Positions 1 to 64,000 of a stretch of 64,000 bases of DNA are shown here, one piece after another (position 1 is the stretch's first letter; every line of letters begins with the position of its first letter). Made by a program: the position numbers and the translations under genes. The stretch is from Micractinium sp. NFX-FRZ (lineage: Eukaryota > Chlorophyta > Trebouxiophyceae > Chlorellales > Chlorellaceae). Below the pieces are notes generated by a model. The model was not told the DNA's origin. It made no database searches and saw nothing but the letters and a program-made list of their open reading frames with translations. Where the stretch lies: positions 62,001 to 126,000 of the forward strand of contig JAPTJF010000093.1 of NCBI GenBank assembly GCA_029339195.1, read 5' to 3'.

Positions 1-2201
1 GAGCATAGCTCAGGCGGTACACAACCCCGCGCACCTGCACGTGTGGGTGCAGCTGGCAAAGTTCGGGCAGTACAGCCGCCAGCAGGTCGACGCCTTTGCG
101 GTACACCAGACGGCTCATCGCCACAATCGTCACCCTGCCGCCCTGACCATCATCAGCGCCGCTGCTGCCTCCTTTTTCACTACCGCCACAGCTGCTGCTG
201 CTTCTATCGCCACCACCATTGCCGCCGCCGCCGCTGCTGCCCCTGCTGCCGCCGCCGCTGCCGCTGCCGCGCCCTCTTGCTTCTGCTGCAGCCGTGCTGC
301 CAGGGTCCGGCTCACTGCCGCTCCCCGGCTGCGCTCGTCTTCGCCGCCGCCGCTGCTGCTGCTTCTGACTTTGCTGCTGCTGCAGCTGCTGCTGTCGTGG
401 GGGTTCCCGCTGTGGTGGCGACTCTGGCTCAAACAGGGACGCGTCCACAGCTGCATGCAGCGGGAGAGGAAGAGGCACGTTGCCAACCATCAGTGCTGTC
501 CAGCACGGGTGGGTCCACTCGGGCACGCTTCAGGTTGCACACAGGAGGCACACGGGAGGCAGGAAAGCAGTTGGCTGGGCGGCATGCCCTCCCCCATCCC
601 CCAGCCCTGCACCCCAGCACCCAAGTGCCCGTCCACCCGCACAATGCCCGCCTCAATGGCACACTGCCCGCTGCCCACCATGCATTCACTTCACCGGCAC
701 CCCAACAGCCAGACCAACACTGTGTTGGAAGAGCGGCACACGTGTATATGCAACGTGCAGATGCGCACAGCGCTGTGGCCCCGCCTAAGTTTCTACCCAC
801 CACAACGCCCGACAGCCCTGCGCCGCACCGTTTGGGATGACCGACACGCGCGTGGGCGGGATGCAGGCGCGCAGCACCGTGTTCTCCTTGCTGGTGTGGC
901 TCACGCAGATCACTTGGTGCACGTCCGCCAGGGTGTACTTGAGCACCTGACAGGGAAGAAGGGAGGGAGTAGCAGAGGGGTCGGTACAAGCTGTGTTCTC
1001 TTTGCTGGTGTGGCTGACACAGATGACGTGGTCCCACGTTGGCCAGGGTGTGCTTGAGCACCTGAGAGCGGGCAATAGTGAGTGAGGACGGGATGTGCCT
1101 CGTGCACATGGGTGGCGCGGCAGGTCCGAAACACAGAGGGATGCCGCGCAGTGGGCAAGTGGGAGAGCTCAATGTTTCTAAGGGGAAAGGCTTTCACACC
1201 CAGCCTGACCCGCACCCTGCCCCGGCCCCCCACCTTGTTCATCAGGATGCTGCTGGCGTCGGCAAAGCCGAAGAGGGAGTGGTCTGTGAAAACGGCGGGG
1301 TAGCCCATGGTGCGGGCATGCATGATGGCTTCGTGTGCAAGGACGGAAAAGGCCTGAGGGGTAGGGACGGGCAGGCGGGCAGGCAGGCGGGCGGGCAGGC
1401 GGACTGGCGGTGAGCACAGACGGGTGGGGACTGAGCAGGCAGCGGCGTATCCCAGGGTGTAAGCGCGCACGACGGCTTCGTGGGCAAGGACAAAGAGGGC
1501 CTGGGTGGGCGCCAGGGCGGGGAGGAGGCAAGCCGGCTGCAGCAGCGTGTGCCTGTCTGCGCTGCAGCAGCCTGCCACTGCAAACCACGGAAACCATGTG
1601 CCTCCACTTGTGGTCGGGGCCCCCGCACCTGGTGTGCATGCACCAGGGTGATTCTCTCCCTTAGCAGGATGGAGCGCAGCAGTGGGAAGCCTCCAAAGAG
1701 GGTGGGGAAGGTGACGGCCTGGGTGAAGGCCAGGCGGGGAGCGTAGTACACCTGCGGCAGGTGAAGGAGCATGCAGCTGGGAGCATCAGTGTGCGCTGAG
1801 ATGGGGACCAGTGTTGAGCAGGCCAGGGAACTTGGGAGGCAGGCGGCCCACTGCACCGCCCCGCCTTCCCAGCACACGTCCAGGGCTTTTGTGCGGCAGG
1901 CGCACCCTCTTCGGCCTCTCCAAGCCAGCCTGCCTTCCGTTGCGCCCACCCACAAGCCCACCTTGAGGCCATTTGTGAGGAAGCGCACCCCCGCCCGGTC
2001 GCCGTATGCGTGCGTCAGGACCACCACCTTGTGCCCCCGTGCCAGCAGGCACTGGCTCAGCTGGTAGATGTGGCTCTCCACCCCGCCCGTGTTGGGGTAG
2101 AAGAAATCAGAGACCATGAGCAGGCGCAGCTGCTGCTGCGGAAGCTCCGGCTGCTGTTGCTGCTGCGCTGGCGGCGGGGGCGGCGCAGCGTGGCCCGCCA
2201 T
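1..2201 (-). CDS. PIGA: PIG-A / GPI3, catalytic subunit of GPI-GlcNAc transferase (3' end outside window)
   Basis: Transfers GlcNAc from UDP-GlcNAc to phosphatidylinositol on the cytosolic ER face, the first step of GPI-anchor synthesis (family knowledge). Exons: 2201-1962, 1751-1629, 1353-1234, 946-829 and 450-35, then a donor at 34; the rest lies beyond the edge. These encode 339 codons. After a short Pro/Gln leader come [59 protein letters not shown] and, after the linker, [20 protein letters not shown], all in the family order. The splice joining exons 4 and 5 restores [17 protein letters not shown] Gln/Arg/Gly/Ser/Ala-rich stretch of about 70 residues, absent from animal and yeast PIG-A, is inserted between the two halves of the GT4 fold. 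The ATG at 2201 has GCC in front and G at +4. The gene is divergent from the SUN gene. Introns 2 and 3 contain degenerate copies of exon starts. Confidence 0.93.
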
Positions 2202-2579
2202 GGCCCGCCGTTGCCCGTGGACGCCTGTATGCTTGCTGGAGGGGATGCACTCGCTGTGGAGCTCAATTTGCTAATGCCTTGCTGTTCAAGAGGCCTTGAA
2301 TGCCGCTTGTGATCGAGGATGGGGTTTAGTTTTGAAAAAGCGGCACTTGCATATATACTGCCAGGCTTTCCCCCATGCGAGGGCTTCATCTGGGGGAGGC
2401 CCGGCAAGAGCAGAGCCCGTCCCTGCTGCGCCCGTGCTATGAGTGGCCCGCAGGCTCGGTCAATTATGGCGGGGGCAGGCGATCAGCAGCGCCAATTGCG
2501 CCACTTACGTGGTTTTTTCTCCTGATGCCGCACCTCTCCATATAGTGAAACCAGCAGACTCGGCCGTCAAGGCTGAGAA
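2202..2579. promoter_or_regulatory. Divergent promoter between PIG-A and the SUN-domain gene
   Basis: The 378 bases separate two divergent start codons. A TATA-like CATATATACTG lies at 2349-2359, about 150 bases upstream of the PIG-A ATG and 220 upstream of the SUN ATG, and reads the same way on both strands. No coding potential is seen. The promoter role is inferred from position only. Confidence 0.5.
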
Positions 2580-5500
2580 ATGCAGGTCGGCCAGCGGCAC
2601 ATGGCGCTCCTGGCACTCCGTGCAGCACTGCTGGTGGCTCTGTTGTTTGCCTGCAGTACCCCGGGAGGCGCGCAGCCCGCACCGCCGGAGGGCAGCGGAC
2701 AGGGCAGTGGGCTGGCGGGGGCGAGAGACAGAGAGCTCGGCAGCGGGTCGCCGTCACTCACAGCGGCAGTGGAGCCCCTGGCAGCGAGCGCAGTCGCGCC
2801 CCAGACGGAGTGCACCGGCGGTGGTACAGCAGCGACACATGATGGCGGCGGCGGCGGCACCTGTGGCTCCGGAGGCGGCACTGCCCCTGTGGCCACCCCT
2901 GCAGCTGCCGAGCTGGGCGGCGCACCTGCTGCCGGCTCAGCAACAGAGGATGCCACCGCAACAGGTGCCCTTGCGAGAGACGAGGCGCAGCAGCAGGCGC
3001 CGTCCGCAGGCACAGCAGCGGTGGTAGAGGTGCAAGGGGCGCACATTCCGGAGCCCCAGCAGCCTCCCCAGCAGCAGCAGCAGGAGCAGGAGCAGCGGTC
3101 AGCTGCTACGCAACATGCAGAGGCCGAAGGGCATCCTGCTGCAAGAGCAGCGGCCGCAGCGCCCGCTGCAGAAGCGGAGCAACAGGCCGACGCAGCCGTG
3201 GCCGCAGCGGAGGCGGCGGCAGCGGCGGCTGCTGCCGCCCAGGCGGTAGCGCCAGCAGCTGAGGAGGCTCCAGCCTTGCCGGTGCATCAGGAGGAGCAGC
3301 ACAACTTTGCGCTCTCCAAAGAGGGTGAGTGGGCAGGCAGATGGGGAGGGTGGGGGCGGGTCCGGTTCTGCCGATGTCGCTGATGTGCCGCGCTGGTCAC
3401 TGATTTTGCTGCCCCGCTGCCTGTGCACGCACTCGGCGCAGCACCGCCTTCCCCCTGTAGCAGCCAAGCAGCCAAGAAGGCGGGCCCCGGCTAAGTGTCA
3501 GGGACTGTGACACCTGCCATCATGTCACTGCCAACGGGTGTGTGTCCCCCGCAGGCGCCAAGGCGCCCAAGCAGTATCCAGCCAAGATCAAGCCTCTGAT
3601 ACCTTTCCTCATCAATCAATCACCACCTTTTCGTTTTCCTTCTTTCCCTTGATTCGTGTCCCCCACAGGCGCCAAGGTGCTGGCTGCCAACAAGGAGGCC
3701 AAGAAGGCGGGCGCCCTGCTGGACGACGACTCGGACACCTTCCTCAAGAACGAGTGCCGGGCGGAGGGCAAGTGGGTGATGCTGGAGCTCAGCCAGGTGG
3801 CCAAAGTCAGCAGGCTGGAGCTGAGCCAGGTGGGTGACTGAAGGTGGTGCATGAAGGGGACGGGTGAGGCCTGGGGTTGTGGGGAACTGGGGTGAAAGCG
3901 GGGACACAGTGGGTGGTGGTGGTGCTGAGCCAGGTGGCTGACGTCAGCCGGCTGGAGCTGCGGCAGGTGAGGATAAAGACTGTGTGTTTTTGAGCTGCAA
4001 GTAAGCGATGGGAGGGCAATGGGGTGGTGCTGGAGCTGCGCCAGGTGGCCAAGGTGTCCTGCCTAGAGCTGGGCCAGCAGGAGCAGCAGGAGTGCACTAC
4101 TTGAGCCATTTGAGGTGGGTGCACTGCGCCAGCTGAGTCGGGTGTTTTTTTTGTGGGCGGAGATGTATTGTAAGTTCTGGGGATAGCCGCTGAAGCTGCG
4201 CCAGGCAACACGGGTGTCCTGGTGAGGTGGGGTGGCAGGCACGTGAAGAGCATGATGCAGTACTCACCTGCTTTGCCCCTTTTCCCCAATACCTCTGCTG
4301 CCCTCCTGTGCCTCCCGCCCTGCGCAGTTTGAGCTCTACTCGGCGCGCGTGCGGGAGTTCGAGGTGCTTGGCCGGCAGAGCCACCCGCGCACCGAGGGGT
4401 TTGGATCCGAGTATGGCCGCACGCTCAACAGCACCCAGTGGAAGCTGCTGGGCAGCTTCACGGGTGCGCTGCGATGCCGTTGCGCTGTGCCATACCCTGC
4501 CGTGCCACGCTGTTGTGCTCTGGCTGTCGGTCGTGTCGTGGGCTAATCGGCCCTGGTGGTGCTGCTTTCCTGTATGTTTAACACTGTGCTGCACTGGCAC
4601 TGGCACTGCACTGTGCCGCCGCTGAGCCCACCATTCTCTCGCCCACGCTCTGCTCTGCTCCTGCCGTGCCCACCCCTGCCCCCGCTCTGCAGCCGAAAAG
4701 GTCAAGGGCAGCCAGACGTTTGTTGTGGAGCAGCCACGCTGGGTGCGCTACCTCCTGCTGCGCTTCCTCACCCAGCATGGCCCAGAGCCTGTGTGCGCCC
4801 TCAACGGGGTGTCCGTGTTTGGCAGGAGTGCTGTGGAGGAGCTCGAAGATCAGCTGGCATCTGAAGCCGAGGAGGGACTGGGCCTGCTGCCATCCTCTTT
4901 AGAGCCAGCTGCACCGGCGCCGCAGCCAGAGCCAGTGGCGCCAGAGGCGGTGCCGCTGCCAACGGAGGCGCCGGCAGAGGCTGCCGCCGCTGCTGCTGGG
5001 ACCCAAGCCGGGGTTCCGCAAGCAGCAGGCGCACAGCCGAGCTCTGCAGCGGGGGCCGGGGAGCAGCAGCAGGCTGCGCAGGGGCCGGCGGCGGCGGCTG
5101 TGCACCAGCAGGCGCCGGCACAGCCGTCGCAGCAGCCAGCGGTGCCACCGTCGCAGGTGCAGCAGCAGGCAGCAGCCGATGCCGGCAGCGGACATGCTGC
5201 GGCTGCCAGTGAGGCATTGCCAGCTGGCACGCCTGCTCCACCAGCTCAGCAGCCTGCCCCGCCACCGCCCCCAAGTGGCCAGCAGCAGCAGGCAGAGGTT
5301 GCAGCAGGCCCAAGCGTTGGCAGCAGTGGCAGCACAGCTGCACCCGCCGCCAGCGGCAGCAGCGGCGGGGAGCCAACAGCTTCTGTCGGCGCCGGGGAGC
5401 AGCAAGCGGCCGCAGGCAGCGCAGGTGACAGCGCTGCAGGTGCAGCCACACCAGCAGCCGGCAGTGTGGCATCACCCGAGGCACAACAGCCTCCTGAGAC

Positions 5501-7023
5501 TTTCCCAGCTGCAACCGTCCAAGCCGCCCCAGCACCAGGCAGCGACAGCCAGCCGGCGGCGCCTGTGCCGTCGTCATCGGCACCAGCAGCAGAGGGGTCA
5601 GGCGTTGCCTCTGCTTCCCCAGCACCTGCCGCGCAGCAGGCCGGAGAGGCGCAGCAGGCAGCGCCGGGCACTGATGGCACTGCGACAGCTGGCGAGCCAA
5701 CAGCAGCAGCAGCGGCAGCTGCAGGTGCAGCAGTGGTAGCTGCCGGCCCGGCAGGGGTGGCAGCCGCTCCGCCTGGCCAGCAGCAGCAGCAGCAACAGCA
5801 ACCAGCGCAGCCGCCAGCCCAGCCCTTGCCACCGCCACCGCAGCAGCAGCAGCCTTCTGTGCAGGCACCGCCACCGCCGCCGGTGCCTGGGCCGTCCCCT
5901 CCCCCGGTGCGCAGCCCAGGGGCGGCGGGCACAGCGGGCACAGCGGGCACAGCGGGGCCGCCGGCGCCGCCGCCGACTGGGCGGGGAGACGATGTTTTGG
6001 AGCTTCCCCTGGCAGGACTGACTGCAAAGGGAAAGAAGGGCGGCAGCAGTGTGTACGAGATACTGGTGCAGGAAATCAAGGCAGCCAAGCTGCAGCACAA
6101 GCTGCTGGCCAAGAGCGTGGCTGAGGTGGCACGCAATGCCAGCTCGCAGTACGCTGAGCTGGCGGGCGACGTCGCCAGCCTGGCGGCCACTGTGGCCAAG
6201 GTGGGTGCTCGGGTGCTGGGTGCTGGTGCTTGAGTGGTGCATATGCTAGGGGGCAGCTGGAGGGCGGAATCCTCCCCACAAGGTGCTGCCTGGCGGGAGG
6301 AAAGGGCGGCGTTGGTGGGCTGGGGCTTAGAGGCGAGGGAGGTGAGGGGCTTGGAGGAGGGGCCCTCTCAGCTGCCCCCTTCTCCTTCCCCTGCCCGAGC
6401 AACAGCGCCCCTGCCTGCCCCGCCTGCCGCTGCCCAGCTGACAGCGCCCCTGCCTGCCTGCCCCCCTGCCCTCCCATGCCCTCCCGCCTGCAGCTGCCCG
6501 CCGAGCAAAACGTGAGTGAGGAGGCTTTGGCGGCCCACGTGGACCTGCTGGTGAAGGCGCACCTCATGCAGGTCACACAGCAGATGGCGGGCCTGCAGGC
6601 AGCGCTGGCCAGCGCAGGTGGGCTGCCGCTGGTGCTGCTGATGATGATGATGCTATTCTCCTGCCGCTACCTGTGTTGCTCCTCGTCTGCTGCGTATTCT
6701 GGTGCTTATGTTATTGCTGACGTTGAACCCAAATGTGTCCCGCCATCCAACCAACCCCAGCCCTTGCGTGTCGCTGTCCCCTCCCCGGCCGCCTGCCCGC
6801 AGCCAAGCAGCAGCACACGCTGCTGTGCTTCTTGGCGCTGATGGCCGGACTGCTGGCTCTCAACGCCACCAGATTTGCGGAGCAGTGGCCACGGGCCAAG
6901 TGGGCCGTGCTGCTCTTGGCAGCAGCCAACGGCCTGGTTGGCGTGGCGCTGCAGCTGCAGGGCAGCGCCGTGCGGCCGCCTGTCTGGCTGCAGGCGCTGC
7001 CCGGCTGGGCGCAGGCACACTGA
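2580..7023 (+). CDS. Mid-SUN-domain protein (SUCO/SLP1/Opt family), ER or nuclear-envelope membrane protein
   Basis: Exons: 2580-3324, 3669-3829, 4328-4463, 4693-6200, 6494-6617 and 6803-7023, encoding 964 aa. Residues 8-30 form a signal peptide (second Met at 2601 is an alternative start). A low-complexity region follows. The SUN domain spans about residues 240-390, starting at HNFALSKEGAKVLAANKEAK and continuing through FELYSARVREFEVLGRQSHP and STQWKLLGSFTAEK to YLLLRFLTQHGPEPVCALN. A central position between a signal peptide and a C-terminal membrane segment is typical of mid-SUN proteins, which act in membrane-protein folding and nuclear-envelope organisation in yeast and plants (family knowledge). 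A linker of about 400 residues rich in Gln, Ala and Pro precedes a helical segment (residues about 830-930). Two hydrophobic stretches, LLCFLALMAGLLALN and WAVLLLAAANGLVGVAL, end the protein. Introns 1 and 2 hold copies of exon 2 borders. Confidence 0.9.
4880..5990 (+). repeat. Low-complexity coding tract (Ala/Gln/Pro/Ser) in the SUN-domain gene
   Basis: About 370 codons made largely of GCN, CAG and CCN repeats, with runs of Gln and Pro and a short (GTA) repeat near 5928-5955. It is in frame between the SUN domain and the C-terminal helices. Long open frames on the opposite strand here (for example 4801-6027) come from the repeat composition and are not genes. Confidence 0.85.
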
Positions 7024-8075
7024 TCGATGGTTCAACGGCAACAGCGCCGGCGCCCTGGCAGGGCCGTGCCCAGCGCTGCCCGCTTGGCCATGTCCCGCTT
7101 CCTTTCTGTTGTGAAAGGGTGGAGTGGCGCAGGCAGGAAGTTGTTCGTCCTTTCATTTTCCTTTCATTCTTCCAACACCAGCGCGTGAACACATACACCC
7201 ATGAGTACATGCCGTGCATGCCGCGCCAGCCGGCCCCCATCCTACCCTTCCTTGTCACCCATGCATCGCCCCCCTTGTGCCAGCACCGCCTGTGGCGCCT
7301 TCACAGCGGGCAACTCCTTGCTGGCTGCCCCCTCCTTTTTCTTGCGCGACTCACAGCACTGGTCTTCAGCGTCGCCCACTAGGTACCACCATGGCGTAGC
7401 AACTTCCCTGTTTCCTCCCCCTCCCCGTCACACCCATTTCACTGCTCACCCGCCCTCTAGAGGTAGATCTGCCCTCGCCCTCGCCACCTCCCCCTCTCCC
7501 CCTGGCCTTACACACCTCCCTAGCATCTGCGACCTACTGCGTGATCCCTCCGTTTCTATTAATCAAAGCCATGGTCAAAGGAGCAAAGGATAGGGAAGAG
7601 GGCAGAGGCAATAATGGGTGCGCGAGGCTGAGTCAGAGGTAGGGGTGTGGGGGTTCTTGTTGTTTGATCGGGAGGCTTTTGACTGAGAGGGTAGCAGGGG
7701 CAGGGTAGCAGAGAGAGGATGCATGACGATCTGTTCCGACTGATGTCACGTCTAAGTTGCTGGAAGAGAGAGGGAGAGGTGGTTGAGGCTTGGCTTGAGA
7801 AACAGGCAAGAGCCTCTGGCTGAGCCCACAAAGTCACGCTCATGCGCCGCCTACACAGTCGCCATCAAACCGATGTGGAAGATAACCAGCTCGAGTACAT
7901 TGAGCATCTGCACAGCCTTGAGGTGTACTGGGCTGGGTGCTCGCTTACGGCACACTACATCCGCCACGCCACGCAGCGGGTGCTGGCCGTGTGTCCTCTC
8001 GTCAAACAGGTGCAGGTTCACTTCTACCGGGCCACCTTCAAGTGTTCTACAAGTGTTTACCGGGAATGAGCGAGA
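7024..8075. other. Convergent 3' region between the SUN-domain gene and EFSec
   Basis: These 1,052 bases should hold the two 3' UTRs. TTACA at 7508-7512 reads UGUAA on the minus strand and could be the EFSec polyadenylation signal, though that would make a 560-base 3' UTR. The segment 7842-8069 is open on the plus strand for 75 codons, but I recognise no family in it and see no splice context. Nothing else was found. Confidence 0.5.
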
Positions 8076-11000
8076 TCATTGCGCCATGCGCCGCTTGTCC
8101 TCGTCAAACAGGAAGCGTTTAAAGCCGAGCAGCAGGCGCGGTGGCGGCTGCCCCTGCTGCGGCCGCGGTGCGCCGCCTGGAAAGTATGCCTTGAACTTTC
8201 CAGACTTGCCAAACCCGCCCTCAATGCGGCCCGCCTGCCCGCCCGGCGCCGCCACCACACGCATGCCTGCAGGCACAGCAAATGGGGAGGGGAGGGGCGG
8301 GGGACGTGAGAGAAGTGGGGGAGGGGGTGTGAGTCTGGGCACTCCGGTGGGGAGCTGGCAAGAGGACTCTGCCAGAATGTGGTTGCGCAAGGCTGCCGGC
8401 CCTCGCTTGCATGGGCCGTCGCCTGCCAGCGCCCAGAGCGCCCTGCCCCTGTTCAACTCCTGCTGCGATGCCCCTGCCCCTGCGCCCGCCCTGGCCACCT
8501 GCGAAGCGTGCCAGGTCGGTCTCCTTCTGGAACATGCCCCTGCACAGCAGGCACAGCAGGCGTGGGAGATGCAGCAGGCACAGCAGGAACAGCAGGCTCG
8601 GCAGGCCCGACAGGCATAGCAGACATTGCGGGGCAAACATCGGCAGCTGCAGCAGCCACAAGTGAGGCACACGTTTCTGCCCCCATGCGCGCAGGAGTGT
8701 CAAACGCCGACAATGTGTGCTGCCCGATGGGGACACCCTTGCCTGCAGACTGCAGTGCAGCCGTCGCCCTCCACCCGCTCCACCACCCCCTCCCGCTGCT
8801 TCGGCTTGTAGATGGGCAGAAGCTGGCACATGGCGCGCTGGTCTGCGCGCATGCGGCAGGTACAAGGAGGCAAAGCCAGGAGGCACGCATTGAACCGGCA
8901 GCACCACTGGCACAGCGAGCGGTGATGTCAACGTGCCATTTTTCGATCCGGTGCCCTCAGCCCACCCCTGTGCCCCCTCACCTCCCAGGCCTGCCGATGA
9001 TGTGGCATGCACACCAGGCTAGTGAGAAACCGCCAACCGCTCTAGAAAGAGAACCGGCAGGAAGCCGGGTGTGAGAATGCACACCACAGGAAGCCAGGTG
9101 CGCCCTGCCAGGCGCGCCCTGCCCCTGTGCCCCCTCACCTCCCGGGTCCGTCACGATGGCGCACAGCCGGCCGTGGAAAGCGAGGCGGCAGGTGGCGGCG
9201 TGGAGGTCGGCATCCAACCTGGATCACATGGGGTGGGTGACAGTTTGTGGTTGATGGCGGCGAGTCTTAATGACTCCAACTGATACCCATGACCAGATGC
9301 CCCTGTGGCGTGTCTCAAGTCAACGATTCGTGACAACACCATTCACAATCCAAGCCTACCTGGATCCGATGACCAGTGAGTCAGCAGGGGCGGTGACAGG
9401 CTGGCAGAAGCGAAGGAACACCCACTGTGGGCCGTGGTGCGGCGGGCGGTCGCAGGGCGCGACATCCGACGCATCGCTGGCCCCCTGCTGTTGCCCCTGC
9501 TGGTCGCCGGGGTGCTGCCCTGCTGGCATTGCTGCCGCTGCTGCTGCTACTGCTGCTGATGCAGCATCGCTGCCAGCGGGGCGGCCCTCCGACCCATACA
9601 GGCAGTCTTGGTACAGATACTCTCGACTGCTGTCAAATTGCTGCTGCTGCTGCTGCGCCTGTTGCGCCTGCTGCGTCTGCTGTGCCTGCTGTGCTGCCTG
9701 CATGCCTGGCGGACCTGCCAGCGACAGCTGCGCAAGGTGCTGCTGCATGCTGCCTCCCGCTGTGGCCTGCTCTGCCGGCCCTCCCACGCCATCTGGCAGC
9801 CCGAAGAACATGAGATCCGCCATCACTGCAAGGTGCAGGCATTGATAGAGGCACGGGTTGAGAGATAGGTTGATGGGTTGGAAGGCGTAAGCCACAGGGT
9901 GAGGGCCAGGAGCAGGAGGAGGGCAGGAGGAGGAGGAGGGGCAGGAGTATCAGGCATGCATTCAGCGAGCTGAGTGGGCGCAAGGCGGCGTGTGGCCTCA
10001 TGCTGTTGGCAGCCGTGCCTCGCCATGTCACCCTCCCACCCAACCGCCCGCACCCTGCCTGCTCGTCCGCTACGACTGCCCCCCCCCCCCGATGGCATTT
10101 ACATACACCTACACCCACACCCACGCGCCCTCTCCCACCTGCAGTGCGCATGCTTTCCTGGATTAGTGCATGCATCCCAAGTGGGCGTGCAGCGCCGCAC
10201 GTGAACAACAAGCACCCCAAAAAAGCAAGGCTCACCCGTGGTGTGCCCCACGGTCACATGCATCTTAGAGCGGGAGCGCACATCTGCCGAGTAGAAGCGG
10301 ATCTTCTCCACGGCAGCCACGGCAGCCTCAAAAGTGGGCACGCTGCCTGCAGTGGGGACGAGAGAACAGCGCCCAATCAGGTCATCAACTCCACCCCCAC
10401 GCTCAACACACACGACCACAGGTGGCACGCCCCGGATGCCCGCAGTGCTCCCGCCTCCCGACAACACAGATGCTGCGCGTCTGCATCGCATTAGTTTCGC
10501 CCACAGTGTAACAATGTTTAACAAAGTATAACCGTGTATAACAAAATGCACAGTGAGGTGGATGATCCCACATTGAAGCAGCAAGATGATGCATATGACC
10601 ACACACACACAGGGGCGCACCTGGGGTGCAGGCCAGCCCTCGCTCCACCAGCTTTGCGTCCAGCTGCGTCACGCAAATGCCCGCACGGTCGCCACGCCCG
10701 CACGCCAGCACCGGCTGCCTGCGCGCATGGCAAGGTGTGGCGGCCAGCAGGCGGCAGCACTGGTGAGAGAGGGGCGCGGCCGGGCTGCAGAGCCCTGCCC
10801 ATGCGTACTTCACCGTGCCTAAGCTCATCTCACCCTGCCCGAGGGCAGACACCTCCGCACTCTGCTGCCACAAATCCCAGGATTCCCTCCTTCACTGTCG
10901 TGATGAGACCACCCACCCACCCACCTGAACATTTGCATGCTCTTGACTTTCTTCTGCACACGCAGCTCCGGTAGCTCAATTGTGTCCCCAACACGCACGC

Positions 11001-13749
11001 CGCCACGCATCACCGTGCCTGCAGCGCAGCGGGGCGAGGCGGGTTGGGGTGGGACGGTGGTTCTTATGCCGTTTAGGCAGCGCCTTGGGATCGACCACCA
11101 ATGGGCATGAGCGCGTAAGGGCCCCATGCATGGCAAGCTGCCACGGCGCACAGGACAGCGGGCCGGCGGGGCGAAGCAAGCCAAGGAGTACAAGGAAAGC
11201 AGGGGGCGTCAGGTGCAGGCAGGCAGAGGGGCAGGCTGCAGCCAACCGTGCGCCTCCCCACCAGCCAGGCAATGCAGCCTCACAGCGCAGCACGGCGCAG
11301 TACAACACAGCACAGAATGCCACAGCACCGTGCAGCACGGCACAGCACGGCACGCACCTGTCAGCACGGTGCCCTGGCCCTTGATGGCAAAGCAGTGGTC
11401 CACGTAAAACAGAAACGGCTCCTGCCTGCTGCCGCCGCTGCTGCCGCTGCCGTTTGAAGCCACCATGCTGCTGCTGCTGCCACCAGTGCCACTACCGGCA
11501 GTGCCAGCAGTACCGGCAGCTGCTGCGGCATCACCTGGCCGCAGCCTCACCCTCTCAAGCAGAGTCTCTACCAGCCGATCCACCCCAATGGGCCCCCCTT
11601 CCGTCCCTGCTGCGCTGCTGCCCTCGCCCCCACCAATCGCCGCCCCCGCCGCCGCCCCGCCTGCTGCAGCTGCAGCTGCAGCTGTGCTCGCCCCGCCGCT
11701 TGCCGATGTGATGGCCCCTGGCCGAGCCGCCACGGGTACTACAGGGCAGCCCGCAAACTTGGTGGCTGCCAGGGTGGCGCCCACCAGCTTCTGTGCCTTG
11801 CGGCAGTACCGCTCCCTCTTCTCAGCCGGGAACTGGTCTGCGGGGCAGTGGATGGGTGGATGGGCATGTTTGTTGGTGGCCTAGTGGTTGGTTGGCATGT
11901 ATGTTGGTGACCCAGTGGTTGGTTGGCATGTATGTTGGTGACCCAGTGGTGGTTGGTTGGGCGGTCATATTCATGAGGTGGATAACAGCGCACTTGGCAG
12001 CCACCAGCCGCTGCCGCTTGCGGCACCGCTCGCGCCTGCCGGCAAGACTGGCCTGCAGAGGAGGGCGGCTGTGGCCGCAAACTATCAACGGCCGAGGGCA
12101 GTCATGCAGGCGCTTACCTTGTACAGCGCCACTACCACGTCTTGTGCAGCCACCACCCCGGGCAGCCCACTGACCCCACACCACATGGCACACAACACAC
12201 AATGCCCTGCCTGACGTCAGCACAAGCTGCCCACCCACCGATCTTGTTGAGCGCCACCACCATGTCCGCCGCCGCCACCTCCCCAATCACGATGCACTCT
12301 GCCGTCTGCGCCTGGATGCCTTTGGCCGCATCCACAACAAGCACCATCAAGTCGATGATCTGCATGGGGGTGGGTGGGCAACAGCGGGCAATGCAATCGA
12401 TGATCTGTGTTGGCGTGGGTGGGCAACATCGGGCAACACAATCGATGATCTGTTCTGGGGTGGGTGGGCAACAAAGGGCAATACAACCACTAACAGGATA
12501 AAGCAGGACAAGGGGCCAGGGCAGCGCCCACAACAGGCAGCAAACAGCAGGCATGCAGGCACGGGTGGGAAGCCATCCCTCAGCCACATCAAGAACCAGC
12601 ACCTTCACCCCAGTGCTGTGTTGGGGCCAGGGCTGGGGAAGGGGGGAAGGGGGCGCAGGGCAGGCTACTGTGGATCCCCCCGCCTGCAACACCGCCAAGT
12701 CAAGGATCCCTGGTGGTGGGTTGGAGTGACAGGATGAGTAGGACAGGCAGGGACACTCCCAACTGCCCAGTCTTTCATAGGTACACCCCCCACACACCTG
12801 TGCGCCGCCAATGATTGTGCGGATCAACGAGGCATGGCCGGGGCAGTCCACCAGCGTGACTTGGACCTGCCTGTACCCCGCCGCAGCAATGTGTGGCGGA
12901 GCGGGCACCTGCGGGGGGCGGCGGGGGTGCATGGGGTGGCTGCTTGCTCACGGCAAGCGTCACTACAGCCTGCGTGAAGGTTGCGCATCCTGTCGTAGAA
13001 CCACGGGCACCCTCGTGCGCTGCTCGCACCACCCCCACTACTGTTCGATTGTCCATGCAACTACCTGGTGACTGCGCACCCACATTCACCCATTGAAACC
13101 ACCTCTCCACCCGATCCGCTCATACAACAACAAACCAAACGCCTTTCCCCCTTCCCACCGTGAATGAGGAGAAGCCCAGGTCGAGAGTGATCCCACGCTC
13201 CCGGCTTTGAGGGTGCTTGTCCAACGCAGCGGTGGACAGTGTTGTGGACAGCGCCGCCACTGCAGGCGGGCGGACAGGCAGGCAGAGGGTCAGCAGGAGG
13301 GGCGGGGCAGGGTGGGCTGTAGTGTGGGTTGCAGCAGGTCACAGGGCAACAAGGGTGCTCAGCGCTGGGCATGGCGGCACGCCGCGGCGGTCTGGCACCG
13401 CTGGCTCATTCTCAACCCATATGCAGCGGCGATAACAGCAACCATTCCACGCTTGCCTAGCGAAGTCTTTCCCGAGTCCACATGGCCCAAGACCTTCAGG
13501 GAAGGAGGGGGAATCGTCGAGGGCAGTGAGGGCAGTAGCTGCCTGCAGGGGGGCGCCGGCATCGGCGGCGCTGCTGGCGGCGGCGGCGGCGGTGGCGGTG
13601 GCGGGCTGGTGCCAGCACAGCGCAGCGGTCTCCACCTGCACTAAGACCTGTGTTGTCGATCCCAGGCAGCAAATGTCACAACAGCGTGGCCCTGGCTCAC
13701 TCACTCCGACGTTCACGTTGTACACGTCGCGTGCCGGGACAGGCGCCAT
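8076..13749 (-). CDS. EEFSEC: Selenocysteine-specific elongation factor EFSec (eukaryotic SelB)
   Basis: GTPase that delivers Sec-tRNA to the ribosome at UGA codons with SECIS elements. Fourteen exons: 13749-13705, 13493-13457, 13259-13159, 12908-12798, 12359-12239, 11837-11358, 11018-10925, 10718-10621, 10346-10236, 9825-9360, 9218-9139, 8842-8743, 8539-8499 and 8266-8076; 691 aa. The joined exons give MAPVPARDVYNVNVG, the P-loop LGHVDSGKTSLVAALSTT, DKHPQSRERGITLDLGFSSF (switch I), VTLVDCPGHASLIRTIIGGA (G3), VVALNKID (G4), then VDHCFAIKGQGTVLTG and VKKVKSMQMF of domain 2. Domain 4 ends FDEDKRRMAQ. The human protein is about 596 aa; the extra length is Ala/Gly/Ser and Gln-rich insertions in exons 6 and 10. 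Introns 2 and 12 need GC donors (CTAG|GCAAGC and GCAG|GCAAGG), since no GT gives the right phase. Introns 4 and 5 carry exon-edge copies. Confidence 0.95.
11882..11959. repeat. 31-bp tandem repeat in EFSec intron 5
   Basis: The unit AGTGGTTGGTTGGCATGTAT plus GTTGGTGACCC repeats about 2.5 times just upstream (gene sense: distal) of exon 6. It is intronic and recent, because copies 1 and 2 are almost identical. Confidence 0.85.
12353..12480 (-). repeat. 45-bp tandem repeat duplicating the exon 5 acceptor of EFSec
   Basis: CGATGATCTG recurs at 12353, 12398 and 12443, an exact 45-base period. On the minus strand each unit carries CAG followed by ATCATCGA, that is the acceptor and the first codons (IID) of exon 5. 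The real exon starts at 12359. The two upstream units stay open in the same frame, so splicing to them would add 15 or 30 residues in front of IIDLMVLVVDAAKG. Confidence 0.85.
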
Positions 13750-14110
13750 CCCGGCAACTAACCTAGGGATCGATAGTGGCGATGTGCGTTACAGGCAGGT
13801 GTTAGGACCCTTCTCGGTGCGAGCAGGCCGCACAGCACGAACGCAGCACGGCTAGAAATTTGCGGAATTGTCACCACTGTGAGAGGAATGCCTGGAGCAG
13901 CAGAGAACACCAGATGGGAGAAGCAAAGGGGGAGCAGAAGGCACAGACGAAGCATTAGACAGGAATGCCAGTGGGAGCAGCGAACAGGGAGCAGAACTCA
14001 GCAGATTGGAAGAATAATGAAGGCATCACGTGTATCATGCCTATTGAGCAGCACTAAACACTTCACAGTAAGGGTATTATGATGTACATCACCCTCTCAG
14101 CCGACCGCAG
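13750..14110. promoter_or_regulatory. EFSec promoter plus 3' region of the antiporter gene
   Basis: The 361 bases lie between the EFSec ATG and the stop of the antiporter, both on the minus strand. It is less GC-rich than the genes around it. TTACA at 13789-13793 (UGUAA on the minus strand) could end the antiporter transcript, which would put the EFSec start within 40 bases of it. No coding region was recognised. Confidence 0.45.
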
Positions 14111-17100
14111 CTAGGGCTGCGAGGGCCGCTGCACGTCTGAGCTGCGACCCAGCAGCTCTGCGTCACCCGTTAACGTTCCGCTACCGCCATTCTTGTGGTT
14201 CGTGGTGCTGGCCTGAGGAGGAGAGCTGACATGCCCCTCATCTGCGTCAATGTCCCCGGCTGCGTGGCTGGCGTGCTGTGGGGAGGCGCCAGGTGCCAGG
14301 AAGAGCGGGCCCAGCCAGCGCTTGTCCAGCTTGTCCAGCTTGCTGCAAGCAAGGCGGGCAGGTGAAGCGTTGGGAAGCTGAGCCAGGCAAGCAGGTGGGG
14401 GGTGCAGCACTGAGACCGGCGGAATCGGGAGGCACGCTGAATAGAAGGCCAGTGTCCGTATTGGAGGAAGCAGGCCCCATTGGTGCCTTGCCAACCAAGG
14501 GTGCCCAATCTTCACTGGCAGCCTGCATGCATGCATGCGGCCCGCTTACGGCGGCAGCACACACCTGAGCACGCCTCCCGAGCTGTTGGCCACCCGCAGC
14601 TTCTGCACGCCCCGCGCCAGCGGGTTACCCGAGGGCTTGCCTGGTGCAGGGGGGGTGGCGGAGTGCAGGAATGATTCTAGCATTGGTGAGGCACGCTCCG
14701 GGTGTTGGCTGGCAGCTGCCCAGACCATTGCAAGCTGTGCGACGTGGAGGAAGAGGCAGCACCCCAAGGTCATCTCACCTGGAGCAGCGGTCGCGTGCAG
14801 GGGTAGCAGCGTGACGTTGCTGCCAACGGTGACGTCCTGCCAGGTGTGGTCCAGCATGCTCGCACTGTGGGCGGCAGGGATGGTAGCGCCAGGAGAGGAG
14901 GCGGCAGAGTAGAGCTCCAACTGGCCGGGCCTGCGGAGAAGACAGGTGAGGGTGCGGTCAAAGCAGCAAGGCTTGCAACTGTCAGCACCTTGAAGCCACC
15001 GCGCAGAATGCACACCCCAAGGGCGCGGACGGGGCAGGTGCGACACACATGCGGTACAAGTCTGGAGGCAGGCAGGCAGGCAGCGTGCACTTGGCCCCCT
15101 CACTTGAGCAGCGGCGCCGGCTTCTGCGGCTGCTGCTTCAGGCCCAGCCGCTCCAGCAGACAGGTGCAGGCCCCTCCGTTGATCAGAACGGTGACAATGA
15201 TGATGAAGTAGGTAGAAGAGAGGATGAGGCCTCCCTGATCCCCTGCTCAGTGGTAACAACACACAGAGCACAGCGCACGTGAGAGGCAGACAACAGAGGC
15301 AGGGGGGGCATGCGGGCCAGTGAAGCCGTCCCTTTCCGGAGGTTGCGGTAATATCGTCCCCCCTCCCCATGCAGAGCATGCTATGCAGACACACCCGCTT
15401 CCCTGCCTGGCCCACCCTGCCCCTCCTGTCGTACCAGGAAGCGCCTCGGCAGCCTCCAGCGCAATGGCAAAGGCCATGGCACCCCGCAGCCCAGCCCACC
15501 ACAGCATGAACTGGTGAGACTGGGGGATGCGGTCTTCTGGCAGGCGCAGGTAGTTGACGGCTGCCACGCAGGGCCACACGTTGGCTGCCCGGGACACCGC
15601 CATGGCCACAAAACACACCAGCTGCATGGCACAAGGGACCAGTAGAGACAGGGGGGCATTCAGCGAGTCGTGGGCAGTCAGGGAAAGCACTAAAATGGCA
15701 TGGCCGCGCAGCACATGGAGCGGGGCACGGGCAGTCAGTGAGTAGAGCCGCGCTGCCCGTGCGCATGCGCTGCCTGTGGGGCGGGCCAGTCAAGCAAGCT
15801 TGGCGCCTGCAGGCGCTCTGCGGCGCAATTGCGTGTATGATACCGCGGCTGCCAGCGATGCCGGAGCGCAGCCCTGTTGGTCGCCCAAAGAAGGCGGTAC
15901 AGAGCCGGACCTGTGCCGGATGGAAGCTCACCAGAAAGGGCAGCAGGGTGCGGGCGCCCAGGTGCAGCCCGTGTTGCTGGCCCAAGAAGAGCGAGGCGCC
16001 AACAAATATGAAGACAGACGTCTCGGCCAGCGTTGCCAGCAGCTTGAATGCGGAGCCCACCCGGTCCTGCCCACGTGCCGTCATGTTGGGGCGCACGTAG
16101 TGTGCTGACACCAGGCCGCAGAAGAGGACGGATACAATGCCTGAGAGCCGAAGGCCGTCGGCAAGCATGTATGAAGCCCAGGCAAACAGGATGACCAGCG
16201 AGCTCTCCAGGGGCCCATGCTCTGACCGGAAGTAGCCAGTGCGCACGATGGCTGCGGCTGCAAACGCCACTCCAGCACCCACCTGCAGCGGCGGGTGCAG
16301 GGGGGCAGTGGGACTGATGTGCCCTTGCGTGCAGAGAGGTTGCTGTGATAGTGCTACATGCAGCAACGCAGGCACGCACTGTGCACCCACTCAGTGCGGA
16401 GGCTGTGCAGGCCAATGGAGCGATGGCACAATGCAGCGCGGCGCCAGCGCAGATCGGCACCCTCGGCCTGCCCCCCAACCAGCCCACGCTGCCAGTGCAG
16501 CTGTCGAATCCCCCGGCGCCCCGCTCTCACCGCCATGGACCCCACAAAGACGCCCACAAAGACGGCCGCTGCCTGTGCTACTGCCCCGGCGGTGGCGGGG
16601 ACGTGCAGGAAGGTGGAGAGGGAGCGGAAGAGGACCATGGCCACGGCATCATTCAGCAGCGACTCTCCCAGCACCATTGAAAACAGGTCCTGGTCGGCCC
16701 CCAGCCGCTGGAAAACAGACAGCACTGTGACCTGCCAGGGAAAGGAGGAGGGCCGCAAGGAGGCAGGAGAAGGTGTTGACGTCGGCAGAGTGGCAGGACA
16801 TGCTGTTGTGCTGAGCAGTTGAGCTGTAGCCTGCCACTCTCTCAGACCCTTGAAAATGGTTGGAGGCCTCACCGGGTCTGTTGCACTGATGACACTGCCA
16901 AAGAGGAGCGCCTGCAGGAACGGCAGCGCCGCGCACAGCCCCGCCGCGCCAGCCGCCCACACCAGCAGGGCAATGACGAATGTAGAGATCAGCGTGCCGA
17001 AGACAGCGATGCAGCCAATGGCGCCGCAGTTGTTGAAGAAACGCTCCACGTTCATGCTGCGGGAACAGGGGAACGGAGGAGTCACAGGGCATGAGGGGCG

Positions 17101-17856
17101 GAGGGCTGTGGATGGAGGCGAGCGTGGGAGGGGAAGGCAGGTGGCACGGCTGGTGGCAGTGCACGCATCCCCTTCACCCCGCCTCGCACGCCCTGCCCCT
17201 CGTGTCCCACCTCCAGCCGCTCTCGAAAATGATGGGCGGCAGGATTGCAAGGAAGAAGAAGGGCTTGCTGAAGCCGACGAGCTGAGCAAAGGTGCCGTGC
17301 ACAGAGATCCAAGGTGCAGCCCAGATGAGCATGCCCACGGCCGCTCCCAGCAGAAGCGCCACGCCCGCCTCGCCAATCCAGCTGACACGCCGGCGGGTGA
17401 GCGCATGGCCAGTCATAAGAGCGGCTGCCAGCAGCAGCGTCTGCGGCAGCGAGGGGACATATGTATGGAGCACGGGTCGACAGCGCCAACGCGGGTGCTT
17501 GGCGAGCAGTGGGGAGCAGAGGGCGGGTCCTTGCGCCGTGCTTGTCAGCCCGGCGCTCCTTGCCGCCTATTCAACTTCTGCATGTTGCCGGCACCTTTTC
17601 GCTGCGGCTGCCATATGTTGCTGTCGCCAGGCACGTGCCGCTGCAGCTGAGGCTGCTCCCGTTGCCGCTGGAGTGGGCGCCGGCGCCCCGCCCGCCCACG
17701 CACCTGTGTGAAGATTGCCAGCGCAAACTGCTCGGCGCCCTCATCTCCATGTCCTGCATCACGCGTTGAGTGCATTGTAAGCAGAGGGCACTTGGCAGGG
17801 AGAGCAGGGCTGCATCGGGTCGAGTGCCCACCTGTCTGTCCCGCCTCGGACGCCAT
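14111..17856 (-). CDS. Na+(K+)/H+ exchanger, CPA1 family (NHE/NHX type)
   Basis: Polytopic membrane antiporter exchanging Na+ or K+ for H+. Exons: 17856-17704, 17440-17211, 17056-16873, 16731-16531, 16282-15932, 15621-15435, 15242-15104, 14930-14779, 14640-14565 and 14342-14111; 634 aa. At least ten hydrophobic segments are visible. Diagnostic motifs are FFFLAILPPIIFESG (amiloride-site-like helix), GSVISATDPV, LGESLLNDAVAMVLF with the Asn-Asp pair of the ion site, ETSVFIFVGASLFLG, and FMLWWAGLRGAMAFAIAL. The hydrophilic C-terminal tail of about 130 residues is probably cytosolic. Two starts are possible: 17856 (GCG before and G after the ATG, a good context) and 17775, which would drop 27 residues. 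Family placement is firm. Whether it acts in plasma membrane, endosome or vacuole cannot be read from the sequence. It is divergent from the CreA gene. Confidence 0.93.
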
Positions 17857-18187
17857 CGCTGCCTGTGCCTTTGGGTCCGGGCTGCACGTGTGTGTTTCAA
17901 GAGGGCGGGCGGTTTGTCCAACGCGCTGGGCGGCTCTCCCCGGCCTGTGGGTTTCGCGGTAACTGAAGCGCGGGGATCAAGCACGAAGGTAATGGCAGGT
18001 GAATTTGAATTGAAAAAATCTATAAGCAGCACAGCAGCGTCAGATCTTGAAGAGGGCTCCAGACGCAAGGAGGGCACAGCACGGAACGCACGGCTCACAG
18101 CAAAACCCCATTTCCTGATCCCAATCTCCGAATTCAGGATTACCTGCGGCCCCTCGAAGCGATTCAGGCACTACAAGCTTGCACGCC
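17857..18187. promoter_or_regulatory. Divergent promoter between the antiporter and CreA genes
   Basis: The 331-base spacer has an AT-richer block at about 17995-18030 with AAAAAATCTATAAGC, the only TATA-like element. The role is inferred from the divergent arrangement. Confidence 0.45.
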
Positions 18188-20282
18188 ATGGCCACCGTCC
18201 AGCGCCAGTGCGTGTTTGCCCCGCAAGCGGCAGCAGCGCGTGCCAGCCGGCCTGGCCGCCTGGCGGGCGTCGTGCGGGCACAGCAGCTGAATGGGCAGCA
18301 CAATGCGCGTGAGGGTGCAGCGGCTGGGCCAGCCTCCACTGCGGCCCGCCTCTGCGGCGTGGCAGCTGCGGCAGCAGTGCTCGCCGTGAGTGGAAGCGCC
18401 TTGGCCCGCGAGAAGGTGGCTGAGTTCACCACCTCCGGCCTGATCTTCCGGGACTCCGTGCAAATCGTGGAGCTGGAAGACGACAAGGGTGAGAATGATG
18501 CAGGAGGGGGACGGAGGAGGGCGGTGTTTCTTTTGCTCTGCGTGTGCGATGGCAGCCAGCTGTGTGGCAGTGCATATGCCCAACCTGCCTGGCTCCCTCC
18601 ACCGCCCCCAACACCACAGCCACTGAGTGTGCCTGATTGTGTCGCCTGTTGCGCACATTTTGCGATGGACAGTGTGGTCATCCGCCTCACAGACTGCCAG
18701 CGGCGCTCCTGCTGCCCTTGGAAACTGTGCTGTTGTTTGCCGGCGTCTTTGCGCCCCGCAGGTGACTGACATAGCCCGTCTTCCTTCCTTCACCTCGTTG
18801 CTGCAAAATGTGCAGTGGACGGCGTAGTCATCTACTTGACAGACTACCAGCGCAGCCTCACGGAGCGGCTGGCCAAGGCAAGCAGGGAGGGAGGGGCAGC
18901 CGAGGGTAGCCTGGCAGCCAAGGGTAGCAGGGGGGCAGCAGTTCGGACCAACGGGGGGGGGGGACACTGCAGGCCTTGTGCCAGCACTACAGTTGGGGGG
19001 TTGGATAGCAGCACGGCAGCAGGCATGGAGAGGATGTCCAGGTGTGGTTGCCCTCCCTGTCATTGGCGTCAGCGATGGCGCCTCTTCCCCTCCCAGCTGC
19101 CCGCCCACACCTTGCCCGCCGTCTCACCTCCCATCGGCCCCACCCCATGCGACCTGCCCCTTCTTCTGGCCCCTTTGCCCGTCCCGCAAGTAGGGACCCC
19201 ATCAGCGAACCTGGCAGGCATCCCTCACCTGCCTGCCCAGCCGTCTGCCTGCCCGACCAGCTTCCTTCCCCCATCCTCCCCCACCCCAACCCCATGCACC
19301 CTGCCCCTTCTTCCCGCCTCCCTGTCCCACCCGGCCAAGCAGGACCCCTTCAGCGACCCCTCCCAGGCCTCCCTCACCTGCATCGCCAACAAGCCGGTGA
19401 CTGTGAAGGATGAGACGGCCATCTCGGGGTCGGAGGGCAAGGAGATCTTCTCGGAGCGCAAGGGCCTCAACCTGTTCCAAAACGTGCGTGGTTCGTGCTT
19501 GCACGCTGGCTTGGTTTGGTCCCGTGTGCCTATCCCTTCCTGCCCGTCTGCCCCTTCTGTTCCACTCACCCATCTGTTTGCTGTGTTGCTTGTGCCCCTC
19601 CGGCAGAAGAGCCTGGTTGTGCGGCGCATGTTTGGCCAGGAAAAGATGCCTCATCTAACTCTTCCATCCCTTTGGGTTCCATCCGCCCCCTGGGTGCCTC
19701 CTGCTTCTCCCAACTTGTGCAGAAGAACCTGCGCGTGCGGCGCATCTTTGATGAGAAGAACCGGGCAGTCATCTACGTGGCATACAGCACGCGCTTCACA
19801 GGGGGTGAGCTGTCTTGATTCTGCCGCAAACACTGTTGCAGGTAGTAATGTGTGTTGTGCTGCTCTCGGCTGGCTGGCCCACAGCATGCGCTTTGCCAGC
19901 GATGCGTGGGGTGGTGCAGGGGCCCGCGCAGCTGCATGCAGGCTGGCCAGGTGGCAGCGCACAGCGTGCATGCGTCGGCCTGGTGCCGCTGCCTGACTGC
20001 TGGCGGGGCAAGCTGTTCGGGAGAGGCAGGTCTGCTCACACCTGAAGCCACGCCCCACCACCAACCTAGCGTAGCTGATCCGTGGTGCTCACTCTCCCAC
20101 CCGCCGCTCTCCCCGTCCACTCAACCCCCATCCCCAATGCCCGCCCCCGCCCGCCTGCAGCCGCGGATGAGAAGGAGGTAAGCACCAGCCGCTACCGCAC
20201 CTCCGTGTGCGCCGTGCCCCTGGCGGCCCCTGCCCTCATGGATGTGGCGGCCCCCGTGGCCTCCGTTGCCGCTGCGCAGTAG
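18188..20282 (+). CDS. CreA-family protein with a chloroplast transit peptide
   Basis: Exons: 18188-18488, 18816-18877, 19343-19483, 19723-19804 and 20161-20282; 235 aa. The first 75 residues are rich in Ala, Arg, Gln and Ser and end with LCGVAAAAAVLAVSGSALA, which looks like a bipartite thylakoid-lumen targeting signal with an Ala-x-Ala cleavage site. The rest matches the CreA domain (PF05981): EFTTSGLIFRDSVQIVELED, VDGVVIYLTDYQRSLTERLA, ASLTCIANKPV, LNLFQNKNLRVRRIFDEKN and VIYVAYSTRFTG. CreA is a periplasmic protein of unknown biochemistry in Proteobacteria, and plant and algal relatives are plastid-located (family knowledge). No function beyond the family can be claimed. Intron 2 has a GC donor (AAG|GCAAGC). 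Introns 1, 2 and 3 each contain a decayed copy of the exon that follows them. The ATG at 18188 has a GCC-ATG-G context; the TTG nine bases upstream was not used. Confidence 0.9.
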
Positions 20283-20693
20283 TTTCCCCGCCGCCCAGCA
20301 GGGACGGAGCACATCTGGATGGCACCACCCTCTGGCCTCTCTGCTCCTGCCCTGCTCTGCTGCTCCTGCCCGCTTTTGCAACCCTTGAGAGTGCGAAGCC
20401 TGTAAGTCTGTACTTGCCTGCGTGCAGTGTGTGTAACAGAGTGACAACGGGACGAAACGAAGCGGGCAAAGCGGAACAAAAGTGGCACTGAATTGGCTGT
20501 GGCCGGCTGCTGCAGTACATGCCTGCAGTACATGCCTGCCAAAGAGAAGATGGTTGCATAGAGGGATTGGGGAATAGGGCTGTTTAACGCCACAGCCAGC
20601 CAGCCTGGCAGCATGCAGATCAGAGAACACATGCCCCAGCTCGCAGCCCTGCCGAGTGCAATGGGCGGCACAACCAAGTCGGCGCTTTGTGGA
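20283..20693. terminator. Convergent 3' ends of the CreA and arylsulfatase genes
   Basis: The 411 bases hold both 3' UTRs. TGTAA occurs on the plus strand at 20401-20405 and 20432-20436, which fits the UGUAA polyadenylation signal of green algae for the CreA transcript (120-155 bases after its stop). I saw no minus-strand UGUAA for the sulfatase here. The short direct repeat CAGTACATGCCTG lies at 20513-20537. Confidence 0.5.
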
Positions 20694-23600
20694 TCACAGC
20701 TCGATGCGCTGCGTTTGCAGCTCGTGCTGGTGGGTCAGCAGGTTGATGTTCTGCACGCGGCAGGCGGGGCCCTTGCACGTCTTCAGCCGGCCCAGCTCGC
20801 CCTGAAGGGCAGCAATGAGCTCCTGCGGGGGGAGGGAGGGATACATAGAGACAGTTGTGTGAGACAAATGACTGTGGCAACCAACCATGTGCATTCGTGC
20901 TCAGGGTGCTGAGTGAGCGCGGCCATGGCGGGCAGGAGGGGGGCGCGACACGTTGGGCACAGGCTGGCCTTGCCAAACAGCTTCACACACACGGAAATGC
21001 CATACGGCGCACGATGCCCGAGTCGCTGGGCAGGCGGAGCGCCGCAGCAGGTGTGCAGGCAAAGAAGACATGAAAGCGGCAGCTGCAGGAGCCTCCCGGA
21101 TCAGCCGTGTGCACCCCAGCCCCCTGCCCAACCTCCCCCAGGAGGCGCCCCGCCCGGTACCGCAGACAGCTGGCAGCCAGCAGGAGCAGCCCTGGTACCA
21201 CGCATACCAGTGGAGCTCACCCGAGGCGCCGAGTCAAATATGTTGTCCACTTCGTGGGGGTCGGCGTGCAGGTCGTAGAGTTCGAACCCTCCTGTGCACA
21301 AACAGTAGGGAAGGGGGCAGGAGGCGCAGCACGCAAGTACGCAGGCTGTTGCAGTAAACCGGAGAGCGAGGCATGCACTGAGCGAGGCAGGGCAGCCACA
21401 CGCGGTTACGTGGTATGCATACATAAACTGTACTGCCACCAGCCCCACACTGTACCTGCAAACTCGATCAGCTTGTACTTGCCCCGCCGCTCGCCATGAC
21501 GGAAGTGCACCTGCAAGAGTGTTGCACAGAGAAGGAAGGCAGTGGGGCGGGGTGGGCTTGCGCGAGTGGTGCAGGGATGCTGGGGAGGCGAGGGAGGTGA
21601 GTGGGGTACGGCCTCCGTCCCCCGGTACACTGCCAGACTGCATTGCGAAGCTCCAGAATCGGGTGTCACAGCATCTGCCCAGGCCTGCCGCCAAAGGCCG
21701 CTGTGGCACTTGCCCGAATCGCGTAGTAGCCAGCAGGGAACTCCTGCAGGACAGGGAAGGCAGGCGAAGCAGCGGCTGGTGAGCGTGCTGGCACCGGCAC
21801 AGCAAAGAAGTGCTAATTTGTGTCACTGCCCTGGCTGGAACTGTTCTGCCCGCTCGCCCAGCTGAACCCAGCCGGCACGGCACCCAGCTGCCCAGCTGCA
21901 CAACGAAACACTGCCTCGTCCGCCCACCAGCCGCGCCCACTGCCACTCGACCCATGTCGCTCCCCTCAGCCCGCTTGCCTCGTTGGCGGCACGGACAACA
22001 GACTCCAGGCTGATCCCCTCTGCCAGCGCCAGCTCCTGGTACTGCAGCACATATAAAGGTGTACAGGAGAAAAGGTATGTTGCAAGAGTGCCGTGCCGCC
22101 TGGTGCTGCACTGCACCCAACTACCTTGAAAGTATGCACACATGAGTGACATGTGAACAGCATGCCAGGTCAGCAGAAGCACATACAGCAAGTCCAGGTG
22201 ATTAGAGCAACAGAAGCGCCAGGTCAGCAGCATCAGCAACCACTGTTAGGTCGGCAGGCGTAAGACTAACACTGCGCCACCGACACGTTGGCAGGGCCAA
22301 GCCAGCCGCCCAGGCAGGGCGATGCCTAAACAAAAAAAAGCCTGTCAGTGTGGGCCATTTGCAGTAACCCAGCCCACGGCAGGCAGCAGCGCAAGCTCAG
22401 CACCAAAACACGGTACTCACGATCCTGAAGCCGGTCTCCGACTCTCCGGGGTAGCCCGCCCGGCCCTTGGGGGCCCGCTCCTCCACACGCGAGTTGTAAT
22501 CCTTGCCCTTGAGCTCGGGGTCAATGGCGCCCCCAAAGAACTCCCAGTCCAACACCTGCACCCATTCAAGTGCCAGAGGACAAGAGGGACAAGGCCTGTA
22601 TGATGAGAGGGGGCATGGGCGAAGATGGGAGCGAGCACGGGCACGAGTTGTTGGCTTGGCCTTTGCCCGGGCCGAATGCCGCCGCTAGCTGGGCACGGCC
22701 AAGGCACCCGACCGCCACCCGCTCTGCCTCCGCCCTCCCGCATCTTGCGCTGCAGCACCGCGCGCTCAGCGGGCCCCGTGGGGCGCAGCCCCTCTCCAAA
22801 CAGCACCTCGTTCGCTCTGCCCACCCACCCGCCCCACCTCTTGAGGCCAGCTTCCGTCGGGGTTCTGGCGGGGGCAGTGGCCGTCAAAGGGATCATTCCA
22901 TGGGTCGGCGGCATGGGGGGTCAGGATGCTAGTGAACCTGCAGGCGGGAGAGCAGGCCTTTTTTGGCTTCTTACTTGTCTGGAGAATGTGGGGGCGCCGC
23001 GGGGAGCCAGAGGTACAGGGCTGCCTGCTATTCCGTGTGGGGCGCCTTATCACCTGTCCCACACTCAAGCTCCCACCGCCCCACGCACGTGTCCACCGCT
23101 CCTGTGGCCCCGGGCTTCTCAATCAGGTAGGCGGTGCGGTGCAGGCGGGGGTCTGCCAGCACGGCCTGCTCCCCTCTCAAGATGGGCCCCAGGCTGACGC
23201 CGTCCCGCCACGTGGGCTCGCTGTCCTCCACGCCTGCACGGCACACATGTGAAAGAGAGAAAAAAAAGGGAGAAACTTGTCGAAACACACATTCTATGGT
23301 TTGCAGTAATGCAAGTACTGCACAGCGGCGGTCCCTGGGAGGCGGCGCAGACAACACACGATACGTCACACGGGCAGCCACGTTTGCGACAGGGCGAGGG
23401 GGTGGATGGTGGTGGCAGGCCAGCAGTGCAGGCAGCACTTGAAAAAGAGAAATAGCAACGCACCGGCCAGGTCCAGCCAGGTCGAGACAAAGTCTATGTT
23501 GCCGACCTGCACAGCCAGCACGCATTGATTTCATTCTATTAGCACACAACAGGCGGAACACAGCAGGCAACGGCAGCAGGCGGACGGGGGTGGAAAGTGC

Positions 23601-26600
23601 AGGCCGGCAAGCAAACAACACAAACAGACCCCTACCCCCACTACCCACCGACCCACCAGCAAGCAGCCGGTGCAGGCGCACACGGGCTGTAGACGGGGCG
23701 GCCAGCGGGCATGCATGCAAGCGGTGCTGGCAGAGCCCCAGGGGTCCCTGGTTTGGCCCGCTTGCTCTCGCACACACTCAAGGACAATAGCGGGCGCTCT
23801 CCTTGAACAATAAAAACAAGCAGATATATACACATAAACCCACCCGCCCACCCACCCACCAGGTGGTCCAGCTTCAGGCCCTGGGGCACCCCCGGCCGCG
23901 GGCGTAGAAGGGCAGGCGCACATCGTTTTCGTAGGGCGAGATCTTGCCGGGCACGCGGTGGTGGCCCAGCTTGAAACCGTTGTCTGCATGCATGTGGTGC
24001 ATGTGTGAGGGGTGCATCCTCTCACGCCACTACCACACCACTCCCTCCCTCATTCGTAGGAGGTGCCTGGTAGGAGGTGTGGAGGCCGCCTGCTCGCTGG
24101 GAAGCGCTCAGCTGCCCCCAACCACCTTGGCTGAGCGCGCGTTGTCCAGCCCGCCTTTGCAACGCATCACCTTCCGCCTACAACGCGTGTACCGAGCTGC
24201 GCCTGCCTACCCACCGGCGGTGTAGAAGATGTAGGTGTTGTCCAGCTGGCCGATGTCCTGCAGTGCCTGCACCACCTCGGCAATCATCTCATCAACCTGC
24301 AAAGGCGGGGCGAGTTGGTGGGTGGTTAAGAGTGTCAGGGAGAGGCGGTGAGCATGTGTGTGCCTGCACCCGCGCTGTTACCTTTATTGTCAAATTCATC
24401 TGCCTGCTAAGTGCTGCCTCGCATGCAACGCAGGCGCGTGCTCACCGCAAGCAGCGTCTCTGCGCGGGTTTGGTACTCGAAATCGAGAGCACGCGCCGTG
24501 TCCTTGGTAATGGGGGGCACCCGGCGAAGGAAGGACACCTGCAGCGCAGCCCAGTGGGGGGAGGGCAGGGCCGGGGGAGAGGAGGATCGGGGTTGAGGCT
24601 GGCGAGTTAACTGGCCTCAAGTAGAGACTGCCAGTGGCACCCGTCGCTCCCAGAGGGAACATCCCGCCCCAACGGGCAGCAGGCTGCATGGCTGCCAGCG
24701 CAACTAGAATTGTCACGCTACGCCCACCCTGCGCAGCACCCGCTGACCAGCTTGGGGCTGCGTTGGCTGCCCATCCCTAGCCGTCATCAGGCTGCCTCTG
24801 CCTGCAGCAAGGCTGCCACATGCGGGTGCCTTGCCACAATTCGCGAACTCGCCTTCTTAGAGATGTGTTCGTCAGACTCGTTCCAAGAAGGCACACGTGG
24901 GATCTGCAGGCCTGCAACACACAGCGTGCACAGCATGGCATGCACGGTAAGGGAGGCGAGGGGGCACTCACAAGTGGCCAGCCACTGGCGCATGGGGCCA
25001 GCAACTGAAGTGACTATCTGCACATGCACGCTGGCATGCCAGAGGAGGTGCGGCGACGGTGCGGCGAAGGCGGAAGCGGCGCCAAGCGCTGCGCACCGGT
25101 GTAGACGCCACGGTGGCGCTTGGCCGGCACGTGGGGCCTGTGGGTTGCGTACCTGCACACAGGCGGGGGCACGGAGCGCAGTAGCGGCAGGTCGATTGAA
25201 GGGGTGGCATTGGGAGGGCGTGACAGTGGAGCGCGATGGTAAGCAAGCTGGGGCGGGCAGCAAGCGCTGGCGGCCTGAGAGAACAAATGCAGCAGCTGGG
25301 CAAGACTGGACCGGGCAGGGCAGGGCTGTCAGGCAGCTACCAAGCAGCTGGACGTACGGTGTGAGGTAGAGGAAGAAAGGGCGGGGGTCCTGCTGGTACT
25401 GCTTGATGTACTCAATCGCCTTGTGCTTCACCACATCTGGCCAGGGCACGCACAGGTGGGGTGGGAGGTGGGGTGGTGGGGTGGGAGGGTGGTGAGGTTA
25501 CACATTGACTACCATTCAGCTAGCATTGTAAGCAGGTATCAGGATGGTCTCTGTTCATGGCGTCGCGGGGCGAGCGAGGGCCAGGCGCAGGCGGGGTGCA
25601 GGCGGGGTCTGCGCCCGAAAGCCGTGGAAGTGCACCTACAGCCTGGCCCCCCACTCTTTCCCTTCTTCCCTCTCTTCCCCCTCCCCCCGTCTTCCCTCCC
25701 CCCTTCTTCCCTCCCTCCCTCCCTCACCCGTGCTGTAGTCCTCTTCCTCGGTACCATAGTGCACACTCCTGCCCTGGTCCGACACCGTGTAGTTGTAGTA
25801 ATCAATGTCGCCCACGGTGAAGGAAAACCAGCGGTCCCACCTGCACCACACACGCGCGGCACAACACCGGCAGTGATGATGACGTGGCGGGGGGCGGGCG
25901 TGCCTGCCGTGCACACACGCCCTGCTGCATTAGCAACACTGCTCATTGCTCACCGGCATGCCCTGCCTGACGTGGCAAGCACGCCAGCCTTGTATGAAGT
26001 GTGCCCGGCCCTGCTCTGCTCGCCGCTCCCGGCGGCCCACAATGCGCCTTCCCGCCCCACCAACAAACTACCCTCCCATGATGTGAGTCCGGCCCTGCAC
26101 CGCCCAGGATGCGCCCTCGCGCCCCACCATCCTCCCGCCCCGCCCTGCCGCCTCACCCAGGGGGGATGTGGCTGGTGTTGACATAGCTGTTGAGATACTT
26201 GCCCACCAGCCCTGTGCGGTAGCCGCCGCGCTGCAGCTGGACGGGCCCAGTCTTGGTTTCCAGGCCCCGCTCCTGGAAACGTCGGAAGCCGCCCAGGGGC
26301 AGGTCGCCTGCGCCAATCACCTGCGGTGCAGCAAGGGGGCCGGGTGGGAAGATGCGGGGGGCATTCGGGCACACAGGGGGCAGATGCGGGGCCAGGCAGG
26401 ATAAGGGCAGGCAGGCGGCTCACACCCCCTGTCTGCGCAGTGCGGCTGCCATGGGCATGAGCAGCCTTGGAACCCCGCTCCCTGAAGTGCCCCACACCCA
26501 CCAGAACCGTACCGACACTTTGAGCAGCCCCCCGGCCCCCGCAGCCGCCCCCCCAGCTCACCCCGTGGTTGTGGGCGCACGACCCCGTCAGAATGGTGGA

Positions 26601-27327
26601 CCGCGACGGGCAGCAGACGGCGTAGTTGGCTGTGTAGGAGGTGAAGTTGATGCCCTGCTCGGCAATCAAGGTGCGCAGGTTGTCCATGCGCCAGTCTCCC
26701 TGCACGTGGGAAGTGCCGCAATTGCCGGTTGGGGAAGTGGTGGGGGAGCGACAGAAGCGAGCGGCAGGGGTGCTAGATGCAGCCCAGGCCGGGTGGATCC
26801 GCTTTCCAGGTGTACTCTATCCACACACATCAGGCATGCACCCAGAAGCACGACGAGCACAGCGACAGCAGGTGGCAATGCAGGGCTGAGGTGCGGCCGG
26901 GGAGAGCGGCGCCACCCGGCCCCAGGCAGGCAGCTAGCGGGCACCCCATAGCTGTGTGGGCGTGGCGGCTCACCCCCATCATCGCATCCTGGTCATCTGC
27001 ATTTGAAAGAGAGCAGGGTTGGGCGTATGAGAGGATATAATATCATTTGCCGGCACAGGTGAGATGCAGCGGCTGGCTCTCGGCTGGCGGAGCCGCTCCG
27101 GCGCCGCATGGCATGGAGGCAGCACCGGTGCACCCTCAGCACATGGGAAGCTGGTTCTCAGTTGCACCTGTGAGCAGAAAGACTATGTTGGGCCTGGGTT
27201 TGTCTCTGGAGGCGTTCAGTGAGTCGGCGTCGTCGCCCGGCACCCGAGCTGCCGCCGCCAACCCCACCAGGCAGGCCAGCAGGGCCAGCGCCCGGAAGGC
27301 GGTCTTGCAGGCTTTGTGGTTGACCAT
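20694..27327 (-). CDS. Secreted arylsulfatase (sulfatase family S1), 20 exons, one apparent frameshift
   Basis: Hydrolyses sulfate esters. In Chlamydomonas the periplasmic homologue is induced by sulfur starvation (family knowledge). Exons: 27327-27168, 26996-26974, 26699-26562, 26320-26157, 25840-25728, 25436-25358, 25152-25097, 24911-24853, 24538-24446, 24296-24215, 23983-23860, 23506-23464, 23233-23089, 22937-22838, 22555-22421, 22041-21979, 21743-21714, 21510-21456, 21291-21221 and 20822-20694; about 620 aa. A signal peptide (residues 1-27) precedes PNIVFLLTDDQDAMMG (metal site). CCPSRSTILTG carries the Cys converted to formylglycine. GYRTGLVGKYLNSY, PFFLYLTPYATHRPH, YTADNGFKLGHHRVPGK and FELYDLHADPHEVDNI follow in family order. 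Exons 2 (23 nt) and 17 (30 nt) are tiny. Introns 8, 16 and 17 start with GC. Exon 11 lacks one base near 23889-23895, shifting FYARG out of frame with the expected PGVPQGLKLDHL. Confidence 0.88.
23860..23983 (-). other. Arylsulfatase exon 11 with a single-base frameshift
   Basis: From the acceptor the frame reads DNGFKLGHHRVPGKISPYEN, DVRLPFYARG, then runs to a stop at 23874-23876. The family-like continuation PGVPQGLKLDHL is in the next frame. One extra base in the C/G run at 23889-23895 would fix it and make the whole gene divisible by three. A sequencing or assembly slip in a homopolymer is the simplest reading; a real null allele is possible. Confidence 0.75.
25998..26150. repeat. Imperfect tandem duplication in arylsulfatase intron 4
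   Basis: Two units of about 85 bases share CCCGGCCCTG or TCCGGCCCTG, then ATGCGCC, and CGCCCCACCA. They lie between the donor of exon 4 and exon 5 and contain no coding edge that I could recognise. Confidence 0.6.
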
Positions 27328-28310
27328 CGCGACGGATGGCGAGAATAGATTGCGGAGCCATCGAGAGAGTTGCTATGCCTGCCCTTAAAAGCTGGCACTT
27401 CTGCAGGCGCCACAACGTAAACACGACGTCGCGTACAACCTTCTGCAAACAACGCCAGCAAGTGTGCGGGTTCCGGGAGGAGCGTGGGATGTCGGTTTAA
27501 CAAGCATGTCGCTGTTGTACAGAGCATGACGCCGCGGGAGGAAAGGCACGCCGTTGGCGGCGGCCAGCGGCAGCGGCAGCCATTCCCTCATTCAGCTCAC
27601 TCACATCACCCTGCTCGTTGCAACACGGCACCGCCGGAATCGTGACATTCGCAGCAGTGTTGGAGGCCACAACAGCGATGGCAGAGGCAAGGGAGACAGC
27701 CGCTCCTGATGCGCACTGCCTACCTGCACTTCACCTCCGCAGCCGGCGGCGGCGCCTGCTGTGCCGGCAGCTGCACTAGCTCTTTGACAGCAGTCCGAAT
27801 GCAGTGAATTCCCAGCCCACAGCAGGAACGGATCTGCCTCGTTCAGCGCTCTCAACAGCAAACTGAACTTGCATTGAAACATTGCCATCTCGCCAGCTCC
27901 ACCACACCATGCTCCACCTGCTGACCACTGTGAGATGCGGGTTTGTTACAGGTGTGGCGGCAGTGCCGCCGGGCAGGTAATACAGGGTGCGGTAGTGCGG
28001 TGCCGGTACATGGTGTGGAGACGCAGCCTGGACCGTGGGTGCAGGCCTCAATTTCTTCCAAACCTGCAGCCGATGTGGTGAAGGATTTCAAGGTGTGGGC
28101 AGAACTGGTGAGAAGCCTAGCAGCATATGCAACCTTGCATCTCCTCACACTGCCGCACCCAGGCAGCATGCCCAGTGCCACAAACACACTCTCATGTCCC
28201 GCAAAAGGAGCTCTGCACAGAGGTGCAACATACAAACCGCCAAACACAGTCTTGCCCTGATCCCTGGAACGCTGGAGAAATTGCAGACCAGCCCCCCGCC
28301 CCCTGCCCGC
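27328..28310. promoter_or_regulatory. Arylsulfatase promoter and TVP23 3' region
   Basis: The 983 bases separate two minus-strand genes. TTACA at 27946-27950 (UGUAA on the minus strand) may end the TVP23 transcript, leaving about 600 bases of sulfatase upstream region. Open frames here, such as 27601-27888 minus, match nothing I know and show no splice or codon evidence. No TATA box is obvious. Confidence 0.45.
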
Positions 28311-30255
28311 TCACATGTAGGCTCGGAGGCCGGACGCGAAGAGCGAGTTGAACTTGCCCTTGATCTGGTTCTGAGCCGCCTTGCTGCACTTGAGGTAGCC
28401 CATCAGGTTGGCGCCGCTGCTCGGTGTTGGGGGAGGGTGGGAGGGGAGGTACGGGGAGATAGAGGCATGTAAGGCAAAAAGGTGCAGGCATGGCTGGCAG
28501 GGGGTGCAGTTTGAGTGGTGCATCCGCTTGGCAGTGATCCTCAGGGCAGAGAAAACAGTCACCCTCATGTGAGCAGCAAGGCGATAACCACCAGCAGCAC
28601 GTGGTCGACGTTCAGCACACCACACCGCCCCCTTGAGCAGCCCTGGCCGCGTCGCCTTCCAGGCCTGCTGCCCCTTCCCCCACATGAGCAGCACGGCGAT
28701 GACAACCAGCAGATGGGTCGTGCACAGTTCGGCTTCAAAATGGCCACCAGCCCCAGCACGCCGCTGCCCTACCTCCCTATGTAGCCCACCACCCAGCCCA
28801 CACATGAATGGAGCCCCCTGCCAAGGATCCCCACCTGAGCAGCACGCCGATGACCACCAGCAGCAGGTAGTCGACGTTCAGCTTGAGGATGGCCACCAGC
28901 CCCAGCACGCACCACACCACGGGCATGGTGTACAGCAGCGTCCAGAACACAAACGAGTCCTTCTTGTTCACCGTGCGCTGCCCCTCCTCCAGGGCCTCGA
29001 ACTTCCAGTCGCTGCCGCCCGTCTCAGACACCTGGGGGCGGGCGGGGCGGCAAGGGGGCGGGGCAGTGGGCAGGCAAAAGGGCAAGCAGAAGGTCCCTCA
29101 ACAGACACAAACTTCCAGTCATGCCCCCGGCTCTTATACCTGTGCCAAAAGTGGGGGTGGGTGGCAAGAGGCGGGCAGGCAGGAGTGCAGGCAGGCCGGC
29201 AGGCGCATGGGCGCGTGCACAGATGGGTGGGTGGGCGGGGGGCGCGACATGTCAGGGCAAGGATGACAGTTTCAGCTGTGCTTTCCTCCTGGGGGATTCA
29301 CTGCCCATAATGTTGTGTTTGCTCGGGGCAGGTCCTCGGGAATGGAGCCTTCTTCATCACCCATGTGCGCACCCACTTGCCCCCAACCCGTGTGCATTTA
29401 GTGCAGCGCAGCAGGGCACAGATGCACGCAGGCAGGCAGACTAATGGTTAACAGGCAGAAGAGCGGGCAGGCGAGGCAAGCAGACAGATGGCCAGGGGCT
29501 TGATGGCAAGGGGAGCAGTGGCGAGCAGGTGAGCCGGCAATGGCTCAGAACAAAAGGTGCCCTTTGCCACGGCAGCAGCTTGGAAGAACGCGGCATGTCT
29601 GACACCAGAGCGGCGGTGCCGCAAGCGCCCACCTCGTTCCACCAGCGCAGGCCCACCATCAGCCGCCCCGACACGTTCTTGACCTGATGAGAGGCACGGG
29701 CGGGGCGGGCGGCAAGGTGAGACAAAGGTGGGCGAGCCCGCGATGCAGCGGATGGTGCCACACATGCCATGGTGCACCTCTACACGATGTTTCTGGCAAG
29801 CATGCGCCCCGCCCTTCTTGAGCACCCAGCACCACCAAACAGGGCACGCTCGCGCCGAGCACCCATCACAAACTGTGTGCCTGCCCCCGCCAGCAGACGC
29901 AAGGTGACACCCAACACAGCGGCACCCCCACGAGCAGCATGTCGCACCCAAAGTGCCAGAACGAGTGTGCCTCCGTTGCTCAAGCATGTGCGCCTCTGCA
30001 AGTACCCAGCCATGCGCCGCCCCGGCGCCACCCAGCAGAGCAGCAACCCACCGTCCAGAAGTCGCAGACTAGGAGGAAAGTGATGACACAGAAGTTGATG
30101 ACAAAGTCGGTGCCAAACCAGCCGCAGAAGATGTAGATGAAGACGGCGGCGGCTTTGAAGAACATGAGGAAGAAAGCGGCCATGGGGTGCGCATAGCTTG
30201 GGGTCTCTGGGCCGCCGCCGCCGGCTGCCGTCGTCACGGGCAGCGTGTCCGCCAT
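28311..30255 (-). CDS. TVP23: TVP23 / FAM18, Golgi membrane trafficking protein
   Basis: Small Golgi membrane protein involved in vesicle traffic (family knowledge). Exons: 30255-30052, 29683-29633, 29031-28835 and 28416-28311; 185 aa, close to the usual 190-220. A short Gly/Thr-rich N-terminus leads to the first membrane pair (AAFFLMFFKAAAVFIYIFCG, then DFVINFCVITFLLVCDFWTV). The conserved KNVSGRLMVGLRWWNEV and DWKFEALEE follow, then a second pair, VFWTLLYTMPVVWCVLGLVA and YLLLVVIGVLLSGANLMGYL. The end, GYLKCSKAAQNQIKGKF, is typical of the family. The ATG at 30255 was chosen because TVP23 N-termini are short; upstream in-frame ATGs exist. Intron 2 has a copy of the exon 3 start, and intron 3 has two copies of the exon 3 end. 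It diverges from GARS. Confidence 0.94.
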
Positions 30256-34940
<4,685 letters not shown>

Positions 34941-35453
34941 CCCTGTGCCGGCCGGCACTTGCCCGCTTGCCTGCCCTCGTCACCGCCAGCTCACCATATT
35001 GAAACTGCATGTATTCCTTTGCTTCCACACCCGGTATTTCTGTGTCCTGCCTGCTTGCTTTTCCCCCTTCCTGCTCTTGCTGTTCGTTCCTGCTTCCCTG
35101 CCTTCGCGCAATAGCACGCTAGTGCGCGCCGCTCGCCGAGTGCTGCCAATTTCATGTGACAGCACATGCGAACCAGGAGGCTGGATAGAGCTGCATGAGA
35201 TGATTCTGGCGCTAATGGTGGAAGGTAGCCATGGGTGACTACTTGCGCCCTCGGCATTGGCTTGAGAGCAAGGCGCTAAAGGGCAGCCTTTGGGCTGCCG
35301 CAGTTGGCGGCGCCCCGTCAGCACCTGGCAAGCGAACTCTGCTGCCTGTACGCCTTGTGTGTCGCCGGTATTGCCCTCGACGGTTCGGAGCAACCATCGT
35401 GATCATCGACCAATCAAAGTCTGCTTGAAGCACTTCGCTCAAGAGTTCTGCGA
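34941..35453. other. GARS 3' region and upstream region of the small conserved gene
   Basis: The 513 bases contain no TGTAA on the plus strand and no recognisable exon. The two genes are in tandem orientation. Confidence 0.4.
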
Positions 35454-36268
35454 ATGGAGTCCTCCGCGACCTACCAAACCACGGTCGATACCGACACATT
35501 CCACCCGCGCGATTCGACGCCATCGGACTGCGCGGTTGTGGCGGGGCCCTCCCAGCTGCTGCCGCTGCCCGCCCCAAGCGACGCAGCTGGCGGCAGCGGC
35601 GCAGGTACGCCAATGTCGGGCCGCGCTGATATCACCGCAGGAAGAGGCTTTACGAATGGTTGTCATTGAAACCTGCCAAGAGTGAAGGCGCCAATACGGG
35701 TCGGCATCACCCAGACCGCCTGCACACACGCAGCCAGCGTGCCTTGTGCACACAGCCCCCGACTCTGCCACCGCCTTTGCTGCACCCGACTGCCTGCAGG
35801 GATACAGCTGGGGGTCGGGCAGAGCTTGCAGATGGACCATCTAGGACCTCTGGTAGTGGGGCAGGACGGCAGCCTGAGCCGCATCGCCAACTGGGATAAG
35901 CTGAGCGAGCGGGAGCGCGAGGTGTGCGGTGGGAGGGGCGTGTACGTGAGGTCTCTGGTGGTGGGTGCTACTTGACGCACAGAAGGGAAAACCGGCAGGA
36001 GGAATGAGGGGGACATCTTGCGAAAATATAAGCGCTGAGGGAACCCCTTTGGCTTTCCAGCCCTGTCCCTGTCGCCCCCCGGTGCCCCCAGGTGGCACTG
36101 CGGCGCATTACGGCACGTAACCGGGAGCGGCTTGCGCGTCTGCGTGCCGAGCCAGGGCAGCAGCAGGGCGCGGCAGAGGCAGCTGGGGCAGATCCAGCAG
36201 CAGCAGCAGCAGCAGAAGCAGGGCAGCGGCATGGGCAGGGCGATGGCAGCGCTGGGCAAAGAGCGTGA
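35454..36268 (+). CDS. Small conserved eukaryotic protein of unknown function
   Basis: Exons: 35454-35604, 35800-35921 and 36092-36268; 149 aa. The central exon encodes MDHLGPLVVGQDGSLSRIAN followed by W, then a helical segment rich in Glu and Arg (KLSEREREVALRRITARNRE). I recognise the pattern LGPxVVxxDGxLSRIxNW followed by RNRxRL from small plant and fungal proteins of unknown function. The N-terminal 50 residues and the Gln/Ala-rich C-terminus are poorly conserved. The three exons join in phase and have standard GT-AG ends (AG|GTACGC, GAG|GTGTGC). No signal peptide or membrane segment is present, so a cytosolic or nuclear location is likely. Its stop is 355 bases from the convergent patatin gene. 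Confidence 0.78.
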
Positions 36269-36623
36269 GGCGGCGGCACATGTGCAAGCTTCTGACTCGT
36301 GGAACGATTACTTTCTCCACTGTGATGTGCCCCAGCTTCCAACTGACCCATGTTCTAATTGCGTAGCCCACTGGCTTTTGTGGGCTTGTTAGTGTTACAA
36401 AGCCACTGGCTGTTCACGACGTGGCCGCCTTGTGCAACTTGGGCAACACCACACACGTGGCTGGCTGGCAGACGGGAAAGAAGCGGGGTACGGGCGGTGT
36501 TGCACAAAGAGCACTATGAGTAGGCAATGCAAAAATGTGAATGGAAGCTGTCAGCGGGTGCGTGCAAAGCTGTGTCAGAAGGCATGTGCAGGAAAGGACT
36601 TGCAGGCTTGCAAATGCTGCTGC
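36269..36623. terminator. Convergent 3' ends of the small conserved gene and the patatin gene
   Basis: The 355 bases include TTACA at 36395-36399, UGUAA on the minus strand, about 225 bases past the patatin stop. It is a candidate polyadenylation signal. No coding region was recognised. Confidence 0.45.
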
Positions 36624-39600
36624 TCAGGGGATCACCCCGCCAGTGACTGCCGCTGCCACAGCGGCAGCAGATGCCGCCACACCCGCCGCTGCCAGCGCGC
36701 GCGCCCACACGTTGCCCCCCTCTCCCTCCCGCTCTTCGGCTTCTCGCAGCGCCGCCTCTGCCGCCGCCTCCTGCTCCGCCCTGCTGCCCCCCGCCTCTTC
36801 AACTCGTGCTGCTGCCTCCACTGCCTCCCGCTGCGCCCCCGCTGCCTCCCCGCCAACCGCCTGCTGCTCTTTGAGACCTGCTGGCTGCTCTATTGCTGCT
36901 GCTGCTGCCGCTGGCGCGCCCGCCTCGTCAGCACGTTCCGCCTTCTCCTCCAGCCGCCGCTCCCCCTCCTGCTGCGCACGCTGCTGCACGTCTGCGTCCG
37001 CAGTACCCACAGCAGCTTCCTTGGCAGCTGCCACCTGGCCCACGTCCACACGCTCTGCATGCTCTGCTGCTGCCGCCTCCTTACCCAAGTCCATGCTCTC
37101 CATCCACGCCTGCGCATCCTGCTTGCCTGCATAACACCAGGGGGGTACGGAAGGGAGAAGCAAGTGAACGGAGGGCCAAGGCGGGGTGTACACATGTGCG
37201 TGTCATGAGCCATGGCGCACAGCTGGCGCTGACCAGCCGGTGTTGTGTTTAAGGAACAAACAACTCGTTTCCGTCCCAACAAACTCAAACTCATATTACT
37301 CAAACAATTGCAGCTGCAGCAGGAATGGCGGCCCCAGCCCTGCAGCTGCAACACAGCCCGTGCAGGTGTCACATTGCTCACACAAACACTCACCCTTGTC
37401 AATCAGCGCCACCACTGTGGCTTCGTCCGCCGGCTCAAAGGCCCACTGCACCATCTGGCGCAGGGTGTAGTCCCAGGGCGCAAAGGTGTCGGGGCTGATG
37501 CCAATCCTGCAAGCCAGACAACCAGGACGAATCCGTTAGAGGCAGGTGACCCATGGTTTAAGAGCCCAGTGGCCTGAGCAGAACATGAGGAAAAGAGTCG
37601 GCATGCCCCTCTCGAGCCCTGCCTGCCCTGCTTGCCCCCTGCCTGCCCTGCTTGCCCCCTGCCTGCCCAGCCTAGGTCAACCACCACCTGTCCATTGAGA
37701 CCCTTCCCTGCAACCCCATCCTGCCCTTCGCCCTTCTTGACCCCGCTGCTCCGCCCTGCGCTCCCCCACTTTCGGGCCCCCCAGCCCCGGGTGCCTCGCC
37801 TGCTACGCACATCCACAACACTGGAGGCTGCTGCGGGTAGGAAAAGGTAGGCTGCCTCATCGGCAGTGCCCCACTTCCGCAGCCTTGACCTGGCCTGCCC
37901 ACCTGCGCCTACTAACCCCATCCCCTTCTCTTGGCGTGATGCCCCGCCTGCACCCTACTGTCCCGCTCTCTGCCCTCCGATAGCAGCCCACCTGTACACT
38001 GGCGATAGCTGCTGTGAGGGGAAGCAGCAGACGCGGACGCCCACAGTGCCGGGGGGCAGCGGGACGAAGTTGGTCAAGCCGCCGTCGCAGTGCCGCGCGC
38101 CACGGAACTCTGCAGGGCAGGGCGTGTGAAGTGGGGTCATGGGCAGGGCAACAGGGGCTGCAGGGTGAAGGCGGTGCCAGGGGGAATGGGTAGGGGGACA
38201 GGGTTGAGAGGCTGTGCATGGGTTTTGATGGGTCGTGGGAATGGGAGGAGAAGGGTGGCAAGGGGGCGGGGGTGGAGCGAGGGCCGTTGCAGGCAGCAGT
38301 AGCAGAGAGCTCAGCCCGACTGGCTCGCACCCCATCCCAAACTGTGAGCACGCAGCATGCGGAAGGCAGCTGAGAACAGGGCTGAAGCTGGGGCGGGGGC
38401 AGGCGGGCTGCAGATGCTGCAGCCGTGCGCACCGGTGAAGGGCGAACCGTCCATCCAAAAGGGGATGTGGCAAGAGGTCATGAGCGCCTGTATCAAGTCC
38501 TCCCTGCTTTGGAACTCAGACACCAGCACTGGGCGGGCAATGGGGGTGATCTTGGTCACGGCGACCTGCGGGAGGGGCCGGCATGGGGAGGCAGTGGCAC
38601 AGGAGGGCGCAAGGAGAAGGAGTATGGTTGCGGGCTGGCCGTGCGATAGTGGGGCAGACCAGCAGAGGCAGCGTGGGCGGGCAGGCGACTCGGCGCTGCA
38701 AGACATTGGGTGGTACCGCAGGTGCTGCGCTGCGCAGCCGCTTTCACAGCAGCCACCACTGCGTGGCCTGTCGGCAGCATGGCATGACACATGCAAGCCA
38801 CGCCAGCCACTTAAACTGGCAAAACACCGCAGGCAGGGGAGGCCCTCACATACGCCTTGTCCCGGCACTTGAGGTGAGCGTCCTCCGGGAGGTTGCGCTG
38901 CAGAAAGGCATTCAGCACCGGCTGCAGGGCAGGGGAGGGCAAGAGGGGGCGACATGGGGAGCATGTGATGTGGGGGCGGGCGCCAGCTCCAGCAAGCAAA
39001 AGGGGAGGGGAGGAGGCACAAGTGGAGGCAGAGGTAGAGGTGAGCAGCGGCCCCATGCAGAGCGGGGCAGGCTCTCAAACCAGACGTGCTCACCCCAGCC
39101 GCCCGCGCGTGCCCCCATCCCTCAGGCTCTCACCCCCAGCCGCCTGCGCGTGCCCCCATCCCTCAGGTCTGCCATCAGCTTCATGTTGGTTTCCACCAGA
39201 TTGTCCAGCGGCATGCCACTCTTGAGGCAGGCTGCCAGGAGGGAGCCGGCGGAGGCGCCGCCCAGCTTGACCTGGTCTGCGGGGCAACGGGGCGATGGGG
39301 GGCGGGGGGCGGCGAGGCTACGGTGAGGTGCCTGCCCGCAAGGAGTGGCAGTGCAGGAGGTGCATTGCAGCGGCAGGGACAGAGCGTTGAGGGGCGGTGC
39401 ATTGAAGGCAAGCGCGTTGACGGGCCCGGAGCATTGAGGAGCAGTGCATTAGATGGCGAAGCATGGGAGGGCAGCAGGATGCGGGCATGGACGGAGGAGA
39501 AGCTGCAACAACCGCGAGCTGCCTGCTGGCAGCCAGGCTTGCGCCAGACCACCCACCACCACCCTGCGGCTGCCTCCTCTGTGCAGCCTGCACCTTCCCT

Positions 39601-40613
39601 TGGCAACCTCATGCACCCACAACAAAAGCGGTTGGAAAACGAAACAACGCATGCATAGGGGGACAAGCCTCCCTGCTGGCCACCTACCTGTCAGTATGCC
39701 GGCATCCATCAGTGCGCCCGCGCAGCCAATGTAGTAGGGGAACAGGCAGCCGCCTGCAATCATTGGAGGCAGGGCACCCACTGAGCTGCTGGCACCTGCC
39801 TGCTGTGTGTGCTGTGATTTCGGTGACTGGTGAGTGGGCAGGCACGGAGTGAAGCAGGCAGCGGATCACAGCTAGTTCCGATTGGCTGAACAAGGGGCTG
39901 GGGTGGAGGCAGGCTGAGTGCCGCCGAGCGCTGGCCAAAAAGGGCACGCACGCAGCAGGCAGGCGGGCCTTGGCGACAACACGGAATGTGTGGGGGGAAG
40001 AGGCTCACCTGCGGAGAAGCCAAAGCTGATGTTGCCCTCCTTCACGGCCTGCTCGGGGATGCGGGATGGAGCGGCGCTAGCTCAGACGGCGGAGGGGCGT
40101 GCAGCGCGCGCGCTGGAGGTGCAAGCGGGCAGGAGCAGCCCGTCGGCACAACGAAACGCGCATGTCAGAGGGCGCCAGCACAGCACAGACCTACGCGATG
40201 GCACTAGTGACCACAATATCATGCTGCCCATGGTGCCTGCTTGCTTGCCACCCTCCCGTGGAAACTGAAAAATAGTCGGCACGCGGTGCCAGCTCGGCAT
40301 AGCGCCACATGCTTGCAGGGGGATATGCTCACCACCCACCCACCTTCTGCACCTCCTCCTTGTGGCTGGCATCATCTACAATGAGGGTGCCTCCCAGGGA
40401 GCTGCCCCACTGCTTGAAGTTCAGCAATCGGGAGTTGGACAGCACGGACAGCGCGCGGCGGTGCTGGTCGGGCGTCAGGCGTGGGCCGCCGCCGCTGCCG
40501 CCGCTGCCGCTGCCACCGCTGCACACTACCGCCTGGCCCGCTGCTCGACGGGGTGCATGTCGGCTGGCAGAGCGCAGCGCTGTGCGCAGCGAGCTGCCCG
40601 GCGAACCCTGCAT
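36624..40613 (-). CDS. Patatin-like phospholipase (acyl hydrolase)
   Basis: Lipid acyl hydrolase with a Ser-Asp dyad. Exons: 40613-40344, 40048-40009, 39753-39688, 39276-39134, 38921-38850, 38565-38433, 38109-37992, 37506-37394 and 37126-36624; 485 aa. After about 75 variable residues (possible transit peptide) come EGNISFGFSAGGCLFPYYIG (oxyanion-loop Gly-Gly region) and VKLGGASAGSLLAACL, in which G-A-S-A-G is the GxSxG nucleophile elbow. RHCDGGLTNFVPLPPG follows, with the DGG motif carrying the catalytic Asp. Downstream are ITPIARPVLVSEF and TSCHIPFWMDG. The last exon adds about 165 residues of Ala/Glu/Gln-rich coiled coil and a weak hydrophobic tail (VWARALAAAGVAASAAAVAA), which may anchor it to a membrane. 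Substrate is unknown. Exon 4 has a duplicated donor 40 bases downstream. Confidence 0.92.
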
Positions 40614-41048
40614 AGTCGCCGGCTTCCGGCTGGGTCCGCAACCCAGCCTGCTGGGTTGCGAGAGGTGGTGATCGGATCCAGATCGCAAGGGAGCCAATGC
40701 CGTAAGTGGCAACGTGTGTGTCGCTGGGCGCAGGAGGGGAGCAAGGCTGCGCCTCGGCCTTGCCTTGGCAGTGCTAATCAGGCGGCTACTGGGAGGACAG
40801 CGGCGGTCGGAAACAATGCAGCGCCAGCCTGGGCGCGAGGAAGGTGCTTGGGCACCTCGGGGTGATGTGGCGGCCTTCTTGGCGTCGACGGTGGGTGACC
40901 GCCTGCCTGCCCTCCCGCAACGGCCTTGCCCCTCCCTCCTGTGCCTCTTGCACTTGTCGCGCAATACCTCCATGGCTGCTTGTGATGTCTGTCGTTCCTT
41001 ACATCAAGAGTCCATGTCAACACCAGTGTTGCCGCCATGTCATCCACA
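40614..41048. promoter_or_regulatory. Patatin gene promoter and 3' region of kinase gene A
   Basis: The 435 bases include TTACA at 40999-41003, UGUAA on the minus strand, about 46 bases past the stop of kinase gene A and a good candidate polyadenylation signal. The rest should hold the patatin promoter; no TATA box is obvious. Confidence 0.5.
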
Positions 41049-44000
41049 TCAGCTGCTCTCAGCCGTTTGCAGCCAGCACAGCGCATCCGCAGCACTGGGC
41101 CGAGACGCGGCCTCTAGGCTGGTGCAGCGCTGTATCAGCTCCAGCACCCCTGCCGAGCACTCTTCGGGCACCCGCGGCAGCCGCCAGCCCGTGCGCCTTG
41201 AGACCAGCTCTTGTGTGGTCAGCTCGATGAGCAGCAGCCCAAAACTGCACCCAAAGCGTGGACAGCAGCACCCAAAGCATGCAAAGCGTCACACAGCAGT
41301 GCAGCTGACGTGGCGTGCTCTCTCCCAGTGCACCTTGTGGGCAGCTTCCCTGCTGGCAACAGTGCGGTCCCGCCACACAGCATTCCAAGCAAAGCAACCC
41401 ATTCCCGCTCCGGTGCTTGCAACGCCAGGTCAGCACCCGCCCACCTGTACATGTCTGCCGCCAGCGTGCAGCGCTGCCCCATCAGCTGTTCGGGAGCTGC
41501 AATGCAGCCGTGCAAGGCGGGTCAAAAAGAGTGGCAAGCCAGGCCTGAGACACTGGTTTGTGCGCACGTGGGGGCGCAGAGGCACAGGCAGTCGAGCAGG
41601 CAGGCAGGCAGGCGAGCAGGCGGTGGACAGGTCGAAAGGGCATCAGTCAAGCGTGGACTCAGGCAGGAGCGCGGGCCGGCAGAGCCAGTCGCTAATTGCA
41701 AGTAAAGGGGAAGGCACGTGGCAGCCACCCGACTGCATCACCTGCCCAGGCGTAAGTGACGCAAGCTGCCTCGGACAGAACCAGCCCGGCCATAGCAGCA
41801 GCTGCCTCCAACGGAACCAGTGTCGGCAATAGCAGTGGCTGTCACTGCTCAGCTGCCTCTGACACGGGCAGCTTCAGCAAGGGCAGCAGGCCCCCCCACT
41901 TGCACATGACAGGTACAGCACCTACGCAGACTTGTACTGCGGAGCAGCCCCACCTGCGTAGTCCAAGGTGAGCCCTGCAGCGGAGCGCGCATGGCTGCCC
42001 ACGACTTGCGCCAGCCCCAGGTCTGCGACATACCCCCGCAGGTCGGCAGACAGCAGCACGTTGCTGCGGGGGGTGGCAGGGCGTGCAGCCCACGCAAGTG
42101 AGTCATTGGCAGGCAGGCAGGTAGGCAGGCAGGCAGGCAGGCGGACAAGTCGGCAGGCAGGCGGGCAGGCAGGTAGGCAGGCAGGCAGGCAGGCGGACAA
42201 GTCGGCAGGCAGGCAGGCGGGCAGGCGGGCAGGCAGGCAGGCAGGCAGGCAGGCGGACAAGTCGGCAGGCAGGCGGGCAGGCAGGCGGGCAACCACGAAG
42301 GCAGATGGCAGCAGCATGGTCAGGACAGCAGGGCTGCTATGCGTCCCAGTCCGCTCAGGGTGCAAACCCCTGCCACCTGTGCCCTCTTCACCTCGACTTC
42401 AAGTCTCCGTGCATGATGTTCACGTCGGTGTGCAGGAAATGGAGCGCCTCCGCCACGTCAAGCGCCACCTGGAGCCCCCTGCAGCACAAAGAGATGATTG
42501 GTGAGCCGCCACGTCTTCCTGGAGGTATCACAAGTGCGCGGGGGGCCCTGTTTCTGGCGTGCAGCAGTGCCCACGTGGCGAGGAAGCAGCAAGGCGCAGG
42601 TGCCGCAGGGCGGCAGCATGGAGCAGCAAGGCGTGGCGGCCAGGCGCACCCTGCCCGCCAGCGCAGCGCATCCCGCAGCTTCGGATCCTCGAGCGCCGAC
42701 TTGAGGCTGCCTCCGCGCATGAGCATGAACACAAACAGCATCAGGTTGCCCTGCAGCCAGCACAGCCAGCGTATGCAAGTGGGTGCCACGTTATGCGCGC
42801 AGGCAATGCAACTGGCGATGCACTGGCTCGGAGGGACGTACAGCAGGGCATGAATGACGTACAGCAGCGCATGCTGGCAGTACAGCGCGAGGACAGAGCA
42901 GTAAGGTACACACGGCAAGCCGCCCTGCATCACTGCACCCGCCCTTGCGCCCTGCCCACACCTTGGGTGCGACCCCAAGCAGCGGCACGATGCGGGCATG
43001 GGTGCACTTTTGCAGCAGCGCCACCTCGCGCCAGGCTGGCTGTGAGTCAATGCCAGGCTCCAGCTCAACCACCTGTAAGGGTGGGGCCGGCGGCAGGGGG
43101 AATGAAGACAGTTCTGTTCTTCTTTCCAGCAGGCGGCAGATAGGCAGGCATGAGTGCAGACGAGCAACCAGGCAGGCATATGGACAGGGAGGCGGACGAT
43201 CAAACGGGCAGGCAGGCAAGCAGGCAGGAGAGCAAACCAGCAGGCAGGCGGACATACGGAGGGCATGGTGGGCAGGCAGGCAGACCAACAAGCAGGCGAC
43301 GGGCAATCAAGGCAGGCAAGCAGGCGACGGGCAGGGAAGGCGGGCAGGCACCTTGACCGCCACGTCTACTGCTGAGTCACTGAGCCGCCCCAGGTATACC
43401 ACCGAGCTGCCTCCCTGCCCCAGCACCGTCATATTGCCGTCATCATCGCACACAAACTGCAGTACAAAAATGAAAGAAACACAAACGAAAGGAGGCTGAG
43501 TTGAGCACCAACATTTCCGCATGGCCATGCAATCACACACCACTTGAGCAGAGGGAGGTGAAGGAAAACAGAGCACTCACCATGAGATCCTGAAGTGACA
43601 GCTGAAGCGAGACGGTCACATCCGCGTACCGCCGCGCGATGCTGTGCTCGAGTGCATTTCCTGCTGAAGAGGCGCTGCCTTGATTCAGCTCTTGACCCGG
43701 CTGACCCTGCTGCCCCTGCTGCTGCCCCTGCTGCTGCTGCTGCTGCTGCTGATGCTCTAACGTACTGCCGCCAGACCTGAGCATGCCTGCTGTGCTGGGC
43801 CGCCTGGCACTGCCGCCCCATGCCCTGCCGCTACCCTCATGCATCAACACTTCGCCAGCGCTCCTCGCCGGCCCTACGCTGCCGCTGGTCGTTGGCTTGT
43901 TGCTGCTGCTGCTGCTGCTGCTGTTGATGTGGTGCATCAGAGCTTGGGTGAGTGCCTCTGGCGGCATGACCGCTGTGCTCAGGCGCCCACCAAGCTCAGC

Positions 44001-45828
44001 AGCCAGCAGGGCTGCCAGCCGTGCGCCCCTGCCACCTGCTGCCCGGCCCAGCGCACTGCCGTGGCGGCTGGGTGCAAGCAGCAGCACCTCCTCAGCGTGA
44101 CCGCCCTTGCCCCAGCGCTGGATGCTGCGCTGCGCCTGCCTTCTGCTCCTCAGCGCCCAGCCGATCGCCGCTGCTGCCAGGACAGGGGCCAGCACCAGCA
44201 CGGCAGCACTGCTGCCTCTCATGGGATGCTGCCTTGGGCCGCCACCCACGCCGCCGCCTTGGGCCGCCGGCTGCGCGCCTGGTTGGGAGCCAGGCTGTAA
44301 GGAAGTGGCCTGAGAAGCGCTGGCACTTGCCTCCAGCTGGTCTGCTGCGTATATGAGTTGTGTCAGCTGCTGAAAAACCTCGGTGCCCCTCCTGTCCTCA
44401 GATTCAAAGCAGTACGGCATGGTACTGTCCACTGCCGTACCGTGCACGTCGCTGCAAGGAGGGCATGGAACGGGGCGGCGCAATGGGAGGGGCAGTGACC
44501 AAGCAGCAGTGGGTTGGGCGGCGGCGGGGAGGGGCGGGTGGGCTAACGCTGGGAGTGCGCCCGCGGGCAGGAAAGCAGCCCGTGACGCCTTTGCCGAGCC
44601 ACCGCCCGCATGCCACAGCATGGCACTGCTGCACGCACTGTGGGCCGCAGGCAACACGCCGCCACCCAACTGGCCGGCACTGCAGCCAGAATGTGCAGAG
44701 GGCAGACAGCACACCATCACACCGCCCTCACAGGCATTACAGCCCCCCAGGCCCCAGAGAGCACAGCACACCGGCACAAGCAGCCCCGCTCACAGGTGCT
44801 CCAGAGAGATCGCATTAGAAGAGGAGCACCAGTACTGCGGGACGGTTCCCTCCACCCCGCTCCCCGCCAGGTCCAGCGTGCGCAGGCGGGGCCACAAGAG
44901 GAAGGTGGGCAGCGTGCCCGTCAGGCCGGCATTCCCTGCCAGGAGCAGGGACTCGAGGGCCGGCATGTCGCCCCGCCCCATCCAGGTGGGCGGGAATGCC
45001 GGGCCGGTGAGGTCGTTGGAGAGCAGGGACAAAGCCTCGAGCTGCACAGGCGTTGAGGGAGGGATGCCCAGTGGCGGGAGGCCAAGGGTGGGTGAGAGGG
45101 GCAGCAGGAGGGCCCCCGGCATGCAGCAGCTGTGCCAGCAACTGCACTACTGTAAGTGTGCAACAGTGGCGGGTCTCCACATGAGTCAAGGTTGCACAAG
45201 GCCCTCTTACGGACGAGTGGCTCCAAGGTTCAGGCAGGGTTCCCGTCAGCTTGCCCGCATTCAGCTGCAAGAAGGGGAGGGTAGGAGGATGAGGTCAGCT
45301 GAGCATGCTGCCCAGGCTTACGTGCTGCACGGCAGGCTGCCTGGTGTGCCATGCAGCGGTGGCATCTTCAGCATCAGCGTCGGCAGCATCTGACGCATGC
45401 TGCCAGCGGCCGCCTACCGACAGGCGCGTCAGCCGCGGGTGGCGGCGCAGGAGCTGAGCTGGCAGCGTGCCCATGAGCCCAGGCAGCGCCAGGCTCCTGC
45501 AGGGAGGGAGAGCAGGAGGCACATGGCTGAGCTGGCACAGCCCAGAGGGGCGGCTGGGAAGTTTGGCAGGCACGCAGGCGAGCGCTCAGAGGCAGGCAGG
45601 GGGGGAGAGCAGGAGGCACGCGAGGCAGCAGGCAGGCACCGCAGTGGAACTCACAGCTCAGAGAGGGATGGGAAGCCGCCGTCTTGCCAGGAGGAAGGCA
45701 GTGAACCGCTCACGCCCAGGCATGCCAGCGCAAGCGTTTCCAGTGCTGGGAACCCCGAGGCCCACTGCGCCGGCAGCTGCACATCTCTTGATGCTGCTGC
45801 GCTGCTGCCGCTGCTGTTGCTGCTGCCG

Positions 45829-45865
<37 letters not shown>

Positions 45866-47106
45866 GAATGCCGCTGGAACTCCTGCTGCTGCCATTGCTG
45901 CCTGCACATCTGTATAAGTGACCTTTTGTAAGCGGTGCATTGTACTTTGTTGCACCGCTGCCCAGCAGAAAGAGGCTCCGCAGCTGTCTAAAACCACGGC
46001 TCCATTCCGCTGGCAGCTGTGTGGCTGCAGCGGGGTAGACGGAGAGGGAGTGCAGCGCAGGCAGCACCTCGGGATGTGCCCCCCAGCTGGCGGGCACGCT
46101 GATTGGGGGTCCCTCCAGGTGAAGGGTCAACTCCCCCAGCCGGGGCAGCGCGCCTGGCTGGATGACCGGTAGAGGGCGGGCCTCTTCAGTCACTCCAGGT
46201 GCATGCACCCGCAGCCTGCAGCAGGAGGCCCAGGCAAGGAGGCAGTTTGGCGACCGGATGTGCAGTCCTTCCAGCCATGAGGCTGCATGCATGGGCGGCG
46301 CCGGCCATCAGCCAGGGGGCAAGGCAGCGAGCGCAAAGGCATTTGGAGTCTGTTTCCGAGGCACACAAGCAGGCGCTCCTCACGTCTCTAGGCGGGGGAA
46401 GGCCTGCGGGGCAAACCATTCGCCTGGCAGGCCTCGCGCCAGCGGTGCCTGTGGCACATAGAAACTGAGTGTATGAAGCCACTGCAGCTGGGACAGCTCG
46501 GGAGGCAGCACCAGCCCTGCTGAGCCTGCTGCACTGCTGCTGCCGTTGCTGCTGGTGGTGCCTGCGCCCACATCGTCAATCAGTCTGCAGGTGGCAATGA
46601 GGGAGGAGGCCCGTGAGTGGGCCAGGAGGTCGATTTCACCGCGGCATGCAGACCGTTAATGACGAGGCAAGTGGCCTCATGTGGTGGAGTGTTCCGTCCT
46701 GCCATCCACGCACATGCTTGTCACACGCCGCTGCTTGGTGCACTCGACTTGGGCCCAGGTGCAGGGGTGTACGGCATCGTCCGGGCGCCAGCCAACAGAG
46801 ATGTTGGCAGCAGCAAGCGCCCTTTGCAGGCTGCCCATAATGGCGGCCTCGGCATCTGCAGCGAAAGATCGAAGAGTCCATGCTGAGGGCCTGGAAATGT
46901 GAGGAGAGCGGCGGGCGGGCGCGGCATGCAAAGGGCCAGGCATGCGGTGGCAGCGGCCGCATGCAGGGCCAGCGCGAGTATGGCGCAAAACACTGTGCAA
47001 TTCCCGCTGCCCTACCTGCTGCCTCATCTCCTGCTGCGCATGAGGAGGAGTGTACGGCAGCAAGCACCACAAGTGCCACCGCTGTCCAGAGCGCCACGCG
47101 GGGCAT
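41049..47106 (-). CDS. Leucine-rich-repeat receptor-like kinase, copy A
   Basis: Exons: 47106-47016, 46855-46714, 46584-46384, 46215-45655, 45496-45322, 45264-45211, 45041-44794, 44451-43581, 43456-43352, 43072-42962, 42750-42650, 42478-42392, 42063-41954, 41496-41445 and 41244-41049; 1,034 aa. A signal peptide (WTAVALVVLAAVHSSSCA) precedes an LRRNT-like cap with HPCTWAQVEC. Plant-type repeats follow, for example LTGTLPEPW, LLLAGNAGLTGTLP and LDLAGSGVEGTVPQYW, with a poly-Ser insert. One membrane helix (VLVLAPVLAAAAIGWAL) and a Ser/Gln-rich linker lead to the kinase: LGQGGSSVVYLGRL, VDVAVK, WREVALLQ, IMHGDLKSSNVLLS and APEQLMG. DFG is replaced by DLG (VADLGLAQ), but the Asp is kept, so activity is possible. 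The ligand is unknown. It is a tandem paralogue of copy B with identical exon phases. Confidence 0.9.
41760..41845. repeat. Short tandem repeat in intron 13 of kinase gene A
   Basis: About 2.3 imperfect copies of a 37-base unit beginning AGCTGCCTC and containing GGAACCAG or AGAACCAG, then ATAGCAG. It lies just past the exon 13 donor and is non-coding. Confidence 0.6.
42108..42297. repeat. (GGCA)n minisatellite in intron 12 of kinase gene A
   Basis: A CAGG/GGCA tetranucleotide array is broken by GGACAAGTCGG at 42143, 42195 and 42252, giving higher-order units of 52-57 bases. The same intron of copy B holds a related array at 48714-48812. Confidence 0.9.
43136..43352. repeat. (GGCA)n array in intron 9 of kinase gene A
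   Basis: Irregular GGCAGGCAGGC and related repeats run across most of the intron between the VAVK exon and the next kinase exon. They produce open frames on both strands that are not genes. Confidence 0.85.
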
Positions 47107-47891
47107 AAGTAAATATATTAAGGGGGGAGCGCCGCCGGGACCGGCGGGCCGTCGTGGCGCCGCCGCAGATCCTACAGTGGCGCTGGCTACGGAGTAAGCG
47201 TCGCCTCAGCTGACATCGTTCTTCCCGTGTCTAGCACACGGAAGGGGAAGTAGCCTCTGAGAGGGAGCGGCTGTGGGAGTGCCTTTTCGGGCAGGACGGC
47301 GCCCGGGCGCAGCACTCTGACGAGATACGAGCAGGCTGCTATGCTATCCGCAAGCGTGAGCGGCGGATTATACCGCTCCAAGTGGAGGTGCAGGGAGAGA
47401 GGCCGCCTGCCTCACTCGAGCGAGCCGGACAGGCTGGTCCTGGCGAGGCGTGACACAATGCGGCAGTTGTAAGGCACTGGCGTGCGCAGGAAGCAAGCGT
47501 ACCGAGCTGCGATCAAGCGTACCGATGTCCAGCAAGGCGGCACTGCCAGCCTGGCGGCGGCCAGGTTAACTGCGGCGCCAGTCCCGTGCTGGCTCAATGG
47601 GCACAAACTCCAGGGAGGCAGCGGCACTTGCGGCCCCTGGATAGGCGGCTCTGCTGCTGTGCGTCATGAGCACAGGCAACAACTGATTGATGGAGAGCAG
47701 GTGGAAATGCTGGCCGCTTGACGCTGGCTGGCAGCGCTCTGCACGTTTCTGAATCGGTGGCGTGGCCTGGGGCAGCTTTGATTCTTGTTGTTCGGTCTCG
47801 GTCACAGAACGTCATTCGACACTGACACCACATCAGCGCCACGAACACAACAGGCGGGTTCATGGAAAAGGGAGGAGACGGAGCCGGCGTG
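47107..47891. promoter_or_regulatory. Spacer between kinase copies (promoter of A, 3' end of B)
   Basis: The 785 bases between tandem minus-strand genes hold no recognisable exon. An AT-rich AAATATATTAA sits at 47111-47121, only 5-15 bases upstream of the chosen ATG of copy A, too close for a usual TATA box. Confidence 0.45.
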
Positions 47892-50800
47892 TCAGGCGCC
47901 GTCTGCTGCCTGCAGCGTTTGCAGCACGTGCGCAGCGCTGGGCCGCGCCGCAGCATCCAGGCTGGTGCACCGCTGGATCAACTCTAGGACGCCCGCTGGG
48001 CACTCTTCAGGCACCCGCGGCAGCCGCCACCCTCGCCGCCTGAACACCGGTGTCTGTGTGGTGAGTTCGATCAGCAGCAGGCCAAAGCTGCAGTGGGCAA
48101 CGGGTTGCAGGGAGGGCAGGTGGGGGCATGTCAACACATACGATAAAAGGGCACCAGTGGAGGGTAGTGGCATCTGGTGCCAGCTGGCTGTGTCCAAGCA
48201 GGCACCGCTTTGGCAGCAGGCGGCTCGGTGCCGGCTGCACCAATGTGCCCCACTGCCCACCTCCTCCACGCCTCTCTCCCCCTGCTCCCCGCGTCTGCCC
48301 ACCTGTAAATGTCTGCCGCGAGCGTGCAGCGCTGCCCCATCAGCTGCTCTGGAGCTGCACGGCACATCAAGGCGGCGAGTTGGGTCGGGCGATGCTGCTA
48401 GCAGGCCGCAGATGAGAGCTGGGCAGGCGAGGATGCAACTGCAGCGTACAGCTCGCAATTGCAAAGAGCACCGCAAGGAGCAGCTGACGTGTAATGCACA
48501 CTCAATGCACCGGACAGGTAAAGTGCAGGCATAGGCACCTGCATAGCCAAGGGTCATGCCCGCGGCGCTCCGAGCCTGGCTGCCCACCACCTGCGCCAGC
48601 CCCAGGTCTGCAATGAACCCCCGCAGGTCGGCAGACAGCAGCACATTGCTGCAAGGGGGGTTGGGGTGTGTGGCAGAGTGTGTGGCGCAGCAAGTGGGTG
48701 GGGCACGGAAATCAGGCAGGCAGACGGGCAGGCGGGCAGGCGGGCAGGCAGGAAGGTGGGCTATTGCAGGCTGGCAGGCAGGCTGGTAGGCAGGCAGGCA
48801 GGCAGGCAACCACGGCAAGCAGCCTGGTGCAGGGGGCGCGGGGCCTCCTTTGCTTCCCCGGGCGCTCGGGGTGCAAGCCTCTTCCTCCCCCGCCTTCCTC
48901 ACCTCGACTTCAAGTCTCCATGCATGATGTTGACTTCAGAGTGCAGGAAATGGAGCGCCTCTGCCACGTCCAGCGCCACCTGGCGCCCCCTGCACACACA
49001 CCGGCACCGGCAAGGGGCTGATGACTGCAGGGCCCATCAGTCCAACCTAAACACCCCGCGGGGCAAGCGTGGCTGCGCCTGCCCCCCTGCAGGAAGCATC
49101 CTACGGTGCCAGAGGGACATCCCGTCGAGACCCACGGTGCCAGCAGTGGAGAGCTCTCCGCTCACCTTGCGCCCCAGCGAAGGGTGTCGCGCAGCGCCGG
49201 GTTTTGGAGCGCCGTCTTCAGGCTGCCCCCATGCATCAGCAGGAACACGAAGAGCATCAGGTTGCCCTGCAGCCAGCACAGCACAGCACAGCGTAGCAGC
49301 ATGAGCATGAACAACATCAGGCTGCCCTGCAGCCAGCACAGCACAGCACAGCGCAGCGCAGCGCAGCAGCGAGGACAAACATGAACAGCATCAGTTCGCC
49401 CTGCAGCCAGCACAACGGAGCAGATAACAAGCCAGGGACACAGGATGGCATGGCCGGGCCCGTGCCGCTGTTGACAGCAGCACGGGCACCAGGCAGCACT
49501 ACTCTTGCCCCAAGCGCCCAGCCGGGTGGCTGCATGAAAGCGAGGCCAGAGCAGCAGGTGCGTCAGGCAAGAGACCCAAAGGCATCTTGCTACACTTTGC
49601 CTCCGTCTCACCCTGAGCGCAACTCCCAGCAGGGGCACGATGCGGGCGTGGGTGCACCTCTGCAGCAGCGCCACCTCGCGCCAGGCTGGCTGCGCGTCGA
49701 TGCCGGGCTCAAGCTCCACCACCTGAAGAGGCAGAGTGAGAATACGAGATGGGTCCGAATAGTGACATCTCGGGAGTCTGTGTGGCACGAGTGGTCAACC
49801 ACTTGAATGGGCAGGGCATGGCAAGGGTGGCCAGCAGTCGACACGGACGACGCGGGGCCGGCGGCAGGAGGAGGGAGGCGGTTGAATGGGAGGCCACGGC
49901 CCCGGTTGTTATCCAGGGCAGGCAAGCAGAGGGTGTGGAGAAGGTGAGCAGTTGGGCAAAGTTGTCAAACATGCAGGAAGGCGGGCAGGCACCTTGACCG
50001 CCACGTCCACTGTTGGCTCCCTGAGTCGCCCCAGGTACACCACAGCGCTGCCCCCTTGCCCGAGGACCACCATTTTGCCGTCACCGTCGCACACAAACTG
50101 CGGAACAGAGGAGGGGCGATGCGGGGCAATGCAGGGCGCAGGAGGGTGCACCCTAAACCCGAACCCTGAACCCAGGTGGCAGCGAAGACGTGGGGTCGTG
50201 CTGGCTCGAGGCGTTGGGGTGAGCAGTGGCTAGTTGGCAGCGGGCAGGCATCTGGGCAAGGCAAGCAGGGCAGCCAGGAGCAGCATGCGCATCAAGTGGC
50301 AGCTGATGTGGGGGGCATCCTCCTTCCCTCCAGCAAGCAGACATGCAGCACCTCTTGCTTCCCCGCCATCGCGGCAGGCAGCGCAAGGTGTCGGGGCACA
50401 ACAGCAGCAGGGGGCCACTCACATCTAGCTCCCTGAGGGACAGCTGCAGCGAGTCGGTGACCTGGCCCCACCGCTGCACGTGGCCCTCATCAGGCGAATC
50501 AACAGGCGCCCATGTGGGCGCCAACCCCTGCTGCTGCTGCTGCTGCTGCTGCTGCCGCAGCTGCTGCCTGGAGTGCGTGTCTGACGCTGCGCCTGCTGAG
50601 CCCCGCTGGCGGCTGCCAATGCTGGACAGCTGGTGCATGAAGACATCAGATGTGAGCGCCTCAGGTGGCAGGACCGCGATGCTGAGGCGGCCGCCCAGCT
50701 CAGCAGCCAGCCAGCTTGCCAGCCGTGCGCTCCTGGTGCATGCCAGCTGGCTGGGTGCGCTGCTGCCTGCCGACCGGCTGGGTGAAGCATCGGACCGGGA

Positions 50801-52345
50801 TGGCAAGGTGTCGTGCTGCCTGGAGAGCGGGTGCTGCTGCTCGTCCACCGACTGCCAGCCGCCGCCGTGCCGCCGCAGCTTCCTGCGCCAAAGCACCCGT
50901 CCAGCCACGCCTGCTGCCACCAGCGTGGCTAGCAGCACGGCAGAAGCTGCTGTGCCTGCTGCGCCTCGCCGGCCTGCCAGTGACGCGCCCGGTCCCACCT
51001 GCTGGCTTGGCTGCAGGCCAGACTGGGAGTTGGGCCTCATCTCCCGCAGCGCATTCAGCCCAGCCGGGTTCAATTTCTCAATCAGGCAGGGATCCATTGC
51101 CTTGCCCAGGGCTGTGCCCGAGACGTCACTGCGCAGGGAGGGGCAGTAGGGAGGAGGTTGGTGCGTGTCGCTGTGGAACCAGGCCGCCCCGCCCGCTGCG
51201 GCATGCATGATACGCCACACAGCAGTGATGCGCCGCACGACACGTCACAGCAGCTTTAAACTCGACACAAGCCAAGCAGCCGGCGGTGGCTCACAGGTGC
51301 TCCAAAGACTTTGCCAGGGTGATGGCACACCACCCCCCAGGAATGGTGCCCTCCACTCCCGTCCCTGCCAGCTCCAGCGTGTCGAGCTTGGGCATGCCCC
51401 GCAGGAAGGGGGGCAGCGTGCCGTTCAGCCCGCGGTTTCCCGACAGGAGCAGCCACTCCAGGCGGGGCCAGGCCGCCGCTTGCACCCAGGCGGCAGGCAG
51501 CACTGTGCCAGTGAGGGAGTTGGAGAGGAGCGAGAGGCCTTGGAGCTGCGCAGGTTGGAGGCAGGGGGTGGGAGGCGATAGGAGGAGCGGTGTGAGGAAA
51601 GGCAGGTGCCAGCGGTGGCACACATGTTGGACGGGAGGCCTTGCTTGGCGGGGTGGATGGGCAGCAGGGGGTCAACAGTGGGGACGGATGCAGCGCTTCA
51701 CGGCGGCACAGGGCCCCGTGGCGCAGTGAGCGGGAGCCGCACGGAATCACGGTGCTCCACATCGGCCTAAAATGCGGTGCACGGGAAGGCCCGCAGCAGG
51801 TCCATCATCGGGGAGAGGCTGGGCTGGCGGCAGGCTCCTTACCGATGCATCCGGCAGCTCATCCGGCAGGGTTCCGTGCAGCTTCCCATCGTTGAGCTGC
51901 AAGAGGCATGGGCAAGGGGGTAGGGGTTGGCGGGAGGAAGGGGAAGAGGCACAAACGCCGTGCCGCGAGGTGCGCCTGCCAAGTGGATGCTGCTCTGCTC
52001 TGCTGTTCAGGGGCATGCTTGTGGACATGCAGAGGATGCGCAAAAGCACCAGGCACGAGGGCCAGCGTACCGCCAGGCGGACGAGGCGTGGGTGGCGGCG
52101 CAGGAGCTGAGCTGGCAGCGTGCCGGTGAGCCCAGGGAGCGCCAGGCTCCTGCAGGGACAGCCGGGAAGCACCCAGGAAGTAGCGGTGCCAGTGCAGAAG
52201 AAGCAAGGGCAAGGCACAAGGGCAAGGCACAAGGGCAAGGGCAAGGGCAAGGGCAAGGCACAAGGGCAAGGCACAAGGGCAAGGCACAAGGGCAAGGGCA
52301 AGGCACAGCGCCAGGCAACAGGCACACAGACTGGCATGTGCTCCG

Positions 52346-52392
<47 letters not shown>

Positions 52393-53797
52393 AGGCACGA
52401 TGAGGCAGCGGACAAGCAACAGGTTGGGACGCACATCTCAGCGAGGGACGGGAAGCCGCCGTCTCGCCAAGCAGAGGGAATTGAGCCGCTCACGCCCAGG
52501 CATGCCAGCACAAGCTCTTCCAGTGCAGGAAACCCCGAGGCCCACTCGGCTGGCAGCTGCACTTCTGCCGGCGCCGTTGCACCGTCACTGCTAGCACTGC
52601 GGCTGCTAGCACCGCTGTTGCTGCTGCTGGCGGGGCATCTGTACAGGCGACCTTTCGTAAGCGGTGCATTGTACCTTGTTGCACCGCTGCCCAGCAGAAC
52701 GAGGCTCCGCAGCTGCCTGAACCCCTGGCTCCAGCCCGCTGGCAGCTGTGTGGCGGCAGCGGGGTAGACGGAGAGGGAGTGCAGTGCAGGCAGCACCCCG
52801 GGCCGCGCCCCCCAGCTGGCGGGCACGCTAATTGGGGCTCCCTCCAAATGAAGGGTCAGCTCTCCAAGTAAGGCAAGGCTGCCTGGCTGGATGGGCGGCA
52901 GGAGATGCAGCCCGTCCTTGGCGCCTGGCAGCCACACCCGCAGCCTGCAGCAGGGGCGCCCATTGGCAGGCCGGATGGTGACAAAAGGCATGCAGCTTGT
53001 TGTCACAAAAGGCAATGCAGTGTGCCCCAAGGCAGCGATGTGGTTGGCATGTTAAGTGCACGGCACACGGGCATGCACGCTTCACCTCTGCAGGCGGGGG
53101 AACGCCTGCGGGCCAAACCATTTGCCTGGCAGGCCCTCCTGCGCAAGCGGCGCGGCTGAAAAAACAAGGCTGAGTGTTTCCAGCAGCTGCAGCTGAGCCA
53201 GCTCGGCAGGCAGCACCAGCCCTGCTGAGCCTGCTGCGCCGCTGCCACTCCTTGTGCTGCCGCCCGCGTCTGCGCCTTCATCCTCCACGAGAGAGCTGCG
53301 GGAGCACAGGGCAATGTTGTGTGCAGGCATCCATTAAAAACACACATTGTACACCTGGCGGGCTGCCAAAAAGAGGTGCGCAGTCGCGAGTAAAGTGCTG
53401 CCAGCTAGGGTGCCTGCCTGCCATCCAGGCACTTCACTCACATGCTGGTTACGCGCTGCCCGAGGCACTCCACGCGTGCCCAGGCGCAGGGGTGGGCGGC
53501 ATCATCCTCTGGGCGCCAGCCAACAGCGATGCCGGCTACGTGCAGCGCCCGCCGCAGGCTGCGCATAATGGCGGCCTCGCCATCTGCGGTGCAGCACGAC
53601 TTGGTGCGGATGGGGTCTGTTCAGGCGCATGTGATAAGAGAGGCGGCCTTGCTTGCAGTATTACACAGGGCGACCGGTGACACCTGGAGCCGGCGGCACA
53701 TACCTGCTTCCGCATCGGTCGTGGCAGCTGTGAGTGGGCACACTGTGCCAAGCACCAAACATGCCGCTATAGATGCCACAAGCGCCTGGCGTAGCAT
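47892..53797 (-). CDS. Leucine-rich-repeat receptor-like kinase, copy B
   Basis: Exons: 53797-53704, 53583-53442, 53295-53086, 52944-52435, 52149-52071, 51896-51843, 51545-51295, 51128-50423, 50097-49993, 49722-49612, 49266-49166, 48989-48903, 48648-48539, 48354-48303 and 48087-47892; 935 aa. Layout equals copy A: signal peptide (VASIAACLVLGTVCPLTA), cap with HPCAWARVEC, repeats such as LSLLSNSLTGTVLPAAW and LELAGTGVEGTIPGGW, helix AVLLATLVAAGVAGRVLW, a Ser/Gln linker and a kinase with LGQGGSAVVYLGRL, VDVAVK, IMHGDLKSSNVLLS, IADLGLAQ and APEQLMG. The last kinase exons are the most similar to copy A and the linker the least. Exons 2, 6, 9-12, 13, 14 and 15 have exactly the same lengths in both copies. 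Intron 10 carries two extra copies of the exon 11 start, and the first is in frame. Confidence 0.9.
48714..48812. repeat. (GGCA)n array in intron 12 of kinase gene B
   Basis: GGCAGGCAGGCGGGCAGG-type repeats in the same intron position as the array of copy A (42108-42297). Confidence 0.85.
49258..49408 (-). repeat. Threefold repeat of the exon 11 acceptor in kinase gene B
   Basis: GCCCTGCAGCCAGCACA recurs at three places, giving possible minus-strand exon starts at 49266 (used), 49326 and 49400. Each is followed by a GN/SLMLF-type coding start (GNLMLFVF, GSLMLFML, GELMLFMF). The 60-base offset of the second preserves the frame. Short AGCACAGC repeats fill the gaps. Confidence 0.85.
50147..50176. 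repeat. Degenerate telomere-like CCCTAAA block
   Basis: CCCTAAACCCGAACCCTGAA followed by CCC, in intron 8 of kinase gene B. It resembles three decayed plant-type telomere units, but genes continue on both sides. Confidence 0.5.
52197..52312. repeat. 12-bp and 6-bp (GGCAAGGCACAA) tandem repeat in intron 4 of kinase gene B
   Basis: Alternating GGCAAG and GCACAA units extend over about 115 bases between exons 4 and 5. Confidence 0.9.
52346..52392. repeat. Pure (AGGC)n microsatellite in kinase gene B
   Basis: About twelve uninterrupted GGCA units, the longest perfect array in the window, close to the donor of exon 4. Confidence 0.95.
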
Positions 53798-54658
53798 GTG
53801 TGACGGAGGAGATTTGGTCTGCCAGACGTGAGCCACGTTGCACTGAGTTGGTCTTAAGCAAAGTTGGCAGCAGCGGCGGCGGCGGCGGCAGCCGGTGGGT
53901 GCCCCCCCGATACTGCAGAGTGCAAACGGCTCGCGGCTAGCGGCTTCTAGCGTCCTGTTTCCTGCACGCACACGAGAGCCAGGAAATGTGAGCCAGGTGA
54001 CCACGAGCGCCATCCTGGTGCCGCACCGGGCCCGGTCAAGGACGAGGTTGCGGCGCAATTCATTCCGGCAGCTCACCGACAGCGGTGGGCTGCAACCTGG
54101 GCCGGCTAAAGCAAAAGTGCAGGCGCGAAGCCCGCGGCCGGCCCAGCTCTGTAGACACAAACGTGGGCGCAGATTGGGACGGCAGAGCGCAATGCGATGC
54201 ACGTGCTGTGTGAATTGGGGGAAGGGCAGGACGGGGCGGCCATGCCCGCCACCCTGGCAGCGGTGTCGACGGCCACTCAGCAGCCAGGACTGGCAGGACG
54301 CCGCCAGGCGAGACGCTCTCACACCGCAGGGGCGCCTTCAAGAGGTCGACGAACAGCACTGATGTATGTGTGCAGCATGACATTGAATGAAATTCATCTG
54401 GATATTTGGCCAGTGCAGAGTCATGGCATGCCGAAAGATGATTGCTAGCCCCACACGCTCATTGTGCTGGTTCTTTATGCTAACTTTACATTATAATACC
54501 AATCAGCAATCCGTAATTCGTGTCGATGCATGTGTGGCCAAGGTTTTGCGACATTACATAAAGACAGTGCGACACTCCCTCTTGAGCAGTGCCACATGCA
54601 GCTGTATGAATGTCTTGCCCGCTGCCTGCCGCTTCGGACGTCTGTCGATCATCCAATG
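53798..54658. promoter_or_regulatory. Kinase B promoter and CrtI-family 3' region
   Basis: The 861 bases hold no recognisable exon. The part next to the CrtI gene (54370-54600) is AT-rich. It contains TTACA at 54486-54490 and 54554-54558, both UGUAA on the minus strand, 100-175 bases past the CrtI stop. The open frame 53895-54362 on the plus strand is judged non-coding. Confidence 0.5.
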
Positions 54659-57600
54659 CTAGGCAGCGGCACCTGACGTGGGTGCTGCCGTCCCCAGCTC
54701 TTTCAGCACCCGCTCCGCTGTCAGCTTGGCGCTGATGAAGCACAGCGGCACGCCGTTGCCGGGGCGGGTGCTAGCACCCACAAAGTACAGGCCGGCGATG
54801 CGCGGGTCGCGGTTGGCGGGCCTGCAAGGCATGAGGGCGGGCGGGTGGCCAAAAGGCGGTGCGACAACGTGCGCATAGCGGGCGGGGCAACACACTTGAA
54901 GGCACGTCTGCTGCTCACACATGCGATAGATGGCGAGGAAAGTCCGCACGATCCGGTCAGCCACCTCCGGTCAACCATGCTCCCCTATCACTGCACACCA
55001 CACCCTGCTGCCCCCACTGCTTACCCACACACGGTGTCCCCACCCAAGGCAGCCCCGCCCGCCTGCCCACACAGCCCACCTGAACAGGCTCAGCTGGTCC
55101 AACCCGTGCGCCAGCCCAAAGGCGGCACCGTGTCGAAGCCCGTAACGCGCCTCCCACTCAGGCGGTGCAATCACGGACTCGTGCAGGATCGCCGACCCCA
55201 CGTCCTCGCCCAGCCCTGCCGCAGCAAAGGCGGCCAGGATGCGCTGCCGCCCCGCCTCCACGAGCGCGCTGTAGTCGGCTGCGCCGCCGCTGCTGCTGCT
55301 GCTGCTGTTGCTGCTGCTGCCACTGCCTCCACTGCCCAGCTGCCCAAGGTGTGCCACAGGGAGCAGCACCATGATGCTGTCACAGCCAGGCGGTGCGGCA
55401 GAGGGGTCGGTGCGGCTGGGGCAGTGCACGTAAAAGTTGGGCCAGCGGGGGAGGTCCTCCGGTCGGCCTGCCGGCTGCCAGGATTGCTGCCACTCCTGGC
55501 TGAGGAAGACATTGTGGTGGGCTAGCGCCTCAACTTTTCTAGAAAACGACCAGTTGTAGGCAACCACGCCTGCGCTGTACTTGAGCCGCCCCAGCCGCTC
55601 GTGCTGCTGCCGGCCGTAGGCCGCCGCCGCCGGGGCGGCTGTGTAGGACGCCCGTGGCCCCGCCGCTGCCGCCGCAACTGTGTGCCCGTCACTGCTGCTA
55701 CCGTTGCTGCTGATGCCGCTGCTGCCGCTGTCGCAGCCTGCTTTGCTGCTTGCTTGATCGCTGCTGCCGCTGCCAGCCGGGTTTAAGAGTGAGTAGGCTG
55801 CAGCCGGGTCTAAGAGTGAGTAGGCTGCAGCCAGGTCCCTGTTGCACACCACAACATCGGCCGCCAGCTGTCGCCCATCCGCCAGCACGACTCCCGTCAC
55901 ACGGCTGCCAGAGGGGTCGGTGCTGACAGCTGCCACCTCAGCACCCGTCTGGATGCGCACACCGCACGATTCTGCCGCCTGCCTCAGCCCATTGCGGACC
56001 TGAAGTTCTCAAGGGGCAGCACAGCAGCATGAGCGGCAGCACAGCAGCGGTGGGAGCGAGGGACACAGATGGTGACCGCGTTGTGTGCATGCATTCCGTC
56101 GGCAGGCGGCCTCCCCCGTGATTCTGCACGCTCCACAGCGTGAGATTCGCCTGACCAAGCAGTACTGAGCATCATGGGCAGTACCCACCGTTTGGAAGCC
56201 TCCGAGGGGGTACCACACGCCGTCTGTCAGCTCCGTGCCTGCCAGCAGGCTGAACACTGCTGGTGCAGTGAAGGGGGACAGGCCCACGTACAAGTCCTGT
56301 GTCAAAGGGAGGGGGCAAACACTGGGGGCAGGCTGAGGCTCACGAATTCATGGAACCGGGTCAAGGGGGGCACGCAGGTAGGCGGGCAGCAGACAGGTGG
56401 CGTACCGCTCTCCCACTGCTTCCTCTGCCTGACGAGCTGAGTGGCACCGTCAGCCGGCCATCCCAAAGCACACGGCACTCATCTTAACCCCAGGCCGTGG
56501 CACTGGCTGGGACGAAAGATGAACTGGCACCAACACATCCATCCCCCCTGGACAGTCAGCGCGTCCCTTGGTCAGAAGTCCCGGAAGACATGGCACTTGC
56601 CTCAGCCACTCTCTTGCTCCTGATACACTTGTGAGGGCCAGCACCGACACAGCTGCACAGGAAACAGAGGCGCGCACCCCCACAGCTGCCCCACCTGGAA
56701 TGTGAGCAGCGCCCTCAGGCGGGGGCCCCGCAGGATTATGGGCAGTTGTCTCAACACTCCTTTGCCCCCAAGAAACAGAGGCCAGTACACACACATGTGC
56801 CCCACCTGGAATGTGAGCAGCGCCCTCAGGCGTGGGTCCCGGAAGAACTGCTTCAGCCTCCAGTCGTGCTGGCCCAGCAGGTTGAGCAGGTTGAGGCTCG
56901 GCAGGAAGGGCAGGAGGTCCTGCAGGACACGAGGAATGGAAGAGAATATGAATGGGCACGGTAAGGTTGTTGAGAAAGTGAAGCCCGAGAGGTACAGCGC
57001 GTTGAGGCACTGCGCGGAAGGGCCAATGGGCCTGAGAAGGCAGGGACAGGGGAGGGCAGGAAGGCGGGGCGGCCGGCCGGCACCGGTCCAGCGGGTCAGG
57101 CACGAGCGGGCGTTCCCCCGCTGCGCCCATCCCGCCGCGTTTATCCACACTCAAGCCAACCCAACCGATAACCTGTCCTTTCACCTGCAGTCCCCGTGGG
57201 TTGACCAAGTCTTCCAGCTCTCGGTCAATGAAGTAGGGCACCCCCATCTCCAGGTTGCGCCGTGCCATGAGCAGGAAGCGGCTGCGGGGCACGGCAGGCA
57301 GCGGGCGGCGGGGGCGCGCTCCGTCGATGGTAAAGTCTAGGCTAGTCACCACAGCTGTTCCAACCCCCGGAACGAGGTTGCAACTTCAGGATGAACCATG
57401 CCAATGCTACAGGGAACATAAGGTCAATGCTACAGGGCACCCCTTACGCGCGGAGCAATCCACGGGAGCCGCCTGCGTGGGGCCTCCTGTCGCAGCTACA
57501 GCGGGGCGGGTGGAGCAAGGAGCGGGCAGGCAGAGCTCAGAAGGCGCTCCCCCTTACCGGTACCCCTCCCCTGCCCCCGCCTCCTCCGCCTCCAGCTGCG

Positions 57601-58804
57601 CCGCCATGGCGTCTTCGTCTGTCAGCAAGTCCAGCGCGCTGGGCCCGCTCTCGAAGAACACGCGGTAGGCGGTGGGCGCCACCCGGCGCAGCTGGATGCC
57701 CTGCTCCTCCAGGGAAGTGCCCAGGGCAGCAAACGCCTCCCGGTACCTGCGGTATTAGGGGGTGAAGTGGTACGTCCCAAGGGCGGCGGGAAGGGGTGGG
57801 CCGGCAGGCCCAGGGTGTGTGGCTGCAAAAGCAATTGCTGCGGCAAGCACGCCACTGGGACTGCAACCAGCGGGGCAGCCAGCCAGCCAGCCAGCAATTG
57901 TTGGGCAATACAAAAGCAGCACTGCATCTGCGCCACTTGGTTGGTTGTAATGAAGCACAGAAGCGACGGTCTGACAACGGGGGAAACAATGCAAGGAGAG
58001 GGGCTCACTTGTCTGGGAAGAGCAGCAGGGAGGGGCCGGTGTCGTGGCGGAAGCCGTCGGGCGACGTCACAGACTGCACGCGGCCGCCCACCTGCGGGGC
58101 ATCATCACAGTTGCAGGCGGGCAGGCATGACTGAACAGGAGAAGTGGTACGTATAGCTGCATACCACTGCAGTGTGTGTGGAGGGTGGAAGAGATGCACG
58201 CCATCCTGCCCATGCCCATGCATATCCCCCCGCCCAACAGCTTTTAACGGTGCACCCTGCGCCCGTCGCCATTTTGAGCTGCTGCTCGCGCTGCCTTTAT
58301 GAAGGCATGTGGCGTGCACAGGCATCACATGTTGTTGTTATCCAACCCTCGCTTCATGTGCTTGTGACAAATTTGTCGAAAATTCCGGCCCTTGCAACAC
58401 CCTGCACCCACCTCTGCATTCTTCTCAAGCACGAGGACATCTAGGCCGCGCCGCGCCAGCCGCCCCGCCGTGGCCAGTCCACCCGCTCCAGCGCCAATCA
58501 CGATCACCTTGGTGCCCTGCCCTGCTTCCCCGGACGCCGCTGGCGGCACTGCCTGGGCTGCTTGAGGGCCAGTGCGCCGCCCCCTGTTGCGGCTGGGCGG
58601 CAGAGCACGGCAACCTGACGGCAGCGCGGCGGTGGGGCAGCGGCGGAGGCCAGGAAGACCCGCTTCATCTGAGGTCCGCAATGCGCTCTTCGAACATCCT
58701 AAAGCTGCAAATACTGAGCGCGGGAGCTTGTGCACTCTACTGCTGCGGCTGGGTGGTGAGGAGTGCGGCCAGTGTGGCTGCAAGGGCACGATTGCTAGCT
58801 GCAT
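54659..58804 (-). CDS. CrtI-family phytoene dehydrogenase-like FAD enzyme, plastid-targeted
   Basis: Carotenoid desaturase or isomerase family. Exons: 58804-58412, 58091-58009, 57746-57558, 57281-57185, 56919-56806, 56296-56189, 55999-55080 and 54821-54659; 688 aa. About 95 residues rich in Ser, Arg and Pro (transit peptide) precede the FAD site VIVIGAGAGGLATAGRLARR and VLVLEKNAEVGGRVQS. FRHDTGPSLLLFPDKYREAF, LSPFTAPAVFSLLAGTEL and VWYPLGGFQTVRNGLRQ follow, and the C-terminal motif LYFVGASTRPGNGVPLCFIS matches the bacterial CrtI signature G-x-x-T-x-P-G-x-G-x-P rather than plant PDS. A Ser/Gly/Ala insert of about 60 residues and a doubled AAYSLLDP/AAYSLLNP (55784-55838) make it longer than the usual 490-510. 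The exact reaction (desaturation or isomerisation) cannot be told. The ATG at 58804 was used; the open frame extends upstream only with non-ATG codons. It is divergent from the cap methyltransferase. Confidence 0.9.
55784..55838 (-). repeat. In-frame coding tandem duplication in the CrtI-family gene
   Basis: AAGAGTGAGTAGGCTGCAGC occurs twice, 27 bases apart, in exon 7. It encodes AAYSLLDP followed by AAYSLLNP on the minus strand. The duplication keeps the frame and sits next to the low-complexity insert, so it is probably tolerated in a surface loop. Confidence 0.9.
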
Positions 58805-59017
58805 TGGGACACGTGCTGCTGCATCATTGATGGCACCGCCAGATACGCGATCGGGTGGCACTGCCCGCAGGAAGACGTCGAAACCACCGCTGGCACCACG
58901 TCATTCTTGGCTTGACTTGCCTCATTCCGCTGTTTCGCAGCATCATCGACATAAGATCAGCACCTACTGCTTTCGGAGAACAGGACAGTCCGTCAAGCTT
59001 AGCAGGGAGGCTCCGCG
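58805..59017. promoter_or_regulatory. Compact divergent promoter, CrtI-family gene and cap methyltransferase
   Basis: Only 213 bases separate the two start codons, so both promoters and 5' UTRs must share them. No TATA box is seen. Confidence 0.5.
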
Positions 59018-62000
59018 ATGGACCGGCGTGCGCTAGAGTACACCAGGGCGCATTACGACAAGCACTCCAACCAGGCAAGACCACATAGACCTCATAGAGG
59101 GCCCCAGATGCCCCCAGGCCGCGGTCGCCCGCCCACCCTGCCGACCTTCCTTGCTCTTGCAGTATGAGACGACCGCGGAGGCGTTGCAGGCACGGGCTCA
59201 GGGCCCAGGCGCGCCGCTGAAGAAGTTCCACAACACCATCAAGCGCCAGCTGATCAACAAGTGCGCCGGGCGGGGCGGCAGCGGCAGCCAGCTGCCAAGT
59301 CGCTTCGATCAGCCTGCCCCAATCCAGCAACTGTCTCATCGCAGCTTCCTGGGACAGGGTAGCGCGCTGCGAGGCCGTCACAGCAGCTGCATTGAGCTAG
59401 CGGCGGCCAGCCCCTGCTGCTCACGTCCTCCCCGCGCTCCCTCCGGCCCACCCGGCTGCCTCCGCCTGCCTGCCTGCCTGCCTGCTCCATCACCCCGCAG
59501 GTTTGCAGGAAGTGCAGAGAGCTTGCTGGACCTGGCCTGCGGGCGGGGTGGCGACATCTGGAAGTGGATTGACGCGGGGATCAGCCGGGTCAAAGGCGTT
59601 GACCTGTCGCCCGGGGAGATTGAAGAGGCTCGCAAGCGGTGGGTGGGTGGGTCTGGGGCCTCTTTGTGATGCTTTAGCGCGCACCTGATGTTTAGGGGCG
59701 TGGAATTGCCTCCTGGGGAGCTTGCAGAGGCCCGCAAGCGTGCGTGGATGGGCGGGTGGGTGGATGCCTGGGATGTACAAGACAGGTGGGCAGGTGGGGG
59801 TGTTCAGCATGCGCGCGCTCATGGAGCCAACCCCCCTCTGCGCAGCTGTGCGGAGCAGCTGTCAAGCGCCCCCATCAGCATCCCTACCACCTCTCCACAC
59901 TAGTTTCCCTTCCAACCACCCTCCCCGTGCCGCTTTCCGCATTCCGCACCACCCCACCCCTCGTTGCAGCTTTGCTGAAGCAGCGGCCAAGCGGCCCCAG
60001 CAGCAGCTGGACTATGCATTCGTGGACAGCCCGGCGCTGGGGCTGGAGGAGTGGCGGGAGGCGGAGCCATATGACGCCGTGACCTGCATGTTTGCCATCC
60101 ACTACTTTTTCGTCAGCGAGCAGGCGCTGAAGCAGGTGTGTGTGGCTGTGTGCGTGTGGAGGAAGGCAGGGGTAGGGGCGTTGGGAGGGGGGCCATTCTT
60201 GCATTGCAGGGCAGGCGCTGCACGGGCTGAATGATTTATGCCAGCCACTGCAGTGGTGGGACAGCGAGTGGACACTGAAGCAATGACCCTTCCTGTTGGG
60301 TTCTTCCCTACATCTACTTGCCCGTTAACTTGATTCATGTATGTGCAGTCCCTGCACAATCCCCCCGTCCTTCGAAGCCACCCGGTCCACTTCTTGGTGG
60401 CTCCCTGCTGACCTGGCAATTCCCCTTCCACTGCCACCTGCCTGGCCCAATGTAGTTCTTGCACAACGTCTCCATCAACCTGAAGGAGGGCGGCTACTTC
60501 ATCGGCACCGTGCCAGACGGCAAGAAAGTGAACGCGTGCAGCATGAAGTGAGCAGAAGCGGAGGCGGTGGTGTGGGCAGCATAGCATGGGCAGCGTGCGC
60601 CGGCATGGTGCAAGATGGGGGCGTGGGCAGTTAGCAAGGCGGGCGTCATGAAGGGAGCAGCAGAGGCGGCGAGGGTTGCCGGGGGGCTTGGGCAGCATGC
60701 GCAGTGGCCCTGCGCTCCTGCGACGTCACTTAGCGCTGTGGGGAGGAGCCATGCCATGCCATGCCATGCCAAACAGCCATGGCGCCCTGCGCTGTGCGTG
60801 TGTGTGTGCAGCCTGCGCCAGCCGTCACGGTCTCCATGCTGAGCAGAGCAATAGCTCTGCACACAAACTCAATCATGCTTATTGCTGCTGTTTTTTGCAG
60901 GTCCAACCCCTTCCAGTCGCCCATGCTGACGATTGAGGCACACTGGAAGAAGGAGCCCCAGTGCTTTGGCAGCCCATACATCTGCGCCATTGGGGACACG
61001 GTCACTGGAGGTGGGGCCAGGGGTGGCAGGGGCCTGGTTATGGGTTTGCGAGTATGCTAAACCCTGTCCTGTGTGTGGGAGCTCTCTGCCAGGTGTATCC
61101 GCCCCTTCCACAAGCAATGTCCAACAGGCAGGCGGGTGCGCATGCAGGGTGGGAAACAGAAGCCAGCAAGCCAGGCTTATATTGTTGGCTCGGCCGTGGC
61201 TGCCTGCCCTCTGCGCACCGACAGCTGGCCGCACCCGCCTCGCTGCCCTGCCGCAAGCCCAAGCCCCGCCCCTGCTGCCCACTGCACCCACATCCGCATC
61301 CGCCCTGTTCCATGCACCCTGCTGCTGCCCCGTGCAGGCGAGAAGGGCACCCAGGGGTCTTATGAGTACCTGGTGTATTCCAACGTCCTTGTGGGCGTGG
61401 CGGCGCGGTACGGGCTGAAGCCCGTGCTTGACTACGCAGACCCGCAGCTGGCAGGGCTGTTTGACCCGGTAAGCTGGTGGTTAGAGGTGTGGGTGGCTGT
61501 GCCGGATTTTCTTAAGAAACGGGGCGCAGTGCAGACAGAACCCTGTGCGCAACCAGCAGCCCTGCAGCTAGGCACAGCACCATTCCGACCCCTTGCCTCG
61601 CCTCACCATTCCGCCTGGCAGCGGCTCACCCATTGCCCTTCTTACCAGCTCTGGTTCACCCTGCCCTGCCCTGCCCTGCCCCGCACTGGGACCCCCGTTG
61701 GTGCAGGCGGATGCCGGCAAGCCTCTGAAGCACTTCAAGCCCCGCTTCCCCGGCAGCGACCCCAGCCTGGAACTAGCCAGCTCCCTCTTTGCCGCATTTG
61801 TGTTCCAGAAAACCAGCGGCAAGGCGGTGGCGCCAGGCGCTGCCAGCTTTGCGCAGCCAGCAGCAGCGGCAGTGGGCGCCAAGCGAAAGCGAGAGGAGGA
61901 GGCGACAGGGGCGGCGGCAGCGGGGGGAGCGGGGCGGCCAGTGCAGCGGCGGAGGCCGGGGCTTCTCAAGTTGGCCCCACAGCAGCAGCCACAGCAGCAG

Positions 62001-62171
62001 CAGCAGCAGCAGCAGCAACAGGCAGCAGCAGGGCAGCAGGAGGAGGAGCCGGACGCTGCGGCGGACCAGCAGCAGCCGGCGGCAGCAGAGCAGGATGCTG
62101 ATGGAGCGGCAGAGGCAGCAGCAGCAGCAGCAGGAGCAGCAGCAGCGGAAGCAGGGGAAGGCTCTTCCTGA
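59018..62171 (+). CDS. mRNA cap guanine-N7 methyltransferase
   Basis: Methylates N7 of the cap guanosine using SAM, in the nucleus. Exons: 59018-59074, 59163-59260, 59501-59638, 59970-60135, 60456-60547, 60901-61010, 61338-61468 and 61707-62171; 418 aa. VREHY-type start (RALEYTRAHYDKHSN) leads to HNTIKRQLINKFA, the SAM site LLDLACGRGGDIWKW, VKGVDLSPGEIEEARKR, YDAVTCMFAIHYFF, LKEGGYFIGTVPDGKKV and NVLVGVAARYGLKPV. This is the full RNMT/CMT1 core. About 100 residues of Ala/Gln/Glu-rich tail follow, preceded by a basic patch (GAKRKREEE) that may serve as a nuclear signal. Intron 1 starts with GC (CAG|GCAAGA). Intron 3 carries a copy of the exon 3 end. TGTAA at 62235-62239 is a likely polyadenylation signal, 64 bases past the stop. 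Confidence 0.95.
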
Positions 62172-62585
62172 GGGGGGCGTGATGGAGCGTGCTTTCACAT
62201 AGAACCCAGCCCTCTTCCAGGCGGTTGAAACTCGTGTAAGCTCACACACTGCGGACGCATGCACCGACGAGCAGTGTGTACAATTAGAAGAGCAGGCGCA
62301 CAGTCATGAAGCAGCAAGGGCTTGCTTGCTTCCCAGGCTGAGGCAGCACTGGGTGCAGAGGCAGGCCCGTTTTAGAGCAGACCAGAGGGATGGCGGAAAC
62401 ATAATGTATAGGGCACAGGTCATAGGCAGCAAGGCTGCGCAGGTCACGGGTGAGCAAGTCAACACCCCTCTCGGGGAGCAAGGGCAGAGGGGGCAGCTGA
62501 GATGTCTAAGCTCAGTGGGGATCGGGCATCCAGAGCTGCCGCGCAGCTGCCGCGCCGCTGAGCTGCTCTGCAGCGGAGCGGGGCA
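62172..62585. terminator. Convergent 3' ends of the cap methyltransferase and the secreted protein
   Basis: The 414 bases include TGTAA at 62235-62239 for the plus-strand gene. No UGUAA was seen for the minus-strand gene. No coding region was recognised. Confidence 0.5.
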
Positions 62586-63815
62586 TCAGGCAGCCGAGAC
62601 GATGAGCAGCTTGTCGAGGCAGACGTCCAGGTTTGGCGTGGCTGTTGAGCACCCCTCCAGGCGCTGCAGGCACAGGCCTATCGTGAGGCGGTCCGCCCGG
62701 AAGGCCGCTGCCTCTGGCTCCGAGGGCAGGAAAGCGGACAGCTGTGCTTTCACGGGGGTCCACTGGCCGGATCGGATTGAGGCCAGCAGTTCAGCGGCGC
62801 TGGGGCTGCTGCTGTCGGCCGCTGCCTGCGCTGCCAGCACCTCGGACAGGGTCAGGCTCTTGGTGATGGCGTAGCGCGAGGGCTGGCTGCTCTCAAACTG
62901 CAGGGGGAGGAGGCGGGGCGGGGAGATGGGGAGGCACGGGGCAGCAGTGGCGGGCAGCGATTGCTGGTGCAGGCAGGCTCGTGCTCCCTGGGCTTTTAAC
63001 GACTCCAATTACAGCCTCTGTATGCCTGCAATGCCGCACGCCTGCTCTGCCTGCACACTCTGTCCCATCCCTGCCGTACTGGCGCTCTCACACCACCTGT
63101 CGGGCACGTGGTGATCACATCTCCCGCGCCTACCTGAAGCTCCATGTCAGCCAGCGCGGAGGACGACGCATTGTCCGAACGCACATAGAAACCAAGCACG
63201 CCCGATTCGAGGGTAAAGGGCATCGCACTGCGGAGAGAGAGGGCCCCGAAGGGCATTGCGCTCATGCACAGCGCGCTTTTCGCACCTGGGGAGTTGGGAT
63301 GGCAGGAGGGGGAGGGGCAGGGGACCTGAGAGGCTGGGTACTTGAGAGCTTGTGTCACTCGTTGCAGCATTCCATCTCAAAAGAGCTTACCAGGCAACGG
63401 GTTGTTGGAGTTCTTCAGATCCAAAGCACCCAACCCCCAGCTCCAGCTGCGCCTGCAGAGAGGCAGCGGCGGCGGTGCGGGGTGGGCGCAGCGGCGGCGC
63501 ATGCCGGTTAGCAAGCGAGGAACCTCAAGCAGTTCTGCTCGTACTTGCCTGTGTCCTTCTACCACTGGAGCCACAAGCAGAGGGGTACTTGAGTGAAGAC
63601 AGCAAGCAGACAGCAAGCTGTGGCAGGCAGGGCGCCGCGGGGGGCGGCTGGCTGTTTCTCTCCATGCATGCCTACCAAGCAAGGAAGCCGTTGTCATAAA
63701 TCACGCCCACTGAAGCTGACAGTAGGGCTCGCGCATCCGGTGCGGCTGCAGCCGAGGCCCAGCGCCCCAGCAGCGCGAGCGCGAGCAGAACGAGAAAGGG
63801 TTGCGCGCGCGGCAT
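62586..63815 (-). CDS. Small secreted protein with a Trp-rich beta-sandwich-like domain
   Basis: Exons: 63815-63676, 63452-63391, 63285-63134 and 62897-62586; 221 aa. A strong signal peptide (FLVLLALALLGRWASAAAA) precedes VGVIYDNGFLAWRSWSWG, ALDLKNSNNPLPGAKS, MPFGALSLRSAMPFTLESGV and LGFYVRSDNASSSALADMEL. The arrangement of a Tyr-Asp start, a W-x-W cluster, a G-x-x-S core and a final F-x-V/F-Y-V strand resembles carbohydrate-binding-like modules in secreted microbial and algal proteins. That is a weak resemblance, not a firm assignment. The C-terminal 100 residues have no catalytic motif that I recognise. Exon 3 starts at GTGCGAAAAGC because the later acceptor directly before the Ala-Met-Pro-Phe repeat gives the wrong phase. 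The protein is probably extracellular or in the cell wall. Confidence 0.75.
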
Positions 63816-64000
63816 TCTGACACCCTTGTTCGAGTGTGTGAATTCAATGCTGGGGTAATTAAAAGTGCCCAATGGAGCGCGGTCGGAGCCAGGCTCGCCA
63901 TTGGACTATGGTGAGCTGGCAGCTGCGGCAGCCGGGCGGCAGCTGCGCACGCACTCCTACAACCGCATCAGGGACATGCCCAGCAGCCCCTCTTGGCAAA
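63816..64000 (+). other. Promoter of the secreted-protein gene and possible 5' end of a divergent gene
   Basis: From about 63880 to the right edge one plus-strand frame reads SEPGSPLDYGELAAAAAGRQ and LRTHSYNRIRDMPSSPSWQ without a stop and with plausible protein composition. It has no ATG before an upstream TAA, so it would need an upstream exon or a different start. I do not recognise the family. Confidence 0.3.

Follow-up and report, generated by a model that had tools for sequence, protein, structure and literature searches.

Introns of a 66-Mb Chlorella-clade genome carry direct, partly decayed copies of their own adjoining splice junctions. About 1 in 8 of the introns sampled contains such a copy, usually at a distance of about 110 bases from the original, and the pattern was confirmed both in the 64-kb window (the whole stretch of DNA covered by the first-pass annotation) and beyond it. 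Few cases allow the origin of intron sequence and the lengthening of introns to be traced, and both questions are open. In this genome about one-eighth of the sampled introns still show their source, the steps fall in a narrow size range and the degree of decay ranks the copies, so that intron growth and the constraint set by splicing would be measurable within one lineage. The pattern also predicts that an otherwise ordinary unicellular alga constantly carries spare donors and acceptors, and with them some mis-splicing.

Junction copies exceed controls in the window and elsewhere

Besides the window, 25 further stretches of this genome, each of 10 kb, were sampled. Introns were the predictions of an unsupervised gene finder working from the DNA alone and seeded with the exons of a SUN-domain gene, picked out by eye. 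Of the 557 complete predicted introns, the 17 shorter than 60 bases were left out before counting, and the remaining 540 (at least 60 bases) were used. In the main search, each exon edge was compared with its own intron at a score of at least 30, with swapped exon edges (20 rounds) and reverse-complemented introns as controls. Matches were found on the donor side of 25/540 introns, on the acceptor side of 37/540, and on either side of 60/540, compared with means of 0.75 (donor) and 0.85 (acceptor) for swapped edges, and with 0 and 1, respectively, for the 540 reversed introns. The first-pass annotation required introns to resemble their flanking exons more than controls do, and at the sampled loci they did (60 of 540, against about 1.6 swapped and 1 reversed). 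At a looser cut-off (score of at least 24), 111/540 introns had a match and about 25 in the control. Chance or shared composition as the source of the copies was rejected on the near-zero values of both controls.

Independently of annotation, blastn self-matches in the window (score of at least 20, 20-400 bases) were direct in 26 cases and inverted in 1, and in the 25 other loci (score of at least 24, 100-400 bases) direct in 51 and inverted in 2, some repetitive coding sequence being among these. An inverted or hairpin origin was rejected, as near inverted matches were few and reverse-complemented introns stood at background. The similarity was also local: 62/1080 junction sides matched their own intron (1.6 for swapped edges), compared with 2/898 for exons one intron away, 2/1472 two away and 6/5748 three or more away. 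Copying from non-adjacent exons, as expected of spliced-RNA templates, was rejected on this limitation to adjacent exons. The far ends of the flanking exons matched in 18/449 and 10/449 cases, counts that are not separable from those of the near edges because many exons were shorter than the 100-base query.

A second search used junction-spanning queries, the swapped-edge control belonging to the main search. It gave 107 matches at a score of at least 28, of which 75 had at least 12 exon bases and a score of at least 30. In the window it recovered copies in 18/116 introns and 10/15 genes, in agreement with the earlier count of at least 18 introns in 10 genes, and the process was not confined to the window, since copies were present in 55/424 introns of the other 25 loci and in 35 of the 68 sampled genes with at least three introns.

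Individual copies in the window

In a PIG-A-like gene (PIGA Pfam match), the acceptor and first 68 coding bases of exon 801-946 recur at 994..1068 (minus strand; original 879-953, spacing 115), with 59/68 exon and 6/7 intron bases identical and the AG kept; a 1-base insertion breaks the frame. The acceptor and start of exon 1234-1353 recur at 1442..1503 (minus strand; original 1295-1356, spacing 147), with 44/59 exon bases identical and the AG kept.

The SUN-domain gene carries an acceptor and exon-start copy at 3542..3566 (plus strand; original 3656-3680, spacing 114; 11/12 exon and 12/13 intron bases) and two copies of an exon end. The first includes the donor and lies at 3898..3966 (plus strand; original 3761-3829, spacing 137); the second, at 4011..4077 (plus strand), is 248 bases from the exon, is 80.6% identical over 67 bases and has lost the donor GT. 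The gene finder called part of the first copy an exon, and the 'exon' upstream of intron 3967-4327 is itself a copy, which makes this intron a weak member of the 18; the four relatives in which the junction was visible, among the 14 relatives listed, run from exon to exon without it. An exon-end copy at 12114..12155 (minus strand; original 12239-12280, spacing 125; 32/42 bases) leaves the junction itself uncovered.

A CreA-family gene has an acceptor and exon-start copy at 18649..18703 (plus strand; original 18798-18852, spacing 149; 29/37 exon and 13/18 intron bases) in which the AG is lost. The copy of an acceptor region and exon start at 19158..19233 (plus strand; original 19305-19380, spacing 147) belongs to a full-length tandem unit, with a 158-base alignment at an offset of 148 and similarity that includes the intervening sequence (p 0.033 local, 0.007 global). 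A further acceptor and exon-start copy lies at 19603..19634 (plus strand; original 19719-19750, spacing 116; 23/28 exon bases, AG kept). The exon end and donor of a DUF846 gene are copied at 28680..28761 (minus strand; original 28829-28910, spacing 149; 64/76 exon and 6/6 intron bases, GT kept), and again near 28563-28616, at an offset of 266.

Four copies were found in a GARS gene, all on the plus strand: an exon end and donor at 31643..31726 (original 31517-31600, spacing 126; 64/74 exon bases, GT kept), an acceptor and exon start at 33299..33322 (original 33410-33433, spacing 111; 15/17 exon and 6/7 intron bases), an exon end at 34137..34180 (original 33835-33878, spacing 302; 36/44 bases), and an acceptor and exon start at 34208..34252 (original 34319-34363, spacing 111; 23/29 exon and 15/16 intron bases, AG kept). 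No extra residues were present at the junction of copy 31643..31726 in the five relatives aligned; the comparison was restricted to residues 1-413 of the 653 predicted, the remainder of the gene model looking doubtful. Intron 31171-31428 is a weak member of the 18, with a 15-base match only, and the relatives suggest that its modelled donor may lie 18 bases too far downstream.

The exon end and donor copied at 39088..39108 (minus strand; original 39129-39149, spacing 41; 15/16 exon bases) is a short-spacing exception within a plain tandem repeat (39089-39167). In the kinase-like paralogue B, an acceptor and exon start recur at 49297..49333 (minus strand; original 49237-49273, spacing 60), and once more near 49363-49422, at a distance of about 130 bases. 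The corresponding intron of paralogue A (42751-42961) has 211 bases and one junction, while that of B has 345 bases and three units, that is, two more junction units and 134 more bases, although which state is older is an assumption. A search for further paralogues counted 156 exon matches.

An amine-oxidase-domain gene has an exon end and donor copied at 56658..56730 (minus strand; original 56769-56841, spacing 111; 34/36 exon and 29/37 intron bases, GT kept). One intron of an mRNA cap methyltransferase gene contains both an exon-end copy at 59698..59740 (plus strand; original 59596-59638, spacing 102; 34/43 bases) and an acceptor and exon-start copy at 59833..59880 (plus strand; original 59957-60004, spacing 124; 29/35 exon and 10/13 intron bases, AG kept). 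The last exon end and donor copy, at 60636..60671 (plus strand; original 60531-60566, spacing 105; 13/17 exon and 15/19 intron bases), has lost the GT.

Spacing, block shape and intron length

The spacing between copy and original, given earlier as 40-300 bases, proved to be concentrated rather than spread: it was 77-160 bases in 67/75 pairs and below 77 in 2/75, with 41, 60 and 302 among the values outside the main range. Among intron-intron repeats, by contrast, the shortest spacings were the commonest. The similarity profile (69 pairs) was centred on the junction, covering about -50 to +20 at donors and about -20 to +50 at acceptors. Intron length had no bearing on spacing (rho 0.03), and exon length was weakly correlated with it (rho 0.35, p 0.003).

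Introns with a copy were about 100 bases longer, or about one spacing, in keeping with the earlier claim that introns grow. The 68 introns with exactly one match at a spacing of 70-200 had a median length of 340.5, compared with predictions of 359 for addition of the whole spacing (p 0.097), 287 for addition of the copy alone (p 2.5e-6) and 254 for no addition (p 2.5e-13). By this test, the idea that an existing intron had received nothing but the block was rejected, with the caveat that copy-bearing introns may have grown repeatedly. Beyond the copied junction, the intron ran for a median of 227 bases (5th percentile 77; 72 pairs, spacing up to 200). These data suggest that introns grow by short local duplications across splice junctions. 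That the process might explain intron richness, as also proposed, is unsupported, because the signs found are of the growth of existing introns, and none are of the birth of new ones.

Origin of the copies

The best explanation, and one we regard as probable though far from secure, is local duplication across junctions followed by a splicing filter and neutral-like decay. Short direct duplications would keep arising across splice junctions, a typical event adding 80-150 bases and placing a second copy of about 50 exon and 20 intron bases inside the intron, with copy and original parted by sequence mostly not recognisable as a duplicated unit. The junction adjoining the rest of the exon would stay in use, and the duplication would be tolerated because the message is then unchanged and the intron merely longer. 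Copies nearer than about 77 bases would presumably disturb the choice of splice site and be purged by selection; this lower bound is close to the length of the shortest introns in the sample. A surviving copy would from then on decay as non-coding DNA does, and its GT or AG would be lost in the process. At the DNA level, the event may have been end-joining in which sequence was added; alternatively, a tandem duplication may be old and its exon part later re-homogenised.

A possible, if rather unlikely, alternative is plain head-to-tail duplication of a unit of about 110 bases (some 40 exon and 70 intron), in which the intron part, free to change in both copies, would decay faster. Some clear full-length units do exist (19088-19239 against 19236-19388, 7927-8146 of locus L018, 878-1050 of locus L021, and the kinase-like intron), the difference in length fits a full unit, and longer copies go with shorter intervening sequences (r -0.55, 57 pairs), which makes the spacing steadier than its parts. 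When intervening sequences were compared with other introns (spacing 70-200, score of at least 34), the expected partner was closer at p<0.05 in 11/57 pairs, and in 7/21 young ones. Control of composition by shuffling, however, reduced the pairs in which the intervening sequence resembled the matching flank (p<0.05) to 6/56 in local and 5/56 in global alignments, and to 4/20 and 1/20 among young pairs (exon part at least 90% identical), where a plain signal is expected. Some relation nevertheless persists, with a combined p over the shuffle-tested set of 0.017 (local) and 0.048 (global). The intron part of the block should also be the more diverged, but in 21 blocks it was 85.6% identical and the exon part 86.3%. 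The view of the first-pass annotation that these are local tandem duplications thus holds for locality, direct orientation and the spanning of junctions, while head-to-tail units are plain only in a minority, because the intervening sequence of young copies is rarely recognisable as a second unit. Identical copies (47/47 and 29/29 bases) with poorly aligning flanks were also seen, an observation that contradicts a purely tandem origin.

Most of what lies between copy and original bears no recognisable relation to the duplicated unit, even where the copies are identical. A search of 314 kb for the source of 23 intervening sequences gave 16 with a self-match only, 3 with repeats at their own locus and 4 with just 14-39-base matches elsewhere. 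No second full copy of two young-case regions was found in the 66-Mb genome, one giving a single match and the other, apart from its own, 7 matches limited to the outermost 34 bases. A dispersed element was therefore rejected as the source, since in these searches the same sequence did not recur across unrelated introns.

It is also conceivable, and offered tentatively, that duplication or upkeep is directed to junctions, through copying or re-copying tied to transcription or splicing that would reach about 110 bases into the intron, so that introns would grow genome-wide in steps of about the shortest intron. Recent pairs at a spacing of 77-180 comprised 9 intron-only, 5 exon and 19 junction pairs; a simulation of random local copying with a selective filter expects 65% intron-only, 21% exon and 14% junction pairs (with nearly equal detection, 0.93-0.95). 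Even when junction pairs were generously assumed to decay more slowly, the junction excess had a p of 0.016, and of 0.00035 when intron pairs judged repetitive by eye were dropped, which cut the 9 intron-only pairs to 4. Intron-only events, which random copying with a filter predicts to be common, were few, and this counts against local duplication with a filter and decay, as set out above, being the full account.

The scarcity of intron-only pairs at the same spacing would be accounted for if these were old tandem duplications in which putative gene conversion from the exon had kept the exon-edge part alike while the rest decayed beyond recognition. Such conversion would also account for the sharp edges of the blocks and for youthful exon copies beside saturated intron sequence. 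We nevertheless find it doubtful: in the SUN intron, each of the two copies is as similar to the exon as to the other copy, or more so, but neutral decay explains this equally.

That the copies are functional, as alternative or mutually exclusive exon pieces or as conserved decoy splice sites, is very unlikely. Among exon-only matches (59 in total, introns below 90 bases being left out), the splice dinucleotide was kept in 28 of the 43 reaching to within 8 bases of the junction, against a background of about 5%, a result in favour of duplication across the junction. In those at least 85% identical the AG was kept in 10/11 and the GT in 6/9, and several copied sites score equal to real ones, which speaks for a function. 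In less similar copies, however, the dinucleotide was kept in 12/23, near the prediction for general decay. Tests of coding constraint (75 pairs, with spacing up to 400 added as a filter) gave mismatches by codon position of 15/16/22 in young and 83/70/100 in old copies, a mild third-position excess only. Reading extensions were open in 36/75 copies and in 53% of controls. The earlier statement that copies keep the orientation, and often the reading sense, of the exon was borne out for orientation, which is direct, but not for frame, as spacings left remainders of 0, 1 and 2 modulo 3 in 21, 21 and 33 cases, with no preference for multiples of three. A coding or in-frame function was rejected on these grounds; in addition, the PIG-A copy is frame-broken, and no copy is present in the proteins of the relatives examined (4 for SUN, 5 for GARS). 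The copies decay like non-coding DNA.

Assembly artefact or chance similarity of composition is scarcely credible, for although the introns are rich in simple repeats and the gene models are predictions, both controls were near zero, the exon parts of the copies differ by 0-30% from their originals, unlike assembly stutter, and the two regions searched had no second full copy in the assembly.

Comparison with known systems

No described lineage with junction copies in most genes was found in the open-access literature, of which coverage was partial. Rogers-type intron gain by tandem duplication likewise draws its splice sites from a local direct duplication. In that model, as we read it, the new intron is as long as the repeats are far apart, whereas the introns described here are longer than the spacing and continue well past the copied junction, and the copied segment contains a junction that already existed. 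Internal duplications have reportedly been studied as a source of change in gene structure across eukaryotes, and those described here likewise alter it. Mutually exclusive alternative exons would be expected to show coding constraint, unlike these copies.

Introners have been found mainly in fast-evolving lineages, green algae among them (PMC9860276). The resemblance lies in mass change of introns; introners, however, copy themselves into many genes, whereas the copies described here match their own adjacent exon. A close likeness is to the potato RdRp gene, in which a tandem duplication across an intron-exon boundary takes in the last part of the intron, including the acceptor and pyrimidine tract, and the first part of the exon that follows (PMC4974935). 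There, one recent, near-identical tandem unit gave rise to a new spliced intron and an inserted stretch of exon, and an 83-bp tandem duplication inside the first intron is also mentioned (PMC4974935). The duplicated segment spans a splice junction in both cases. The algal genome differs in having many decayed copies inside single, longer introns, mostly with no recognisably related sequence between copy and original, and in having few units that are similar head-to-tail over their whole length.

End-joining with filler or templated insertion would leave a short direct repeat with an unrelated middle, a form that may suit most pairs, although only an outgroup would fix where an insertion begins and ends. 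As a blind process it would, we expect, show no preference for junctions, whereas recent junction pairs at a spacing of 77-180 here outnumbered intron-only pairs by 19 to 9.

Sample and Gene Models

The sample comprised the window (bases 62001-126000 of contig JAPTJF010000093.1; G+C 63-66%) and 25 stretches of 10 kb, one each from 25 contigs, together 314 kb or about 0.5% of the genome (assembly of 66 Mb in 838 contigs). The gene models are predictions throughout, made with a hidden Markov gene finder that started from a single gene identified by eye and was then trained on this same sample. It converged on 578 predicted introns with the donor GTGAG(C/G/T) and acceptor CTGCAG, and the analysed set consisted of 557 complete predicted introns (median length 248 bases). 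Eight predicted window proteins, whole or in part, matched fitting Pfam families (PIGA, Sad1_UNC, CreA, DUF846, GARS, amine oxidase, mRNA cap methyltransferase, and patatin). For predicted GARS, residues 1-413 showed 90% identity to Chlorella ohadii (covering 90% of this segment) and 87% identity to Chlorella variabilis, placing this alga in the Chlorella clade; none of the matches was exact. The segment could be aligned with five relatives apart from the N-terminus, which is variable, and six additional residues that close exon 1; the latter suggest that the donor there was placed 18 bases too far downstream.

Presence and Anatomy of Junction Copies

Junction copies, decayed same-direction duplicates of a flanking exon edge and its splice site within an intron, were present well beyond the window. 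Sixty of 540 introns matched their own exon edge, compared to about 1.6 at equal score when edges were swapped for those from elsewhere, and the junction search recovered copies in 18 of 116 window introns and 55 of 424 introns elsewhere, so that the window is typical of the sampled genome. Searches independent of gene models found near repeats to be 26 direct and 1 inverted in the window (score of at least 20, 20-400 bases apart), and 51 direct and 2 inverted in the other loci (score of at least 24, 100-400 bases). Exons one, two, and three or more introns away matched only at background rates (2/898, 2/1472, and 6/5748, respectively), indicating that the copying process is local.

The similarity was centred on the junction, covering about 50 exon and 20 intron bases at donors and acceptors alike. 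When only exon sequence was used as the query, GT or AG was still present in 28 of the 43 copies that reached to within 8 bases of the junction (background about 5%), and the splice sites therefore belong to the copied segment. Spacing between copy and original was 77-160 bases in 67 of 75 junction pairs and less than 77 in just two (donor median 110, acceptor median 111.5), unlike repeat pairs inside introns, where the shortest spacings were the commonest and 101 of 140 lay below 80. The lower edge falls between 70 and 98 bases, the 1st and 5th percentiles of length among introns of at least 60 bases. Across the sample, spacing was weakly correlated with flanking exon length (rho 0.35, p 0.003, 72 pairs), and showed no correlation with intron length.

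Tandem Structure and Probable Intron Growth

The first-pass annotation had described these features as tandem copies. This description holds for some, such as the direct repeat at 19088-19388, several in other loci, and kinase-like paralogue B, where the exon lies 60 bases from one acceptor-plus-exon unit and 130 from another, in an intron 134 bases longer than that of paralogue A, but not for most pairs, in which the intervening sequence is unrecognisable as a second unit. Even identical or near-identical blocks in three of the other loci (47/47, 29/29, and 32/33 bases in L004, L003, and L011) aligned poorly past their edges. Measured against composition-preserving shuffles, resemblance between the intervening sequence and its predicted counterpart reached p<0.05 in 6 of 56 pairs by local and 5 of 56 by global comparison, with about 3 expected by chance; among young pairs (exon part at least 90% identical) the counts were 4 and 1 of 20. 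The combined p values (0.017 local, 0.048 global) say that some relation persists across the set. It follows that either most events carried extra sequence between the copies from birth, or the exon part has been kept young by conversion.

Introns with a single copy had a median length of 340.5 bases, and those without any match 238.5. The predicted median was 359 if the full spacing was added to ordinary introns, 287 if only the block was added, and 254 if nothing was; the latter two models were rejected by the observed lengths. Because introns with copies may also have undergone more than one event, this favours, without proving, addition of the full spacing.

Excess at Junctions and Fate of Copies

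A simulation of blind local copying, with near-equal detection across classes, struck intron interiors most, with 65% of pairs expected to be intron-only, 21% exon, and 14% junction. The recent pairs observed at spacings of 77-180 were 9, 5, and 19, respectively. The junction excess persisted after allowing for the longer recognisability of exon-anchored pairs (p 0.016), and reached p 0.00035 once intron pairs that we judged repetitive were left out. This leaves two readings: a higher copying rate at junctions, or longer upkeep of similarity in the copies made there.

Mismatches at codon positions 1, 2, and 3 numbered 15, 16, and 22 in young copies and 83, 70, and 100 in old ones, no preference for multiples of three was seen in the spacing, and read-through would be open in 36 of 75 cases (controls 53%). 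From their sequence, junction copies resemble non-coding DNA in the course of decay. Several of the duplicated splice sites score on par with real sites, and for this reason some mis-splicing would be expected in this alga.

Among the literature compared, the nearest published case comes from potato, where one tandem duplication across an exon-intron boundary was turned into a new intron (PMC4974935). A review treats intron-gain mechanisms as still open and cites work on internal duplication (PMC3488318). An Introner survey deals with self-copying, dispersed elements (PMC9860276). Among the matches listed from a partial coverage of the open-access literature, no report was recognised as describing junction copies across a lineage.

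Paralogues and Other Repeats

Two neighbouring genes, classed as kinase-like by eye (41049-45895 and 47892-53566), have seven 3'-end exons of equal size. Aligned together with 40 flanking exon bases per side, the seven introns that they share show 76-82% identity across ungapped columns, which makes the two genes a useful natural pair for studying intron turnover. A protein search gave 156 exon matches genome-wide. An intron of the first gene carries a GGCA repeat (42108-42291; 46 copies, 75% match), and similar CAGG and GCAG arrays occur at 48713-48808 and 52345-52392. Another predicted gene has tandem arrays that lie inside, or at the margin of, two different introns, with units of 31 bases (11863-11956, 93% match) and 45 bases (12352-12486, 85% match). 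The top-scoring local duplication among the matches listed for the 25 loci was a roughly 700-base direct duplication with 87% identity (L010:5551-6955), which contains a predicted intron.
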